Below are positions 1 to 64,000 of a DNA stretch of 64,000 nt, in pieces; positions within the stretch are counted from its first letter, which is position 1, and the number at the start of each line of letters is the position of its first letter. The translations under genes were made by a program, and so were the position numbers. Under the pieces are notes generated by a model. That model had not been told where the DNA came from. It worked only from the letters and a program-made list of their open reading frames with translations, and searched no databases. The DNA is from Amycolatopsis lexingtonensis (GTDB taxonomy: Bacteria > Actinomycetota > Actinomycetes > Mycobacteriales > Pseudonocardiaceae). The DNA lies in the NCBI RefSeq assembly GCF_014873755.1, contig NZ_JADBEG010000001.1, positions 8,840,501 through 8,904,500 on the forward strand. The letters are read 5' to 3'.

Positions 1-438
1 GACCACGCCGGCCCCGACCGGCTCGAACCCGTGGCACTGTCCGAAGTGGTCGAAGCCGTCGCGGCCGGGCACGCCGAGATCGAGGTCACCGGGGCGCCCG
101 TGGTCAGCGGGCAGCGGTCGCGGCTGGAACGGCTGGTCCGCAACCTCGTCGACAACGCGCGGCGGCACGCCGTGTCCCGGGTCGTCGTCGAGGTGTCCGC
201 TGTGGACGGATGGGTGGTGCTGTCGGTCACCGACGACGGCCCCGGCGTCCCCGAAGCGGACCGCCGGCGCGTGTTCGACCGATTCGTCCGCCTCGACGAC
301 GCCCGGGCCCGCGACGACGGTGGGTCGGGCCTGGGCCTGGCGATCGTCGCGGACATCGCGCGCGCCCACGGCGGCACGGCGGAGGTCGAGGCGGGGAGCC
401 GGTTCGTCGTCCGCCTCCCGGAGCTGAAGAGGTCTTAA
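1..438 (+). CDS. Sensor histidine kinase, C-terminal part (cut by window edge)
   Basis: Only the end of the protein is present, open from base 1. It is the HATPase_c ATP-binding domain of a two-component sensor kinase: an N-box (RLVRNLVDNARRHA), a G1 box (DDGPGVP), an F-box-like stretch (VFDRFVRLDD) and a G2 box (GSGLGLAIV). This domain binds ATP and phosphorylates the His of the DHp domain, which lies outside the window. The response regulator is usually adjacent and would be upstream. The sensory input cannot be judged. The membrane acyltransferase begins 45 bp downstream on the same strand. Confidence 0.9.
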   Translation, partial: DHAGPDRLEPVALSEVVEAVAAGHAEIEVTGAPVVSGQRSRLERLVRNLVDNARRHAVSRVVVEVSAVDGWVVLSVTDDGPGVPEADRRRVFDRFVRLDDARARDDGGSGLGLAIVADIARAHGGTAEVEAGSRFVVRLPELKRS

Positions 439-483
439 GCCAGCTTCAGGTCCCGTTCAGCGTCCGCGGCCGACGCTGCGGGC

Positions 484-1596
484 ATGATCATCTCTTGGCG
501 GCCCCTCGACCACGACGCGTACCGGTCGTCGTCGTGGTTCCCCGGTTTGACCGGCCTGCGCGCGCTCGCCGCGCTGGCCGTCGTGTTCTTCCACTACGGC
601 GGCCCGGCCCTCGACCGGCTGCAGGGCTGGATCGCCGTCCAGCTGTTCTTCGTGCTGTCCGGCTTCCTGATCACGACGCTGGCGTTGCGCGAAGAGGACC
701 GCACCGGCCGGATTTCGTTGCGCGGCTTCTATATCCGAAGAGTTTTCCGCATCCTGCCGGTGTACTTCCTCCTGCTCGGCCTGACGGCGCTGGCGGTGAC
801 GCTCGCCGGGACGTATGGGAGCAGCCGGCTCGCCGACGCGATGCCGTACTACCTGACCTTCCTCAACGAGGTCGTCGACTTCAACACGCCGTACCCGACG
901 TCGTGGTCGCTGAGCGTGGAGGAGAAGTTCTACCTCGGCTGGCCCGTGCTGCTCGTGCTGACGTCGTTCGCGAAGACGGGCAAGACCGCGCTGCGCCTGC
1001 TGATCGGCGCGGGTGCGGTGGGGTTCGTGCTCGGGGTGCTGCCGCTGGCGCCGTCGCACCAGTGGGCGAGCCTGTCGGTGCACTACGGCTCGCTGGTCGT
1101 CGGCTGCCTGCTCGCACTGGTGTTGCACCACCCGCGCGGGTTCGCGGTGCTGCGGCCACTGACCAGCCCGGCCGCGGCGGTGCTGGTGGCGCTCGGGTTC
1201 GGTGCCCTCCAGCTTTCGGTGAAGCCGCTGGGGAGGACGTTCGGCGGGCACTGGCAGTTCGTCGTCCCGGTCTACGCGGTGGGCGCGGCCCTGCTGCTCG
1301 CCGCGGTGGTCTCGGCGGGCCCGGTCCGGCGGGTGCTCTCGAGCCGGGTGCTGACGTTCATCGGAGACCGGTCCTACGCGCTCTACCTGGCCCAGACGGG
1401 CGCGGCGGGCGTGACCGGCCTACTGTTCCCGACCGGCTTGGGCAAGGCGGTCGCGACCTCCGCCGTCGCGCTGCTCTTCGCGTGCGGCCTGCGGAAGTGG
1501 GTCGAGCAGCCGTCCATCGCGTACGGGCGGCGGCTGCTGGCAAAAGGGGAGCGGGCCCCTGCCGCGGAACGACAGGGACCCGCTCGGGTGGGATAG
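484..1596 (+). CDS. Acyltransferase 3 family membrane protein (OafA/YrhL-like)
   Basis: The 370-residue protein has many hydrophobic segments and the N-terminal signature [18 protein letters not shown], with the Arg and His typical of Acyltransferase_3 (OafA/YrhL/NodX) proteins. These integral membrane enzymes transfer acetyl or other acyl groups to sugars or cell-envelope polymers. The C-terminus ([14 protein letters not shown]) is also typical of the family. The acceptor cannot be inferred. The ATG start has no strong Shine-Dalgarno, so the exact start is moderately sure. Its 3' end contains the probable terminator of the convergent alanine dehydrogenase gene; the two stop codons are one base apart. 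Confidence 0.9.
1542..1585 (-). terminator. Probable intrinsic terminator of alanine dehydrogenase
   Basis: The arms at 1549-1563 and 1571-1585 pair over 15 positions. Two positions are mismatched on the plus strand, but both become G-U pairs in the minus-strand transcript. The hairpin starts 13 bases past the ald stop and is followed on that strand by CCCCTTTTG. It lies inside the 3' end of the opposing acyltransferase gene. Confidence 0.6.
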
Positions 1597-1597
1597 G

Positions 1598-2713
1598 TCA
1601 GGCGAGGACGGTGGCCAGCGGCGTGTGCGCCAGGTCGTGGGCCACCGCGACCGGGCCGTTGGTCAGGGCGCCGGCGTGCGTGTTGAGGCCCTTCGCCAGC
1701 GCCGCGTCCGCCTGCAGCGCGGCCTTCCAGCCGTGCTCGGCGAGCTGTACAGCGTAAGGCAGCGTGACGTTGGTGAGGCCGTACGTCGACGTCCGGGGCA
1801 CCGCGCCCGGCATGTTCGCGACGCAGTAGAAGACGGACTCGTGCACGGTGTAAGTCGGGTCGTCGTGCGTGGTCGGGCGCGAGTCGGCGAAGCAGCCGCC
1901 CTGGTCGATCGCGATGTCGACGAGCACGCTGCCGGCCTTCATCCGGGACACGAGTTCGTTCGAGACCAGCTTCGGCGCCTTCGCGCCCGGCACCAGCACC
2001 GCGCCGATGACCAGGTCGGCCTGCAGCACGGACTCCTCGACCGACAGGCGGTTCGACGTCACCGTGCGGATGCGGCCGCCGAAGTCGTTGTCGATCTGGC
2101 GGAGGCGGTCGACGTTGGTGTCGAGGATCTCGACGTCCGAGCCGAGGCCCAGCGCGACGCGGGCGGCGTTGAGGCCGGCCACGCCGCCGCCGATGACGAC
2201 GACGCGCGCCGGGTGCACGCCCGGGATGCCGCCGGGCAGGACACCGCGCCCGCCGCTCGGCTTCATCAGGGAGAACGCACCGACCTGCGGGGCCAGCCGG
2301 CCCGCGACCTCGGACATCGGGGCGAGCAGCGGGAGGGCGCCGGTGGCGGTCTGCACCGTCTCGTACGCGATCGCGGTGGTGCCGGCGGCCAGCAGCGCGT
2401 CGGTCAGCGGCCGGTCGGCGGCGATGTGCAGGTAGGTGAAGAGGACCTGGTCGCGCCGGAGACGTCCGTACTCCTCGGCGATGGGTTCCTTGACCTTGAG
2501 GACGAGCTCGCCCTCGGCCCAGGTCTCGTCGGCGGTGGCGAGGATCTTCGCGCCGGCGGCGACGTACTCCTCGTCGGCGATGGACGAACCGGTGCCCGCG
2601 CCGGTCTCGACGAAGACGTCGTGCCCGCGCCCGACCAGCTCGTGCACGCCGGCCGGGGTCAGCGCGACCCGGTACTCGTGCTTCTTGATCTCACGGGGAA
2701 CGGCGATACGCAC
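1598..2713 (-). CDS. ald: Alanine dehydrogenase
   Basis: The 371-residue protein matches the family length. It catalyses reversible NAD-dependent deamination of L-alanine to pyruvate and ammonia. Visible marks are the N-terminus [18 protein letters not shown] with the substrate-binding Arg/Lys residues, the central Rossmann motif [19 protein letters not shown], and the C-terminal region around [13 protein letters not shown]. The GTG start at 2713 is chosen because AGGAGG sits six bases upstream; a longer open frame exists but lacks this site. The gene is convergent with the acyltransferase and divergent from the oxidoreductase. No Lrp/AsnC regulator gene, the common partner of ald, is adjacent. 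Confidence 0.95.
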
Positions 2714-2789
2714 GGTCGGCCTCCTGGGTCGGTCTGCGTCGAAAACGGTGCGGTGTTGCCACTCACGGTGAGCCACCCGGACGGCGGTG

Positions 2790-2841
2790 TCATCGTGCTG
2801 CGCGGACATTTCTTCGCGGCTTTCGTGGTGCTCCGCGGACA
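2790..2841. repeat. Direct repeats upstream of ald
   Basis: Two similar 19-mers lie at 2790-2808 and 2823-2841, sharing the core GCTGCGCGGACA / GCTCCGCGGACA. They are 33 bp apart, about three helical turns, in the ald/oxidoreductase intergenic region. They could be regulator sites; Lrp-type AldR controls ald in mycobacteria. No binding consensus was matched. Confidence 0.3.
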
Positions 2842-2847
2842 ACACTG

Positions 2848-2878
2848 TTGACCTCGACTTCACTTGAAGTTGCAGCGT
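2848..2878 (+). promoter_or_regulatory. MerR-type promoter/operator of the oxidoreductase
   Basis: TTGACC at 2848-2853 is followed by the palindrome ACTTCA-CT-TGAAGT at 2857-2870. A weak -10 (CAGCGT) at 2873-2878 would give a 19-bp spacer. An overlong spacer containing a symmetric operator is the hallmark of MerR-family promoters such as SoxR. The predicted transcript would begin at or near the ATG at 2885. No MerR gene is in the window. Confidence 0.5.
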
Positions 2879-2884
2879 GGGGGC

Positions 2885-3820
2885 ATGAGAGCTGTTTGGT
2901 TGCGGGAGTTCGGCGGGCCGGAGGTGCTGGTCCCGGGGGACGCACCGGATCCGGTCGCCGGGCCCGGTCAGGTGCTGGTCGAAGTGGCCTTCGCGAACAC
3001 CACGTTCGTCGAGACGCAGTTCCGGGCGGGCGCGCCCGGGCCGTTCCGGGCGGCGCCGCCGCTGATCCCGGGCAACGGCGTCGGCGGGGTGATCAGCGCG
3101 GTCGGCGAAGGGGTGGACCCGGGACTGGCCGGCCAGCGGGTGGTGACGTCGACCGGCGGCTCCGGCGGCTACGCCCAGCGCGTCGCGGTGGACGCGGCGG
3201 CGGTGTTCGCGGTGCCGCCGTCCCTGGAGCTCGACGCGGCGGTGGCGGTGCTCGCGGACGGCCGCACCGCGACCGGCTTGGTGCATGCGACCAGGGTGCG
3301 CCCGGGCGATCGAGTCCTGGTCGAGGCGGCGGCGGGCGGCGTCGGCGGCCTGCTGGTCCAGCTGGCGAAGGCGGCGGGCGCGTTCGTGATCGGCGCGGCG
3401 GGTGGCCCGGCGAAGGTGGCCCGGGTCCAGGCGGCGGACGCCGTCGTCGACTACCTGTTGCCGGACTGGGCGTCTTCGCTGGGGGAGATCGACGTGGTCT
3501 TCGACGGCGTGGGCGGCTCGATCGGCGCGGCCGCTTTCGGCCGGCTGCGCCGAGGTGGTCGGATGGCGGCCTACGGCCTGGCGAGCGGCGCGTGGGCGGA
3601 AGTGTCCGAAGAGGACGCTGCTTCGCGCGGGATCACGGTGGTGCGCTCGATCGGCGGGGCGGAGGAGATGCGGGCGTTCACGGAGTCGGCACTGGCGGAG
3701 GCGGCGGCCGGCCGGCTAGTGCCGGTGATCGGCCAGCGCTTCCCGCTGGAGAAGGCCGCCGATGCCCACGCGGCGATCGAATCCCGCACCACGGTGGGAA
3801 AGACGCTGCTGGTGGCATGA
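2885..3820 (+). CDS. Zinc-independent quinone oxidoreductase / MDR alcohol dehydrogenase family
   Basis: The 311-residue medium-chain dehydrogenase/reductase begins MRAVWLREFGGPEVL, typical of quinone oxidoreductases. It has a GroES-like N-terminal half and a Rossmann half with the NADPH-binding stretch VEAAAGGVGGLLVQLAKAAG. The structural zinc cysteines are absent, as in the QOR subfamily. Such enzymes reduce quinones or alpha,beta-unsaturated carbonyls with NADPH. ATG 2885 is preferred over an in-frame TTG at 2864, because the latter lies inside the palindromic operator. The MerR-type promoter suggests induction by redox or electrophile stress (inference). Confidence 0.88.
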   Translation: MRAVWLREFGGPEVLVPGDAPDPVAGPGQVLVEVAFANTTFVETQFRAGAPGPFRAAPPLIPGNGVGGVISAVGEGVDPGLAGQRVVTSTGGSGGYAQRVAVDAAAVFAVPPSLELDAAVAVLADGRTATGLVHATRVRPGDRVLVEAAAGGVGGLLVQLAKAAGAFVIGAAGGPAKVARVQAADAVVDYLLPDWASSLGEIDVVFDGVGGSIGAAAFGRLRRGGRMAAYGLASGAWAEVSEEDAASRGITVVRSIGGAEEMRAFTESALAEAAAGRLVPVIGQRFPLEKAADAHAAIESRTTVGKTLLVA

Positions 3821-3941
3821 GCGGAGGCCTTGATTTTCCGGCCACCGGAGAGGGAACACCGCGCCCCACCCTTCCCTGGGGGACGAGCCCCGCTCAGTCT
3901 ATCGGCGAGCACTGACGGTCTGGCCGTTTTGCGGGCTGCGA

Positions 3942-3985
3942 GGCCGAACTGTCCACAGGGGGCGGGGGTTGTGGACAGTTCGGCC
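3942..3985. repeat. Perfect 16-bp inverted repeat
   Basis: The arms at 3942-3957 and 3970-3985 are perfectly complementary around the core GAACTGTCCACA, with a 12-base loop. The repeat lies in the 304-bp gap between the convergent oxidoreductase and metalloprotease genes. It probably works as a bidirectional transcription terminator. No gene was found in this gap. Confidence 0.6.
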
Positions 3986-4067
3986 GACCCGGGCCTGAAT
4001 GGCCTTGCCCAGCGGTGAAAACGGTGGAAGCCGTGGTGCACCCGGCCGTGCTGGACTTACCGAGTGC

Positions 4068-4116
4068 CATGAGGGGCACCTTCATGGCACTCAAAGCCAA
4101 GAAGGTGCCCCTCATG
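4068..4116. terminator. Long hairpin after the metalloprotease gene
   Basis: The 21-base arms at 4068-4088 and 4096-4116 match with one mismatch, with a 7-base loop (ACTCAAA). The core is GAGGGGCACCTTC/GAAGGTGCCCCTC. It lies 8 bp beyond the stop of the minus-strand protease gene, so terminator is the natural reading. It resembles the hairpins at 19366 and 60539 in design. Confidence 0.6.
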
Positions 4117-4124
4117 AACAACCG

Positions 4125-5039
4125 TCAGCCGCGGTAAGCGGACCAAGAGCTGTTCATCCGCGTGCCCTGGCCCGCGGTGAACTCGTACATGCAGCCGTCA
4201 TAGCTGTAGTCCATGAAGTTGTGCACCGGGTCCTGGCCCGTCGACGTGCAGGTGTCCTTGTTCGTCGGGCACCCGGACGTCGCCGTCGCCTCGGCCGGGG
4301 TGTCGGACACGTAGTCGCCCGAACCGGAGCAGCCGCCCTGGAACGTGTGGTACAGCCCCATCCAGTGGCCGACTTCGTGGGTGGCCGTGTCGCCCTCGTT
4401 GTAGTTCGTCGCCGAGCGGCCCGGGAGGGACTCGTCGAGGATGACCACGCCGTCCATCTTGGGCTTGGAGTTGTAGTTCCAGGGGAACGTCGCCCAGCCG
4501 AGGAGGTCGTCGCCGAGGTTGGCGGTGTAGATGTTCAGCGCGTTCTTGCCGCCCTTGCGCAGCGCATTCTTCATGTTGCGCTCGGCCGACGTGCCGTCGG
4601 TGATGCCGTTGTACCAGGTGGAGTTGTTCGTGTAGTCCGTGCTGACCAGCGTGAAGCTGAAGCCGCTGGAGGCGTACGCGCTGTTCAGCACCGAGATCTG
4701 CTTGGTGATCGTCGACGACGGCAGGTTGCCGGTCGAGCCGCTCGTGATCACGTGGAAGTACACCGGGATCGAGACGGCCGCCGCGGCCTTGAACGTCGTT
4801 CGCTTGCCGGCCAGCTTGCTCTGCATGTCCGCCTCGACGCGGGCTGCTTCCGCCGGGGACAGGCTGTCGGCGTGGCCGTCCTTGCTCCGGTCCGCCGCGT
4901 GGGTGGGCGTGAAGCAGTCGGCGGACGGCGCCGCGACCGCGCTGCCGGTGGTGGTGCCCGGGACGACCAGGGCGACCAGGGAGAGCGCGGACACCGCGCC
5001 CAGCTTGACGGCCCTGCGCAACCGCTCCGAACTGCTCAT
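4125..5039 (-). CDS. Secreted zinc metalloprotease, M43 (pappalysin/cytophagalysin-like) family
   Basis: The 304-residue precursor has a signal peptide: basic [12 protein letters not shown], a hydrophobic core, then AVAAPSADC. The extended zinc motif [11 protein letters not shown] (HExxHxxGxxH) places it in the metzincins. The downstream FMDYSYDGC supplies the Met-turn, and the cysteine pattern fits M43 extracellular proteases. It likely degrades extracellular protein. The ATG at 5039 is chosen because GAGGAG sits five bases upstream; an in-frame GTG two codons earlier is too close to that site. The strong hairpin at 4068-4116 follows it. Confidence 0.9.
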
Positions 5040-5201
5040 GGACACTCCTCTGCGACGACCCGGCGACCCCGGGTGGTCAGAGAAAAATGCGGCAGGCGAT
5101 CACCGGAATCCACCACCTTTCGGCTGGAAAGCACAATCCGGACGATCGGCGCGATCCATGCGGAGCAACGCATGCGTCGCGCACTGGGCCGAACGGCGCA
5201 A

Positions 5202-6758
5202 TCAGCTCCAGCGCAGCGCCACCAGCTGGGTGAGCAGCGCCAGCCGGACGTCCGGGTCGTCGAGGTCCAGCGGGACCAGCTCCAGCAGCTTCCGCATCCG
5301 GTACCGCAGGGTGTTCGGGTGGATCCGCAGCTCCCGCGCCGCCGCGCGCGGGTCGCCGGGGTGGCGCAGCCACTCGTACAGCGTCTCGACGTAGCCGGCC
5401 TTGCCCGTCTCGTCGTGCGCGCGCAGGGCGCCCAGCGGGCCGAGCTCGACGACCTTCGCCCCGGCTGCCGCCGTCGCGCCGCGGTGCAGGGTCAGCGCCG
5501 TCCAGGCTTCGTCGAAGGTGATCACGCGCTCGTCGAGCAGTTCCGCGCGCAGCAGGCCGAGGGCTTCGTCCGCCTGGAGGCGCGACGCCGAGAGGTCGCC
5601 GATCTCGCCGGGTGCGCCCGCCGCGGCGCGCGGAGCACCGCTGCGACGAGACGGTCCCGTCGCGACGAGAGCCTCGCGCAGTTCCGGCCAGCCGCCGGGG
5701 CCCGTCCGGTCCGGGACCACGGCGTAGAGCAGCCCGCCCAGCTCGGTCGCGACCGGGCGGCTGCCGATGCCCTGGGAGATCCGTTCGAGCAGGGCGAGCC
5801 GCAGGCCTTCGGCGTCGCGCCCGTCGCCGCCGGTGACCTCGATGACGACCACGCGGTGCGGCTCGTCGGACAGGTCCAGCTCCGCCATCGCCTTGCGCGG
5901 GTTCGCCCGGCCTTCGAGCACCCCGCGCAGCAGCTCGGCCGACGCGCGGCGCTGCGCGTCGGTGTGCGCGCGGCGCCGCAGCAGGTGCAGTGCGACGACC
6001 GGGGCGGCGTCGGCGAACGCGGCCGCGCGCTCGTCGGACACCGGCCCCGCGACGACCGCCCACATCGACCCGAGCAGCTCGCCGCCCATCCGGATCGGCA
6101 CGATCAGCCGCGGCAGCGTGCCGTCGCGCTGCGCCGGGACGAAGATCGTCTGCCGCCCGCGCGACAGCTCGCGGAACACCCCGCGCGACCGGAACCGCGC
6201 GAGGACGTCGTCGGGGATGCGGCGGCCCATGATCGTGGCGACGCGCGCCGGGTCGGTCAGGTCTTGGCGCGCGGAGTAGGCGAGCACACGCGAGTTGGTG
6301 TCCTCGATGGTCACCGGGGCGTCCACGACGGACGCGACGGCGTCGGCGAGCCGGAAGAGGTCGCCGGAGCCGGGGTCGAGGTCTTCGGACTCGTCGGCGA
6401 GGGCGTCGAGGACCGTCCGCAGCAGCCAGACGAGCTGCGCCCACGACGTCGCCGCGTGCACCTGCACCAGCGCGATCCCGCTCGCCTTCGCGGCCCGTTT
6501 CACCGCCTGCTTCGCGGCGAGCGGCGGCTTGAGCAGCACGGCGGCGGCGCCCTGCGCGGCGCTCTGGCGCACCAGTTCGGCGGCGTCTTCGGGACCGGTC
6601 GTGGCGACGCCGAGCACGAGGTCCCCGGCCGACAGGGTGACCGCGCCGCCGGGCTCGGCGATGACGACGTCGGCGACCGCGGGGGAGTCGTCGGGCACCT
6701 GGAGCGCGTGGAGCAGCGTCGGCCCCACCCGGTCGACCACGCTGCGCACCGAGACCAC
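5202..6758 (-). CDS. PucR-family transcriptional regulator
   Basis: The 518-residue protein has a PucR-like N-terminal domain (VVDRVGPTLLHAL onward), a central sensory/GGDEF-like region, and a C-terminal helix-turn-helix of the HTH_30 type (RELRIHPNTLRYRMRKL). PucR/CdaR proteins usually activate catabolic genes such as purine or sugar-acid utilisation. The target here is unknown. The start is GTG with no clear ribosome site, and it lies only 50 bp from the divergent methyltransferase, so the two probably share a promoter region. Confidence 0.88.
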   Translation of the reverse strand: MVSVRSVVDRVGPTLLHALQVPDDSPAVADVVIAEPGGAVTLSAGDLVLGVATTGPEDAAELVRQSAAQGAAAVLLKPPLAAKQAVKRAAKASGIALVQVHAATSWAQLVWLLRTVLDALADESEDLDPGSGDLFRLADAVASVVDAPVTIEDTNSRVLAYSARQDLTDPARVATIMGRRIPDDVLARFRSRGVFRELSRGRQTIFVPAQRDGTLPRLIVPIRMGGELLGSMWAVVAGPVSDERAAAFADAAPVVALHLLRRRAHTDAQRRASAELLRGVLEGRANPRKAMAELDLSDEPHRVVVIEVTGGDGRDAEGLRLALLERISQGIGSRPVATELGGLLYAVVPDRTGPGGWPELREALVATGPSRRSGAPRAAAGAPGEIGDLSASRLQADEALGLLRAELLDERVITFDEAWTALTLHRGATAAAGAKVVELGPLGALRAHDETGKAGYVETLYEWLRHPGDPRAAARELRIHPNTLRYRMRKLLELVPLDLDDPDVRLALLTQLVALRWS

Positions 6759-6808
6759 GGGATCATTCTGGCCGAGAAAGCGGTGGACGGCTCGGTAGGG
6801 TCGGAGAG

Positions 6809-7429
6809 GTGAGCGAGGCCCGGCGGATCGTCGAATCCGGCTATGACAGCTCGGCGGGGCGGTACCTCGAGTGGAGCGCCCGCATCGAGGACGACCCGCG
6901 GCTGCGCTTCCTGAGCGAGCTGACCGGCCGGCTCCCCGCCGGTTCCCGCGTCCTCGACCTCGGGTGCGGGGCGGGTGTCCCGTGCACGGCGGTGCTCGCC
7001 GAGCACCACGACGTCGTAGGTGTCGACCTCTCCGCGACGCAACTGGAGCTGGCGCGGCGCAACGTCCCCGGTGCGCGGTTCGAGAAGGCCGACATGACCG
7101 CGGTGTCCTTTCCGGACGGCGGCTTCGACGCGGTCACGGCGTTCTACTCCGTGCTGCACGTGCCCCGCGAGGAACAGGGCGCGCTCTTCGTGCGGATCGC
7201 CCGCTGGCTGCGCCCCGGCGGCTGGTTCCTGGCCGCGCTCGGCTGCAGCGAAGCGAACGGCGTCGAAGCCGACTGGCTGGGCACGCCGATGTTCTTCAGC
7301 AGTCACGCGCCGGCGGTTAACCGCCGTTCACTCGAAGCGGCGGGCTTCACGCTCGAAGTGGACGAACCCGTGACGATCCAGGAACCCGAAGGGCCGGCGC
7401 GCTTCCACTGGGTGCTCGCCCGGCGCTGA
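6809..7429 (+). CDS. Class I SAM-dependent methyltransferase
   Basis: The 206-residue protein has the Rossmann-type SAM-binding motif I VLDLGCGAGVP, an acidic loop (VGVDLS) and motif III-like ALRPGG-type residues (RWLRPGGWFLA). This is the Methyltransf_11/25 family; the methyl acceptor cannot be predicted. The GTG start follows GGAGAG at short spacing. It is divergent from the PucR regulator, which could be its regulator (inference from position only). Confidence 0.88.
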   Translation: MSEARRIVESGYDSSAGRYLEWSARIEDDPRLRFLSELTGRLPAGSRVLDLGCGAGVPCTAVLAEHHDVVGVDLSATQLELARRNVPGARFEKADMTAVSFPDGGFDAVTAFYSVLHVPREEQGALFVRIARWLRPGGWFLAALGCSEANGVEADWLGTPMFFSSHAPAVNRRSLEAAGFTLEVDEPVTIQEPEGPARFHWVLARR

Positions 7430-7488
7430 ACCAGGGCCTGCCGGGGCGGTGGCGGGCGGACGCACCGCCCCGGCAGGCGTTCAGGGGG

Positions 7489-7911
7489 TCAGAGCTCCAC
7501 GCTCTTGACCACGCGGCGCGCACCGGCGATGAGCATCCCGATGTTCGCCGAGCGCGGGCAGACGACGACGGCGACCACGTCGGCGTTGCGGTTGTCCCGC
7601 AGGAACAGGTGCGTCAGGTTGGCGCTGTTGACGAGGACTTCCTGGAAGTAGTGCTCGTTGCCGGCGATGCCGCGGCGTTCCTTGAAGATGTCTTCGATCA
7701 TCACGACCGTGCGGCCCTGGAACAGGTCGAGGGTCGCCCCGGCCAGCAGGTCCAGCACTTCCGGCGGGTGGGCGTCAGTGGTCTCGACCGAGAGCAGCAT
7801 GCCGGTGGCCAGGTCGACGACGCCGGAAGCCAGGCAGTCGGGCACCTCCTGCCGCATCCGCTTGACCAAGACGGTCATCTGGTCCGACATGGTCTGGCCG
7901 TTGCCCAGCAT
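7489..7911 (-). CDS. Roadblock/LC7-like protein, last gene of operon
   Basis: The 140-residue protein looks like a roadblock/LC7-type small domain: an alpha-beta fold with a conserved VDLATGMLLSVET strand region and a long central helix. AAGGAG seven bases upstream supports the ATG at 7911. It follows another roadblock gene (30-bp gap) and a DUF4388-like gene. Such proteins regulate small GTPases (as MglB or CvnB do), but no GTPase gene is present here. The assignment rests on pattern and context. Confidence 0.65.
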   Translation of the reverse strand: MLGNGQTMSDQMTVLVKRMRQEVPDCLASGVVDLATGMLLSVETTDAHPPEVLDLLAGATLDLFQGRTVVMIEDIFKERRGIAGNEHYFQEVLVNSANLTHLFLRDNRNADVVAVVVCPRSANIGMLIAGARRVVKSVEL

Positions 7912-7941
7912 GTCCGTTCTCCTTCTTCCGGTTTTTCGGGT

Positions 7942-8313
7942 TCAGCAGGCGGTGAGGATCGAGCCGATGCGCTCGATCGTGGGCAGCGATGCGTGGTGCA
8001 GGCGGCCGATGTCGAGGCCTTCGTCGCCGAGCACGACCATCAGCGCGAGCCGGTCGACGGAGTAGACGGCCAGGTAGCCGCCGCTGCTGCGGACGACGGC
8101 CTGGCGGAACGCGCCCTGGCCGATCGTGGCGGCGGTCGTGTGCGCCAGCCCGAGGTGGGCGGCGGCGAGCGCGGAGACGCTGTCGGGGTCGATCCGGTCT
8201 TCGGTGTCGGCCACGATGAGCAGGCCGTCCACCCCGGCCACGAGGGTGTCGGTGACCCCGTTCACCCGCCGCCGGAGCGCGTTGAGCTCGGCGGCCAGCG
8301 CGTCACGGTCCAC
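7942..8313 (-). CDS. Roadblock/LC7 domain protein
   Basis: The 123-residue protein has a canonical roadblock/LC7 layout: helix LNALRRRVNGVTDTLVAGVDGLLIV, then GGYLAVYSVD and a C-terminal LVVLGDEG-type strand. Homologues act as GTPase-activating partners or scaffolds for Ras-like GTPases. The GTG start has AAAGGA seven bases upstream. It overlaps the 3' end of the upstream DUF4388-like gene by 11 bp, indicating translational coupling. It acts in the cytoplasm; the partner is unknown. Confidence 0.78.
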   Translation of the reverse strand: MDRDALAAELNALRRRVNGVTDTLVAGVDGLLIVADTEDRIDPDSVSALAAAHLGLAHTTAATIGQGAFRQAVVRSSGGYLAVYSVDRLALMVVLGDEGLDIGRLHHASLPTIERIGSILTAC

Positions 8314-9238
8314 GTGCGGTTCCTTTCCGGTCCTCGGGTTCGTCGGTGGTGCGGTCGGGCGCCGGGTCCGGCGGCCCGGCGCGGATGCGGTTCAGCAGCC
8401 GGGGCAGCACCTGCCAGCCGGACGGACGGCGGTCGTCCCCGGCGCCGCTGGCCCCGGGATCGCGCCGCGGCAGGGCGGGTTCCGGTTCTCGGGTGGCGAG
8501 CGCTGGGCCCGGTGCCCGCGGCCGCAGCGGGCGCCGCGGACCGGCGGTGCCCGGTGGTGCGCCGTCGGCGATGGCCAGCAGCCCGTCGCCGACCAGCCGT
8601 GACACCTCGACTGTCACCGGGAAGACGTTGCGCCCCAACAGGAACGCGATGTCCCTGGCGCAGCGGCGGCCGTTGGCGCAGGCGACGATGTCACGCCGGG
8701 TGCGGCCCGGCGCGGCCGCGGCGGGTACCGGGACCAGGCGTTCCCGGTACGGGGAGATCGGCGTGGGCAGCGCGGCCAGCGCGTCGATCCGCCGCCGGGT
8801 TTCGGCCAGCAGCAGGTCGACGTCGAGGCCCGGGCTGACCGGCACGGGCACGTCGAACGGCCGGGGATCGACGGCGTACTCGTCGATCGTGCCCGCGACG
8901 ACGGCGAATGCGCCGTCCCGGGCGGCCATGGTGGTGATCAGCCGCAGTTCGGCGGCGCCGATCCCGGTGCCGCCGAGTAGGTCGTCGAACGGGGCGGTGC
9001 CGCCGGCGCGCAGCACCGCGGACCAGTCCTCCTCGCGGATCCGGCCCGAGCGCAGCAGCAGCGCGTCCGGCCCCGGCGCACCCGGGCTGTCGACCGCCAC
9101 CACGGCTCCTTCGCGCAGGTGGAACACGCCGCCGGGGCGGCCCGCGAGGCAGAGCGAGCCGGTGGTGCCCTCGGCCCGGCAGGCGCTCAGCGCCCACGCG
9201 AGGAAGTCGAACGAAGGCCGCGCTCGCGTTTCGCTCAC
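8303..9238 (-). CDS. DUF4388-like (PatA N-terminal type) regulator of roadblock operon
   Basis: The 311-residue protein begins with a DUF4388-like domain (FDFLAWALSACRAEGTTGSL, then GGVFHLREGAVVAVDS). This domain occurs in PatA and in gliding or GTPase-associated regulators. A second block around GRNVFPVTVEVSRLVGDGLL looks like a winged helix. The last 90 residues are Pro/Arg/Asp-rich and likely disordered. The GTG start is preceded by AGGAG. It is the first gene of an operon with two roadblock proteins, suggesting a signalling module that senses through this protein. The family call is moderate. Confidence 0.6.
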   Translation of the reverse strand: MSETRARPSFDFLAWALSACRAEGTTGSLCLAGRPGGVFHLREGAVVAVDSPGAPGPDALLLRSGRIREEDWSAVLRAGGTAPFDDLLGGTGIGAAELRLITTMAARDGAFAVVAGTIDEYAVDPRPFDVPVPVSPGLDVDLLLAETRRRIDALAALPTPISPYRERLVPVPAAAAPGRTRRDIVACANGRRCARDIAFLLGRNVFPVTVEVSRLVGDGLLAIADGAPPGTAGPRRPLRPRAPGPALATREPEPALPRRDPGASGAGDDRRPSGWQVLPRLLNRIRAGPPDPAPDRTTDEPEDRKGTARGP

Positions 9239-9525
9239 CGCACTCCTGGCTGTTTCCGGAAATGGCGGCCCGAAAGATCGTCTTCAGGCTCGAGGAGTGG
9301 CCGACTCTATGGCACCGGTGCTCGCGTTCCCAGAGGGTTCCCCCGATTTTCGCAATAACCGAAAATTCTTGCCGTGACCGCCGGGAGGCCGAAAAGAACT
9401 GTCCACTCGGCAGTGAATCTCTTTGCGTTGCAAGAACATACCCCGGTGGAAGCGCCGGTCGATCTTGTGGCATTCTCTCGCGCTTGTTCGCAGCGACCGG
9501 TTTTCGAAAGTGTGAGGTGATCGGC

Positions 9526-9942
9526 TTGTACGGACGTGACGTGGCGGAATGGAAAAAGATGATCGCGGCCGGGCGGACGATCCTGATCGCCAGAGCGGTG
9601 GCGGACCGGACCACTTCGTACGGCGAATTCGCGGCCGCGCTCGTGCGTGCCACCGGCGTCCCCGGGTTCGACTTCACGACCGGCGCCGGCCGCGCGAGCA
9701 TGGCGTACCTGCTCGACCGGATCTCCGAGGCGGCGTACGCGGAGTCGGGCGGCCGGCTGCTCGGCGCGCTCGTCCGCAACCTCGGTGCCGACGACGCCGG
9801 ACCGGGCTTCTACCGGCTCGCGAGCCGGAAGGGGCTGGCGGTGCCGCGCACCCGCGGCGGCCGCCAGCTCTTCTGGGCCCAGCACGTGCGGGAACTGCAC
9901 GAGCACTTCGCCGGCGTCGCCCACCGGCCGGCCGCGGGGTGA
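9526..9942 (+). CDS. Conserved hypothetical protein, 138 residues
   Basis: No family was recognised. The protein is a mixed alpha/beta basic protein beginning (M)YGRDVAEWKKMIAAGRT. I prefer the TTG start at 9526, because AGGTGATC, a near-perfect match to the 16S rRNA 3' end, lies five bases upstream; a GTG at 9517 is also possible. The preceding 287 bp between this gene and the divergent roadblock operon hold only promoter-like A/T-rich stretches. It is convergent with the FAD monooxygenase, with 7 bp between stops. Confidence 0.6.
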   Translation: MYGRDVAEWKKMIAAGRTILIARAVADRTTSYGEFAAALVRATGVPGFDFTTGAGRASMAYLLDRISEAAYAESGGRLLGALVRNLGADDAGPGFYRLASRKGLAVPRTRGGRQLFWAQHVRELHEHFAGVAHRPAAG

Positions 9943-9949
9943 GGCCCGG

Positions 9950-11482
9950 CTAACGCGAAAGGACCGCCGTCAGCGCGCGCCGCAGTTCGCCCGCCGGGTC
10001 GTCGACGGGGTCCGGGGCGCGCCACGCCACGATGCCGTCCGGGCGGACGAGTGAGGCGCCGCCTTCCGACAGGCCGTAGCGCGCGGCGAACACCTCCTCC
10101 TCGACGACGTGGCAGTCGATGCCGGCGGCCGCCGCGGCCGGGGCCCACGCCGCGCCGTCACCCGCGCAGAGCAGCACCCACGAATGGCCCAGCAGGTCCA
10201 AAGTGGACTCCAGGCCGGGCGCCCGGAACCCGGGGCGCCCGGTCGGCGCGTGCACGTCCTCGACGCGCGCGCCGTCGTCGGGCTCCTCGGACAGGACGGC
10301 CGTCGAGCGGTAGCGGAAGCCGAGGAGGATGCCCAGCGGGTCCTCCGCCGGGGTGATCCCGGAGACGTCGAGGCCGGGGTGCATGCGCTGCTTCATGTTG
10401 TGCAGCGACGTGTCGATGACCATCCGCGCGATCGGCCGGCGCTCGGCTTCGTAGGTGTCGAGCAGTGCCGGACCCGCTTCGCCGCGCAGCACGGCGGCGA
10501 GCTTCCACGCGATGTCCGCGGCGTCGCCCGCCGCCGTGTTGCCGCCCATCCCGCCGGTCGGCGGCGTCACCTTCGCGGCGTCGCCGATCAGGAAGACCCG
10601 TCCGTCGCGGAACCGGTCGGCCAGCCGCGCGGCGACTTCCCAGGACCCGGTCCAGACGATCTCCGGCTCGAGGTCCGGCAGGTCGGTGGCGCTGCGGATC
10701 ATCGCGACCAGCCGCTCGGGGGTGAAGTCGGCCGGGCTCTCGCCCTTCTCCGGGAAGTAGTCCGGCGCGAAGACGTACCGGTTCGGGACGTCGGTGTTGA
10801 CCAGCCCGGCGGTGAACTCGGGGTGCTGCAGGTAGAACAGGTCGGTCACGCCGGCCTGGACGCGGTCGCCGAGGTCGGCGTCGAAGACCACGCCGAGGCA
10901 GTGGCTCAGCGCGTCCATCCCGGTGGTCCCGATGCCGAGCCGGGCCCGGATGCCGCTGCGGCCGCCGTCGGCCGCGACGACGTAGTCCGCGCGCACCACC
11001 GTCTCCTCGCCCGAATCGCGGTGCCGCAGCGTCGCGGTGACGCCGTCGTCGTCCGGCGCCAGGTCGGCCAGTTCCGTCCGGAAGCGGACGCGCGCGCCCG
11101 CCTTCTCCGCGTGCGCCAGCAAGATCGGCTCGACGACGTCCTGCCCGGCCATGCCCGCGGGCAGCGTGGTCGACGCCGAGACGTCGAACTCGCTGCCGTC
11201 CTCGACGAGCCGGTGCAGCACGCGGCCGGCCAGGCTGGTCGCGACGGTGATCCGCAGCCCTTGCGACGCGCGCGGGCTCACCGCCCGCACCTCGCGGTCG
11301 ATGCCCGCCCAGTGGAACAGCTCCATCGTGCGCCAGTTCTGCCCGGCGGCCCGCGAGTGGACCGACGTCCCGGCGTGCCGTTCGACCGTCAGCACGTCCA
11401 CTCCGGCCTGCGCGAGGAACAGCGACGCCGACAGCCCGCCCAGTCCGGCCCCCACGACCAGCACCTGTACCCGCTCCGTCAT
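9950..11482 (-). CDS. FAD-dependent aromatic monooxygenase
   Basis: The 510-residue protein has the FAD-binding motif VLVVGAGLGGLSASLFLAQAG at its N-terminus, a central DG-type motif (VVAADGGRSGIRARL) and the GD motif GRVFLIGDAAKVTPPTGGMG. The C-terminal thioredoxin-like domain is typical of polyketide or aromatic hydroxylases (PHBH/TcmG/RdmE type). It hydroxylates an aromatic substrate using NAD(P)H and oxygen. The ATG at 11482 is chosen because GGAGG lies just upstream; an earlier ATG at 11494 would put that ribosome site inside the gene. It has no biosynthetic neighbours, so detoxification or catabolism is as likely as antibiotic tailoring. Confidence 0.88.
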   Translation of the reverse strand: MTERVQVLVVGAGLGGLSASLFLAQAGVDVLTVERHAGTSVHSRAAGQNWRTMELFHWAGIDREVRAVSPRASQGLRITVATSLAGRVLHRLVEDGSEFDVSASTTLPAGMAGQDVVEPILLAHAEKAGARVRFRTELADLAPDDDGVTATLRHRDSGEETVVRADYVVAADGGRSGIRARLGIGTTGMDALSHCLGVVFDADLGDRVQAGVTDLFYLQHPEFTAGLVNTDVPNRYVFAPDYFPEKGESPADFTPERLVAMIRSATDLPDLEPEIVWTGSWEVAARLADRFRDGRVFLIGDAAKVTPPTGGMGGNTAAGDAADIAWKLAAVLRGEAGPALLDTYEAERRPIARMVIDTSLHNMKQRMHPGLDVSGITPAEDPLGILLGFRYRSTAVLSEEPDDGARVEDVHAPTGRPGFRAPGLESTLDLLGHSWVLLCAGDGAAWAPAAAAAGIDCHVVEEEVFAARYGLSEGGASLVRPDGIVAWRAPDPVDDPAGELRRALTAVLSR

Positions 11483-11518
11483 GACTACCTCCATGTCCGT
11501 GAATCTCCCTGGAAAAGT

Positions 11519-11548
11519 ATCTTAGCCACAGAGAGATTAGTTTGCCAA
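11519..11548 (-). promoter_or_regulatory. Promoter of the FAD monooxygenase
   Basis: On the minus strand, TTGGCA (11543-11548) and TAAGAT (11519-11524) are separated by 18 bp. They lie about 37 bp upstream of the chosen start. The half-repeat CTAATCT...CTAAGAT spans the promoter and may be an operator. Confidence 0.5.
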
Positions 11549-11653
11549 GCCGGTGGTACTCCCAGGGCGTGGGAACGGTTGGGTGCTCCGTTCGGCCCCA
11601 GTAGCTTCGGCCTGGCAGCCCACCTGAAGCCTTTGAGCCGCAAGGAGAAACCG

Positions 11654-12964
11654 ATGAGCGCGGACGACACCTCGGCGTGGTCCTTCGAGACCAAGCAGAT
11701 TCACGCGGGCGCCGCGCCGGACCCGGCGACCGGTGCGCGGGCGACCCCGATCTACCAGACGACGTCGTACGTCTTCCGCGACAGCCAGCACGGCGCCGAC
11801 CTGTTCAGCCTCGCCGAGCCCGGCAACATCTACACGCGGATCATGAACCCGACCCAGGACGTCCTGGAGCAGCGGCTCGCGGCGCTCGAGGGCGGCGTCG
11901 CGGCGCTGGCGTTCGCGTCCGGCTCGGCCGCGACCACGGCGGCGATCCTCAACCTCGCGGGCGCGGGCGACCACTTCGTCTCGAGCCCGTCGCTCTACGG
12001 CGGCACCTACAACCTGTTCCACTACACGCTGCCGAAGCTCGGCGTCGAGGTCACCTTCATCGACGACCAGGACGACCTGGAGCAGTGGCGTGCCGCCGTC
12101 CGGCCGAACACGAAGCTGTTCTTCGCCGAGACGCTGGCCAACCCGGGCAGCAACGTCCTCGACATCCGGGGCGTCGCCGACGTCGCGCACGAGGCCGGCG
12201 TCCCGCTCGTCGTCGACAACACGGTGCCGACGCCGTACCTGCTGCGCCCGATCGAGCACGGCGCCGACGTCGTCGTGCACTCCGCGACGAAGTACCTGGG
12301 CGGCCACGGCACCACGGTGGCCGGCGTCCTGGTCGACGGCGGTACGTTCGACTTCGGCAAGGACCCGGCGAAGTTCCCGGGCTTCACCGAACCCGACCCG
12401 AGCTACCACGGCCTCAAGTACTGGGAGGCGCTCGGCCCGGGTGCGTACGCGGCCAAGGCGCGCGTCCAGATCCTGCGCGACACCGGCGCGGCGATCTCGC
12501 CGTTGAACAGCTTCCTGATCCTGCAGGGCATCGAGACGCTGTCGCTGCGCCTCGAACGGCACGTGGCGAACGCGCAGGCGCTCGCCGAGTGGCTGGAGCA
12601 GCGCGACGAGGTCGAGAAGGTCTACTACGCGGGCCTGCCGTCGAGCCCGTTCTATTCGGCGGCGCAGAAGTACCTGCCGCGCGGCGCGGGCGCGGTCCTG
12701 TCGTTCGACCTGCGCGGCGGCGTCGAGGCGGGCCGCAAGTTCGTCGACGGCACCGAGCTGCACAGCCAGCTGGTGAACATCGGAGACGTCCGCAGCCTGA
12801 TCGTGCACCCGGCGTCGACCACCCACAGCCAGCTGAACCCCGAGGAGCAGCTCTCCAGCGGCGTCACGCCGGGCCTGGTCCGGCTCGCCGTCGGGCTGGA
12901 GGGGCTCGAGGACCTCAAGGCCGACCTGGAGGCCGGATTCCGGGCGGCGAAGGCGGAACTGTGA
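11654..12964 (+). CDS. metY: O-acetylhomoserine sulfhydrylase
   Basis: The 436-residue protein is a member of the Cys/Met metabolism PLP-enzyme family. It makes homocysteine directly from O-acetylhomoserine and sulfide. Visible features are the N-terminal TKQIHAG, the PLP-binding SATKYLGGHGT with the catalytic Lys, and the long insertion typical of MetY (about 430 residues against 380 for MetB). The ATG start follows AAGGAG. metX overlaps the end by 4 bp (GTGA). The pair forms the direct sulfhydrylation route to methionine. No SAM riboswitch was recognised in the 171-bp leader region. Confidence 0.95.
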   Translation: MSADDTSAWSFETKQIHAGAAPDPATGARATPIYQTTSYVFRDSQHGADLFSLAEPGNIYTRIMNPTQDVLEQRLAALEGGVAALAFASGSAATTAAILNLAGAGDHFVSSPSLYGGTYNLFHYTLPKLGVEVTFIDDQDDLEQWRAAVRPNTKLFFAETLANPGSNVLDIRGVADVAHEAGVPLVVDNTVPTPYLLRPIEHGADVVVHSATKYLGGHGTTVAGVLVDGGTFDFGKDPAKFPGFTEPDPSYHGLKYWEALGPGAYAAKARVQILRDTGAAISPLNSFLILQGIETLSLRLERHVANAQALAEWLEQRDEVEKVYYAGLPSSPFYSAAQKYLPRGAGAVLSFDLRGGVEAGRKFVDGTELHSQLVNIGDVRSLIVHPASTTHSQLNPEEQLSSGVTPGLVRLAVGLEGLEDLKADLEAGFRAAKAEL

Positions 12965-14079
12965 CGGCTGACCCCGTCACCGGGGCCTGGCGGATCGGTG
13001 ATCCGCCGGGCCGCCGTCAGTTCGTCACCGGCCCCGGCGCGCTCGCGCTGGAGGCCGGTGGCGTGCTGCCGTCCTTCACACTCGCGTACGAGACGTGGGG
13101 GACGCTGAACTCCGGCGCGTCCAACGCGATCCTCGTCGAGCACGCGCTGACCGGCGACAGCCACGCGGCCGGTCCGCTCGAACCCGGGCACCCGAACGCG
13201 GGCTGGTGGGACGCGCTGATCGGGCCCGGGAAAGCTTTGGACACCGACGAATACTTCGTCGTGGTCCCGAACGTGCTGGGCGGCTGCCAGGGTTCGACCG
13301 GCCCGTCGTCGCCGGCGCCGGACGGCCGGCCGTGGGGCAGCCGGTTCCCGGTCGTGACAGTGCGGGACCAGGTGGCGTCGGAGGCGGTGCTGGCCGACCA
13401 CCTGGGCATCGACCGCTGGGCGGCCGTCGTCGGCGGCTCCATGGGCGGGATGCGCGCGCTGGAGTGGGCGGTTTCGCTGCCCGAACGCGTGGCTTCGGTG
13501 CTGGTGCTGGCGTCCACCGCGCAGGCGTCGGCCGAGCAGATCGCCTGGGCGGCCCCGCAGCTGCACGCGATCCGCAGCGACCCGTTCTTCCACGGCGGCG
13601 ACTACTACTCGGAGGCGTCGGGGCCGGTGGCCGGGCTCGGCGTCGCCCGCCGGATCGCGCACGTCACCTACCGCAGCGAGCCGGAGCTGGCCCAGCGGTT
13701 CGACCGGACTTACCAGGGCGACGAGGATCCCTTGCGCGGCGGGCGGTTCGCCGTCGAGTCCTATTTGGACCACCACGCCGACAAGCTGGTGCGCCGCTTC
13801 GACGCGAACAGCTACCTGGTGCTGACGGAGTCGATGAACACCCACGACGTCGGCCGCGACCGCGGTGGGGTCGCGGCCGCGCTGAGCCGGGTAACGGCTC
13901 GCGCGGTGATCGGCGGCGTCGACAGCGACCGGCTCTACCCGCTGTACCAGTCGGCGGAAATCGCCGCCGGGATCCCGGGAACCGTGGAGCCGTCGGTGGT
14001 TTCCTCACCGTACGGCCACGACTCTTTCCTCATCGAGTCCGGCCAGATCGCTTCCCTGGTGAAGGCGCTGCTGGGGTAG
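12961..14079 (+). CDS. metX: Homoserine O-acetyltransferase
   Basis: The 372-residue alpha/beta-hydrolase-fold enzyme acetylates homoserine with acetyl-CoA, supplying the substrate of MetY. The nucleophile elbow GGSMGGMRALEW carries the catalytic Ser; the late DSDRLYP and YGHDSFLIE supply Asp and His. The N-terminal AYETWGTLN and VEHALTGDSH are family signatures. Its GTG start overlaps the metY stop in a GTGA arrangement, so the two are translationally coupled. Its last 50 bp overlap the antisense 85-residue gene. Confidence 0.95.
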   Translation: MTADPVTGAWRIGDPPGRRQFVTGPGALALEAGGVLPSFTLAYETWGTLNSGASNAILVEHALTGDSHAAGPLEPGHPNAGWWDALIGPGKALDTDEYFVVVPNVLGGCQGSTGPSSPAPDGRPWGSRFPVVTVRDQVASEAVLADHLGIDRWAAVVGGSMGGMRALEWAVSLPERVASVLVLASTAQASAEQIAWAAPQLHAIRSDPFFHGGDYYSEASGPVAGLGVARRIAHVTYRSEPELAQRFDRTYQGDEDPLRGGRFAVESYLDHHADKLVRRFDANSYLVLTESMNTHDVGRDRGGVAAALSRVTARAVIGGVDSDRLYPLYQSAEIAAGIPGTVEPSVVSSPYGHDSFLIESGQIASLVKALLG

Positions 14080-14287
14080 TCACGCGTTCTCCCAGGCGCA
14101 CCAGGGTGTTCGCGACCCGCCGGGACGTCTGGGCCGCGTAGTCGCCGAGCCGTTCCGCGGCGCGGTCCGACAGCTTCGCCACCCGCCAGGCGACGTCGTC
14201 CGCGCGGTCGCCGGCCTCGTCGCCAGCGGTGGCGATGCGGTCGGCGAGCCGGCCGGTGCCGGCGGCGAGCAAGTCCTTGAGCGCCAT
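14030..14287 (-). CDS. Small hypothetical protein, 85 residues
   Basis: It begins MALKDLLAAGTGRLADRIA and is Ala/Arg/Asp-rich with predicted amphipathic helices; no family was recognised. AGGGAAAG upstream supports the ATG. It lies 14 bp downstream of the AurF-like gene on the same strand, so it is probably co-transcribed. Its last 50 bp run antisense into the end of metX. Being short and compositionally simple, it is less certain than its neighbours. Confidence 0.55.
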   Translation of the reverse strand: MALKDLLAAGTGRLADRIATAGDEAGDRADDVAWRVAKLSDRAAERLGDYAAQTSRRVANTLVRLGERVTTPAAPSPGKRSGRTR

Positions 14288-14301
14288 GGCTTTCCCTTCG
14301 T

Positions 14302-15180
14302 CTAGAGCATCCCGGCGCGGCGCCACAGCGCCGCGCTCGGGCCGCCGATCAGGTCGTTCTCCTTGAGGAACCGGACGAGCTTCCGGGCGCCGAAGGCCAG
14401 CGTCTCCCGCCGGTGCGGGCTCGTCCGCGCGGCGGCCACCGCGACGCCGGGGTCGATCCCCGCGCGCAGGTACTGCCGCGGGCGGGACAGCAGCCGGGAC
14501 ATCAGCAACGCGCCGATCGCGACCACCACGCGGGCGAACTCCTTGCGCCACCAGGGCGCGCCCGCCAGTTCGCGGACCAGGTCGTCGCGCGCGTACCGGA
14601 CGTGCCGGGCCTCTTCGGTGACGTGGATGCGCATCACCGCGCGCACCACCGGCTGCACCGATTCGTCGTCGAGGTGCTCGCGCTGCAGCGCGTCGAAGAT
14701 CTCTTCACCGATCAGCGTCGCCACCCACATCGCCGGTCCGTGCAGGATCGTCGGCAGCGCCTGCGCGGACCGCTGCAGCCAGCGGTTGTTGCGGTACGGC
14801 CGCCCGTCGACGTGCTCGATCAGCCGGGCGAACATCGTGGAGTGCCGGCATTCGTCGGCGACCTCGGTCAGCGCGTAGTGCACGTGCCGGGTCGTCGGGT
14901 CCTGGTGGTAGGACGCGCGCAGCAGCATCTGCATGAGGATCAGCTCGAACCAGATCCCGACGCTGACGGTGTTCACCAGTTCCTGGCGCGACAGCTCGAT
15001 CCGCTGCTCGCGGCTCAGCGTGTCCCACACCGGCGTGCCGTACAGCGAGACGAGCTTTTCGGGGATGAAGAACCGGTCTTCGTCGAGCGGCGCGTCCCAG
15101 TGGACGTCGACGTCCGGGTCGTAGGAAAGCCGGGCGCTCGAGCGGAGCAGCCGTTCGGCGGTGGCTTCGCGATCACCCAT
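14302..15180 (-). CDS. AurF-like diiron oxygenase
   Basis: The 292-residue protein resembles the AurF (p-aminobenzoate N-oxygenase) family of ferritin-like diiron enzymes. Likely metal ligands are in SRQELVN, the EVADECRHS helix (E-xx-xxH), GEEIFD and VTEEARHVRYARDDL. It could oxidise an amine or another small substrate; the substrate is unknown. AGGAGG precedes the ATG by five bases. It is divergent from a TetR gene 68 bp away, which is likely its repressor. Confidence 0.85.
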   Translation of the reverse strand: MGDREATAERLLRSSARLSYDPDVDVHWDAPLDEDRFFIPEKLVSLYGTPVWDTLSREQRIELSRQELVNTVSVGIWFELILMQMLLRASYHQDPTTRHVHYALTEVADECRHSTMFARLIEHVDGRPYRNNRWLQRSAQALPTILHGPAMWVATLIGEEIFDALQREHLDDESVQPVVRAVMRIHVTEEARHVRYARDDLVRELAGAPWWRKEFARVVVAIGALLMSRLLSRPRQYLRAGIDPGVAVAAARTSPHRRETLAFGARKLVRFLKENDLIGGPSAALWRRAGML

Positions 15181-15203
15181 GCTGGCCTCCTGTGTCTTGT
15201 AAC

Positions 15204-15232
15204 ACTAGAACGCATGAAACAATCTCCGTCAA
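15204..15232 (-). promoter_or_regulatory. Promoter of the AurF-like gene
   Basis: The minus strand shows TTGACG (15227-15232) and TCTAGT (15204-15209) with a 17-bp spacer, a close match to housekeeping sigma consensus. It lies in the short gap shared with the divergent TetR gene, so TetR repression here is plausible. Confidence 0.6.
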
Positions 15233-15248
15233 GATGTAAAGTCAGGGC

Positions 15249-15875
15249 ATGCGCGACCTCCTGAAGCACGCGCTCGAAGCCGAACTGCCCGGCGACGAGA
15301 CCTCCGAACGGATCATGGGCGCGGCGCTCACCCAGGCCGAGGACTTCGGGCTGCGCCGGTTCACCGTGGACGACGTCGCGCGCCGCGTCGGGCTGTCGCG
15401 GGTGACGATCTACCGGTACTTCCCGAAGAAGGACCAGCTGCTGGGCGCGCTGATCCTGCGGGAGATGAAGCGGTTCTTGACGAAGGTCGACGCCGTCGTC
15501 GAAGCGCAGGCCACCCCGGAGGAGAAGCTCATCGAGGGGTTGAGCTTCTCCCTGGGGTACCTGCGCGGCCACCGGCTGCTCAACCGGCTGCTGCGCACCG
15601 AGCCGGAGCTGATCCTGCCGCACCTGACGGTCCAGGCGGGCGGCCTGTTCGCGGCGGCCCGGGCGCGGATCGCGGCGCACTTCCACGCGGAGATCGCCGC
15701 CGGACGGCTCAGCCTGCCCGCCGAGGACATCGACGGCATGGCCGAGCTGCTGATCCGGATCGTGGTGTCCCTGGTGCTGACCCAGGAGACGGTCCTGCCG
15801 GTGGACGACGACGCCCAGCGCCGCCGGCTGGCCGAGCTGTACCTGGCGCCGATCGTCCGCTCACTGCGCCCGTGA
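15249..15875 (+). CDS. TetR-family transcriptional regulator
   Basis: The 208-residue protein has an N-terminal helix-turn-helix at about residues 20-65 (FTVDDVARRVGLSRVTIYRYFPKKDQL) and a helical ligand domain. TetR proteins repress neighbouring genes until a small ligand binds. It is divergent from the AurF-like oxygenase, the most likely target. Its stop is one base from the convergent SDR stop. Confidence 0.9.
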   Translation: MRDLLKHALEAELPGDETSERIMGAALTQAEDFGLRRFTVDDVARRVGLSRVTIYRYFPKKDQLLGALILREMKRFLTKVDAVVEAQATPEEKLIEGLSFSLGYLRGHRLLNRLLRTEPELILPHLTVQAGGLFAAARARIAAHFHAEIAAGRLSLPAEDIDGMAELLIRIVVSLVLTQETVLPVDDDAQRRRLAELYLAPIVRSLRP

Positions 15876-15876
15876 C

Positions 15877-16617
15877 TCAGCCTTGCCGGGTGGGCCGGAT
15901 GGTGAGGTCGCCGATCTCGACGTCGTCGGGCTGCTCGATGGCGAACGCGATCGCCCGCGCGACGGCGTCGGGGCTGATGCCGAGCGCCGCCATCGCCTGC
16001 TGGGCCTGCTCGCGCTGCGCGGGATCCTCGACGTAGTCGACGAGTTCGGTGCGCACGTACCCCGGCGAGATCGACGTCGTGCGCAGGACGCCGTCGGTGG
16101 ACTCCTGGCGCAGCGCCTCCAGCAGCGTGCGCACGGCGTTCTTGGTCCCCGCGTAGACGGCCTGCGTCGGCACGATCTTCAGGCCCGACGTCGAGACGGT
16201 CGTGACGAAGTGGCCGCGGCCCTGTGCGCGGAACACCGGCAGCGCGGCGGCGATGCCGTGCAAGACGCCGCGGAGGTTGACGTCGATCATCGCGTCCCAG
16301 GCGTCGACGTCGAGGTCGCCCACCGGGGCGATCCGGGCGACGCCGGCGTTGCCGACCAGGACGTCGAGCCGCCCGAAGCGGTCGACGGCTCGCGCGACGA
16401 GGCGCTCGAGGTCGGCGCGCCGCGTCACGTCGACGTCCAGCATCTCCGCGCGGCCGCCGTCGGCGCGGATCTTCTGCGCGAGCGCTTCCAGCCGGTCGGT
16501 GCGCCGGGCGCCGAGCACCACCGCCGCCCCGCGGCCGGCGAGTTCCCGCGCGGTGGCTTCGCCGATCCCGCTGCTCGCGCCGGTGATCGCGACGACCTTG
16601 TCCAGTCCGTTCGTCAT
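15877..16617 (-). CDS. Short-chain dehydrogenase/reductase
   Basis: The 246-residue classical SDR has the cofactor motif TGASSGIGEATARELAGRG, a structural NAG motif (VLVGNAGVA), the catalytic Ser in TVSTSGLK and YAGTKNA, the YxxxK active site. It oxidises or reduces an alcohol/carbonyl with NAD(P)(H); the substrate is unknown. The ATG at 16617 has GGAGG five bases upstream. It is divergent from a TetR gene with a strong inverted-repeat operator between them. Confidence 0.92.
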   Translation of the reverse strand: MTNGLDKVVAITGASSGIGEATARELAGRGAAVVLGARRTDRLEALAQKIRADGGRAEMLDVDVTRRADLERLVARAVDRFGRLDVLVGNAGVARIAPVGDLDVDAWDAMIDVNLRGVLHGIAAALPVFRAQGRGHFVTTVSTSGLKIVPTQAVYAGTKNAVRTLLEALRQESTDGVLRTTSISPGYVRTELVDYVEDPAQREQAQQAMAALGISPDAVARAIAFAIEQPDDVEIGDLTIRPTRQG

Positions 16618-16634
16618 GGGGTCCTCCGTTAAAC

Positions 16635-16671
16635 TGACAACTGTCCGGTTAACTGTAGCGGACACTTGTCC
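16635..16671. promoter_or_regulatory. Paired TetR operator between SDR and TetR genes
   Basis: Two similar near-palindromes, TGACAACTGTCC (16635-16646) and GGACACTTGTCC (16660-16671), are centred 25 bp apart. Together they form a 12-bp-arm inverted repeat (16636-16670, one mismatch). The position in a 74-bp divergent gap makes regulation of both genes likely. Confidence 0.6.
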
Positions 16672-16691
16672 ACTTATGCGAGGAGAGTGCC

Positions 16692-17249
16692 GTGGCCGGT
16701 CGTGAGCGCCGTTCGGACGCCGTCGCCAACCGCGACCGGATCGTCGAGGCCGCGCGGGCGGAACTGAGCGAGTCCAACGGGGCGGCCGGCGACCTGAAGC
16801 TGCACCGGGTCGCCAAGGCCGCGGGCGTCGGACAGGGCACGCTCTACCGGCACTTCCCGACGCGCGAGCACCTGCTGGCGGAGGTCTACCGGGCCGAGCT
16901 GACCCAGCTCGTCGACACGGTGGCGCCCCTGCTGGCGAAGCATTCCCCGCTCGAGGCGCTTGCCCGCTGGCTGGAGCGGCTGGTCGAATACGCGCGCGTC
17001 AAGCGTGGTGTGATGGCGGCGATCGAGGTGCCGGCGTGGCAGGACCTCTACTCGAGCCAGCACCACCGGCTCGACGAAGCGCTCGAAACGCTGCTGGACC
17101 GGGGAAAGGCCGAGGGCGAGATCCGCGCCGGGGTCGACGCCGCCGACGTCATCCTGCTCCTCGGAGCGCTTTCCCGGATCCCGGGAGCCGAGTGGGACGA
17201 GCGGGCGCCCCGGATCGTGGCCGTGATCGTCGACGGCCTCCGCGCCTAG
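16692..17249 (+). CDS. TetR-family transcriptional regulator
   Basis: The 185-residue protein has a TetR helix-turn-helix (RVAKAAGVGQGTLYRHFPTREHL). The C-terminal domain with RWLERLVEYARVKRG resembles the SCO1712-like/TetR_C_33 type. The GTG start is preceded by AGGAG. It probably represses the divergent SDR and itself through the paired operator at 16635-16671. Its TAG stop interlocks with the opposing gene's stop in a CTAG tetranucleotide. Confidence 0.88.
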   Translation: MAGRERRSDAVANRDRIVEAARAELSESNGAAGDLKLHRVAKAAGVGQGTLYRHFPTREHLLAEVYRAELTQLVDTVAPLLAKHSPLEALARWLERLVEYARVKRGVMAAIEVPAWQDLYSSQHHRLDEALETLLDRGKAEGEIRAGVDAADVILLLGALSRIPGAEWDERAPRIVAVIVDGLRA

Positions 17250-17746
17250 TCGGAGACGGCTTCCGAGATCCAGGGGGCCACCGGCAGGTCGCGGTCCAGG
17301 CATTCGACCGACAGCCGGATCGTCCAGCGCAGAGCCTGCAGCACCAGGCTGTCCACCTCGTCGGGCGCCGCGTTGGCGAGGGCGATCTCGACCTGCTCCT
17401 GCGCGGCCTCGGTGTTGCCGTGGACCTCCGCCAGCAGCGTGCGGACCGCGGTCCGCACCGGCGGGTCGGCCTGGTCGATCGAGACCTCTTCGCCGTCCTC
17501 GTCGAAGACCTGGACCTTGACGGGCGCGCTGCCGCCGTCGCCGAGGGTGGCGACCATCGTGCTGCACTCGCCGAACAGCAGCAGCATCAGCGCCTTGGTC
17601 TCGTCCGCGCGGGCCTGCGGCTCGGCGGCCGTCGGCGCGACCTCGACGAGGGCTTCCGCGTCGTCGCCGAGGCTCAGCGCGGTCAGTGCGCGCTGTGCCT
17701 TCTCGACGAGCTTTTGCTCGTTCCAGTCCGCTTCCACGTGCCCCAT
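17246..17746 (-). CDS. Conserved hypothetical acidic protein, 166 residues
   Basis: The protein is acidic and helical, starting MGHVEADWNEQKLVEKAQRAL; no recognised domain. It includes a KALMLLLFGECSTMVATLG stretch but no membrane segment. The ATG at 17746 has no Shine-Dalgarno, so leaderless translation is possible; upstream in-frame starts would read through low-complexity sequence. It converges with the TetR gene through overlapping stops and is followed upstream by another TetR gene. Function unknown. Confidence 0.6.
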   Translation of the reverse strand: MGHVEADWNEQKLVEKAQRALTALSLGDDAEALVEVAPTAAEPQARADETKALMLLLFGECSTMVATLGDGGSAPVKVQVFDEDGEEVSIDQADPPVRTAVRTLLAEVHGNTEAAQEQVEIALANAAPDEVDSLVLQALRWTIRLSVECLDRDLPVAPWISEAVSD

Positions 17747-17792
17747 CAAACACCAGCCGCGCCCCTTGTGGGGATACCTTGATCCGGGACGG

Positions 17793-18383
17793 TCATCCCA
17801 CCGCGCGAAGGGCACCCAGCGCGAGCCGGGAGAGCAGTTCGGCGAGTTCGCCGTCACCGAGATGGCGGTTGTACGGGGTCGAGTTGATCAGGCCGAACAC
17901 GGCGTGTGCCGCCGACCGCGCCTGCCGTTCTCCCAGCTCCGGCATGGCTTCGCGGATCGCGCGGACCCACACTTCGACGTACTGGCGCTGCAGCGCGCGC
18001 ACCTGCTTGCGGTCGGCGTCGGTGAGGTTCGCGAGGTTGCGCTCCTGCACGGTGATCAGCGCTGGGTGCGCGAGCGCGAAACCGACGTGGAACGCGACGA
18101 GCCCGGCCAGGATGTCGTCCGGCGTGCCGGGCCGGGCCGCCCACCTCGTGCCGCCGTCGAGCAGGTAGCGGCTGATCGAGTTCAGCATCTCGCCGAGGAT
18201 CGCGTCCTTGCTGCGGAAGTGCCGGTAGAGCGCCGGGCCGGAGATGCCGACCGCGGCCCCGATGTCGTCGATGCCGACGCCGTGGAAGCCGTGGTGGGCG
18301 AACAGTTCGGCGGCCGCCGACATGATCTGTTCGCGTCTGTTCGCCTTCTCGCCGTTCACGAGCGGCGTGGAGTTGGCCGGCAT
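17793..18383 (-). CDS. TetR regulator, BkaR-like, of branched-chain acyl-CoA catabolism
   Basis: The 196-residue protein has the helix-turn-helix GIDDIGAAVGISGPALYRHFRSKDAIL. Mycobacterial accD1-accA1-fadE19 clusters carry the TetR repressor Rv2506/BkaR beside them; this gene sits in the same neighbourhood and has a related start. A perfect palindrome (18405-18420) lies just upstream of its own promoter, and two related sites lie before accD1, so it likely represses itself and that operon. TAATAT six bases before the ATG, with no ribosome site, suggests leaderless mRNA. Orthology is inferred from context. Confidence 0.85.
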   Translation of the reverse strand: MPANSTPLVNGEKANRREQIMSAAAELFAHHGFHGVGIDDIGAAVGISGPALYRHFRSKDAILGEMLNSISRYLLDGGTRWAARPGTPDDILAGLVAFHVGFALAHPALITVQERNLANLTDADRKQVRALQRQYVEVWVRAIREAMPELGERQARSAAHAVFGLINSTPYNRHLGDGELAELLSRLALGALRAVG

Positions 18384-18389
18384 CCGGCC

Positions 18390-18420
18390 ATATTACGGCG
18401 CGAAGTTAGCGACCGCTAAC
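18390..18420 (-). promoter_or_regulatory. Promoter and GTTAGCG operator of the BkaR-like gene
   Basis: The -10 TAATAT (18390-18395, minus strand) lies six bases before the ATG. The perfect palindrome GTTAGCG-AC-CGCTAAC at 18405-18420 covers the expected -35 position, fitting autorepression. Confidence 0.65.
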
Positions 18421-18453
18421 ACCCGTTCCATCCTTCCGACGTGGGCCGAGTGG

Positions 18454-18469
18454 GTTACCTACGGGTAAC
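18454..18469. promoter_or_regulatory. GTTACC-TACG-GGTAAC palindrome before the SGNH esterase
   Basis: A perfect 6-4-6 palindrome lies 69 bp upstream of the esterase start. It looks like a regulator site but differs from the GTTAGCG operator nearby. It shares GTTACCTAC with the site upstream of the fadE24-like gene. Confidence 0.4.
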
Positions 18470-18537
18470 TAGGGGTTCCTTGTGGGGCTTCCACCTGCTG
18501 TCCTATTTGGGCTGGCCCTGTCACAAAGGAGTGACCC

Positions 18538-19350
18538 ATGGCTGTTCCCACCCGTAACTTACGGCGATCCCTTCTACGGTTGAGCACGGCCCTGGGGGCC
18601 GTTGTCCTTGCTTCTCTCGGCGTGACGGGCCTGGCCCAAGCCGCCGGGACCGTGTACGCCGCGGTCGGCGACTCCTACTCCTCGGGAGTCGGAGCCGGCA
18701 GCTACGGCAGTTCCGGGAGCTGTTACCGCAGCTCGAACGCGTACCCGCAGCTGTGGGCCAACGCCCACAGCGGCACCTCGTTCACCTTCCTGGCCTGCTC
18801 CGGCGCCAAGACCGGCGACGTGATCAGCCAGGCGAACTCCATCCCGTCCAACGCGACCCTGGTCACCGTCACCGTGGGCGGCAACGACGCCGGCTTCAGC
18901 GACGTGATCCAGACCTGCACCCTCGGCAGTGACTCCGACTGCACCAACCGCGTCAACACGGCGAAGACGTACGTCAACAACACGCTGCCGCCGCTGCTGA
19001 CCAACACCTACAACGCGATCAAGGCCAAGGCGCCGGGCGCCAGGCTCGTCGTCCTGTCCTACCCGCGCTTCTACACCGTGCCCGGCTCCTGCTGGGTCGG
19101 GCTGAGCGACACCAAGCGCTCGGCGATCAACTCGGGCGCCGACACCCTGGCGTCGGTCATCCAGTCACGGGCGTCCTCGGCGGGCGCGACCTTCGTCGAC
19201 GTCCGGCCGTCGTTCGTCGGGCACAACATCTGCTCGTCGGCCGACGACTACCTGCACAGCCTGACCTGGCCGGTGATCGAGTCCTATCACCCGACCGTGG
19301 CCGGGCAGTCCGGCGGCTACTACACGCCGCTGCGTGCCGCGATCGGCTGA
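18538..19350 (+). CDS. Secreted SGNH-family esterase/lipase
   Basis: The 270-residue precursor has a signal peptide: RRSLLRLSTALGAVVLASLG, ending near LAQAAG. Block I GDSYSSG holds the nucleophile Ser; block III GGND and the late SYHP His complete the SGNH set. Several paired cysteines fit the extracellular actinomycete lipase/esterase type. AAAGGAG precedes the ATG. Codon 8 is TTA, a codon read by the bldA-type tRNA and often linked to developmental control. It lies between the BkaR-like gene and accD1 but is probably an independent transcript ending at the 19366-19414 hairpin. Confidence 0.92.
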   Translation: MAVPTRNLRRSLLRLSTALGAVVLASLGVTGLAQAAGTVYAAVGDSYSSGVGAGSYGSSGSCYRSSNAYPQLWANAHSGTSFTFLACSGAKTGDVISQANSIPSNATLVTVTVGGNDAGFSDVIQTCTLGSDSDCTNRVNTAKTYVNNTLPPLLTNTYNAIKAKAPGARLVVLSYPRFYTVPGSCWVGLSDTKRSAINSGADTLASVIQSRASSAGATFVDVRPSFVGHNICSSADDYLHSLTWPVIESYHPTVAGQSGGYYTPLRAAIG

Positions 19351-19365
19351 TCTCCGGCGCGAGTT

Positions 19366-19414
19366 CGTGAAGGCCACCTCCGGGAAGCACAACTTCCCGG
19401 AGGTGGCCTTCACG
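19366..19414. terminator. 22-bp perfect hairpin after the SGNH gene
   Basis: The arms 19366-19387 and 19393-19414 are perfectly complementary with a 5-base loop. They share the core GTGAAGGCCACCT with the hairpin at 60539. It starts 15 bp after the esterase stop, so it probably terminates that transcript before the accD1 promoter. Confidence 0.65.
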
Positions 19415-19438
19415 GCATTCCGGCGACTGGACACCCAC

Positions 19439-19482
19439 GTTAGCGGTCGCTAACATCGGGGCGGAGGTTAACGCCTGCTAAC
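19439..19482 (+). promoter_or_regulatory. Tandem BkaR-like operators before accD1
   Basis: GTTAGCG-GT-CGCTAAC (19439-19454) is a perfect palindrome. GTTAACG-CC-TGCTAAC (19467-19482) is a degenerate copy, centred 28 bp away. They match the operator at 18405-18420 and lie 13-57 bp before the accD1 start, where they would block the promoter. Confidence 0.7.
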
Positions 19483-19495
19483 TTCGAGGGAGCCC

Positions 19496-21108
<1,613 letters not shown>

Positions 21109-21109
<1 letters not shown>

Positions 21110-23097
21110 TGATGTTCGACTCAGTACTGGTCGCGAACCGGGGCGAGATCGCGGTCCGCGTCATCCGCACGCTGCGGGCGCTCGGCATCCGCGCGGTCGC
21201 GGTGTACAGCGACGCGGACGCCGAGGCCCGGCACGTCCGCGAGGCGCACACCGCGGTCCGCATCGGGCCCGCCGAGGCGGCGAAGAGCTACTTGTCGATT
21301 CCCGCCATCGTGGACGCCGCCGTTTCGTCCGGGGCGCAGGCCGTGCACCCGGGGTACGGCTTCCTGGCGGAGAACGCCGAGTTCGCGCGTGCCTGCGAGG
21401 CCGCCGGTCTCGTGTTCATCGGCCCGCCGGTCGCCGCGATCGACGCCATGGGCGACAAGATCCGCGCCAAGGCCACGGTGTCGAAGGCCGGGGTCCCGGT
21501 CGTGCCCGGCGCGTCCGATGTGGACATCCCAGAAGGCGGCTTCGCGGAGGCCGCCGCGAAGGTCGGCTACCCGCTGCTGCTCAAGCCGTCCGCCGGGGGC
21601 GGGGGCAAGGGCATGCGGCTGGTGCACGAAGAGTCCGAACTGGACGCCGCCATCGAGTCGGCGCGGCGCGAGGCCAAGGGTTCCTTCGGCGACGACACCC
21701 TGTTGATGGAGCGGTTCGTCACCACGCCGCGGCACATCGAGATCCAGGTGATGGCCGACCGGCACGGCAACGTCATCCACCTCGGCGAGCGCGAGTGCAG
21801 CCTGCAGCGGCGGCATCAGAAGATCATCGAGGAAGCGCCGTCGGTGCTGCTGGATCCCGCGACGCGCGAAAAGATGGGCTCCGCGGCCGCCGAGGCCGCG
21901 CGGTCGGTCGGGTACGTCGGCGCGGGCACGGTCGAGTTCATCATGTCGGCGCACAACCCGGACGAGTTCTTCTTCATGGAGATGAACACCCGGCTGCAGG
22001 TGGAGCACCCGGTCACCGAGCTGGTCACCGGCCTCGACCTGGTCGAGTGGCAGGTCCGGGTCGCGGCCGGGGAACACCTGACCGTCAAGCAGGAAGACGT
22101 CGTCCTCAACGGACACGCCGTCGAAGCGCGGGTGTACGCCGAGGACCCGGCGCGCGGGTTCATCCCGACCGGCGGCACGGTGCTGGCGGTGCACGAGCCG
22201 TCCGGCGACGGCGTCCGCGTCGACTCGTGGATGACGCGCGGCGCGGTGATCGGCTCGAACTACGACCCGATGCTGGCCAAGGTCATCGCGTGGGGCCCGG
22301 ACCGCGCGGCGGCGCTGCACCGGCTCGACCTGGCGCTGGCGGACACGGCACTGCTGGGCGTCGGCACGAACACGGCGTTCCTGCGCGGACTGCTGGCGGA
22401 CGCCGACGTCCGCGCCGGCAAGCTCGACACCGAGCTGGTCGACCGTCGGCTGTCCACTTTGGTCTCTTCGGACGTGCCCGCGGAGTTCTTCGTCGCGGCC
22501 GCCATGGACCGGTTCCTGGAACTGCAGCCGTCGGGCCCGGTCGTGGACCCGTGGGACGTGCCGGACGGCTGGCGGATGGGCGGCTCCGGCGGGGTGACGT
22601 TCCGGCTGAAGTCCGGTGCCGCCCGCGCGGTGGTCCGGGTGCAGGGCACGCCGGCCGCGGCGACGGTGTTCGTCGACGACGCCGAGCCGGTCGAGGTCTC
22701 GGCCCGGCGCGACGGCGACGTCCTGGAGATCCGGCACGACGGCGGCTTCCACCGCTACCGCCAGGCCTGCGGTCCGGACCGGACGGTCTGGCTGGCCCGC
22801 GACGGCCTGAGCTTTCCCTTCGGGGAGCAGGAGTTCGTGCTCTCGTCCCGCGGCGAGGCCGCCGGGGCCGGGCCGGTCACCAGCCCGATGCCGGGCACGG
22901 TGCTCGTCGTGAAGGTCGCCGCCGGCGACGTCGTGAAGGCCGGGACGCCGCTGCTGGTCGTCGAAGCGATGAAGATGGAGCACACGGTCACCGCGCCGGT
23001 CGACGGCGTGGTCAGCGAACTCCCCGTCCGGGCCGGCCAGCAGGTCGCGCTGGACGAAACCCTTGCCGTAGTGACGCCCCAAGAGGAGCAGCAGTGA
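21109..23097 (+). CDS. accA1: Acyl-CoA carboxylase alpha subunit (biotin carboxylase + BCCP)
   Basis: The 662-residue protein has a biotin carboxylase N-domain ([16 protein letters not shown]), an ATP-grasp ([27 protein letters not shown]) and a C-terminal biotinyl domain with [11 protein letters not shown], whose Lys is biotinylated. It carboxylates its own biotin using ATP and bicarbonate and works with AccD1. Two adjacent ATGs (21109, 21112) and a GTG (21106) overlap the accD1 stop; I use 21109, which shares one base with that stop. The dehydrogenase gene overlaps its end by 4 bp. Confidence 0.94.
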
Positions 23098-24248
23098 TCG
23101 ACTTCCGCCTGGACGAGGAGTACGAGGCCCTCCGCAAGACCGTCGAGGACTTCGCGCACGCCGAAGTCGCGCCGGTGATCGGCGAGCTGTACGAGAAGGA
23201 AGAGTTTCCGTACGCGATCGTCGCGAAGATGGCCGAGATGGGCCTGTTCGGCCTGCCGTTCCCGGAGGAGTTCGGCGGGATGGGCGGGGACTACTTCGCG
23301 CTGTGCCTGGCCTTGGAGGAGCTGGCCCGGGTCGATTCGTCGGTGGCGATCACCCTGGAGGCCGGGGTTTCGCTGGGCGCGATGCCGATCTTCCGGTTCG
23401 GGACGCAGGAGCAGAAGGAGAAGTGGCTCCCCGATCTCTGCGCCGGCACGGCGTTGGGCGGCTTCGGCCTGACCGAGCCGGGTGGCGGTTCGGACGCGGG
23501 CGCGACCCGCACGCGCGCCACCCTGGACGGTGACGAGTGGGTCATCAACGGCAGCAAGGCGTTCATCACGAACTCCGGCACGGACATCACGCGGCTGGTG
23601 ACGGTCACGGCGGTGACGGACGTGATGGAGAACGGCCGCAAGGAGATCTCGGCGATCATCGTCCCGTCGGGCACGCCGGGCTTCGAAGTGGCGCCGAAGT
23701 ACTCGAAGGTCGGCTGGAACTGCTCCGACACGCACGAACTGTCCTTTTCGGACGTCCGGGTGTCGGTCGAGAACCTGGTCGGCACCCGTGGCCGCGGGTA
23801 CGCGCAGTTCCTGTCCATCCTGGACGAAGGCCGAGTCGCGATCGCCGCGCTGTCGGTGGGTCTGGCGCAGGGGTGCGTGGACGAGTGCCTGAAGTACGTG
23901 AAGGACCGGGTCGCGTTCGGCAGGCGGATCGGGGAGTACCAGGCGATCCAGTTCAAGATCGCGGACATGGAGGTCCGCACGCACACCGCGCGCCTGGCGT
24001 ACTACCAGGCGGCGTCGAAGATGCTGCGCGGCGAGCCGTTCAAGAAGGAGGCGTCGATCGCGAAGCTGGTCGCGTCGAACGCGGCGATGGACAACGCGCG
24101 CGACGCGACCCAGATCTTCGGCGGGTACGGCTTCATGAACGAGTTCCCGGTCAGCCGCTTCTACCGCGACGCCAAGATCCTCGAGATCGGTGAGGGGACG
24201 AGCGAGGTGCAGAAGATGCTGATCTCCCGGCACCTCGGCGTCGCCTGA
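23094..24248 (+). CDS. Acyl-CoA dehydrogenase, isovaleryl-CoA/FadE19-like
   Basis: The 384-residue FAD flavoenzyme oxidises an acyl-CoA to the enoyl-CoA and passes electrons to ETF. It has [16 protein letters not shown], the FITNSG loop, [15 protein letters not shown] and the C-terminal [17 protein letters not shown], where a Glu is the catalytic base. Its position after accD1-accA1 fits conversion of isovaleryl-CoA to methylcrotonyl-CoA, directly before the carboxylase step. The GTG start overlaps the accA1 stop (GTGA), with AAGAGGAG upstream. Substrate preference is inferred from context. Confidence 0.93.
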
Positions 24249-24301
24249 CGTAACGCGCGGGTCGTCGCCGGCGAAGTCCCCCACGGGAGCGAGGGGGTCC
24301 G

Positions 24302-24688
24302 GTGAAACGGTTCGCGGTGATCGTGGCGGTTCTGTGCCTTGCGGCGGGGTGCTCGCCCGCCGCGCCGGTCGACGACGGCTCGGAGTTCGACGAGCCGTCG
24401 CCGCCGGTCACCACGGTCACCCTGCCCTCACCCAGCCCCACGCCGACGGCTTTCCCGGCCGGCTACCCGAAGGTCGTGGCCGTGGCGTCGCTCCCGCCGC
24501 GGCTGCGGGACAAGTACCGGGCCGACGGCGCCGCCGAAGCCGTCCAGGTCGCGCCCGGTGTGTGGACGCCGGTGCAAGCTGCCGCGGCCGTCGTCGAACC
24601 CCGCGTGCTCGACGGCTACTGCGCCTCCGTCAAAGCGTTCGAACAGCGGTACCGGGCCGGCCTCGAGTACCCCGGTACCTGCTGGTGA
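24302..24688 (+). CDS. Putative lipoprotein, 128 residues
   Basis: A short signal peptide ends in the lipobox LAAGC, so the Cys would be lipidated and the protein anchored outside the membrane. A Ser/Pro/Thr-rich linker follows (SPSPTPTAFP), then about 75 residues with two Cys near the C-terminus (GYCAS, GTCW) that could form a disulfide. No domain was recognised. The GTG start follows a GAGGGGG ribosome site. It is convergent with the secretion-associated cluster, with 3 bp between stops. Confidence 0.75.
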   Translation: MKRFAVIVAVLCLAAGCSPAAPVDDGSEFDEPSPPVTTVTLPSPSPTPTAFPAGYPKVVAVASLPPRLRDKYRADGAAEAVQVAPGVWTPVQAAAAVVEPRVLDGYCASVKAFEQRYRAGLEYPGTCW

Positions 24689-24691
24689 CCG

Positions 24692-26035
24692 CTACTGCTG
24701 TGGCTGCTGCTGTTGCTCCTTCTTGTCTTCCTCGGCCCACGCGGCTTCCGCCTGCATCTGGATGTCGGTGAGGCCGCGGTCGACCTGAACGATGTCCTTG
24801 CCGGCCCAGCCCACGAAGTTCTTCGAGCTCTTGGCGTCGGAGAGGGCCTTCAGCATCGGGTAGTAGTCCGGGTGCTTGGCCTTCAGCCAGTCGTCGACGA
24901 ACTTCATCTTCTTGTAGCTGTCGCCGAACTTGGTCTTCAGCCAGTCCTCGTGCTTCTTGATGGTCGAGATGTCGTGGTCGCTCAGGTGCGACTTCGGCGG
25001 CGTCGGCTTCGGCGGCTCCGGTGGCTTCGGCAGCGGCCTCGAGAAGTTGGGCGTGGTGCCGTCGCCCGGGGGCCGCGTGCTCGGTGTGGCCCCACCGCCC
25101 GGGCCGTCGTGCGTGATCGCCGTGCCCGGCGGTGGTAGCGGCCGGGAGAAGTTGGGGGTCGTGCCGTCGCCCGGCGGCCGGGTGCTGGGCGTGGCGCCGC
25201 CACCCGGGCGGTCGTGCGTGATCGCCGTGCCCGGCGGCGGCATCGGCGTCATCTCGTGCCCCGCGCTCGAGGAGGAGCCCGGCTTCCCCTTGACCAGCTT
25301 CGAGAGCCCGGTGAGCCGGGCCAGCGTGCGGCCGGCGTAGGCGACGACCTTGGCGAGCTTCGCCATCATCGCCGCGACCTGCACCGAGACGGTCGCGACG
25401 CACTTGGTCACGCCGACGGCGATCGACGCGCCGAAGGTCGGGATGGCGAGCGCGAGCGCGATCAGCATCGTGGAGATGATGTCGCCGAGGATCGTGGTGA
25501 TGATGTCGCGCAGCAGCGAGCGGACCGCGCCGATCAGCGCCCCGGTGGTCTCGACCATGTAGCCGGCGACGTCGGCCGCCTTGGCGTTGGCGTCGATCCA
25601 GCCCTTCCGGTCGTTGATCGACTTGAGGAAGCTGTCGTACCCCTTGCCCTGCCACTGGGTGATCGTCGACTTGAGGGTCTCGTCGAGCTCGGTGCCGGTG
25701 TTGCGCAGCGACTCGCCGATCTTGTGCAGCTCGTTGGCGACCTTCGTGACTTCGGACGGGTTGCCCGCCACCTGGTCGAGCGGCCACTTCAGGAACGAGA
25801 CGTGCTCGATCAGCCAGCCCAGCCCGGCCGCGATCAGCTTCGCCAGCGGGTCCATGGCGAACGCGACGGTGTCGAGCACGGCGCTGATGACGTTGATGCC
25901 CAGCTCGACGCTGACGGCCGCGAGGTCACCGCCGTGCTCGGTCTGGACCTTGCCGATCGAGTCGCCGACCTGCTTCCAGCTGTCGAAGACGCCCGCGCCC
26001 GTGGTGGAGTTCGCGGACGTGATGGGGACGGTCAC
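24692..26035 (-). CDS. WXG100-like type VII secretion-associated protein with Pro-rich repeat
   Basis: The 447-residue protein has an N-terminal helical region of the kind seen in CpnT/WXG100-2 type T7SS substrates (residues about 1-240), with hydrophobic helices (IISTMLIALALAIPTFGASIAVG). A Pro/Gly/Thr-rich linker contains two tandem 35-residue repeats (PPPGTAITHD..., RPPGDGTTPNFSRP). A charged helical C-terminus of about 100 residues ends in a Gln run. The C-terminal part resembles no known toxin I recognise. It overlaps the upstream EspC-like gene by 4 bp (GTGA), so the two are coupled. Confidence 0.75.
   Translation of the reverse strand: MTVPITSANSTTGAGVFDSWKQVGDSIGKVQTEHGGDLAAVSVELGINVISAVLDTVAFAMDPLAKLIAAGLGWLIEHVSFLKWPLDQVAGNPSEVTKVANELHKIGESLRNTGTELDETLKSTITQWQGKGYDSFLKSINDRKGWIDANAKAADVAGYMVETTGALIGAVRSLLRDIITTILGDIISTMLIALALAIPTFGASIAVGVTKCVATVSVQVAAMMAKLAKVVAYAGRTLARLTGLSKLVKGKPGSSSSAGHEMTPMPPPGTAITHDRPGGGATPSTRPPGDGTTPNFSRPLPPPGTAITHDGPGGGATPSTRPPGDGTTPNFSRPLPKPPEPPKPTPPKSHLSDHDISTIKKHEDWLKTKFGDSYKKMKFVDDWLKAKHPDYYPMLKALSDAKSSKNFVGWAGKDIVQVDRGLTDIQMQAEAAWAEEDKKEQQQQPQQ
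25029..25238. repeat. Tandem 105-bp direct repeat in the T7SS-associated gene
   Basis: Two adjacent copies at 25029-25133 and 25134-25238 are nearly identical and encode a 35-residue unit (PPPGTAITHD-x-PGGG...). The unit length keeps the reading frame, so copy number may vary between strains. Confidence 0.8.
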
Positions 26036-26367
26036 TTGCCCAGCTCCGTTTCGAAGGTGCTCAAACCCTGCGCCGTGTTGGTGTCGTGGGTCGCGTACGT
26101 CTCGGCGGCCTTCTTCACGTCGGCCGCGGACTTGCCGATGTCGCCGACGAGGTTGTTGATCTCGCCGGTGATCGCCGCCATCGTGATCCGCGAAGGCACG
26201 GCGAGGACCTGGGCGAGCAGGATGCCGAACGCGGCGTTGTCGAACCCGTTCGCGGCCTGCATCCGGTTCGCGGCCTCCTGCACCGCCGGCTGCGTGGTGC
26301 CCGACAGGAACTGGCTGAACTTCTGCAGCTCGGCCGGGTCGACCGAGAAACCTTCTCCGGTAACCAC
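26032..26367 (-). CDS. EspC-like (DUF2580) ESX secretion-associated protein
   Basis: The 111-residue all-helical protein starts VVTGEGFSVDPAELQKFSQFL. It resembles the DUF2580/EspC family of small type VII secretion-associated proteins that pair with larger substrates. The end (TYATHDTNTAQGLSTFE) is family-typical. GGAGGAG precedes the GTG start. It sits between a YbaB-like gene and the WXG100-like protein. No EccC ATPase gene is nearby, so export would depend on a system elsewhere. Confidence 0.75.
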   Translation of the reverse strand: MVTGEGFSVDPAELQKFSQFLSGTTQPAVQEAANRMQAANGFDNAAFGILLAQVLAVPSRITMAAITGEINNLVGDIGKSAADVKKAAETYATHDTNTAQGLSTFETELGK

Positions 26368-26382
26368 CGGTTCTCCTCCGTA

Positions 26383-26988
26383 CTACCAGGGGTTGCTTTC
26401 GCCGTCGTCCTCGTCCGGCGCGGGCCGGGGACGACGGCGTGGCGGACCTTGCTGAGGCGGCGCCGGCGGTGGCGGGCGGTGCGGCGGCCGCGGCGGGCGG
26501 TCGTCGGCCTCCTGCTCGGGCATGAACACGTCGCTCTTGCCCGGGGGCGGTCCCTCGTCCGGCTCGGGGGCGGGCAGGAACTCGTCCAGCAGTTCGCGGG
26601 CGGCCGAGCTTTCGCCGACCATGCCCTCGAACGCACTGGCGACCTGGGCCGAAACCTTCTGCTGCGCCTTGCCGATCAGCTGCAGCACCAAGCCGGACAA
26701 GGCTTGCGGCGGCCGTTCGTACGCGCGGGGGCCGAACCGGAGGTCCTGCAGCACGCCGCTGGGGCCGACGGTCACCGAGACCGCCCCGTCCGGCGACTGC
26801 ACGCTGGCGGTGGCGGACCGCAGCGTTTCCTGTGCTGTCGCGGCTTTTGCCCGGATTTCTTCGAGTTCGACGGTGAACGCGGCCAACGGATCGCCCGGGG
26901 GCACTGACTGAGTCAATTGGTCCTCGTCGCGCGAGAGAGGTGGGGAACGGACGAAGTCAATCAGCGCTCTTTGAAGCTCGGATGACAC
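26383..26988 (-). CDS. YbaB/EbfC-family protein of T7SS-associated cluster
   Basis: The 201-residue protein has a YbaB/EbfC-like middle region: a coiled helix EEIRAKAATAQETLRSATASV followed by VTVGPSGVLQDLRF, as in YbaB strands. Its C-terminal 70 residues are Pro/Arg/Asp-rich and disordered. EspL/YbaB-type proteins commonly accompany ESX substrate genes as chaperone-like partners. The GTG at 26988 lacks a strong ribosome site, so the start is uncertain; a TTG near 26921 is an alternative. It is 15 bp upstream of the EspC-like gene. Confidence 0.7.
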   Translation of the reverse strand: MSSELQRALIDFVRSPPLSRDEDQLTQSVPPGDPLAAFTVELEEIRAKAATAQETLRSATASVQSPDGAVSVTVGPSGVLQDLRFGPRAYERPPQALSGLVLQLIGKAQQKVSAQVASAFEGMVGESSAARELLDEFLPAPEPDEGPPPGKSDVFMPEQEADDRPPRPPHRPPPPAPPQQGPPRRRPRPAPDEDDGESNPW

Positions 26989-27065
26989 GAAGCGAGCCGC
27001 CGGCTTAACGCGGTGTGGATCGGCGAAGTCGGCCCGCGCGTACCCGGTGTGCGGTAAACAGGGGC

Positions 27066-27578
27066 ATGGACAACACCGTCATCCGATCGGGCGATTCCGG
27101 GGACGTCGACATCCTGCTGGGTTTCTTCGACGAAGCCGTCGAATGGCTGGTCGCGCGAGGCAGCTCGAAGCAGTGGGGAACCGAGCCGTGGAGCCGCGTC
27201 CCGAAGCGCGTCCAACGCGTCAAGGGCATGGCCGCCGACCCCGGGCTGCGCATCGCGGTGGTCGACGGCGAACCGGCCGGTGCGCTGATCGTCTCCGAGG
27301 AGCGCGACCCGCACGTGCCCGCGGTTAACGAGCGTGAACTGTACGTCCGGCTGCTGATCGCGTCCCGGCGGTTCACCGGGCGGCGCGTCGGCGGACGGCT
27401 CATCGAGTACGCGCTCGACGAGGCGCGGCGGCGCGGCATCGACCTCGTGCGCGTCGACTGCTGGGCCGGCGGCGACGGCGCCTTACAACGTTATTACGAG
27501 AGTCAGGGCTTCAAGCCGACCGAGCGGTTCCACGTCGAGGAGTGGGTCGGGCAGGTTCTCGAGCAACGCGTGGGGTAG
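27066..27578 (+). CDS. GNAT-family N-acetyltransferase
   Basis: The 170-residue protein has GNAT motif A (LIASRRFTGRRVGGRLIEYAL, with the R/Q-x-x-G-x-G/A acetyl-CoA loop) and motif B (YYESQGFKPTERFHV). It would acetylate an amine; the substrate is unknown. The ATG is preceded by a TAAACA -10-like box and little ribosome site, so it may be near-leaderless. Codon 140 is TTA inside a small A/T-rich patch. It is divergent from the YbaB-like gene. Confidence 0.85.
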   Translation: MDNTVIRSGDSGDVDILLGFFDEAVEWLVARGSSKQWGTEPWSRVPKRVQRVKGMAADPGLRIAVVDGEPAGALIVSEERDPHVPAVNERELYVRLLIASRRFTGRRVGGRLIEYALDEARRRGIDLVRVDCWAGGDGALQRYYESQGFKPTERFHVEEWVGQVLEQRVG

Positions 27579-27637
27579 CGCGATCGCGGGCCAGGGGTGA
27601 CACTGTTGACGCCGTGCCAACAGACGAAGGAGTCGCC

Positions 27638-28483
27638 ATGGCCGAGGAGCTCGCGGGCAAGGTCGTCGTCATCACCGGCGGCGGGCAGGGGATCGGCGCG
27701 GCGACCGCGTCGGCGCTGTCCCGCCTGGGCGCGAAGGTGGTGATCGGAGACCTCGACCAGGTCAGGGCCGAAAAGACCGCCGGCGAGCTCGACGCCGAGG
27801 CGCTCCCGCTGGACGTCACCGACATCGCCGGCTTCACCGAGTTCCTCGACGAGGTCGAGCGCCGCCACGGCCGCATCGACGTGCTGATCAACAACGCCGG
27901 GATCATGCCGCTCGGCGAACTCGAGACCGAAAGCGACGCGACGACCCGGCGGCAGCTCGAGATCAACCTGCACGCGGTCATCCACGGCACGCGCGAAGCG
28001 ATGAAGCGGATGCGCCCGCGTCGGTCCGGGCACATCGTCAACGTCGCTTCCTTCGCGGGCAAGGCGGGTTTCCCGGGCGCGGCGACGTACTGCGCGACGA
28101 AGCACGCCGTCGTCGGGTTGTCCGAGGCGGTGCACCTGGAACTGCACGGGTCCGGCGTGCACGTCTCGTGCGTGATGCCCGCGATCGTGCGGACGGAACT
28201 CGCGAGCGGCCTCGGCGAAGCGAAGCTGTTCAAGTCCTCGCGGCCGGAAGATGTGGCCGACGCCATCGTATCCACGCTGCGCAAGCCTCGTTTCGAGGTC
28301 TTCGTGCCCCGGTCCGTGGGAACTATGGGGAAGCTCACCCGGCTGCTCCCGCGGCGAGCCGGCGAAGCGATCGCCCGTGCGTTGAAAGCGGACCAGCTTT
28401 TGGCTTCAGCGGCCCATTCCCCGGCTCGCGCGGAGTACGAGGCGCGCGCCGCCGAGAGTGCCCCCGGAGCGTCCCAGGAGTAA
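27638..28483 (+). CDS. Short-chain dehydrogenase/reductase (fatty-acyl type)
   Basis: The 281-residue classical SDR has VVITGGGQGIGAATASALS, NNAGIMP, the catalytic Ser in NVASFAGK and YCATKHA (YxxxK). A C-terminal tail with a hydrophobic/basic stretch (GKLTRLLPRRAGEAIARAL) may contact membrane. AAGGAG precedes the ATG. Homologous SDRs in mycobacteria act on lipids or steroids; the substrate here is unknown. The PHA-synthase-like hydrolase follows 111 bp downstream. Confidence 0.92.
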   Translation: MAEELAGKVVVITGGGQGIGAATASALSRLGAKVVIGDLDQVRAEKTAGELDAEALPLDVTDIAGFTEFLDEVERRHGRIDVLINNAGIMPLGELETESDATTRRQLEINLHAVIHGTREAMKRMRPRRSGHIVNVASFAGKAGFPGAATYCATKHAVVGLSEAVHLELHGSGVHVSCVMPAIVRTELASGLGEAKLFKSSRPEDVADAIVSTLRKPRFEVFVPRSVGTMGKLTRLLPRRAGEAIARALKADQLLASAAHSPARAEYEARAAESAPGASQE

Positions 28484-28594
28484 CTCGGACGGCCTAGCGA
28501 CTGTCCGATTTGGACGTGGGCGGTGTTGAGTCCACCGGCCTGACCGGGCAAGATTGACCGGAAGTGCCCGGGACGTCGCAGGAGGCTCGAGGAA

Positions 28595-29656
28595 ATGGTT
28601 TCACCGCCCGCACGGCTGGCCGCCGCCGCGTCGAACGTGGTCGGCAAGGTGCTGCACGGCGGTGTCGCCGACCTGCGCCCGATGCCGCGGGTGCTGGTCG
28701 ACCAGGGCCCCAACCGTTCGCTGTACCGGATGACGCACAGCAGCCGTCCGGTGTCCGGGCCGCCGGTCCTGCTGGTGCCCCCGCTGGCCGCGCCGGCGAT
28801 CTGCTTCGACCTGCGCCGCGGCTGCAGCCTGATCGAGCACCTGGTCGAGGGCGGCCGCAACGCCTACCTCGTCGACTACGGCATGGTGGCGTTTTCGGAC
28901 CGGCGCCTGGGCATCGAGCACTGGATCGACGAGGTGCTGCCGCGCGCGATCCGCAAGGTGAGCCAGGATGCGGGTGGCCAGGACGTCCACCTGGTGTCGT
29001 GGTCGCTCGGCGGTATCTTCTCGCTGCTGGTGAACGCCGACCAGCCGGACCTCCCGATCGCGTCGATCACGGCGATCGGCTCCCCGGTCGACTTCACGGC
29101 GATCCCGATCGTGGCGCCGTTCCGCCCGCTGGTCGACCTGACGAACGGCCACCTGCTGACCCCGATCTACCGCGCGTTCGGCGGCGCACCGTCCTATTTG
29201 GTCAGCCGCGTGTTCCGCGCGACGGGCATCAGCAAGGAGATCACTAAGCCGATCGCGATCCTGAAGAACCTCGACGACCGCGACTACCTCGCGCAGATCG
29301 AGGCGGTCGACCACTTCATGAGCAACATGTACGCCTACCCCGGGCGCACGTTCGGGCAGCTGTACCACCGGCTGTTCCGCACGAACGACCTGGCCGAGGG
29401 CAAGGTCGACCTCAACGGGCGCATCATCTCGCTGTCGTCGGTGCGCGTGCCGACGCTGGTGGTGGCGGGCGAGAACGACACGATCGCGCCGCGCCCGTCG
29501 GTGGAGCGGGTGGTGGAGCTGCTGGACGGCGCCCCGGAGGTCCGCTTCAAGACCGCGCCGGGCGGCCACCTCGGGGTCTTGACCGGCCGCAAGGCGCGCG
29601 GCACGACGTGGCGCTACCTGGACGAATTCCTCGACGACCAGGCGTCAGCCGACTAG
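28595..29656 (+). CDS. PHA-synthase-like alpha/beta hydrolase
   Basis: The 353-residue protein is organised like PhaC (class I/III PHA synthase): PVLLVPPLAAP, VDYG, then the nucleophile elbow SWSLGG, an Asp in GENDTIAPR and His in GGHLGV. True PHA synthases use Cys in this elbow (G-x-C-x-G); here the residue is Ser, so it is more likely an esterase/thioesterase or acyltransferase than a polymerase. GGAGG lies upstream of the ATG. Its last 12 bp overlap the convergent amidase gene. Confidence 0.82.
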   Translation: MVSPPARLAAAASNVVGKVLHGGVADLRPMPRVLVDQGPNRSLYRMTHSSRPVSGPPVLLVPPLAAPAICFDLRRGCSLIEHLVEGGRNAYLVDYGMVAFSDRRLGIEHWIDEVLPRAIRKVSQDAGGQDVHLVSWSLGGIFSLLVNADQPDLPIASITAIGSPVDFTAIPIVAPFRPLVDLTNGHLLTPIYRAFGGAPSYLVSRVFRATGISKEITKPIAILKNLDDRDYLAQIEAVDHFMSNMYAYPGRTFGQLYHRLFRTNDLAEGKVDLNGRIISLSSVRVPTLVVAGENDTIAPRPSVERVVELLDGAPEVRFKTAPGGHLGVLTGRKARGTTWRYLDEFLDDQASAD

Positions 29657-30517
29657 GTCGATCTCGAACGGCTCGGCCGCGCTGTACCGGACGTCCGCCC
29701 ACACCGCGCCGGGCACGCCGTAGCGCCGGTGCGTCGTCAGCTTCGGGTCGTAGCCCGGCAGCTGGCGCGGGTTGTAGCCGATGCCGGTCCGGTCGGAGCC
29801 CCACGCGAAGATGTCGGGCACCCACAGGGGTTTCGCGGAACCGTCGCCCGCCAGCCGCGGCCGGACGACGATCGCCGCGCCCGCGCTGCCGGACAGGAAG
29901 ACGCGAACGGTGTGCTCGCCGTCGTCGGGCGGGGTGACGGTGATGCGTTCGAGGATTTCGACTTCCGCGCCGGATGTTCCGGCGCCGGCCGGGTTGGCGG
30001 CGCGCTCGCGCAGCCACCCGGTGTCGATGCCGACCGGGTCGATCTTGCGGCCGGCGGGCAGGCAGACGTCCTTGTGCCCGGCGTACCGCTCGACCCCGCG
30101 CGACATGTACCGCAGCAGCGCGGCGACGAGCTTCGGGTAGGCGTCCCGCTGCGCGTCCGTCCAGCCACCGGCACCGGCGGACTCCGCTTCGATACCGAGG
30201 AATTCGTCGTTGATGTCGAGGAAGTCGAGCCAGCGCGACGCACCGGCGTGGTAAGCGCACCCGGCGGCGACGACGTAGACGGTCCCGCCGCGCCCGAGCC
30301 CGAGGTTGCACAACGGCCCGGCGAGATCGGCACGCCCGTTGGTGACGATGTCGAGCGAGGGGTAGTCCCCGGGCGCGGAATCGGCGGTGGCGGTGTGGTG
30401 CCCGACGACGCCTTCGACGACGCGCATGCCGCCGTGCCCGCGGGTCTGCCAGCCGGGCACCTCGACCACGGGATAACCGGTGCTGCGAGCGGCGTCGACG
30501 AGCCAGGGAACGTACAC
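29645..30517 (-). CDS. N-acetylmuramoyl-L-alanine amidase (Amidase_2/PGRP fold)
   Basis: The 290-residue protein has VVGHHTAT with the first zinc His, GIEAES, and YAGHKDVCLPAGRKIDPVG, where the second His and the K/DP residues complete the Amidase_2 site. It would cut the bond between MurNAc and the peptide stem. There is no signal peptide, and a 100-residue C-terminal beta-type domain (TVRVFLSGSAG...) could bind the wall; this is more like a phage or T7SS-exported enzyme than a housekeeping amidase. It follows the 77-residue gene by 3 bp. Confidence 0.85.
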   Translation of the reverse strand: MYVPWLVDAARSTGYPVVEVPGWQTRGHGGMRVVEGVVGHHTATADSAPGDYPSLDIVTNGRADLAGPLCNLGLGRGGTVYVVAAGCAYHAGASRWLDFLDINDEFLGIEAESAGAGGWTDAQRDAYPKLVAALLRYMSRGVERYAGHKDVCLPAGRKIDPVGIDTGWLRERAANPAGAGTSGAEVEILERITVTPPDDGEHTVRVFLSGSAGAAIVVRPRLAGDGSAKPLWVPDIFAWGSDRTGIGYNPRQLPGYDPKLTTHRRYGVPGAVWADVRYSAAEPFEIDLVG

Positions 30518-30520
30518 CGC

Positions 30521-30754
30521 TCAGCCCTCCGCGACGTCGTCGTAGGCACCGGCTTCGGCTTCGGTGTCGGGCGCGTGGGGATCCGCGATCCGCCCGGCGA
30601 GCGAGGCACGGGCTTCGTCGACGTTCTTCGGGCCCTGCCGATCGGCGTCCCAGCCTTCGGCGTCCCATTCCTCGGGTGACTTGATGGGCGTTTCATCGCC
30701 GGGCCTGTGCACGACGGCGCCGGCGAGGAGCGTGGTCTCGATGTGTTCGGTCAC
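30521..30754 (-). CDS. Small acidic hypothetical protein, 77 residues
   Basis: It begins (M)TEHIETTLLAGAVVHRPGDETP and has a Trp/Asp-rich middle (EEWDAEGWDADR). The GTG start has GGAGG six bases upstream. It ends 3 bp before the amidase start, so the two form an operon. No homologue was recognised; the tight coupling suggests a partner or regulator of the amidase. Confidence 0.6.
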   Translation of the reverse strand: MTEHIETTLLAGAVVHRPGDETPIKSPEEWDAEGWDADRQGPKNVDEARASLAGRIADPHAPDTEAEAGAYDDVAEG

Positions 30755-30801
30755 GATCGGCCTCCGGCACCCGAGGGTACCGGAGACCGACCGCCGGTGA
30801 C

Positions 30802-32007
30802 CTACTTCAGTTCGGCGCTGGACTTGCCGAGGATCCGCCTCGCGACAATGAGCTGCTGAATCTGCTGTGTCCCCTCGAAAATGTCGAGGATCTTGGCGTC
30901 CCGGGCCCACTTTTCGAGCAAAGACTCTTCGCCGTACGCGCCGGTCAGCTCGACGCACTTCAGCGCGATCTCCACCACCGAACGCCCGGCCTTCGCCTTC
31001 GCCATCGAAGCCTGCAGCGAATTCGGTTTCCGGTTGTCCGCCATCCACGCGGATTCCAGCGTCAGCAGGTACGCCGACTCGTAATCCGCTTCCAGGCGGA
31101 GGAATTCCGCCGCCGCGGCGTGCTGGGTGTTCGCGGGCCGGTCGTAGTCGATCGCAACGCCGGCCTTGGTCAGGATCTCGCGGGTCTCGTCCAGTGCCGC
31201 CCGCGCCACCCCGATCGCCATCGCCGCGACCAGGGGGCGCGTGTTGTCGAACGTCTGCATGACGCCCGCGAAGCCCTTGGCCGTGTCGATTTCCGGGCTG
31301 CCCAGCAGGTTTTCCGCCGGGACGCGGCAGTTCTCGAAGCGCAGCACCGCGGTGTCGGAAGCGCGGATGCCGAGCTTGTGCTCGACGCGCACCACCTCGA
31401 AGCCCGGCGTGCCCTTCTCCACCACGAACGACTTGATCGCCGCGCGGCCCTTGGACTTGTCCAGCGTCGCCCAGACGACCACCGCGTCCGCGCGCTCGCC
31501 CGACGTCACGAAGATCTTCTCGCCGTTGAGCACGTAGTGGTCGCCGTCGAGGCGGGCCGTCGTGCTGACCGCCGCGGAGTCCGAACCGAACGCCGGCTCG
31601 GTGATCGCCATCGCCGCCCACATGCCGGAGAAGCGCTCCAGCTGCTCGTCCGTCGCGACCGAGCCGATCGCCGCGTTGCCGAGGCCCTGGCGGGGCATCG
31701 ACAGCAGCAGGCCGACGTCGCCCCAGCACATCTCGATCGTGCCGAGGACGACGTTCAGGTTGGCGCCGTTGCGGTTGCCCTTCTCCTCCTTGTCGGAGCC
31801 GGAACGGCGGACGCCCGCCGCGCCCGCGCCGCCCTCGCCGGAGGAGTTGAGGCCGTCGAGCAGCGCCGCGAACATGTCCAGCTCGGCCGGGTAGGTGTGC
31901 TCCGCGCGGTCGTACTTGCGCGAGATCGGCCGGAACACCTCGGCCGCGGCCTGGTACGCCTGGTTGATCAGGGCGCCGGCCTTCTTGGGAGCTTCCAAGT
32001 TAATCAT
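30802..32007 (-). CDS. Acyl-CoA dehydrogenase, FadE23-like
   Basis: The 401-residue acyl-CoA dehydrogenase has AITEPAFGSDSAAVS, the NGEKIFVTSG loop and the C-terminal AKILDIFEGTQQIQ, with the Glu expected as catalytic base. An inserted loop (SSGEGGAGAAGVRRSGSDKEEKGNR) is typical of the mycobacterial FadE23 group. It lies 21 bp after the FadE24-like gene. In mycobacteria the two are co-expressed and believed to form a hetero-oligomer oxidising a fatty acyl-CoA. GAAAGG-type sequence precedes the ATG. Confidence 0.9.
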   Translation of the reverse strand: MINLEAPKKAGALINQAYQAAAEVFRPISRKYDRAEHTYPAELDMFAALLDGLNSSGEGGAGAAGVRRSGSDKEEKGNRNGANLNVVLGTIEMCWGDVGLLLSMPRQGLGNAAIGSVATDEQLERFSGMWAAMAITEPAFGSDSAAVSTTARLDGDHYVLNGEKIFVTSGERADAVVVWATLDKSKGRAAIKSFVVEKGTPGFEVVRVEHKLGIRASDTAVLRFENCRVPAENLLGSPEIDTAKGFAGVMQTFDNTRPLVAAMAIGVARAALDETREILTKAGVAIDYDRPANTQHAAAAEFLRLEADYESAYLLTLESAWMADNRKPNSLQASMAKAKAGRSVVEIALKCVELTGAYGEESLLEKWARDAKILDIFEGTQQIQQLIVARRILGKSSAELK

Positions 32008-32028
32008 CGTTAACGCCTTTCGCGAAGC

Positions 32029-33351
32029 TTAGAGAAGGACGGCGCCTTCCATGACGCCGATGGCACGCAGGTCGCGGTACCAGCGCTCGACCGGGTGCTC
32101 CTTGACGAAGCCGTGCCCGCCGAGCAGCTGCACACCCGCGTTGCCGATCTGCATGCCCTTGTCCACCGCCAGCTTCCGCGCCAGCGCGACCTCGCGGGCG
32201 TAGGACTTGCCCTGCTCGGCCCGCGCGGCGGCGCGCAGCGTCACCAGGCGCAGGCCCTCCAGCTCGATCGCGATGTCGGCGACCGAGAACGCCACCGCCT
32301 GCCGGTGGCTGATCGGCTCGCCGAACGCCACCCGCTCGTTGACGTAGGGCACGACGTAGTCGAGGACGGCCTTCGCGGTGCCGGCGGCCAGCGCCGCCCA
32401 GCCCAGCCGCGAAAGCCGGACGAGGTCGGTGAAGACGTCGAGCTTGCCGCCGCCGAGCAGCGCGCCCGCGGGCAGCGACACCTTCTCCAGGTGCAGCTTG
32501 CCGGTCGCGGCGCCGCGCAGGCCCATCGCCGGCTCGGCCTCGATGGTCACGCCGGCGTTCGACGACTCGACCAGGAACAGCGCCGGGCCGCGGCCTTCGA
32601 GGTCGGCCGACACGATGAACAGCTCCGCCTGCGCCGCGCGCGGGACCAGCGACTTCACGCCGTCGAGCTGGTAGCCCTTCGGCGTGCGACGCGCCTTCGT
32701 CGCGGGCTTGAACGGGTCGTAGAGCGCTTTCTGCTCCTGCAGCGCCAGCGCCGCAGCAGGGACGTTCTCGCCGACGAACGCGGGCAGGTAGTCGGCCTGC
32801 TGCTGCTCGTCACCCCAGCTGACCAGCGCGGTGCTGACCGCGGACGGCGCGAGCACGGCCACGGCCAGGCCGAGGTCGCCGTGCGCGAGCGCCTCCGCGA
32901 CGAGCGCGTTGGTCACCACCGAGCGTTCGGTGCCGACGCCGCCGAGCTCCTCGGGGATGCCGACCAGGCTGATGCCCAGCTCGGCGGCCCGGCTCAGCAG
33001 GCCCTCCGGCGCTTCGAGCTTGGCGTCGGCGTCCGCGGCGGCCGGCCGCAGCTGCTCGGCGGCGAACTCCGTCACCGTCTCGACGATGAGCTGCTGGTCC
33101 TCGCTCGGCGTGAGGTCGAACAGCCCCGTGTCGGCGGACGGCGCGAGCCGGGCGGGCTTGCCCAGCTTCTGCACCGACTTGAATGACCGGGTCGCCGCGC
33201 CGGCGACGCGGAAGCCGTTGCGAGTCCCCGCGGTGACCAGGTCCTCGAGGGGCTTGCGCAGCCCCGCGCGGTCGACGACCTTGCTCCCGGCCAGCCGGGT
33301 CAGCGCGGACAGGCCCCAGCCCATCGCGTCCCGTTTCCTTGGCGCAGCCAT
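32029..33351 (-). CDS. Acyl-CoA dehydrogenase, FadE24-like
   Basis: The 440-residue protein has a basic N-terminal extension before the dehydrogenase fold (LTPSEDQQLIVETV...). It has GGVGTERS, RVAFGEPISHRQA and ends with RDLRAIGVMEGAVLL. The usual TEP-GS FAD/substrate loop is replaced by ALQEQKALYDPFKP, so it may be the non-catalytic partner of the FadE23-like protein. The ATG at 33351 has GGAGGG upstream. A CCTACT-CGCC-AGTAGG palindrome lies 20 bp before the start. Confidence 0.88.
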   Translation of the reverse strand: MAAPRKRDAMGWGLSALTRLAGSKVVDRAGLRKPLEDLVTAGTRNGFRVAGAATRSFKSVQKLGKPARLAPSADTGLFDLTPSEDQQLIVETVTEFAAEQLRPAAADADAKLEAPEGLLSRAAELGISLVGIPEELGGVGTERSVVTNALVAEALAHGDLGLAVAVLAPSAVSTALVSWGDEQQQADYLPAFVGENVPAAALALQEQKALYDPFKPATKARRTPKGYQLDGVKSLVPRAAQAELFIVSADLEGRGPALFLVESSNAGVTIEAEPAMGLRGAATGKLHLEKVSLPAGALLGGGKLDVFTDLVRLSRLGWAALAAGTAKAVLDYVVPYVNERVAFGEPISHRQAVAFSVADIAIELEGLRLVTLRAAARAEQGKSYAREVALARKLAVDKGMQIGNAGVQLLGGHGFVKEHPVERWYRDLRAIGVMEGAVLL

Positions 33352-33370
33352 GTGGCCCTCCATCCCGTTA

Positions 33371-33386
33371 CCTACTCGCCAGTAGG
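33371..33386. promoter_or_regulatory. CCTACT-CGCC-AGTAGG operator before the fadE24-like gene
   Basis: A perfect 6-4-6 palindrome at 33371-33386 is flanked by GTTA/TTAAC. It lies 20 bp before the gene start and fits a TetR-type repressor site for a fatty-acid regulon. Confidence 0.5.
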
Positions 33387-33427
33387 TTAACCCGGGATGC
33401 CGCGCCGCGCCAGTGCGGGGGCTGACC

Positions 33428-34222
33428 TTACGACGTAAGGCGGGTTGAGAGCTCCCACAGCTCTCGCGCGCCGGCGTGCGCCTTACGCCGTTCCAGCCGG
33501 GGCCGCTCGCCGTTGCGGCCGCCCGGCCCGACGTAGGCGTTGCCGGGAACGTCCTCGGTCGCGGCGAAGAGGATCGGCAGCGCTCCATACTCGGGCTTCT
33601 TCTGGGTGATCAGCGGGTAGAGGGCCTTCAGCGCGACGGCCTGGACGCCGCCGAAGTGCCGGTCGATCCCGGTGCGCGCGACGCCGGGGTGGGCGGCGAC
33701 GGCCAGGACGGTGCTCCCGGACTCGGTCAGCCGCCGCTGCAGTTCCTGGGTGAACAGCAGGTTCGCCAGCTTCGACTGGTTGTAGGCGCCGAGCGCGGAG
33801 TAGTGGCGGTGCTCCCAGTTCAGGTCGTCGAGACGGAGCCGTCCCGTCCGCGCCAGCCCGGACGAGACGGTGACGACCCGGCCGGTGAGGTGCGGCAGGA
33901 GCAGGTTCGTCAGCAGGAACGGGCCGAAGTGGTTGACGGCCAGGTGCGTCTCGAAGCCGTCCGCGGTCTTCGCGTACGGCACGGCCATCACGCCCGCGTT
34001 GTTGATCAGGACGTCGAGTTCGTCGGACCAGCCGGCGGCGAACTCCCGCACCGACGCCAGCTCGGCGAGGTCGAGACGCCGGACTTCGGTGTCACCCGGC
34101 GGCGGCGTGACGCGGGCGGGGTCGCGGACGGCGAGGACGACGCGGTTGCCCCGGGCGGCGAGTTCGCGGGCGGCGAGGGCGCCGAGGCCGCCGCCGGCGC
34201 CCGTGATCAGATAAGTGGTCAT
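33428..34222 (-). CDS. Short-chain dehydrogenase/reductase (retinol-dehydrogenase-like)
   Basis: The 264-residue SDR has TYLITGAGGGLGALAARELAARG, LINNAGVMAVPY, VSSGLARTG and YNQSKLAN (YxxxK), the pattern of RDH/WWOX-like SDRs. The substrate is unknown. It is divergent from an XRE-type regulator, the usual partner of this SDR group in actinomycetes. The stop codon lies inside the palindrome CCTTACGACGTAAGG, which also occurs within accD1. Confidence 0.92.
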   Translation of the reverse strand: MTTYLITGAGGGLGALAARELAARGNRVVLAVRDPARVTPPPGDTEVRRLDLAELASVREFAAGWSDELDVLINNAGVMAVPYAKTADGFETHLAVNHFGPFLLTNLLLPHLTGRVVTVSSGLARTGRLRLDDLNWEHRHYSALGAYNQSKLANLLFTQELQRRLTESGSTVLAVAAHPGVARTGIDRHFGGVQAVALKALYPLITQKKPEYGALPILFAATEDVPGNAYVGPGGRNGERPRLERRKAHAGARELWELSTRLTS

Positions 34223-34264
34223 GGCGTCGAGCGTCGTTGTGCCGGCGGGGGCGCGGCAGAGCGC

Positions 34265-34317
34265 GCCGATCGGGGGATCGGCGATCCCTGGGTACGCGTG
34301 CCCGGACCGTCGATAAT
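34265..34317 (+). promoter_or_regulatory. Operator and promoter of the XRE regulator
   Basis: GCCGATC-GGGG-GATCGGC (34265-34282) is an inverted repeat in the divergent gap. GATAAT (34312-34317) lies seven bases before the GTG, so translation is likely leaderless. Autoregulation and control of the SDR are inferred. Confidence 0.45.
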
Positions 34318-34324
34318 CGGCCGG

Positions 34325-35149
34325 GTGAACCGCGCCGAGCTCGCCGACTTCCTGCGCCGCCGCCGGGAGGCCCTGCGCCCGGACGACGTCGGGCTGCCGC
34401 CCGGGCAGCGCCGTCGCACCGCCGGGCTGCGCCGCGAGGAGGTCGCGACGCTCTCGGGGATGTCCACCGACTACTACACGCGGCTGGAGCAGCAGCGCGG
34501 GCCGCGCGCGTCGGAGCAGATGCTCGCCGCGATCGCCCGCGGCCTGCGCCTGACGCTCGACGAGCGCGACCACCTGTTCCGACTGGCCGGGCACACCGCG
34601 CCGAGCCGCGTGTCGCGCGCCGGCCACGTCAGCCCGGCGCTGATGCGCGTGCTGGACCGGCTGCACGACACGCCCGCGCAGGTGATGTCGCACCTCGGCG
34701 AAACGCTCGTGCAGAACCCGCCGGCCCGGGCGCTGCTCGGCGACGAGACCGGCCACACCGGACCGGCGCGCAGCGCGAGTTATCGATGGTTCACCGACCC
34801 GGCGGAGCAGCTGCTCTACCCGCCGCCGGACCGGGCGCGCCACGGCCGGTTCCTGGTCGCGAGCCTGCGCGCCGCCAGCGCGAGCGACACCCGGGCCGCC
34901 GACCTGGCGCGCCTGCTCGCGGCGAAGAGCGAGGACTTCGCGCGGCTCTGGGACGCGCACGAAGTCGCGGTGCCGTTCGAACGCCGTAAGACGCTCGTGC
35001 ACCCGGGCCTCGGCGAGATCGCGCTCGACTGCCAGCTGCTCTTCACCGACGACCTCGCGCAGCTGCTGCTGGTGTTCACCGCCACGCCCGGCACCGAGGA
35101 CGCCGAGAAGCTGCGGCTGCTGTCCGTCGTCGGCCCGGAGCTACTGTGA
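34325..35149 (+). CDS. XRE-family regulator with MmyB-like ligand domain
   Basis: The 274-residue protein starts VNRAELADFLRRRREALRP. Its helix-turn-helix (GLRREEVATLSGMSTDYYTRLEQQRG) and C-terminal MmyB-like domain define a common actinomycete group paired with SDR genes. It likely controls the divergent SDR. There is no ribosome site, and a -10 box abuts the GTG. Its last 9 bp overlap the convergent ltrA-like gene. Confidence 0.9.
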   Translation: MNRAELADFLRRRREALRPDDVGLPPGQRRRTAGLRREEVATLSGMSTDYYTRLEQQRGPRASEQMLAAIARGLRLTLDERDHLFRLAGHTAPSRVSRAGHVSPALMRVLDRLHDTPAQVMSHLGETLVQNPPARALLGDETGHTGPARSASYRWFTDPAEQLLYPPPDRARHGRFLVASLRAASASDTRAADLARLLAAKSEDFARLWDAHEVAVPFERRKTLVHPGLGEIALDCQLLFTDDLAQLLLVFTATPGTEDAEKLRLLSVVGPELL

Positions 35150-36349
35150 GTGCGCGGCGTGCACCTGCTTGCGCCACTCGGCGAACCGCAGGCGCTCGAA
35201 GGCGATGAGCCCGAGCACGACCCCGGCGACGATCAGCAGCAGCACCGCGGCGGGGACGTGCTCCAGCAGCGGCGTCGCCGCGACCAGCAGCACGCCGACG
35301 ACCAGCCGCTGGTGGTTCCAGCTGCCCAGGTTGCGCTTGCGCAGCGCGCTCAGCGCGATCAGGTAGAGCCCGAGCCCGCCGGTCAGCGTCCAGATCGGCA
35401 CCCCGTGCAGCGCTTCGCCGGGCGAGTGCTGCTCGGTGTCGGCGAGGTAGAGGAAGGCTTTCTTCAGACCGAGCGCGACGAGCACGATCCCGGCGATCAG
35501 CGGCAGGTGCAGGAACGTGTAGGAGTCGGTGGCGAGCTTCGTGCGCTCGGTACCGGTGGCCTGGGTGAGCCGGTGCTCGGACACGCGCGCGACGACGTCG
35601 AAGTAGGTCCACCACATCCCCGCCGCGAGCGCCAGCCCGCACACGGCCCCGCCGGCGACGAGCCACGACATCGGCAGCGACCCGATCCCGATGCCGATCG
35701 CGACGATCGACTCCCCGAGCGCGATGATCACGATCAGTCCGAACCGCTCGGCGAAGTGCGCGGGCGCGTTCAGCCGCCACCCCTCGGGCCCGGCGAGGTA
35801 GACGTTCAGGTAGTCGGCCAGCAGCGCGGCGACCCACAGCCCCAACTGCCACGGCCCGTTCAACGCCGTGCCGACGGCGAGCAGCCCGACTGAGGGCAGC
35901 AAGCCGACGAACATCTTCAGCAGGACCTTGCGCAGCCCGGGGTCGTGCTGCGCCGCGCCCAGGTAGGCGACGAGGTGCAGCAGCCGCACGAGCGCGTAGC
36001 AGACGACGAACAGCACGGGCGCGTACAACCCGCCGGGGCGGTCGGTGAAGGCCTCGGGGATGGTCAAGGAGACAAGGAACATCACGGCCATCGCCCCGAA
36101 CATCGCGAGCCGCGCGATCCCGTGGTCGACGTGGATGGTGTTCCCGAGCCAGGCGTAGCTGCACCAGCACCACCACAGGACCGCCAGCATGGCCAGCCCC
36201 TGCCCGACCCCCACCGGGCTCAGGTGGTCGGCCATCAGCTGGGTGGTCTGCGTGATGGCGTAGACGAAGACCAGGTCGAAGAAGAGCTCGATGGTCGAGA
36301 CGCGGTGGTCCTCATCCGCGCTCACCAGGTGCAGGCGTCTCGTGGGCAC
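35141..36349 (-). CDS. Low temperature requirement protein A (LtrA)
   Basis: The 402-residue integral membrane protein has about 11-12 hydrophobic helices and the signature IELFFDLVFVYAITQTTQLMA near its N-terminus, plus FGLIVIIALGESIVAIGIG. LtrA proteins were named for cold growth in Listeria; their molecular function is not settled. A CATAAT -10 box (36355-36360, minus strand) lies five bases from the GTG, with no ribosome site, so the mRNA is probably leaderless. Confidence 0.88.
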   Translation of the reverse strand: MPTRRLHLVSADEDHRVSTIELFFDLVFVYAITQTTQLMADHLSPVGVGQGLAMLAVLWWCWCSYAWLGNTIHVDHGIARLAMFGAMAVMFLVSLTIPEAFTDRPGGLYAPVLFVVCYALVRLLHLVAYLGAAQHDPGLRKVLLKMFVGLLPSVGLLAVGTALNGPWQLGLWVAALLADYLNVYLAGPEGWRLNAPAHFAERFGLIVIIALGESIVAIGIGIGSLPMSWLVAGGAVCGLALAAGMWWTYFDVVARVSEHRLTQATGTERTKLATDSYTFLHLPLIAGIVLVALGLKKAFLYLADTEQHSPGEALHGVPIWTLTGGLGLYLIALSALRKRNLGSWNHQRLVVGVLLVAATPLLEHVPAAVLLLIVAGVVLGLIAFERLRFAEWRKQVHAAHSQ

Positions 36350-36467
36350 GCCGAATTATGGACGTCGGGACCCCGCGAGCGTCGCGTTTCGGGGTAACGC
36401 CCTGCGCGAACATGGCCGAGCGTGCATGTGTCTGGGACAATGAGCGAGGGACGTGGGGAGGTGGGTC

Positions 36468-37382
36468 GTGCATTCCTATGCGGCCGCGCTGCACCGGACG
36501 ATCATGGCCGTGGACGTCGCGGGGTACAACAACCCGAGCCGCACCCTGGCCCACCTGCGCGAAGTGCACGACGGCCTCTGGCAGGTCCTGCGCACGACGT
36601 TCGCCGAAACGGGCATTCCGTGGGACTCCTGCTACGTGGAGAACACCGGCGACGGCGCGATGTTCCTGCTGCCCCCGGACATCGCGAAGGCGGACCTGGT
36701 CGCCCAGTTCCCGGCCCGCATGCGCGACGAGCTCCGCCGCTACAACCACGTCCACGCGGAGGAAGCCCAGATCCGCCTCCGCCTGGCCATCCACGCGGGC
36801 GAGGTGGCGGAGGGCAGCCACGGCCGCGTCAGCAAGGCGGCGAGCTTCACCTTCCGCATCCTCGACGCCCCGGAAGCGAAAGCCGCGCAGCGGGAGGCGC
36901 AGGCCGACCTGGTGCTGATCACGTCGGAACTGCTGTACGAAGACGTCGTCGTCCAGGACGCGGCCGCCGATCCGGACGCGTTCCGGCGGATCCCGGTGAA
37001 GGTCAAGGCGGGGGAACACCCCGCCTGGGCGTGGCTGCGCGTGTTCGGCCGAGTGAACGGCGTGGTGGCCGCCGCACCGAAGGTGCCAGCGCGGGGAACG
37101 TTCCCGGCGCTGATCGACGCGCTGCTCGCGGTGCCCTGCGTGCGCAAGCCCGAAAGCCGGCGGCTGCTGCTGGAACTGTTCCCCCGTCGGGAGATCGCCG
37201 ACGTCGTGCCGTACCACGCCGAGGACCGCCTGCATGTCATCGCGCTCGCCCGCACCTGCCAGCGCTTCGACCGCGGCTTGGTCGACCTGCTCGACGCGGT
37301 CCGGACCATCGAGCCGGAATCCCCGCAGGTCACCGCTCTGGCCGCGATCATCGGCGATTGGCCGGAACAGCAAGCGCAGTAG
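36468..37382 (+). CDS. Nucleotidyl-cyclase-like protein with C-terminal EAD2-type domain
   Basis: The 304-residue protein has two parts. Residues about 5-195 resemble a class III cyclase homology domain: IMAVDVAGYN and NTGDGAMFLL keep the two metal-binding Asp positions, and LRLAIHAGEV matches the third strand. The usual substrate-binding Lys and the NxxxR pair are altered (FTFRILDA keeps an Arg). Residues about 215-300 (FPALIDALLAVPCVRKP...) match effector-associated domain 2, a homotypic adaptor. The GTG at 36468 has GGGGAGG six bases upstream. It probably feeds a signal into the VMAP system just downstream, whose first protein also carries an EAD. Confidence 0.75.
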   Translation: MHSYAAALHRTIMAVDVAGYNNPSRTLAHLREVHDGLWQVLRTTFAETGIPWDSCYVENTGDGAMFLLPPDIAKADLVAQFPARMRDELRRYNHVHAEEAQIRLRLAIHAGEVAEGSHGRVSKAASFTFRILDAPEAKAAQREAQADLVLITSELLYEDVVVQDAAADPDAFRRIPVKVKAGEHPAWAWLRVFGRVNGVVAAAPKVPARGTFPALIDALLAVPCVRKPESRRLLLELFPRREIADVVPYHAEDRLHVIALARTCQRFDRGLVDLLDAVRTIEPESPQVTALAAIIGDWPEQQAQ

Positions 37383-37394
37383 TGCTTGTCCAGC

Positions 37395-37435
37395 TTTTGC
37401 CCCTTTTTCCCCCGGATCCGGTCGGTAAACTCACG
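37395..37435 (+). promoter_or_regulatory. Conserved promoter element of VMAP cassette 1
   Basis: TTTTGCCC (37395-37402) and GGTAAACTCACG (37424-37435; TAAACT as -10) are 31 bp apart, start to start. The same pair occurs before cassette 2 (30 bp apart), at the same distance from the start codon. Confidence 0.55.
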
Positions 37436-37463
37436 TTCCCGAGCCACGCGCACGCCGGGGGAG

Positions 37464-39002
37464 GTGGTTCGTCACGTGTCGGCCGGTGAACGGGTTTACG
37501 GGCCCGGACGCGAGTTCCGCTACCGGCCGGGCATCACGGTCACGGTCCGGGAAGCGATCGTCAACGTCCTCGCCGGCGCCGGCTTGGCCGTCGATCCGGC
37601 TGGGCGCGCGTTGCTGCTGGAGCTGATCCACGACAACCTCGGCTTCCCGTTGACCGTTCCGGATCAGGTGACCGGCCGCGATCACCTGATCGAAGTCGTC
37701 AGTGCCTGCGCGAAAACCGAAGGCGGAATGCTCGCGCTCGCCGATGCCGTCCGGATGATGCGGCCGGAATCGCCGGAATCGGATCAGGTGCGGCGGCTCG
37801 TGCACCGGCCGCGCATGCACGATCTGCTCCCCGAGCCGGAACTGTGGTGGCTGCGCGCGAGATTGGCCGGTGTCGTCCCGCCCCGGCTGACCGCCTTGCT
37901 CCGGAAAGCGGCCGGACCGGCGGAGCCACCGGCCGACGTCCGCGACGCGTGGGACGGTTTTTGTGCCCTTTCGGACTTCAACACCGCGGCGAACGGCCTG
38001 CCGCCCGCGCTCGCTTTCGTCGAGTTCGTGGCCGCGAAATGCGCGCCGGCGCTCGCCGGTGAACTGCGGCACTGGAACTCCGGGCAAGCGCGGCGGCTGC
38101 AGGCCGAAGCGGCTTTGGAAGCGTTGCGCGCGGAGCGGGAACCGGATTCGCCCGAGCAGGCGCGGCTGCACCTCATGATCGTCGTCCAGCCCGACGGCAT
38201 CGACCCGGGCCGGCACCTCGTTTCCTATTGGCGCCAGGACGATCCGGAAGAATGGCCACCGGCGCGCGGCGGTCTCGACACGGTGACCGGGGACGAGCTG
38301 GAGCGCCACGTCGACATGCTCGTCGTCGAAGCGGAAAACGCGTGGGCGGAGTACCGCGGTGAAGTCCGCCTCGAGTTCGTCCTGCCAAGATCGCTGCTGA
38401 ACCTGCCGGTGCACCTCTGGTGCAAAGAACACGAAACCGGTGACCCGCGGCCGTTGTTCCTCGATTATCCGATTGTCGTGCGGTCGCTGGAACGGATGCG
38501 GTCGCGGCATTGGCACCGGGCCTGGCGGCTGCGGTGGGAAGCGATGATGACCGATCCCTCGGCCGAACGGGTGTATTTCTGCACGGCCGAAGACACCGGT
38601 GAACGGCATCGGCTCGACGCGATACTCAGCGAAGACCAATGGGTGGTCATGGTGCTCGCGGCCGCGCCGGCATCGCGGCCGAGACCGGGGGAAGACGAAC
38701 TCGCGGCGGGATTGCGGTCCGGGCTCCCCGCACTACTATGGCATCCCGAGGCGTCGCTGGATCTCTTGCGAGAGGTGGTCACGTGGCTGGTCGACGGCGG
38801 TGCTCTCGGAGATCTCCCCGCCCGGGTGCAGAAATCGCGGTGCGCCGCATTCCGGAAAATGACCATCCCGGTGGACCTGAGCGTCGTCCGGAATCTGGTC
38901 GTCCTCTGGGACGACCCGGCGCGCGTGGTTTTCCTGGACAGCCCGCCGTTCCGGCGGGGCCCGCCGCAAGGGAGCGCCGATGAACGAGGTCGAGCTTCCT
39001 GA
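37464..39002 (+). CDS. VMAP-type protein: N-terminal EAD + VMAP-C domain (cassette 1)
   Basis: The 512-residue protein starts with an EAD2-like domain (VREAIVNVLAGAGL to about residue 110). The C-terminal half carries the VMAP-C signature LPRSLLNLPVHLW near residue 306 and PLFLDYPIVVRSLERM. VMAP proteins are the third member of vWA-MoxR ternary systems, predicted NTP-dependent conflict/signalling systems. Cassette 2 has a full paralogue. The GTG at 37464 is chosen by alignment with the paralogue; GTG 37476 is possible. It overlaps the MoxR gene by 23 bp, so the genes are coupled. Confidence 0.78.
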   Translation: MVRHVSAGERVYGPGREFRYRPGITVTVREAIVNVLAGAGLAVDPAGRALLLELIHDNLGFPLTVPDQVTGRDHLIEVVSACAKTEGGMLALADAVRMMRPESPESDQVRRLVHRPRMHDLLPEPELWWLRARLAGVVPPRLTALLRKAAGPAEPPADVRDAWDGFCALSDFNTAANGLPPALAFVEFVAAKCAPALAGELRHWNSGQARRLQAEAALEALRAEREPDSPEQARLHLMIVVQPDGIDPGRHLVSYWRQDDPEEWPPARGGLDTVTGDELERHVDMLVVEAENAWAEYRGEVRLEFVLPRSLLNLPVHLWCKEHETGDPRPLFLDYPIVVRSLERMRSRHWHRAWRLRWEAMMTDPSAERVYFCTAEDTGERHRLDAILSEDQWVVMVLAAAPASRPRPGEDELAAGLRSGLPALLWHPEASLDLLREVVTWLVDGGALGDLPARVQKSRCAAFRKMTIPVDLSVVRNLVVLWDDPARVVFLDSPPFRRGPPQGSADERGRAS

Positions 39003-40044
39003 ACAGCGGCCGGACTGGTGGGTTTACCTCGGTACCGGAGTTCCGCCGGGCGGGCAGGCGAAGCCGCTTCCGCCACCGCCGCCGTGGCGGGAATTCGACG
39101 GCGGGCCGTTGCTCGACGACGTCCCGGTACCGCCCGAAGACGGGGAGATGAAGCGGCGGCTCGGCGCCGCCAGCACCGAATCGGTACCGCGGGCCGACGT
39201 CCACGAAGTCGACATGGTCAACGCGGCGATCTACCTGCGCCGCCCGCTGCTCGTCACCGGACGGCCGGGCAGCGGGAAGTCCAGCCTCGCGTTCCGGATC
39301 GCCCGGGAACTCGGCTTGGGGCGGGTCCTCCAGTGGCCGATCACTTCGCACACCACGCTGAAAACGGGGACGTACGGGTACGACGCCATCGGCCGGGCGC
39401 AGGCCGCCGGTTCGCGGTCGGCGGCCGCCGGCCACGGGGCCGGGGACGCGGCGGAACCCCCGATCGGCGAGTTCGTGCGGCTCGGTGAGCTGGGAACCGC
39501 GTTCCTGCCCCGAAAGCGGCCGCGGGTGCTGCTCATCGACGAACTGGACAAGTCCGAAGCCGACCTGCCCAACGACTTGCTCAGCCTCTTCGAGGACGGC
39601 GAGTTCGAAATCCCCGAGCTGGTCCGGATGGCGCGGCGGACGCCGGTCGTCGAGGTCTTCACCGCGGATCCCGATGCGACGGCGGAGATCGCCGGCGGCC
39701 GGGTCCGGTGCCACGCGTTCCCCATCGTCGTGATCACCAGCAACGGCGAACGGGATTTCCCGCCCGCGTTCCTGCGTCGCTGCCTGCGCTACGAAACCAA
39801 GGACCCGGACGTCGACCAGCTGGCCGCGATGGTCGCCGCGCACATGCTCGACCCGTCCGACGCGCACCGCTCCCGCATCATCGGGGAGTTCGTCAGCCGG
39901 AGCGAAGCGTTCGGCGGGTTGCCGGTCGACAAGCTGCTCGAAGCCGTGTTCCTCGCGACCTCCGGGGCCTACCGGGAGGACGGCACTTCCTGGGCCAGGC
40001 TGGTGGACGCGCTGTGGCGGCAACTGAATTCACTGGTCCCCTGA
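38980..40044 (+). CDS. MoxR-type AAA+ ATPase (cassette 1)
   Basis: The 354-residue protein has Walker A GRPGSGKSS at about residue 93, Walker B VLLIDELDKSE at about 182, sensor-1 VVITSNGERDFPPAF at about 252 and the Arg-finger region RRCLRYE. MoxR ATPases act as chaperone-like remodelers together with vWA proteins; here vWA follows directly (1-bp gap) and VMAP precedes, giving the ternary order. A conserved N-terminal segment (LPEQRPDWWVYLGTG) is shared with the paralogue. The ATG at 38980 aligns with the paralogue start. Confidence 0.88.
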   Translation: MNEVELPEQRPDWWVYLGTGVPPGGQAKPLPPPPPWREFDGGPLLDDVPVPPEDGEMKRRLGAASTESVPRADVHEVDMVNAAIYLRRPLLVTGRPGSGKSSLAFRIARELGLGRVLQWPITSHTTLKTGTYGYDAIGRAQAAGSRSAAAGHGAGDAAEPPIGEFVRLGELGTAFLPRKRPRVLLIDELDKSEADLPNDLLSLFEDGEFEIPELVRMARRTPVVEVFTADPDATAEIAGGRVRCHAFPIVVITSNGERDFPPAFLRRCLRYETKDPDVDQLAAMVAAHMLDPSDAHRSRIIGEFVSRSEAFGGLPVDKLLEAVFLATSGAYREDGTSWARLVDALWRQLNSLVP

Positions 40045-40045
40045 G

Positions 40046-43000
40046 GTGGTCCAAGAGCCGCACGACGTACCCACCGTCTCCGGGCTGAGCTGGAGCGAGG
40101 TCGGCGACGCGGTGTGGCTCGCGATGGCGATCGGGGACTCGGCACCGCGCGTCCACCCGGAGTTCGAGTCACCCGAAGCCGCGGCTGACGACGACGAGCG
40201 GGCCCACGGTTTCCCGGAGCCGCCGGAAGAACCGGCCGGGCCGGTGACGCCGCCGTTCGGCCGCGCCCCCGACCGGATCGTCACCGCGCTGGCCAAGAGC
40301 GCGGAGCTGCTGGGGACGGGCGGCGGAACGGTGCTCGGCCCGTCCCGGTTCCTGCCGGAGGCCGCCGCGATCGTCCGCGCGCTGCGTCCGCTCAAGCAGA
40401 CTCGCCCTTCGGGGCACGAAGAAGACGTCGTCCTCGACGAAGAGGTGACCGCGGAAGACGCGGTGCAGGACCACCTCTGGCTGCCGAGGACGAAACCGGC
40501 CATGGTCCGCGGGCTGGACCTGACCGTCGTCGTCGATTCGAGTCCCTCGATGGCGTTGTGGCAGCCGACCGTGACCGCGTTCCTCACCCTGCTCCGGCAG
40601 CTCGGCGCGTTCCGCTCGATCCAGGTGCGCTTGCTCGAAACCGACAAGCGCGGCGCCGACGGCGTGCCCGGTCCGGTGTTGCGGGGCGGCACGCCCGGTG
40701 CGCCCGAGCGGCAGCCCGCCGAGCTGCTCGACCCGTCGGGCCGCCGGCTCTTGATCGTGCTGACGGACGGGATGGGCGAGTCCTGGCACCAGGACTCGGT
40801 CGCGCCGCTGTTGGCCCAATGGGGGCGAGTCATGCCGGTGGCGATCGTCCAGGTGCTCCCGCAGCGGCTCTGGGGCCGCGCCGGGCCGCAGCTGCACCAG
40901 GCGAGGCTGACGACGCCGGGCCCGTTCCGGCCGAACCGGCGCTACGGCCTCGAACTCCCGGACGCGTGGCTGACCGGTGAAGACCCGGAGACGGCGGGCG
41001 CGGGCGCGGTGCCGATCCCGGTCGTCGAACTGGATCCGCGGTGGCTCGGCTGGTGGGCGCGGATGATCAGCCGGGCGCAGCCGGACCCGGTGCAGGCGGT
41101 CGTGCTGCTCGCCCGGACGCAGCCGCAGCCGGCCGAAGCGTGGGACGGGCCGGTGCTGTCGGCACAGGACCAGGTCAAGCACTTCCACGGCGTCGCGTCG
41201 CCGCCCGCGTTCCGGCTGGCGACGTTGCTGGCGGCGGTCCCGGTCAGCCTGCCGATCGCCCGGTTCGTCCAAGCCGAAATGGTCCCCGAGGCGGGCACCG
41301 CCGACCTCGCGGAGGTGCTGGGCAGCGGCCTCCTCGACGCGCCGGCGAGCGTCGAAGCGGGCCACGCCTGGGACGAGATCGTCTACGAGTTCCCGCTCGC
41401 CGTAAGGGAAGCGCTGCTGGCCGCCGGCCGCCGATCCGACACGGTCCAGGTCGTCCGCGCCACCGGCGGCCGGTTCGGCGACCGGCACCCGGTGCTGCTC
41501 CGGGTCGCCGAGGCACTCGACGACCCCGAACGCGCGCCCCTGCCGGCGGCCGACACCGGCCTGGCCGACGGCGTCGCGCTCGAACGCGCCGTGATGCGTG
41601 CCCTGTCCGGACCGTACGCGGGACGCGCGGAACGCTTGCGGCGCTGGGAATCCGAGCTGGGCGAGCCGGCCCCGGCGGAAGAGCCGGCGGACAGCGGGTC
41701 GACGACCGAGAACCTGGTCGCCGACGTCCACGAAGAAGCAGCGGACTCCCGCCAGCGGGTCCGCCAGCTGACGACCGACGCACCGACGGTCTGGGGCGCG
41801 GTACCGGCCCGCAACCCGGACTTCACCGGCCGCCACCGGCTTTTGGCCGCACTGGCCGCCGACCTCCACGAAGGCGGCCGCGCCGTGCTCCACGGCATGG
41901 GCGGGCTCGGCAAGACCCAGATCGCGACCGAGTACGTCTACCGCCACCTCGACCGCTACGACTTGGTGTGGTGGGTGAGCGCGGCGCAGGAGACGCAGAT
42001 CCGCGCGTCCCTCACGGAACTGGCACGGCAATTGGGGTTGCCCGGCGCCGCGGAGACGGTCACCGCGGTCCCGCAGGTTCTCGAAGCACTGGGCGAAGGC
42101 AAGCCCTACCGCCGCTGGCTGCTGGTGTTCGATTCGGCGGACGACCCCGCAACGGCGCTTCCGTTCCTCCCGGACGAGGGACCGGGCGAGATCCTGGTGA
42201 CGACCAGGAATCCCGGGTGGCCGGACGTCTTCCCCCGCCCCATCGAGGTGGGTTCCTTCACACGCGAGGAAAGCACGGAGCTGCTGAGCCTGCACGACCC
42301 GCAGCTCGACGCGGACCAGGCCGACCGGATGGCGGCGCGGCTCGCGGATCTGCCGCTCGCGCTCGCCCAAGCGGCCGCGCTGCGAACGGAAATCGCGTTG
42401 CCGGTCGACGAATACCTGCGCCGATTCGACGAAAAGACCACGGAAATCCTCGAAACCGCGACCCCGACCGAGTACGAGGTGCACGTCGCCGCCGCGTGGA
42501 ACGTCTCGTTCGACGAGCTCGGCACCCGCAACCGCGCCGCGCACCAGCTGTTGCAGGTGTGCGCCTTCTTCGCACCGGAGCCGATTTCCCGCAGTCTCTT
42601 CACCGGAGTCCGGCGGTTGTCGATCGCACCGGAGCTCGACTCGGCGATGCGCGACCCCACCCAGCTCGACCAAGCGCTGCGTGACATCAACCGGTGGGGA
42701 CTGGCGAAAGTCGACCACCGGTCCGACACGATCCGGCTGCACTGGCTGGTCCAGCAGGTGCTGCGCAACCGGATGAGCGAACAGCACCGCCGTGACATCC
42801 GGCACGGCGCGCACCTGCTGCTCGCGAACCGGGACCCGGGTGATCCGGCCGCGGCCCGCCTCTGGCCGCAGTACCACCTGGCCCTCCCGCACATCGACGC
42901 CGCGGAGCTGATCGACTGCGGCGACAGCGAGGTGCGCGCGCTCGTCATCAACCTGTTCAAGTTCCTCTACTTCTGGGGTGACCACACCGGCGCGACGGTG

Positions 43001-44269
43001 CTCGCCCAGCGGGTGGTGGACGCGTGGACGGACCGGTTCGGCGAAGCGGACGCGTTGACGCTGGAGGCGTCGGAACGGCTCGGCATCTTCCTCTGGGCAC
43101 TGGGCCGGTACGAAGAAGCCGAGGTGATCAACAACCGCACCCTCCGCCTCTACCAGCAGAAGGAGACCACCGGACAGCGGTCGGAACAGACCCTGAACGC
43201 TCAGTTGGCCGTGGCCGCGGTGCTGAAGGCCCGTGGCGACTTCGCCGGTGCGCGCGAGCTCAACCTTGCGACCTACCACGAGGCCGCCGCCATTCTGGGC
43301 GGGAACGAACCGAAGACCTTGACCGCGGCCCACGACCTGGTCGTGTGCCTGCTCCTGACCGGTGAGTACGACGAAGCCCGGCGAATCGGCGAAGACACCT
43401 ACGCGCGTCGCGCGGAAATCCTGGGGCCGGACAACGCCGCCACCATCAGCACCCTGAACATCCTGGCGATCTGCCGCCGGGAGATCGGTGACTACACCCT
43501 CGCGCGGCTCGAGCAGCAGAAGATCGTCGAGCGGGTCCGCCGTCTGGTGCGGGACGAGAATGCCGGGGTGGTCCGGCGGGAGCACCACCTCGCCGTGGCG
43601 CTGCGGAAAGACGGGCAGTACGAGGCCGCGCTGACCCTGTCGCGGAGCACGTTGGAACGCTTTCGATCCCGCTACGGCCTCGGCAATCCGAACACCTTGC
43701 CGTGCGTGCTGGCGCATTCGATCGATCTCCGTTGCGTCGGGGACCTCGATGCGGCGAGGAACCTCGGACAGCAGGCGGTCGACCTCTACCGGGCGAGCCT
43801 CGGTGACCGGCATCCGCACACCCTCGTCGCGCAGATCGACCTCGGCGTGACCCTCCGGCTGCTGGGCGCCGTGCCGGCGGCGCGAGACCGGGACCAAGCC
43901 GCCTTCGGCGAGCTGCGGAAGGCGCTCGGTGCCGACCACCCGCACACGATCGCCGCGGCCATCGACCTCGCGAGCGATCACGCCGCCATCGGCTCGCCGA
44001 GGTCGTCGGCCGCGCGGCTGCTGGCCACGGACACCGAATGCCTGGCGCGGGCCCGCCGCGTCCTGGGCGAAGACCACCCGGTCACCCTGGCGGCCCAGCT
44101 CAACCGGGCGCTCGACCTGCGCGCGGCCGGACGGAGCCGGGAAGCCGCGCTGCAGCAGCAGGACGTCGTGGCCCGCTACCGCCGGGTGCTCCGCGCGGAC
44201 CACCCGGTGACAGTGGCGGCCGAGCACGGGGTCCGTGCCGTGTGCGACATCGACCCGACGCCCCTCTGA
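40046..44269 (+). CDS. vWA + NB-ARC + TPR giant protein (SAV_2336/FxSxx-system TPR type, cassette 1)
   Basis: The 1407-residue protein joins three modules. Residues about 155-400 form a vWA-like domain with MIDAS motif VVVDSSPSM (DxSxS, near 164) and LIVLTDG. Residues about 590-900 form a STAND NTPase: P-loop GMGGLGKT near 617, Walker B-like LLVFDSADDP near 692, ILVTTRNPGW and LPLALAQAA. From about 975 to 1390, TPR/Kinesin-light-chain-type repeats end in CDIDPTPL. The layout matches proteins annotated in FxSxx-COOH systems. It would act as the sensor/NTPase effector of the ternary system; what it detects is unknown. It begins 1 bp after MoxR. Confidence 0.85.
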   Translation: MVQEPHDVPTVSGLSWSEVGDAVWLAMAIGDSAPRVHPEFESPEAAADDDERAHGFPEPPEEPAGPVTPPFGRAPDRIVTALAKSAELLGTGGGTVLGPSRFLPEAAAIVRALRPLKQTRPSGHEEDVVLDEEVTAEDAVQDHLWLPRTKPAMVRGLDLTVVVDSSPSMALWQPTVTAFLTLLRQLGAFRSIQVRLLETDKRGADGVPGPVLRGGTPGAPERQPAELLDPSGRRLLIVLTDGMGESWHQDSVAPLLAQWGRVMPVAIVQVLPQRLWGRAGPQLHQARLTTPGPFRPNRRYGLELPDAWLTGEDPETAGAGAVPIPVVELDPRWLGWWARMISRAQPDPVQAVVLLARTQPQPAEAWDGPVLSAQDQVKHFHGVASPPAFRLATLLAAVPVSLPIARFVQAEMVPEAGTADLAEVLGSGLLDAPASVEAGHAWDEIVYEFPLAVREALLAAGRRSDTVQVVRATGGRFGDRHPVLLRVAEALDDPERAPLPAADTGLADGVALERAVMRALSGPYAGRAERLRRWESELGEPAPAEEPADSGSTTENLVADVHEEAADSRQRVRQLTTDAPTVWGAVPARNPDFTGRHRLLAALAADLHEGGRAVLHGMGGLGKTQIATEYVYRHLDRYDLVWWVSAAQETQIRASLTELARQLGLPGAAETVTAVPQVLEALGEGKPYRRWLLVFDSADDPATALPFLPDEGPGEILVTTRNPGWPDVFPRPIEVGSFTREESTELLSLHDPQLDADQADRMAARLADLPLALAQAAALRTEIALPVDEYLRRFDEKTTEILETATPTEYEVHVAAAWNVSFDELGTRNRAAHQLLQVCAFFAPEPISRSLFTGVRRLSIAPELDSAMRDPTQLDQALRDINRWGLAKVDHRSDTIRLHWLVQQVLRNRMSEQHRRDIRHGAHLLLANRDPGDPAAARLWPQYHLALPHIDAAELIDCGDSEVRALVINLFKFLYFWGDHTGATVLAQRVVDAWTDRFGEADALTLEASERLGIFLWALGRYEEAEVINNRTLRLYQQKETTGQRSEQTLNAQLAVAAVLKARGDFAGARELNLATYHEAAAILGGNEPKTLTAAHDLVVCLLLTGEYDEARRIGEDTYARRAEILGPDNAATISTLNILAICRREIGDYTLARLEQQKIVERVRRLVRDENAGVVRREHHLAVALRKDGQYEAALTLSRSTLERFRSRYGLGNPNTLPCVLAHSIDLRCVGDLDAARNLGQQAVDLYRASLGDRHPHTLVAQIDLGVTLRLLGAVPAARDRDQAAFGELRKALGADHPHTIAAAIDLASDHAAIGSPRSSAARLLATDTECLARARRVLGEDHPVTLAAQLNRALDLRAAGRSREAALQQQDVVARYRRVLRADHPVTVAAEHGVRAVCDIDPTPL

Positions 44270-44273
44270 CCGG

Positions 44274-46091
44274 TCAGCGGGCCTCGGCGAGCCAGCGCGC
44301 GACTTCTTCCGGAGCGGGTTCCGGCGCCGGCCGCCGCCGGATTCCGCGGAGGACGGCGCGGACGACCTCGGGCCGGTCGAGCAGGACGGCCGCGGCCGCC
44401 GGATCCCCGGTCGTCCGCAGGGCGAGGCCCAGTCCGATCAACGCCGCCGGTGCGTCCGGGTCGGCGCGCAGGGCGGTCCGGTACAACTCGATGGCGTCTT
44501 GACCGCGGCCGTCCACGAGGGCGAAATCCGCCTCGGACGCACCGGGCACTTCCCGCCAGAGGGCCGTGGCGCGGCGAGCACCGTCTTCGCCGAGGCGGAC
44601 CCGCAGCAGATCGGCTCGCGCGTTGGCCCAATCGCCGTCCGGCTCGGTGACCAGTTCCGTGCCCACGCCGTCGATGCCCGGCCCGGGCGTTCCGCGCAGC
44701 CAACTGTCGACGAGCAGCTCGATCGCTTCCGGTTCCGGCCGGAGGTGACGGAGCCGGAAGCCCGCGTAGTGGTCGGCGGCCACCAGATCCGACCAGTGCG
44801 CGGCGGTCGCGAGGACCTCGTCGTTCTGCCACGTTCCGGCGCGTTCGGCGACGAGCGCGAGGAACCGCTGTCCCGGTTCGGTCAGTGCCTTGTCCGCGCG
44901 GACCGTGTCGAGGGTCCGCGCGACCTGGTGCCGCCAGTGGGCGTACTCGAACGCCGCCAGTTCGTCGTCCGGCTGCCGGGTGCTCAACGCCCGGTAGAAC
45001 TCCGTGACCGCGAAGAAGGCGTAGATGCCGTGGACGACTCCGCCGAGCGGACGGGGATCGTCACGCCACGGGGCGTAGAGCCGCTCGGTCCGGTCCTCGG
45101 TGTGGAGCCGCACCAACTGCAGCAGACCACCGAGCCGGATGTGCTGGAACTCGTGCACCAGCGCCGCGGCCAGTGTCACGGGGTCTTCGGGCTGGCAGAT
45201 GAGCGCGCTGCCGAACGCTTCGCCGCTCGACGCGCTCGGCAGCCGGAACGGGAAGCGCGGTCTCGGCACGATCGTGTCGAGACCGGCGGGCAGGGCGTCC
45301 GCGAACTCCGGGAGCAGCCGGACGATCAAATCCCAGGCCTGGGCGAGCAGACCGCGCCAGGTGTCCAGGTCCGCCGGGGCCAGCCGGTCGGGTGCCGACG
45401 GGCCGAAGAGGCCGCGATACGGGTCGACGTCGTCGAGCCGGACCGAGAACCGCCGCCGCCCGGTGCCCAGTTCCGCGGTGCGGATGCCTCGCCAGCCGGG
45501 TGCGTCGGCGGAGGGGTCGGCCGGGAGGACGACGACGTGATCGCCGGTAACGATCTCGATCCGGCCGCCCGCGGACTTCAGCTCCGCCGTTTCGGCCTCC
45601 GGGGCACTGCCCAGCTGCGCGAGGCCGAGGGTGGGCAGCGCGACGTCACCGCGCCAGACCGGCACCCGCACCTGGAAGGTGTCGATTCTGGCCCGTACCG
45701 CGGCGGCCGCGGCCAGGGCGTGGACGTGTCCGATGTGGACCCACAGCGGCCGGGGATCGGTGGTCAACTGCCGGAGCAGGCGCGTGGTGTGCCCTGCCCA
45801 GCTGCCGGTGTACGGGTGGGCGAGCACCTCGTCGAGCGCGTCCGGGTCGGTCTCCTGGGCGAGCACGAGCAGGTCCCACGCCTGTTCGGGGGACGGCAGC
45901 GGACCACGGAGGGCCGGCGCCGCCGCCACCTTGTCGATGATGTCGCGCAGGAGGAGCAGCCGCCGGCTGCGATCCGCCGTCCGCAATCGCCGCACCAGGT
46001 CCGGGCCGCCTTCGGAACGCGCCAGAAGGTCGAACTCCGTCCAGGAGAAGGTGTGCATGACGGGTTCTGGTGTGTTGCTTGAGGGGAGCAC
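44274..46091 (-). CDS. HExxH peptide-modification-type protein (cassette 1)
   Basis: The 605-residue protein has the active-site motif VHEFQHIRLGG near residue 311, then YAPWRDDPRPLGGVVHGIYAF, whose His may be the third ligand. These features match the HExxH proteins of FxSxx-COOH systems, which NCBI names aKG-HExxH-type peptide beta-hydroxylase. The C-terminal region has TPR-like helices. GTG 46091 is chosen because GAAGGA lies six bases upstream; an upstream GTG at 46136 would overlap the peptide gene. The gene follows the 62-residue peptide gene on the same strand, so that peptide is its likely substrate (inference). It ends 4 bp from the giant vWA gene's stop. Confidence 0.75.
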   Translation of the reverse strand: MLPSSNTPEPVMHTFSWTEFDLLARSEGGPDLVRRLRTADRSRRLLLLRDIIDKVAAAPALRGPLPSPEQAWDLLVLAQETDPDALDEVLAHPYTGSWAGHTTRLLRQLTTDPRPLWVHIGHVHALAAAAAVRARIDTFQVRVPVWRGDVALPTLGLAQLGSAPEAETAELKSAGGRIEIVTGDHVVVLPADPSADAPGWRGIRTAELGTGRRRFSVRLDDVDPYRGLFGPSAPDRLAPADLDTWRGLLAQAWDLIVRLLPEFADALPAGLDTIVPRPRFPFRLPSASSGEAFGSALICQPEDPVTLAAALVHEFQHIRLGGLLQLVRLHTEDRTERLYAPWRDDPRPLGGVVHGIYAFFAVTEFYRALSTRQPDDELAAFEYAHWRHQVARTLDTVRADKALTEPGQRFLALVAERAGTWQNDEVLATAAHWSDLVAADHYAGFRLRHLRPEPEAIELLVDSWLRGTPGPGIDGVGTELVTEPDGDWANARADLLRVRLGEDGARRATALWREVPGASEADFALVDGRGQDAIELYRTALRADPDAPAALIGLGLALRTTGDPAAAAVLLDRPEVVRAVLRGIRRRPAPEPAPEEVARWLAEAR

Positions 46092-46113
46092 GGTCAGTCC
46101 TTCGGGAAGCGGC

Positions 46114-46302
46114 TTACTCGACCCGTTTCGCTTCACTCCCGCTCGCCGTTACCGGGATGTGCGCGGCTCGGTCGGCGGCGTGACGCACCGACTTGCGCAA
46201 GGCCGCGGAGTCGAGTTTCCGCAGCCGGGACAGCGGAACCGCACTGAGGTCGAGGAGTTCGGACTCGATCTCCGGTCGCCTGGTGCCGCCCGGTGATCGC
46301 AT
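46114..46302 (-). CDS. Putative substrate peptide of the HExxH protein (cassette 1)
   Basis: A 62-residue peptide with leader-like IESELLDLSAVPLSRLRKLD, helix ALRKSVRHAADRA and C-terminus HIPVTASGSEAKRVE. The 55519-55707 peptide is 36/62 identical, with nearly all matches in residues 12-62. The layout (hydrophobic DL-x-x-V-x-L, then a Ser-rich tail) recalls FxsA precursor peptides, but the FxSxx end is missing. GAGGGG precedes the ATG. It is read just before the HExxH gene. Being small, it could be missed by ordinary annotation. Confidence 0.7.
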   Translation of the reverse strand: MRSPGGTRRPEIESELLDLSAVPLSRLRKLDSAALRKSVRHAADRAAHIPVTASGSEAKRVE

Positions 46303-46548
46303 CGCGATTTCCCCTCTCTCGAGAACCCGCTTGGAGGCGCGCGTAAGCTAGCACGCCCCTTCGAGCCCCCTCGCGAGGTGGCCCCCGAACGTCAGCTTAC
46401 TCCGGACGGCGGAGGGGATCCGGCGATTTTCGCTGTGCGGGACGCCGGACCCGGGAATGACGTGAAGTGGTTGCCCGGAGCTTCCGATTCCCCCGGCCGG
46501 GACACCTGAAGCTCGCTCGTGTGGTGGTCAGGCACGCGCTGTGTCATG

Positions 46549-46589
46549 TTTTTGCCCTTTTACGGTTAAGCCGAACAGGTAAACTCACG
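46549..46589 (+). promoter_or_regulatory. Conserved promoter element of VMAP cassette 2
   Basis: TTTTGCCC (46550-46557) and GGTAAACTCACG (46578-46589; TAAACT as -10) repeat the cassette 1 arrangement. The element lies 34 bp before the VMAP2 start. It sits in the 316-bp divergent gap 46303-46618, which otherwise holds only the promoter of the minus-strand peptide gene. Confidence 0.55.
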
Positions 46590-46618
46590 ATCTTCGGTGC
46601 GCTTCTCGGGGGTGGGAG

Positions 46619-48130
46619 GTGGTGCGGCAGGTGGTGGCGAGGCAGGGACAGCCCGGCCCGGGTATCGCGGTCCGCAGGGCGGTGGTGGACGTGCTGGTGG
46701 TGGCCGGCTTCGCCGATGACAAATCCATCCGCACCCTGATGGTCGGTGAACTGCGTGAGGCACTCGACCACCCGTTCACCTTTTCGGACCAGCTGACCGG
46801 CCGTGACCAGCTGATCGAAATCGTCTCCGCGTGCTGCCGCCTCCGCGAAGGCCTCAACGTGCTGGCGGGCGTGATCGAGTTCCTGCGTCCCGGCAGCAAG
46901 GAATGCGCCGAGGTGCGCGCTCTCGTCTCTTCGGTGCGGATGCACGAAGTAGTGCCCGAAGCGGAACAGGAAAAACTGCGTGAACGGCTGGCGGGGTTCG
47001 CTCCGCCGGGACTCGCGAAGGCCGTGCGCCGTGCCGCCCGTTACGTCTCTCCGCCGCCGCGTTACGAAGACGCGTCGGCGGCCTTCTCCGGTCTTGCCGA
47101 CTTGAACGCGGGGCCCGGGGAATTGCCGCCGCTGCTGATGTTCGTCGAACTGATCGCCGCCGAGTGCGACCGCGCTCTCGCCGCGGAACTGCGCGCGTGG
47201 TCGGACGGGCAGGTCCGGCGGTTGCGCTTGCGGGACGCCCTCGACCAGCTGCGCGCTGAACTCACGGCGCCCCGGCCCGCCGCCGCGGGCCGGCTGTACC
47301 TCGTCGTCCTCGTGCGCCCGGATCCCCTCGAAGACGACCTGTACGAGTTGTCTTCGTGGCGGCAGGACGATCCGGCGGACTGGCCGCCCGCGCGCGGGGA
47401 AACGGTGCTGGTCCGGCAGAACCAGCTGGAGCGCCACGTCGACGTGCTGGTCGGTGAAGCCGAAGAAGCCTGGTCCGAGGTGGCGGCCGACGTCGTGGTC
47501 GAGTTCGTCCTGCCGCGGGAGCTGCTGAACCTGCCCGTGCACGCGTGGACGACCGAGCGCGCTTCCGGCGCACCGAAGCCGTTGTACCTCAGCTACCCGA
47601 CCGTGGTGCGTTCGCTGGAACGGATGAGCTCACCGCGCTGGCACCGCGTCTGGCGGCAGCGCTGGGAGTCGTGGACCCGTGATCCTTCGTTCGAACGGGT
47701 GTATTTCTGCGGTGCCGGTGACAGTCCCGATCGACTCCGGCTCGAGGCTGTTTTGAGCAATCGGCAATGGGCGATGACCGTGCTCACCGAATCGCCGCCG
47801 GTCAGGGCGGCAGCGGGCGAGGACGAGCTTTTGCCCGCGTTGCGCGCGGGGGTCCCGGTCATCGTCTGGCACCCATCGGCCCCTTCGGAACTCGTTCGCG
47901 AAGTGGTAGCCTGGCTAGCCGAAAGCCGTGGCGGATTGGGGGATTTGCCCGCGCTGGCGAGGGAGTCTCGACTGGACGCTCTTCGGAATCCGCCGTCGTC
48001 GGGCGATGGTGGTGTACTCACGGACCTGGTGGTGCTATGGGACGACCCGAATCGGTTGCTTCCCATCGGCGAAACCGGGATCATCGGGCACCTCGAAGGA
48101 GGTGCCGATTCGCGTGACCGAGCTTCCTGA
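46619..48130 (+). CDS. VMAP-type protein: N-terminal EAD + VMAP-C domain (cassette 2)
   Basis: The 503-residue paralogue of the cassette 1 VMAP protein has an N-terminal EAD (VRRAVVDVLVVAGF, TGRDQLIEIVSAC) and VMAP-C motifs LPRELLNLPVHAW near residue 297 and LYLSYPTVVRSLERM. The first GTG is used; GTGs at 46622 and 46631 are also possible. It overlaps MoxR2 by 17 bp. Both VMAPs share the end xxRDRAS-type overlap peptide, so the overlap itself is conserved. No cyclase-like partner gene precedes this copy. Confidence 0.78.
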   Translation: MVRQVVARQGQPGPGIAVRRAVVDVLVVAGFADDKSIRTLMVGELREALDHPFTFSDQLTGRDQLIEIVSACCRLREGLNVLAGVIEFLRPGSKECAEVRALVSSVRMHEVVPEAEQEKLRERLAGFAPPGLAKAVRRAARYVSPPPRYEDASAAFSGLADLNAGPGELPPLLMFVELIAAECDRALAAELRAWSDGQVRRLRLRDALDQLRAELTAPRPAAAGRLYLVVLVRPDPLEDDLYELSSWRQDDPADWPPARGETVLVRQNQLERHVDVLVGEAEEAWSEVAADVVVEFVLPRELLNLPVHAWTTERASGAPKPLYLSYPTVVRSLERMSSPRWHRVWRQRWESWTRDPSFERVYFCGAGDSPDRLRLEAVLSNRQWAMTVLTESPPVRAAAGEDELLPALRAGVPVIVWHPSAPSELVREVVAWLAESRGGLGDLPALARESRLDALRNPPSSGDGGVLTDLVVLWDDPNRLLPIGETGIIGHLEGGADSRDRAS

Positions 48131-49205
48131 CACCCGGATCGGAGCGTCGCAGCATCCGGACAGTCCGCCCGATTGGTGGATTTACCGTGGTACCGGCCGC
48201 CCGTTGCACGACATCAGGCTGGCCGACCGGTTGCCGGACCCGCCGCCGTGGCGCACCTTCCGCGGCGCGACGCTCCCCGAGCGGGACGTCTTCCCGCCCG
48301 ACGACGGGGAAATCGAGCGCAAGCTGGGCATCGAACTCAGCTACTCCGCGCGGAACGTCGACGAGCACGAAGTCGAGATGGTCAACGCGGCGCTGTACCT
48401 CCGCCGCCCGTTGCTGGTCACGGGCCGGCCGGGGAGCGGCAAGTCGAGCCTGGCGTACCGGATTTCCCGCGAACTCGGGCTGGGCCGGGTACTCCGCTGG
48501 GCGATCACCTCGCAGACCACGCTCAAGTCCGGCCTCTACGACTACGACGCGATCGGCCGGGTCCAGGCCGCCGCCGCGTGGAAGGAACTGGCCGCCTCCG
48601 GCGTGGGGACCCCGGGCGAGGTCCCGATCGGCGAGTTCGTCCGGCTGGGTGAGCTGGGCACGGCGTTCCTCCCCCGGCGGCTGCCGCGGGTGCTGCTGAT
48701 CGACGAGCTCGACAAATCGGAATCGGACCTGCCGCACGACCTCCTCGGATTGTTCGAGGACGGCGAATTCGCGGTCCCCGAGCTGGCCAGGGACGCGCGC
48801 CGCTCGGTGCGGGCCGAGGTGTTCACCGCGGATCCCGGGTACACCGCCGAAATCGAGCACGGCCGGGTCCGGTGCCACGCGTTCCCCATCGTCGTCATCA
48901 CCAGCAACGGTGAACGTGAATTCCCGCCCGCGTTCCTCCGCCGGTGCCTGCGGCTGGAAACCCGGGATCCGGACGCCGGCCAGCTCGCGGCGATGGTCGC
49001 CGCGCACGCCATCGACCCGGACGGCCGCCGGGCCGCGCTGATCGAAGACTTCGTCACCCGCAGCGCGGGGGTGGGCGGGCTGCCGGCGGACAAGCTGCTC
49101 GACGCGATCTTCCTGGCCACCTCGGGCGCCTACCGGGCCGAGGACGACGCGTGGCCGCGCCTGGTCGATTCGCTGTGGCGACAGCTCAATCCGCAGGGGC
49201 CCTGA
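48114..49205 (+). CDS. MoxR-type AAA+ ATPase (cassette 2)
   Basis: The 363-residue protein is a close paralogue of the cassette 1 ATPase: Walker A TGRPGSGKSSLA near 104, Walker B VLLIDELDKSESDLP near 191 and sensor-1 VVITSNGEREFPPAFLRRCLR. The shared N-terminal block PPDWWIYRGTGR marks the subfamily. The GTG at 48114 is chosen by alignment with cassette 1; AAGGAGG lies upstream at long spacing, and a GTG at 48102 is possible. It is followed by the giant vWA gene after 1 bp. Confidence 0.86.
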   Translation: MTELPDTRIGASQHPDSPPDWWIYRGTGRPLHDIRLADRLPDPPPWRTFRGATLPERDVFPPDDGEIERKLGIELSYSARNVDEHEVEMVNAALYLRRPLLVTGRPGSGKSSLAYRISRELGLGRVLRWAITSQTTLKSGLYDYDAIGRVQAAAAWKELAASGVGTPGEVPIGEFVRLGELGTAFLPRRLPRVLLIDELDKSESDLPHDLLGLFEDGEFAVPELARDARRSVRAEVFTADPGYTAEIEHGRVRCHAFPIVVITSNGEREFPPAFLRRCLRLETRDPDAGQLAAMVAAHAIDPDGRRAALIEDFVTRSAGVGGLPADKLLDAIFLATSGAYRAEDDAWPRLVDSLWRQLNPQGP

Positions 49206-49206
49206 A

Positions 49207-52200
49207 ATGGCGGACCCCACCGCGGGCGAGCCCGACCTGACGTGGACCGAACTCGGCGACGGCCTGTGGCTCATGGCGGCGATCAACGCGTCCGCCACCC
49301 CGGGCCCCGCCCCGGCGGAGCGTCCGGCACGGCCCGGCGGAACGCCGCCGGATCCGGTCGAGGACCGGCGGGACGGTCCCGCACCGGTGTCCCGCGACAG
49401 CGAGGAACCCGAGCTCGTACCGGCCGCGGGCGGGGGCGGTCCCGCCCCGGGCACACCGCCGGACGATCGGGAATGGCTCACCGAGCAGGCCGCCGGAAAC
49501 GGCGGTCTGCTCGCACCCGAGCCGGGTGCCGGCCGGGCGGACGCGGAACTCGCCGGAGTGGCGACCGCACCGGTCCTGCCCGGCGCGGCGCAGCTCGTCC
49601 GCGCGTTGCGGCCGTTCAAGCGGAAAGTCGCGTCCAGGAGCGAGGCCGACGTCGAACTCGACGAAGACCGCACCGCGGAGGAAGCGGCGCAGAGCGGGAT
49701 GTGGTTGCCGGTCACCCGCCGTCGGCGCGACCGATGGCTCGACCTCACGCTCGTGATCGACTCGACGCCGTCGATGGCGCTCTGGACCCCGACGGTGAAC
49801 GCGTTCGTCCGCTTGGTGGAGCGCGTCGGCGCGTTCCGGTCCGTCCGGGTCCGGCTGCTGGAAACCGGCAAGACCGGCCCCGCGGAAGGGGGCGCGGTCG
49901 TCGGCCCCACCCTGCGCGGTGGGACGGCCGACGCCCCGGCCAGGGGTGCGGGAGAGCTGATCGGCTCGGCCGGCCGGAGCCTGCTGCTGCTGGTGACCGA
50001 CGGCGTGAGCGACGCGTGGCACCGGGACCTGGTTTCCCCGATGCTCGCCCGCTGGGGGCGGGCCATGCCGGTCGCGATCGTGCACCTGCTGCCGCACCGG
50101 CTCTGGTCGCGCGGCGGGATGGGCATCTGCCAGACGGTGCTGACCCCGCCGGGACCCCTGCGGCCCAACGGAAGCTACGACGTGCGTTCGGCCGACGTGC
50201 TGCTGGAACCGGGCGAAGCCGAAGAGCTCACCGCGGGCGCGGTGCCGGTGCCGGTGTTGGAGCTGCAGGACCGGTGGCTCGGCTGGTGGGCGTCGCTGGT
50301 GACGGGAGTGGGCGGCGTGCCGCGGAAAGCCGCGGTGGTGCTCGCCCGCGACGAGCCGCGGCCGGCCGACGCCGACACCGGGACGCGGGTGGAATGGTCG
50401 GCACGGGAAAAGGTGCAGCAGTTCCACAGCTCCGCGTCGCCACCGGCATTCCGGCTGGCGACGCTCCTCGCCGCGGTGCCCGTGGACGTCGGCGTCGCCC
50501 GGACCCTGCAGGCCGAACTCGTCCCGGGCTCCGGGCCCGACCACCTCGCCGAGGTGTTCACGAGCGGGCTGCTCGAGCGGGCTCGCGACGGAACACCGTG
50601 GGATCGCGCCCAATGGGAATTCGCCGGCCACGTGCGCCAGCTGCTCCTGCGCGGCGCCCGGCGCTCGGACACGGCGCACGCGGTGATCAGCGCGTCGCGG
50701 CGCTTCGGGGACCAGAAGCCGGTACTGGTGCGGCTGCAGGCCGCACTGGCAGCCCCGGACGCCACCCCGGACCCCGTGCTCCCGGCGACGACGCCCGAGG
50801 AGATAGCACTGGAACGCGACCTGATGCGTGCGTTGTCCGGTCCGTATTTGTCCCGGGCGGATCGGTTGGAGAGTAGAATCGCGGGCATTGGTCAACTCGG
50901 CGACCGAACGTCCACTAGCATCCCGGCGGTGAGTGACACGATGTCGCAGGAACTCAAGCCGATGGGTTCCTCGAGTGAACCTGAATCCGTTGTCCGTCCC
51001 GATGCCGGGACCGTGGACATATCTCCGTCGTCGAGCGAGGCGCCTCCGGCTCTGCGCACGAAGGTCGTCCGCGATGTTGCCGACATGACCAGTCGAAGCG
51101 TACGCCGTTCTGGTGATGAAGCACCACCCGTTTGGGGTGTTGTTCCACCCAAAAACCCCAATTTCACCGGGAGGCGTGAACTACTCGATCAATTGGGTGA
51201 GCGGCTGGGCGCGGGCACCACCGCTGTCCTGCCTGCGGCGTTGCACGGAATGGGCGGTATTGGCAAGACGCAGATGGCGGTGGAATATATCTACCGGCAC
51301 TTGCAAGACTACGACATCGTGTGGTGGATCCAAGCCACCCAGCCCACGCAGATCCGCAAGTCGCTCACCGAACTGGCCCAGCACCTGCGGCTCCCGGGTG
51401 CCGACGAAGCCATCACTGCAGTCCCGGCGGTCCGCGAGGCGCTGCGGCTCGGCCGCCCTTACCGGCGCTGGCTGCTGGTCTTCGATTCGGCCGAAGACCC
51501 GGAGATGGTCCGCCCGTTCTTCCCGGTCGACGGGCCCGGCCAGATCCTGGTGACGTCCCGCAACCCCGGCTGGGCCGGTATCGCGCGTCCGCTGGAAGTC
51601 GCCGTCTTCCAACGCGACGAAAGCAAGAACCTGCTCAGCCTTCGTCGCTCCGGGCTTGCCGACGAGGACTCCGACCTGATCGCGGAGAAGCTCGGGGACC
51701 TGCCGCTCGCCGTCGAGCAGGCGGCCGCGTGGCTCGCCGAGACCGGCATGCCGGCGCAGGAGTACCTGAGGCTGTTCGACGAGAAGGTCACCGAAATCCT
51801 CGACACCTCCGCCCCGAGCGACTACGAAGTGTCGGTCGCCGCCGCGTGGAACGTGTCCTTCGACGAGCTGAGTTCCCGCAGCCCGGCCGCCCACCAGCTG
51901 CTGCAGGTCTGCGCCTTCTTTGCTCCGGAACCGATTTCCCGGAGCTTGTTCGCCGGGGTCCGTGGAATCTCCGTCGCGCCCGAACTCGACTCGGCCCTGA
52001 GAGACCCGATGCGGCTCAGCCGCGCGATTCGCGACATCAACCGCTACGGCTTGGCCAAGATCGACCACCGTAGTGACACCCTCCTGCTGCACCGGCTGGT
52101 CCAGCTCGTACTGCGCAACCGGATGGGCGAACAAGACCGCATGGAACTGCGCCACGGCGCGCACCTGCTGCTCGCGAACCTCGACCCGAACGACCCGGCT

Positions 52201-53634
52201 TCCCCGCAGACGTGGCCGCGGTACCAGGAGATCCTGCCGCACATTTACGACACCGAACTGACCCAGTGCACCGATCCCTGGGTGCGACAGCTCGTCATCA
52301 ACCTTTTCAAATTCCTCTACCACTGGGGTGACCACCAAGGAGCGCTCGCACTCGCCGAGAGGGCGGTCAAGGCGTGGGCGACGGATCGGGAGGAACGGCT
52401 TGCTCGAGGCGATGAGCCCGTTGAAGATCCGCCTTTGCTGGAGCTCGCCGCATCCGAGCGGTTGGCCTTCTTCTACTGGGTCGTCGGGCGGTACGACGAA
52501 GCTGAAAAAGTCGCTAAGGAGACGCGGCGGCGCTACATCGAGGCAGTCGGCCCGGAAAGTGAAGAGACGCTGGCCGCGCAGCTCACATACGCACTGATTC
52601 TGAAGGCGCGCGGTGATTTCGCGGAGGCGCGGAACCGCAACGGGGAAATCTTCGAACAAACCCGAGGGCTGTTCGGCAATGACGATCCGACCACTTTGTT
52701 GTCCGCGCACGAGTTCATCGTCGCCCTCCTGTTGACCGGCGAGTACGAAGCTGCACGTGAACTCGCTGGGGAAACGTACAGCCGTCGATCCGAAATCTTC
52801 GGTTACGACAACGAAAATACGATCTTCACTCAGGTGGTGTTCGTGCTCGCCCGGCGTGAACTGGGACACTACCAGTGGGCTCGGATCGAAATGGAGCGTA
52901 TCGCCGCGCGAGCTGAGCAGGTTTACGGTCGTGACAGCGTCGGCACGCTTCGACGTCGATACTTCGAGTCGGTGGCTTGCCGCAAGGACGGCGACCACGC
53001 GGCAGCATTTGAGCTTTCGAGTGATGCGATGGTGAAGATCCGGGGTCGCTACGGCAATGACCACCCGAACGCGATGGTCTGTGCGCTGGGGCATTCCATC
53101 GACCTCCGGCACGCGCGGAGGTTCGCCGACGCCCGCGCTCTGGGCGAAGAAGTTTACGACCTCTATCGCCAGAACCTCGGGGAAAATCACCCGCATACCC
53201 TGTCGGCTCAGCTCGACCTCGGGGTGACCCTTCGACTCGGTGGTGATCCGGCCAGTGCCCGGGTGGTCGATGAGAAGGCGCTGGCGGGATTGCGGGAAAC
53301 GCTCGGCGAGGACCACCCGCACACGATCGTCTGCGGGATCGACCTGGCGAGCGACCTTTTCGCGCTGGATCGGATCACCGAGGCGGCGGCTCTGGATGCC
53401 GACCTGCTGGACCGTGCCCGCCGCGTCATGGGTGAAGATCACCCGACCACCTTGGCCGTGCAGCTCAACCGTTCGCTGGACCTGCGAGCCCTGGGCGAAA
53501 CAACCGAGGCGGACGCGCTCTACGACGATGCGCTCCGGCGGTACCGCTTGGTGCTCGGCGAGAACCACCCGGGTACCGAGTCGGCGGTGCGCGGTGTCCG
53601 AGCTGACTGCGACATCGATCCGATGCCGCTGTAG
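49207..53634 (+). CDS. vWA + NB-ARC + TPR giant protein (cassette 2)
   Basis: The 1475-residue paralogue of the cassette 1 protein has a vWA motif VIDSTPSM near 184, P-loop GMGGIGKT near 680, LLVFDSAEDP near 755 and C-terminal TPR-type repeats ending CDIDPMPL. It is longer because of a Ser/Pro-rich linker (residues about 555-650) between the vWA and NB-ARC modules. That linker and parts of the TPR region (about 50870-51200 and 52330-53060) look visibly less GC-rich than the rest. It likely acts with MoxR2 and VMAP2. Trigger and effector activity are unknown. Confidence 0.85.
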   Translation: MADPTAGEPDLTWTELGDGLWLMAAINASATPGPAPAERPARPGGTPPDPVEDRRDGPAPVSRDSEEPELVPAAGGGGPAPGTPPDDREWLTEQAAGNGGLLAPEPGAGRADAELAGVATAPVLPGAAQLVRALRPFKRKVASRSEADVELDEDRTAEEAAQSGMWLPVTRRRRDRWLDLTLVIDSTPSMALWTPTVNAFVRLVERVGAFRSVRVRLLETGKTGPAEGGAVVGPTLRGGTADAPARGAGELIGSAGRSLLLLVTDGVSDAWHRDLVSPMLARWGRAMPVAIVHLLPHRLWSRGGMGICQTVLTPPGPLRPNGSYDVRSADVLLEPGEAEELTAGAVPVPVLELQDRWLGWWASLVTGVGGVPRKAAVVLARDEPRPADADTGTRVEWSAREKVQQFHSSASPPAFRLATLLAAVPVDVGVARTLQAELVPGSGPDHLAEVFTSGLLERARDGTPWDRAQWEFAGHVRQLLLRGARRSDTAHAVISASRRFGDQKPVLVRLQAALAAPDATPDPVLPATTPEEIALERDLMRALSGPYLSRADRLESRIAGIGQLGDRTSTSIPAVSDTMSQELKPMGSSSEPESVVRPDAGTVDISPSSSEAPPALRTKVVRDVADMTSRSVRRSGDEAPPVWGVVPPKNPNFTGRRELLDQLGERLGAGTTAVLPAALHGMGGIGKTQMAVEYIYRHLQDYDIVWWIQATQPTQIRKSLTELAQHLRLPGADEAITAVPAVREALRLGRPYRRWLLVFDSAEDPEMVRPFFPVDGPGQILVTSRNPGWAGIARPLEVAVFQRDESKNLLSLRRSGLADEDSDLIAEKLGDLPLAVEQAAAWLAETGMPAQEYLRLFDEKVTEILDTSAPSDYEVSVAAAWNVSFDELSSRSPAAHQLLQVCAFFAPEPISRSLFAGVRGISVAPELDSALRDPMRLSRAIRDINRYGLAKIDHRSDTLLLHRLVQLVLRNRMGEQDRMELRHGAHLLLANLDPNDPASPQTWPRYQEILPHIYDTELTQCTDPWVRQLVINLFKFLYHWGDHQGALALAERAVKAWATDREERLARGDEPVEDPPLLELAASERLAFFYWVVGRYDEAEKVAKETRRRYIEAVGPESEETLAAQLTYALILKARGDFAEARNRNGEIFEQTRGLFGNDDPTTLLSAHEFIVALLLTGEYEAARELAGETYSRRSEIFGYDNENTIFTQVVFVLARRELGHYQWARIEMERIAARAEQVYGRDSVGTLRRRYFESVACRKDGDHAAAFELSSDAMVKIRGRYGNDHPNAMVCALGHSIDLRHARRFADARALGEEVYDLYRQNLGENHPHTLSAQLDLGVTLRLGGDPASARVVDEKALAGLRETLGEDHPHTIVCGIDLASDLFALDRITEAAALDADLLDRARRVMGEDHPTTLAVQLNRSLDLRALGETTEADALYDDALRRYRLVLGENHPGTESAVRGVRADCDIDPMPL

Positions 53635-53671
53635 GCGGTCCTTTCTCGCGAAATTGTTCCCAGCCGATCAC

Positions 53672-55519
53672 TCAATGAGTGAACCGGCCCAGCCAGCCGG
53701 CGATCGCTTCGACCGACGGAGCCGATCCCTGTTCATCACGCAGGAGGCGATGCACCGCCCGGACCAGTTCCGGGCGGTGCAGCAGTGCCCGGGACGCCGG
53801 CCCGGTACTCCTGGCCGCGAGAGCCAGTCCCAGTCCGGTCAGAGCGGCGGGGTCGTCCGGGTTGGCGGCCAGGAGTTGCCGGTACCCGGTCGCGGCTTCG
53901 TCCGGCTCCCCGGCTACGAAATGCAGATCGGCTTCCGTCGCGCCGGGAACTGCGGACCCGTGTGCGGCGAACCGCGCACGACCGTCCGTGCCGAGGCGGA
54001 GCCGGATCAGGTCCGTGCGGGCGTCGTGCCAGTCCCCGTCCGGTACCGGAGTCGGCAAGGGGTCCGACAAGGCCGCGGCAGCGGAATGCGGTCGCGCGAT
54101 CCCGGCCCGCCAAGCTGCTGCCAATTCCGCCACAATGCCGGGGTCGGGCCGTAAATGCCTGGTCCGCCAAGCCGCGTAGTGATCTTCGGCGGCGAAACGC
54201 GCCCATGTCCGAGGGGCACCTGCGACCGATTCCTTCTGCCACGGGAGGAGCTTCGCGGCAACACCGTCGAGGAACCGGCGGCCGGCGGCAGTGAGGCTTT
54301 CATCGGTGCGGACCAAGGTCAGGGTGCGCCAGACCTGTCCGCGCCACAGCGCGAATTCGAATGCGGCGAGTTCGTTGTCCGGCTCCGCCGCGGCAAGGGC
54401 CCGCCAGAAAGATGCCACCCCGAAAAAGGCGTAGATGCCGTGCAGCACACCGCCGACGGGGCGTGGGTCGTCCCGCCACGGTGCATACAATCGCTCCCGC
54501 CGGTCATCGTGGTTCAGGCGCACGATATGGAGCAGGCCGCCCAGCCGGATGTGCTGGAATTCGTGGACCAGTGCGGCAGCGAGCGGCGCGGGATCCTCGC
54601 CGTACGAGATGATCGCGCTGCCGAAAGCCTCGCCGGTCGACGCACTCGGCAGCCGGAACGGCACAGCGGGCTCGGGAACCAGGGAGTCGAGGCCGACCGG
54701 CAGCGCTTCCGCGACCGCGGGCAGGTATCCGGTGAGCAGCCGCCACGCGTCGGCGAGCACCGTTCGCCAGGATTCGACTTCGACGGGGCTCAGCCGTTCC
54801 GGCTGAATCGGCTCGTACAGCCCACGATACGGATCCAGGTCGTCGATGCGAACGGAGAGCCGTTGGCCGTCGGACCACGCCACGGCTTCGCGGACTCCGT
54901 GCCAGCCTGGCGCGTCGGCGGACACTTGCGTCGGCAGGCGAACTCGTGACCGCGGGTTGCTGATCTCGACGCGCCCGCGGCTTCCCCGGATGTCGGCGAC
55001 CGAAAATGGCGCTTCGGTCCGCAGTTGCGCGAGGCCGAGTGTCGGCAGAGCTACTTTTCCTTGCCACACCGGCAGCTGTGCCTCGAAAGGGATTCCACCG
55101 CGCACTGCGGCCGCCGCGGCCAGGCAGTGCAGGTGGCCGAGGTGCACCCAGAACGGGCAGACTCCGGTGATGTCCTGCCGGCAAAGCCGCGTGGTGTAGC
55201 CCGCCCACGTCCCGGTGTAGGGATGGGCGAGGATCGTTTCGAGCGCGCGCGGCGCCGTTCGTTCGACTCGCGCCAGCAATTCCCACGCGATTTCGGGCGA
55301 CGGCAGCGGCCGGTATGAGTCTTCGGACTTCGCCGAAACTTCGACCAGGCCGCGCAGAAGCAGGAGGCGACGGCTCCGTTCGGCGGCACGCAGCTTGCGG
55401 ACCGGTTCGGGGCCGCCCTCGCCGCGTGCCACCGCGTCGAAATCCGCCCAGGGCAATAGGTGACGAGACAAGCCGCCGGCGGAGTCGATCGTTTCGTCGG
55501 CTGCCTCGCTGCGCGACAT
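53672..55519 (-). CDS. HExxH peptide-modification-type protein (cassette 2)
   Basis: The 615-residue paralogue of the cassette 1 HExxH protein has LVHEFQHIRLGGLLHIV near residue 318, YAPWRDDPRPVGGVLHGIYAF, and a shared N-terminal half (HLGHLHCLAAAAAVRGG, PTLGLAQLR). Its ATG overlaps the TGA of the peptide gene by one base (TGATG), a strict coupling that supports a peptide-enzyme pair. It is convergent with the vWA gene, with a 37-bp gap. Confidence 0.75.
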   Translation of the reverse strand: MSRSEAADETIDSAGGLSRHLLPWADFDAVARGEGGPEPVRKLRAAERSRRLLLLRGLVEVSAKSEDSYRPLPSPEIAWELLARVERTAPRALETILAHPYTGTWAGYTTRLCRQDITGVCPFWVHLGHLHCLAAAAAVRGGIPFEAQLPVWQGKVALPTLGLAQLRTEAPFSVADIRGSRGRVEISNPRSRVRLPTQVSADAPGWHGVREAVAWSDGQRLSVRIDDLDPYRGLYEPIQPERLSPVEVESWRTVLADAWRLLTGYLPAVAEALPVGLDSLVPEPAVPFRLPSASTGEAFGSAIISYGEDPAPLAAALVHEFQHIRLGGLLHIVRLNHDDRRERLYAPWRDDPRPVGGVLHGIYAFFGVASFWRALAAAEPDNELAAFEFALWRGQVWRTLTLVRTDESLTAAGRRFLDGVAAKLLPWQKESVAGAPRTWARFAAEDHYAAWRTRHLRPDPGIVAELAAAWRAGIARPHSAAAALSDPLPTPVPDGDWHDARTDLIRLRLGTDGRARFAAHGSAVPGATEADLHFVAGEPDEAATGYRQLLAANPDDPAALTGLGLALAARSTGPASRALLHRPELVRAVHRLLRDEQGSAPSVEAIAGWLGRFTH

Positions 55520-55707
55520 CAGTCGACCCGCTTGGCCTGACTGCCGCTCGCCGTGACTTGGATGTGCGAGACCCGTTCCACCGCATGCCGCAATGACTTG
55601 CGCAGTTCGCCGCCGTCCAGGGTGCGCAGTCTGGTGAGGGAGACGCCGCCGAGGTCGAGGAGTTCGGATTCGATTCCGTCTTCTGTGCCGGAACGAGCTG
55701 CTTGCAT
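55519..55707 (-). CDS. Putative substrate peptide of the HExxH protein (cassette 2)
   Basis: This 62-residue peptide has leader IESELLDLGGVSLTRLRTLD, helix LRKSLRHAVERV and C-terminus HIQVTASGSQAKRVD. It is a paralogue of the cassette 1 peptide. The C-terminal block VTASGS-x-AKRV is the best conserved part, so it is the likely modified or recognised segment. AAGGGG precedes the ATG. Its stop is fused to the start of the HExxH gene. No FxSxx end is present. Confidence 0.7.
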   Translation of the reverse strand: MQAARSGTEDGIESELLDLGGVSLTRLRTLDGGELRKSLRHAVERVSHIQVTASGSQAKRVD

Positions 55708-55806
55708 CGCGCTTTTCCCCTTCCGCAGGGAGAGCGGACCCCGTCGGCCCGTTTCGATTGTCCCGCATTCCGGGCCGTTTCGACAGGGACGGACGCCGTG
55801 CGCCGA

Positions 55807-56985
55807 TCAGGTTACGTCCAGCACCGTGTGCAGGAGGGTCGTCAGCTCCGCGGCGAAGTGGGGGCGGGCCGCCACCCGGCGGGTGCGCGCGAGGTCGTTT
55901 GCGATGGTCAGCGCCGCGTGGACGGTGATCTTCGCTTCCCGGGGCGGCAGCGAAGGACGCACCGTGGAAAGCAGCGTGACCCACTGGGCGACGTAATCGC
56001 GTTGCACGCGCAACAGATCCGCTTTGTCGCGGTCGGGCATCGTGACGCGGTCCGCCGAGAACGACACCAGCAGTTCCGGCGTGTGCAGAATCGTGTGCAC
56101 GTACGACTCCGCCAGGCGGCGCAGGGCGGTCCGTTCGTCCGGGGCCTGCAGCGCGCGCTCGGCCGCGAGGGCGAGGCGGTCCGCCGCGCGGTGGCCGATC
56201 GCCACCATCAGGGCCGCCTTGCTCGGGAAGTGGCGGTAGACGCTCGGGCCCGCGATGCCCGCCGCCGCGCCGATGTCCTCCATGCTCACGTCGTGGAAGC
56301 CGCGCTGCGCGAACAGCGCCGTCGCTTCCGCAAGGACCTGCTCACGGCGAGACGGCGTGCCCAGGCTCAGCGCCGAAGGCACCGGGGGCGCGGACGGCGA
56401 AGGGAGTGTGGCGTTCAGCACACCCATCGCCAGTTCGACCAGCAACTGGGCGAAGCGGCGGCGCGCCACCGACGTGTGGTGCACCGACACGCTGCCGAAC
56501 ACCGACAGCGCCGCCCAGCACAGCAGTTCCGCGTCCTCGCCGGGCAGATCGGGGCGCCGGGCGAGCAGGGCCTTCGACCACGCCGCCAGCGCCAGCGCCG
56601 ACCGGCGCGCGATCTCCCGCTGGTCCTCCTTGGGCAGGTGGCGGCCCTCCCAGCGCCAGAGCGCCGCGATCTCCCGGCGCTCGACAGCCTGCGTCGCGAG
56701 CCGGCGGAGGAGGGATTCCAGCTGGTCAGCGGGCGGAACGGCGTCCGACAGCGCTTCCGCCGTCGCCGCCTCCAGGTCCTCGAAGCCGCTGAGGACGACG
56801 TACGCCAGGATCGCCTGCTTGTCCGCGAAGTGGCGGTACAGCGCGGGGCCGGTGACGCCCGCCGCGTCCGCGATGTCCTTGATGCCGACCCCGGGGAAGC
56901 CGCGCGCGCGGAACAGCTCCGCCGCCACCGCGGCCAGCTGGGCCTTGCGGTCGCGGGGGCGCGCGGTGCGCTCGACGTCGGTCAT
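55807..56985 (-). CDS. Double TetR-domain transcriptional regulator
   Basis: The 392-residue protein contains two complete TetR units in one chain: helix-turn-helix GIKDIADAAGVTGPALYRHFADKQAIL near the N-terminus and SMEDIGAAAGIAGPSVYRHFPSKAAL after about residue 200. Single-chain double TetRs are known among fatty-acid regulators. The ATG at 56985 has no ribosome site. It is divergent from fadA-fadB, the likely target, with one operator-like site overlapping each promoter (56997-57009 and 57055-57070). Confidence 0.88.
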   Translation of the reverse strand: MTDVERTARPRDRKAQLAAVAAELFRARGFPGVGIKDIADAAGVTGPALYRHFADKQAILAYVVLSGFEDLEAATAEALSDAVPPADQLESLLRRLATQAVERREIAALWRWEGRHLPKEDQREIARRSALALAAWSKALLARRPDLPGEDAELLCWAALSVFGSVSVHHTSVARRRFAQLLVELAMGVLNATLPSPSAPPVPSALSLGTPSRREQVLAEATALFAQRGFHDVSMEDIGAAAGIAGPSVYRHFPSKAALMVAIGHRAADRLALAAERALQAPDERTALRRLAESYVHTILHTPELLVSFSADRVTMPDRDKADLLRVQRDYVAQWVTLLSTVRPSLPPREAKITVHAALTIANDLARTRRVAARPHFAAELTTLLHTVLDVT

Positions 56986-56996
56986 GGTGAGTGAAC

Positions 56997-57070
56997 GATA
57001 GCGGCTAACGGCACACCTGCAACCCATTGACACCATGGGGTTATCCGGCGATATGTTAATGGTCATTAGC
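56997..57070. promoter_or_regulatory. Divergent promoters and operators, double TetR / fadAB
   Basis: Plus strand: TTGACA (57027-57032) and GATATG (57050-57055), 17-bp spacer. GTTAATG-GT-CATTAGC (57055-57070) overlaps the start of transcription. Minus strand: TTGCAG with TATCGT 16 bp away and GTTAGC-C-GCTATC (56997-57009) in between. The half-sites resemble the BkaR-like operator. Confidence 0.5.
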
Positions 57071-57134
57071 CCTACTGGCCGGTATCATCGGCCACGGTAC
57101 GAAGACGTCCCACACGCTCGCGAGGAGTTGTTCT

Positions 57135-58346
57135 GTGAGTAGCGAGGCCTACATCTACGAGGCGATCCGCACGCCTCGCGGCAAGAACAAGGGCGGTGCC
57201 CTGCACGGCACCAAGCCGGTCGACCTGGTGGTCGGCCTGATCAACGAACTCAAGGTCCGCCACCCGAACCTCGACCCCGCGGTGATCGACGACGTCGTAC
57301 TCGGCGTGGTCTCCCCGGTCGGCGAGCAGGGCGCGGTCATCGCGCGCACCGCCGCGCTGAACGCCGGTCTCCCCGAGACCGTCGCCGGCGTGCAGCTCAA
57401 CCGCTTCTGCGCCTCCGGCCTCGAAGCCACCAACACCGCCGCCCAGAAGATCCGCTCCGGCTGGGACAACCTGATCATCGCCGGCGGCGTCGAGTCGATG
57501 TCGCGCGTGCCGATGGGCTCCGACGGCGGCGCGCTGTTCATGGACCCGGCCACCGCGTACGACAACTACATCGTCCCGCAGGGCACCGGCGCCGACCTGA
57601 TCGCGACCATCGAGGGCTTCTCCCGCGAGGACGTCGACCGCTGGGCCGTCCGCTCGCAGGACCGCGCCGAGGCGGCCTGGTCCGGCGGCTACTTCGCCAA
57701 GTCCGTCGTCCCGGTCAAGGACATCAACGGCGTCACCGTGCTGGACCACGACGAGCACCGCCGTCCCGGCTCCACCGTCGAGGGCCTCGGCAAGCTCAAG
57801 CCGGCCTTCGCGGGCATCGGCGAGCTGGGCGGCTTCGACGCCGTCGCGCTGCAGAAGTACCACTCGGTCGAGAAGATCAACCACGTCCACACCGGCGGCA
57901 ACTCCTCCGGCATCGTCGACGGCGCCGCGCTGGTGCTCGTCGGCTCCGAGCAGATCGGCAAGACCTTCGGGCTGACGCCGCGGGCCCGGATCGTGGCGAC
58001 CGCGTCGATCGGCTCCGAGCCGACGATCATGCTCACCGGCCCCACGCCGGCCACCGAAAAGGTCTTGAAGACCGCGGGCCTCAAGCCCGAGGACATCGAC
58101 CTGTGGGAGCTCAACGAGGCGTTCGCGTCCGTCGTGCTCAAGTGGATCAAGGACCTGCACCTCGACGAGGACAAGGTCAACGTCAACGGCGGCGCGATCG
58201 CCATGGGCCACCCGCTCGGCGCCACCGGCGCGATGCTGGTCGGCACCGTGGTCGACGAGCTCGAACGCCGCCAGGCGCGCCGCGCCCTGGTGACCCTGTG
58301 CATCGGCGGCGGCATGGGCGTCGCGACCATCATCGAGCGGGTGTGA
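57135..58346 (+). CDS. fadA: Acetyl-CoA acyltransferase (3-ketoacyl-CoA thiolase)
   Basis: The 403-residue thiolase cleaves 3-ketoacyl-CoA to acetyl-CoA and a shortened acyl-CoA in beta-oxidation. It has [10 protein letters not shown] with the nucleophilic Cys, [15 protein letters not shown] and GHPLGATGA with the catalytic His, and CIGGGMG with the second Cys. The GTG start follows GAGGAG. fadB begins 8 bp after its stop, so they form one operon and presumably one trifunctional-type complex. Confidence 0.94.
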
Positions 58347-58354
58347 GGAAAGAA

Positions 58355-60526
58355 ATGGCCGAGAGCAAGACCATCCGCTGGGAACAGGACGGCGACGGCA
58401 TCGTCACCCTGACCCTGGACGACCCGAACCAGTCGGCGAACACGATGAACGCCGACTTCCGCGAGTCGCTGGGTGTCACCGTCGACCGCCTGGAGGCCGA
58501 GAAGGACTCCATCACCGGCGTCGTCATCACGTCCGCCAAGAAGACGTTCTTCGCGGGCGGCGACCTGAACGACCTCATCCAGGCCAAGCCGGAGAACGCG
58601 GTCGAGCTGACCGAGGGCAGCACCCTGATGAAGGGGCAGATGCGCCGCATCGAGCAGCTCGGAAAGCCGGTCGTCGCGGCGATCAACGGAGCCGCGCTCG
58701 GCGGTGGCCTGGAGATCGCGCTGGCGACGCACCACCGCATCGCCGCCGACGTCAAGGGCAGCCAGATCGGCCTGCCCGAGGTGACGCTGGGCCTGCTGCC
58801 CGGCGGCGGTGGCGTCGTGCGCACCGTGCGCCTGCTCGGCATCCAGAGCGCGCTGCTGAACGTGCTCCTGCAGGGCCAGCGGCACCGCCCGGCCAAGGCG
58901 CTCGAGCTCGGCCTCGTGCACGAGCTCGTCGGCACGGTCGAGGAGCTCGTCCCCGCCGCGAAGGCGTGGATCAAGGCGAACCCCGAGGGCGGCGTCCAGC
59001 CGTGGGACGTCAAGGGCTACAAGATCCCGGGCGGCACGCCGTCCAACCCGAGCTTCGCGGCCAACCTGCCGGCGTTCCCGGCGAACCTGCGCAAGCAGAT
59101 CAAGGGCGCGAACATGCCGGCGCCGCGGGCGATCCTGGCCGCCGCGATCGAGGGCGCGCAGGTCGACTTCGACACCGCGATCACGATCGAGACGCGCTAC
59201 TTCATCCACCTCGCCACCGGCCAGGTCTCGAAGAACATGACGAAGGCGTTCTTCTTCGACCTGCAGACCATCAACTCGGGCGGCTCGCGCCCGGACGGTT
59301 TCGAGAAGTACACGGCCAAGAAGGTCGGCGTGCTCGGTGCCGGGATGATGGGCGCCGCGATCGCGTACGTCTCGGCGAAGGCCGGCATCGACGTCGTCCT
59401 CAAGGACGTCTCGCAGGAGGCGGCCGAGAAGGGCAAGGGCTACGCGGAGAAGCTGGAGCAGAAGGCCCTTTCGCGCGGCAAGACCACGCAGGAGAAGTCG
59501 GACGCGCTGCTGGCGAAGATCAAGCCGACCGCCGACCCGGCCGACTTCGCGGGGGTCGACTTCGTCATCGAGGCCGTGTTCGAGAGCGTCGAGCTGAAGC
59601 ATAAGGTGTTCGGCGAGATCGAGAGCATCGTCAACGCCGACGCGGTCCTGGGCTCCAACACCTCGACGCTGCCGATCACCACCCTCGCCGAGGGCGTGCA
59701 GCGGACCGAGGACTTCATCGGGATCCACTTCTTCTCGCCGGTGGACAAGATGCCGCTGGTCGAGATCATCTGCGGCGAGAAGACGTCGCCGGCGACGCTG
59801 GCGAAGGTCTTCGACTACACGCTGCAGATCAAGAAGACCCCGATCGTCGTCAACGACAGCCGCGGCTTCTTCACCTCGCGTGTGATCGGCACGTTCATCA
59901 ACGAGGCCGTCGCCGCGCTGGGCGAGGGCGTCGAGCCGGCGTCGATCGAGCAGGCGGGTTCGCAGGCGGGCTACCCGGCGCCGCCGCTGCAGCTGATGGA
60001 CGAGCTGACGCTGACCTTACCGCGTAAGATCCGCAAGGAAACGCGCGAGGCGATCGAGGCCGCGGGCGGCACCTGGAAGGCGCACGCGTCCGAGGCGGTC
60101 ATCGACCGGATGCTGGACGAGTACGACCGCAAGGGCCGCTCGACCGGCGCGGGCTTCTACGAGTACGACGCCGAGGGCAAGCGCGTCGGCCTGTGGCCGG
60201 GCCTGCGTGACGCGTTCAAGTCCGGCTCGACCGAGGTGCCGTTCGAGGACCTCAAGGAGCGGATGCTCTTCGCCGAGGCGCTCGAGACGGTGAAGTGCTT
60301 CGACGAAGGCGTGCTGACGTCGGTCGCGGACGCCAACATCGGCTCGATCTTCGGCATCGGCTTCCCGGCGTGGACCGGCGGTGTCATCCAGTACATCAAC
60401 CAGTACGAGGGTGGCCTGCAGGGCTTCGTCGACCGGGCGCGTGAACTCGCGGCCCGGTACGGCGACCACTTCGAGCCGCCGGCCTCGCTGGTCGAGAAGG
60501 CCGCCAAGGGCGAGATCTACGAATAG
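58355..60526 (+). CDS. fadB: Multifunctional enoyl-CoA hydratase / 3-hydroxyacyl-CoA dehydrogenase
   Basis: The 723-residue protein has an N-terminal crotonase domain (GGDLNDL, INGAALGGGLEIAL, GLLPGGGGVVR) that hydrates enoyl-CoA. The NAD-binding domain (VGVLGAGMMGAAIAYV) and C-terminal HAD domains (HFFSPVDKMPLVEII, NDSRGFFTSR) oxidise the 3-hydroxyacyl-CoA. With FadA it completes beta-oxidation. GAGGAAAG precedes the ATG. Codon 555 is TTA. The operon ends at the hairpin 60539-60579. Confidence 0.94.
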   Translation: MAESKTIRWEQDGDGIVTLTLDDPNQSANTMNADFRESLGVTVDRLEAEKDSITGVVITSAKKTFFAGGDLNDLIQAKPENAVELTEGSTLMKGQMRRIEQLGKPVVAAINGAALGGGLEIALATHHRIAADVKGSQIGLPEVTLGLLPGGGGVVRTVRLLGIQSALLNVLLQGQRHRPAKALELGLVHELVGTVEELVPAAKAWIKANPEGGVQPWDVKGYKIPGGTPSNPSFAANLPAFPANLRKQIKGANMPAPRAILAAAIEGAQVDFDTAITIETRYFIHLATGQVSKNMTKAFFFDLQTINSGGSRPDGFEKYTAKKVGVLGAGMMGAAIAYVSAKAGIDVVLKDVSQEAAEKGKGYAEKLEQKALSRGKTTQEKSDALLAKIKPTADPADFAGVDFVIEAVFESVELKHKVFGEIESIVNADAVLGSNTSTLPITTLAEGVQRTEDFIGIHFFSPVDKMPLVEIICGEKTSPATLAKVFDYTLQIKKTPIVVNDSRGFFTSRVIGTFINEAVAALGEGVEPASIEQAGSQAGYPAPPLQLMDELTLTLPRKIRKETREAIEAAGGTWKAHASEAVIDRMLDEYDRKGRSTGAGFYEYDAEGKRVGLWPGLRDAFKSGSTEVPFEDLKERMLFAEALETVKCFDEGVLTSVADANIGSIFGIGFPAWTGGVIQYINQYEGGLQGFVDRARELAARYGDHFEPPASLVEKAAKGEIYE

Positions 60527-60538
60527 GCAGCAGTGACT

Positions 60539-60579
60539 CCGTGAAGGCCACCTCGTGTTTCTCGAGGTGGCCTTCACGG
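60539..60579. terminator. 17-bp perfect hairpin between fadB and the ABM gene
   Basis: The arms 60539-60555 and 60563-60579 are perfectly complementary around a 7-base loop (TGTTTCT). The core GTGAAGGCCACCT matches the hairpin at 19366-19414. It lies between convergent stops and can terminate both transcripts. Confidence 0.7.
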
Positions 60580-60582
60580 CGT

Positions 60583-60888
60583 TCAGAGCGTGACCGCCAC
60601 CTCGGCGTGGCTGACGTGATCGTCCCAGCGGCTCAGCGCTCGCCGTGCGGCATCCTCGAGGACGGCTTCTTCGTAGCTGTCGCCGGCGAAGCCCCGCACG
60701 GCGTCGAGGTCGGTGAAGAACGTGATCGAGGTGAACTCGACCTCATGGCGATCCGGGCGGCGCAGCAACCGGGCGCCTCGGAAACCGGGCACGTCACGCA
60801 GGTGCTCCGCCACTTCGGTCTCATAGTGCCGTTGGTAGTCGTCAGCCGTCGCGGCGGGCGCCCAGCCGCGCCAGGTGCGTGCGATCAT
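60583..60888 (-). CDS. Antibiotic-biosynthesis-monooxygenase (ABM) domain protein
   Basis: The 101-residue protein is of ABM/dimeric ferredoxin-like fold: IARTWRGWAP, YETEVAEHLRDVPGFRGARLL and EFTSITFFTDLDAVRGFAG are typical. It may be a small quinol-type monooxygenase or a stress-response protein; no substrate is evident. It lies alone, 3 bp past the hairpin on the opposite strand. Confidence 0.85.
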   Translation of the reverse strand: MIARTWRGWAPAATADDYQRHYETEVAEHLRDVPGFRGARLLRRPDRHEVEFTSITFFTDLDAVRGFAGDSYEEAVLEDAARRALSRWDDHVSHAEVAVTL

Positions 60889-61050
60889 GCCCGGTTCCCC
60901 AATCCGTCGAGGGGCTCGACGGTACCCGCGGTGTCCGAGCGGAAGCTGTGCCCGAGTTCCGCGCCCAGGCCGAGTGGTAGATCGGACTGTCCGACGGTTT
61001 GTCCGCTTCCGTTCGCCCGGAATCCACCGAAGGCGGGTTAATCTCCGCCC

Positions 61051-63387
61051 ATGCGCCGTCCCGTCACGGTGGCACTGGCCGCCGCCTTGTTCGCCTCCGC
61101 GTTGACAACGATGTCGGCAGCCGCCGACCTGAGTCCCGCCGACTTCGTCGATCCGCTGATCGGCTCCGCTGGGGACGGCAACACCTACCCGGGCGCGACC
61201 GCGCCGTTCGGGATGCTCTCCTGGAGCCCGACCAGCACGCGCGGCGACCAGACGTCGACCGGCGCCGCCAACGGGTACCAGTACGACACCACCCGCGTCC
61301 GCGGTTTCGCGTTAACGCACGTTAACGGCGCCGGCTGCAACCCCGGTGCCGCCGGGGACGTGCCGATCCTGCCGTTCGCCGGCGACGTCACCTCCTCGCC
61401 GACCGCCGACACCACCGACGCGGTCTACGCGAGCAACTTCAGCCACGCCGACGAGAGCGCGTCGCCGGGACGGTACCGTCTCGGCCTGGCCAACGGCGTC
61501 ACGACCGACGTCGCGGCGACCGAACGCACCGCGATCGGCACACTGGCCTACCCGGAGGGCAAGCCCGCCAGCCTGCTGTTCCGCACGTCGAACTCGCTCA
61601 ACGGCAGCGAGGACGCCGAAACGCACCTCGACCCGGCGAACCGCCAGGTCACCGGGTCGGTGCTGACCGGCGCGTTCTGCGGGCGCCGCGCGAACGGCGG
61701 GGTCAACAACCGCAAGTCCTACTACCGCCTGTACTTCACCGCGCGGTTCGACCAGCCCTTCACCGGCACCGGGACGTGGAAGGATGCGACCCTCCAGCCC
61801 GGCGGCACGGACCAGACCGGCGGCGAAGGCTACGCGACGGGCAAGGACCGCGCGGGACGCGGCTCGGGCGGTTACGTCACCTTCGCGCCCGGCAGCAAGG
61901 TCACCATGCGGCTCGCGATCTCGTACGTCTCCCTCGACGGCGCCGAACGCAACCTGCGCGCCGAGCAGCCGCCGAAGTCCACCGTGGACAGCGTCGCCGG
62001 CGCGACGAAGCGGGCCTGGAACGCCGAACTGAGCCGGATCGGCGTCGGCGGCGGCACCGCGGGCCAGCGGATCGTCTTCACCACCGCGCTCTACCACAGC
62101 CTCCAGCAGCCCAACCTCGTCAGCGACGTCGACGGCCGGTACCTCGGGATGGACCGGCAGGTGCACCGCGTCGAACCGGGGCAGGACGCGCAGTACTCCA
62201 ACTTCTCCGGCTGGGACCAGTACCGCGCCCAGATCCAGCTGCTGGCGCTGCTCGAACCGCGCGTCGCCGGGAACTTCGCGCAGTCGCTCTACAACTACGC
62301 GAAGCAGAACGACGGCGTCTGGGACCGCTGGGTGCACGTCAACGGCGCGACGCACGTGATGACCGGCGACCCGTCGGCGGCGACGCTCGCGACGTTCTAC
62401 GCGATGGGTGTCCGCAACTTCGACTACCGCGGCGCGTTCGACTCCCTGTACAAGCAGGCGACCGTCCCGCGACCGGAAGGTCTGCAGGACGGCGGCTGTC
62501 CCGGACAGTGCGTCGGGCAGCGGCCGAACCTTACGCAGTACGTCACGTCGCACTACGCGCCGAACGACGTCTGCCACTGCTGGGGCGGCGCCGCCGAGAC
62601 GCTCGAAGACGCGATCGCGGACTCTGCAATCGGACATTGGGCGGAACAGCTCGGGCGGACGAGCGAAGCCGCGGAGCTGCGCGCACGCGGCGCGTACTGG
62701 CGGAACGTCTTCAACCCGGAGACCGGCTACGCGCAGGCTCGCAATCTCGACGGCAGCTGGGTGACGCCGTTCGACCCGGCGAGCGACCGCGGGTTCGCGC
62801 AGGGGAGCGCGGCGGCCTACACGTGGATGGTCCCGCAGGACGTCTCCGGTCTCGCGGACGCGATGGGCGGCAAGACCAATGCGGTCTCCCGGCTCGACGG
62901 GTTCTTCCACGACGCGAACGGCAATTGGCAGCTGAAGGGCGGCGGGCCGCTCAAGTACGACCCGACGAACGAGCCCGACATCCACGCGCCGTGGCTGTAC
63001 AACGAGCTCGGGCAGCCGGCGAAGACGCAGGAGACCGTCCGGCAGCTGGTGAACTCCGTCTACACGACCGGCCCGGCCGGCCTGCCCGGCAACGACGACC
63101 TCGGCACGATGTCCGCCTGGTACGTCTTCGCCGCGCTCGGGATCTACCCGCGCACGCCGGGAACGGGCGAGCTGCTGCTGTCGAGCCCGCTGTTCGCCTC
63201 CGCCGTCGTGCGGCCGGCGGGCGGGGCGCCGATCCGGATCACGACGTCCGGGAGCGGGAAGTACGTCGCCGACGTCCGGCGCGGCGGACGGCCGCAGCGG
63301 GAGTGGAAACTCGACGCGTCGTTCCTACGCACCGGCGGCACGCTCGAATTCCGCTTGGCCGAGACACCGACGACCTGGGGGCGCTGA
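61051..63387 (+). CDS. Secreted GH92 alpha-mannosidase
   Basis: The 778-residue precursor has a signal peptide (RRPVTVALAAALFASALTTMSAAAD). The GH92 signature GNDDLGTMSAWYVFAALG holds the catalytic Asp/Glu region, and FVDPLIGSAGDGNTYPGA is the family's N-terminal block. GH92 enzymes are calcium-dependent exo-alpha-mannosidases; alpha-1,2 specificity is common. It would trim mannans outside the cell. Codon 88 is TTA, in a patch with repeated GTTAACG. The promoter region 60889-61050 holds no further gene. Confidence 0.93.
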   Translation: MRRPVTVALAAALFASALTTMSAAADLSPADFVDPLIGSAGDGNTYPGATAPFGMLSWSPTSTRGDQTSTGAANGYQYDTTRVRGFALTHVNGAGCNPGAAGDVPILPFAGDVTSSPTADTTDAVYASNFSHADESASPGRYRLGLANGVTTDVAATERTAIGTLAYPEGKPASLLFRTSNSLNGSEDAETHLDPANRQVTGSVLTGAFCGRRANGGVNNRKSYYRLYFTARFDQPFTGTGTWKDATLQPGGTDQTGGEGYATGKDRAGRGSGGYVTFAPGSKVTMRLAISYVSLDGAERNLRAEQPPKSTVDSVAGATKRAWNAELSRIGVGGGTAGQRIVFTTALYHSLQQPNLVSDVDGRYLGMDRQVHRVEPGQDAQYSNFSGWDQYRAQIQLLALLEPRVAGNFAQSLYNYAKQNDGVWDRWVHVNGATHVMTGDPSAATLATFYAMGVRNFDYRGAFDSLYKQATVPRPEGLQDGGCPGQCVGQRPNLTQYVTSHYAPNDVCHCWGGAAETLEDAIADSAIGHWAEQLGRTSEAAELRARGAYWRNVFNPETGYAQARNLDGSWVTPFDPASDRGFAQGSAAAYTWMVPQDVSGLADAMGGKTNAVSRLDGFFHDANGNWQLKGGGPLKYDPTNEPDIHAPWLYNELGQPAKTQETVRQLVNSVYTTGPAGLPGNDDLGTMSAWYVFAALGIYPRTPGTGELLLSSPLFASAVVRPAGGAPIRITTSGSGKYVADVRRGGRPQREWKLDASFLRTGGTLEFRLAETPTTWGR

Positions 63388-63430
63388 TCACCCGATCGGG
63401 TTTACCGCCGCCGCGGGTACGGTCTGCGGG

Positions 63431-64000
63431 GTGGTTTCGCCCGTTCACAGAACGATCTTCTTGATCGACGTCGAAAAGTACGGCGCCGCGGAGAGAACGA
63501 CACCCGACCTGCTCGCGTTGCGGAGCGGTCTGTACGGGGCATTGGAAAGGGCCTTTCTCGACTGCGGCCTGCCTTGGCAGGAGTCACGGCTCGACGACGC
63601 GGGGGACGGCCTGTTCGTCCTCGTGCCCGCCACCGTGCCCAAATCGGCTTTCGTGGAGCGGTTTCCCACCGCGCTCGCCGAGGCCGTGCGCGCGCACAAC
63701 GCCCGGCACCCGAAGCAGGCGCAGATCCGCGTGCGGGTCGCTCTGCACGCCGGGGAAATCGCCTACGACGAGCACGGAGTGGCGTCGCGGGCGATCATCA
63801 AGGCCTATCGGCTGCTCGACGCGAAGGTGCTCAAGAAAGCACTCGCCAAATCGGACGGCGTGCTGGCGCTCGTCATGTCCGAATGGTTTTTCGAAGAGGT
63901 GGTGAAACAGAGCCCGCACGCGAAGCCCGACACCTACCGGCGGGTGAAGGTGAAGGTCAAGGAAACCCACGAAACCGCCTGGATCGCCCGGCCCGACGAC
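63431..64000 (+). CDS. Nucleotidyl-cyclase-like protein, N-terminal part (cut by window edge)
   Basis: A frame opens at GTG 63431 and stays open to the window end (190 codons). It encodes a homologue of the 36468-37382 cyclase-like domain: HRTIFLIDVEKYG, DDAGDGLFVLVP (metal-Asp positions kept), RVRVALHAGEIAYDEHG and AYRLLDAKVLKK. The end of the domain is reached near the edge (VKVKVKETHETAWIARPDD). A C-terminal effector-associated domain, as in the paralogue, would lie outside the window. Confidence 0.75.
   Translation, partial: MVSPVHRTIFLIDVEKYGAAERTTPDLLALRSGLYGALERAFLDCGLPWQESRLDDAGDGLFVLVPATVPKSAFVERFPTALAEAVRAHNARHPKQAQIRVRVALHAGEIAYDEHGVASRAIIKAYRLLDAKVLKKALAKSDGVLALVMSEWFFEEVVKQSPHAKPDTYRRVKVKVKETHETAWIARPDD

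Follow-up and report, generated by a model that had tools for sequence, protein, structure and literature searches.

Our analysis indicates that the window, the whole 64,000-nucleotide stretch of Amycolatopsis lexingtonensis DNA that was analysed (positions 8840501-8904500 of a single-contig genome of 10.74 Mb), carries two old paralogous cassettes, each of them an RxD-type VMAP ternary system coupled to a small peptide. We put at roughly 55% the probability that the pair works as a switch, probably in biological conflict, in which the peptide would be modified by an oxygenase and read by the ternary machinery, and a cyclase-like protein would dock through EAD2. Systems of this kind have been described before; what this locus adds is a duplication that has long been retained, a revised interpretation of the enzyme and a signalling protein shared by the two cassettes.

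ORF and domain analysis of the window confirmed the two five-gene cassettes that a sequence-only reading of this DNA had proposed, and the domain matches bore out its call of vWA-MoxR-VMAP ternary cassettes joined to an HExxH/peptide module (Table 1). Gene order and orientation are identical in the two cassettes. The ternary genes of each encode a VMAP, an AAA+ ATPase of MoxR-like type and a single long protein that joins SAV_2336_NTERM/vWA, NB-ARC and TPR regions; convergent to them lies an HExxH gene, with an ORF for a 62-residue peptide upstream of it. In copy B the start of the HExxH gene and the stop of the peptide ORF overlap as TGATG, and for copy A the hydroxylase on record is a 594-aa form with its start near 46058. 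The Walker motifs, the MIDAS residues, the NB-ARC P-loop and the HExxH motif, which reads HEFQH, are intact in both copies. VMAP-C was matched with E 1e-40 and 4.5e-40 (copies A and B), AAA_5 was above its cut-off in both MoxR-like ATPases, and the vWA component has two metal-binding Asp. NB-ARC (E 1.4e-08 and 4.4e-09) and TPR_12 were found in one ORF with vWA, and in protein A the region after vWA resembles winged-helix parts of STAND proteins. Both copies exceed the 300-bit cut-off of NF040586 (FxSxx_TPR). The same cut-off is also exceeded at seven places outside the window in this genome (G000), so NF040586 is not diagnostic and the name FxSxx_TPR over-calls; TIGR04267, the family of the HExxH protein, has two matches only in the genome. 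The ten flanking ORFs scanned encode metabolic enzymes or regulators or gave no match, and no defence island was seen around the cassettes. Directly beside peptide B lies a TetR-type regulator (window 55807-57066, minus strand) in which a single protein contains two TetR_N domains; the cyclase gene is preceded, at a distance of about 1.3 kb, by an MmyB-like (MLTR) regulator with HTH_31 (window 33476-35149, plus strand).

Table 1. Genes of the two cassettes, in window coordinates.
Feature	Position	Strand	Remarks
Cyclase-like protein with C-terminal EAD2, 309 aa, stand-alone, heading cassette A	36453..37382	+	EAD2 E 1.4e-19
VMAP A: EAD2 + VMAP-M0 + VMAP-C	37464..39002	+	ORF open from 37386
MoxR-like AAA+ ATPase A	38980..40044	+	Walker A and B intact
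vWA (MIDAS) + NB-ARC + TPR protein A	40046..44269	+	NF041121 408 bits; NF040586 816.6 bits
aKG-HExxH-type peptide hydroxylase A (predicted), C-terminal TPR	44274..46136	-	longest ORF
Small peptide A, 62 aa, C-terminus AKRVE	46114..46302	-
VMAP B: EAD2 + VMAP-M0 + VMAP-C	46619..48130	+
MoxR-like AAA+ ATPase B	48114..49205	+	ORF open from 47928; start inferred by matching copy A
vWA + NB-ARC + TPR protein B	49207..53634	+	NF041121 408.1 bits; NF040586 842 bits
aKG-HExxH-type peptide hydroxylase B (predicted), 615 aa, C-terminal TPR	53672..55519	-	TIGR04267 164.2 bits; P0047
Small peptide B, 62 aa, C-terminus AKRVD	55519..55707	-

The tandem duplication proposed earlier was borne out. Direct repeats about 9.2-9.4 kb apart link the two copies, which have diverged at one third to one half of their residues. 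Identity between A and B is 49.7% for VMAP, 67.8% for MoxR, 50.3% for the vWA part, 57.8% for NB-ARC plus TPR, 54.1% for the HExxH protein and 58.1% for the peptide. Amycolatopsis eburnea has the same cassette pair, with the larger proteins 92-97% identical. Among 80 genomes of the genus, 53 have TIGR04267, and 11 (G000, G008, G017, G023, G029, G030, G039, G040, G041, G054 and G078) have two copies of it on one strand, 9-10 kb apart; in G066 the pair is inverted. In the tree of NB-ARC/TPR sequences the two members of each tandem stretch fall one in clade A and the other in clade B, and those of G066 do so as well. A and B are therefore paralogues from one old duplication. The HExxH tree has the same clade A (100/99) inside a 28-member A+B clade (100/99), among the sequences listed. 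Cassette A comes first in four stretches (the window, L101, L105 and L107) and cassette B in seven others (L100, L102, L103, L104, L106, L108 and L109). In L106 (12245-17764) the B cassette seems to be decaying: no MoxR was matched in the interval from vWA to VMAP, and its NB-ARC/TPR branch is long. Partial second cassettes were seen at L020 and L021.

Scanning GTDB genomes with the HExxH alignment yielded 52 loci, which their titles place without exception in Actinomycetota, and all five components were present in 42 of them. The exceptions differ in kind: L067, L068 and L069 have FxsB-like ORFs, the HExxH of L065 sits in a long ORF that lacks the CxxxCxxC motif, a contig end interrupts L057, neither VMAP, MoxR and vWA nor a strong peptide match is present at L056 and L063, only the strong peptide match is missing from L060 and L062, and L064 is without MoxR. 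The five-gene association thus proved conserved in the genome-neighbourhood comparison; as a single cassette it is not new. According to the passages of Kaur et al. 2020 (eLife 9:e52696; PMC7159879) on peptide modules, about 20% of actinobacterial VMAP ternary systems have such a module, with a zincin-like metallopeptidase and a small diverging protein. The module types named there include FxSxx, RxD and acidic; radical SAM is mentioned for the FxSxx and FtsH types, and in the RxD and acidic types the vWA protein carries a fused AP-ATPase with TPRs. By that description each cassette is an RxD-type VMAP ternary system already described by Kaur et al. 2020, and for this reason the earlier suggestion that the combination looks new falls for the single cassette. 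The passages of that paper on tandem arrangement and duplication yielded no description of a cassette doubling. The absence of radical SAM from the cassettes, also part of the sequence-only reading, was borne out, and across the genome the best match to the FxsB radical SAM/SPASM model scored 54.6 bits against a cut-off of 370. FxsB-like ORFs were found in three of 60 sequences (those of L067, L068 and L069) with one query, taken from L069, at E<=1e-3.

The peptide is conserved in both halves. All 25 aligned peptides (the two of the window and 23 of the 46 relatives found) keep E13, S14, L16, D18, L19, L24, L27 and R28 in the leader half and T52-A53-S54 and A58-x-R60 near the end, and all finish with Asp or Glu. 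With 22 of the 25 reaching E<=0.1 against the FxSxx model, the peptide looks, by its sequence, like a cousin of FxsA with a different tail; peptide B has a weak match to the TIGR04268 leader (E 0.0041; 17.3 bits, where the cut-off is 28). A profile built from these 25, in which far relatives are under-sampled, found 68 peptide ORFs across the window and 59 other sequences, a few of them weak (E ~0.01-0.07), and 67 of the 68 adjoin an HExxH gene. The end is R-x-D/E in 53 of the 68 and different in 15, including three AERIG peptides of L056. In this last locus (9322-11827, Streptomyces afghaniensis) the HExxH gene is preceded by three small peptide ORFs ending GGGAERIG, with weak profile scores (E ~0.01-0.03), and no VMAP, MoxR or vWA match was found there. 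Precomputed Pfam annotation places PF27839 on many peptide relatives (P0130 and others); a Pfam scan of the two window peptides did not return it.

Position -5 of the 53 R-x-D/E peptides is Ala in 28, Gly in 23 and Lys in two. This small residue is a lead towards Ala/Gly-directed oxidation rather than proof of it, and the bias could come from Gly-rich tails alone. PosA has its scission Ala at -4, and the Arg, Met and Asp of PosA are each individually dispensable (PMC12636437). At seven loci (L030, L038, L042, L047, L049, L055 and L062) the last residue is non-acidic though the vWA keeps both Asp; co-variation therefore gives no support to binding of the peptide at the MIDAS. Trp occurs in the last eight residues of tails without RxD at L029, L030, L038, L041, L042, L047 and L055, and in none of the 53 RxD-type peptides, and Trp-containing tails are possibly a further tail type. 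The HExxH proteins of L038, L041, L042, L047 and L055 group in the tree, L047 with a weak join (83/94), and those of L029 and L030 sit elsewhere.

The cyclase-EAD2 protein leading the array, likewise proposed earlier, is supported by its EAD2 match, and in the window this one gene was seen for two EAD2-VMAPs. Aligned with the corresponding regions of 28 VMAPs that have a fused cyclase, and of other proteins, its cyclase region keeps both Asp which we take to bind metal and has Ser at the usual position of the Asn presumed to stabilize the transition state. Because of this Ser the protein may be a weak or altered cyclase or a mere binder, and its activity is uncertain. In B-A pairs elsewhere a cyclase-EAD2 gene also adjoins cassette A. 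Beside cassette A of L100 (10041-10967) GEG replaces GDG, and beside that of L104 (8776-9981) the first Asp motif is lost; at L026 the cyclase-EAD2 gene next to cassette A is broken and one before cassette B is kept. Among 48 VMAP ORFs, EAD2 was present in all 20 without a fused cyclase and absent from 27 of the 28 with one, a pattern that needs two changes on the tree and so represents few independent events. The sole exception (L030, 17402-19915) is a single ORF that combines cyclase, EAD2 and VMAP. As EAD2 and cyclase fusion are nearly exclusive, the split and fused forms appear to be alternatives, as docking by EAD predicts. The bridging idea is not new, since signalling domains recruited by homotypic EAD contacts are already the EAD2 model of Kaur et al. 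2020 (PMC7159879). A natural pair of cassettes with a single cyclase-EAD2 gene in the window and near-perfect exclusivity offers a clean case for testing it, and for the question of what a switch resembling an NLR requires a modified peptide for.

These data are consistent with the following scheme. The 62-residue peptide would be a RiPP-like precursor, with its conserved N-terminal half as leader and its C-terminus, [A/G]-x-R-[V/I]-D/E-COOH, as the functional end. The HExxH protein, a predicted oxygenase, would bind the leader and hydroxylate or oxidatively trim the C-terminal segment. The modified peptide might then be read by the ternary machine, for which the vWA MIDAS, the NB-ARC/TPR part or both are candidate receptors, and this reading may license or trigger a MoxR-driven, NB-ARC-containing assembly, the MoxR ATPase and the NB-ARC assembly carrying out the response. 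The cyclase-like protein might dock on either VMAP through EAD2-EAD2 contact and add a nucleotide signal, and the A and B sensors would evolve separately. The role in conflict could be anti-invader or cell suicide. PADLOC gave weak matches only, confined to the AAA part of MoxR, and the flanking genes that could be typed are non-defence; the immune role therefore rests on domain company and on the prediction of Kaur et al. in the passages cited. The earlier idea that the peptide is an effector or alarm product is close to the "peptide toxin or signal" of those passages.

The chemistry of the HExxH protein is central to this scheme. TIGR04267 scored 165.2 bits in copy A and 164.2 in copy B against a curated cut-off of 40, and the folds nearest to the predicted model are aKG-HExxH enzymes, including the ChlH/SjiH fold. 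We infer that the enzyme is an oxygenase using Fe(II) and 2-oxoglutarate and not simply a protease, which corrects the assignment as a zincin-like peptidase. In the passages of Kaur et al. 2020 (PMC7159879), a zincin metallopeptidase is proposed, one that would hydrolytically release a small C-terminal toxin or signal peptide. The strong conservation of the peptide end fits such release, and the studied relative PflC hydrolyses a leaderless substrate with several metals, but full-length PflA was not hydrolysed by PflC in an anaerobic box (PMC12636437). With the family model and the nearest folds also against it, we regard hydrolytic release as unlikely. The oxygenase reading shifts the target of a test to mass shifts on the 62-residue peptide instead of proteolysis. 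The peptide might instead be an exported antibacterial or signalling RiPP, whose production the ternary machine regulates or to which it gives immunity. A RiPP-like precursor and a tailoring enzyme are present, and the L056 locus has them apart from any ternary match; yet peptide gene and ternary core occur together in 42 of 52 loci, and among the 25 aligned relatives the tail varies very little instead of diversifying, though other genera have other tails. Export is thus a doubtful explanation.

We also give little credence to cassettes that serve development or stress by remodelling host complexes, as RavA-ViaA or midasin do, with no conflict role. Studied MoxR-vWA pairs do remodel or assemble other proteins, as listed in Kaur et al. 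(PMC7159879), the best fold matches of our vWA are midasin MIDAS domains, and the typed flanking genes are metabolic or regulatory; but the same source ties AP-ATPase and EAD2 modules to conflict systems, and presence within the genus is patchy. A more elaborate possibility, which we consider improbable, is an NLR-like (NB-ARC/TPR) switch licensed by a self-peptide that depends on O2 and 2-oxoglutarate. The oxygenase would use the C-terminal [A/G]-x-R-x-D tail as an address, and either hydroxylate the acidic tip or cut oxidatively at Ala/Gly, leaving an amide. The vWA MIDAS or the TPRs would sense the presence of the tip, and an infection that upsets metabolism or translation would alter it, so that the switch fires. 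With the tandem copy there would then be two peptide channels, separate from each other but both under one cyclase-like protein docked through EAD2.

In the open literature searched we found no experiment on an RxD-type system, a type predicted in 2020 (Kaur et al., PMC7159879). The HExxH proteins share motif, fold and a neighbouring small precursor peptide with ChlH and SjiH, which were compared here, and with PflC/PosC and BpmH, which we set beside them by their description in PMC12636437. Unlike these enzymes, ours have an extra C-terminal TPR and a ternary NTPase partner in place of a free-standing RiPP cluster. The FxsA/FxsB/FxsBH system, which makes a cyclophane RiPP (FxSxx-COOH), has in common a weakly similar leader, a related HExxH domain and a TPR partner above the NF040586 cut-off, but our peptides end in AKRVE or AKRVD with no FxSxx motif and the HExxH protein stands alone. 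The closest match is the RxD type as outlined in the cited passages of Kaur et al.: the core of VMAP, MoxR-like ATPase and vWA, the AP-ATPase (NB-ARC) and TPR fused to vWA, the zincin-like HExxH gene, the small R-x-D/E peptide, no radical SAM and an EAD2-linked cyclase-like protein are all shared. Different from that type are the two diverged tandem cassettes with one cyclase-EAD2 gene seen for both, an HExxH protein read as a 2-oxoglutarate oxygenase and not a peptidase, and a peptide that ends with Glu (RVE) in copy A and with RVD in copy B.
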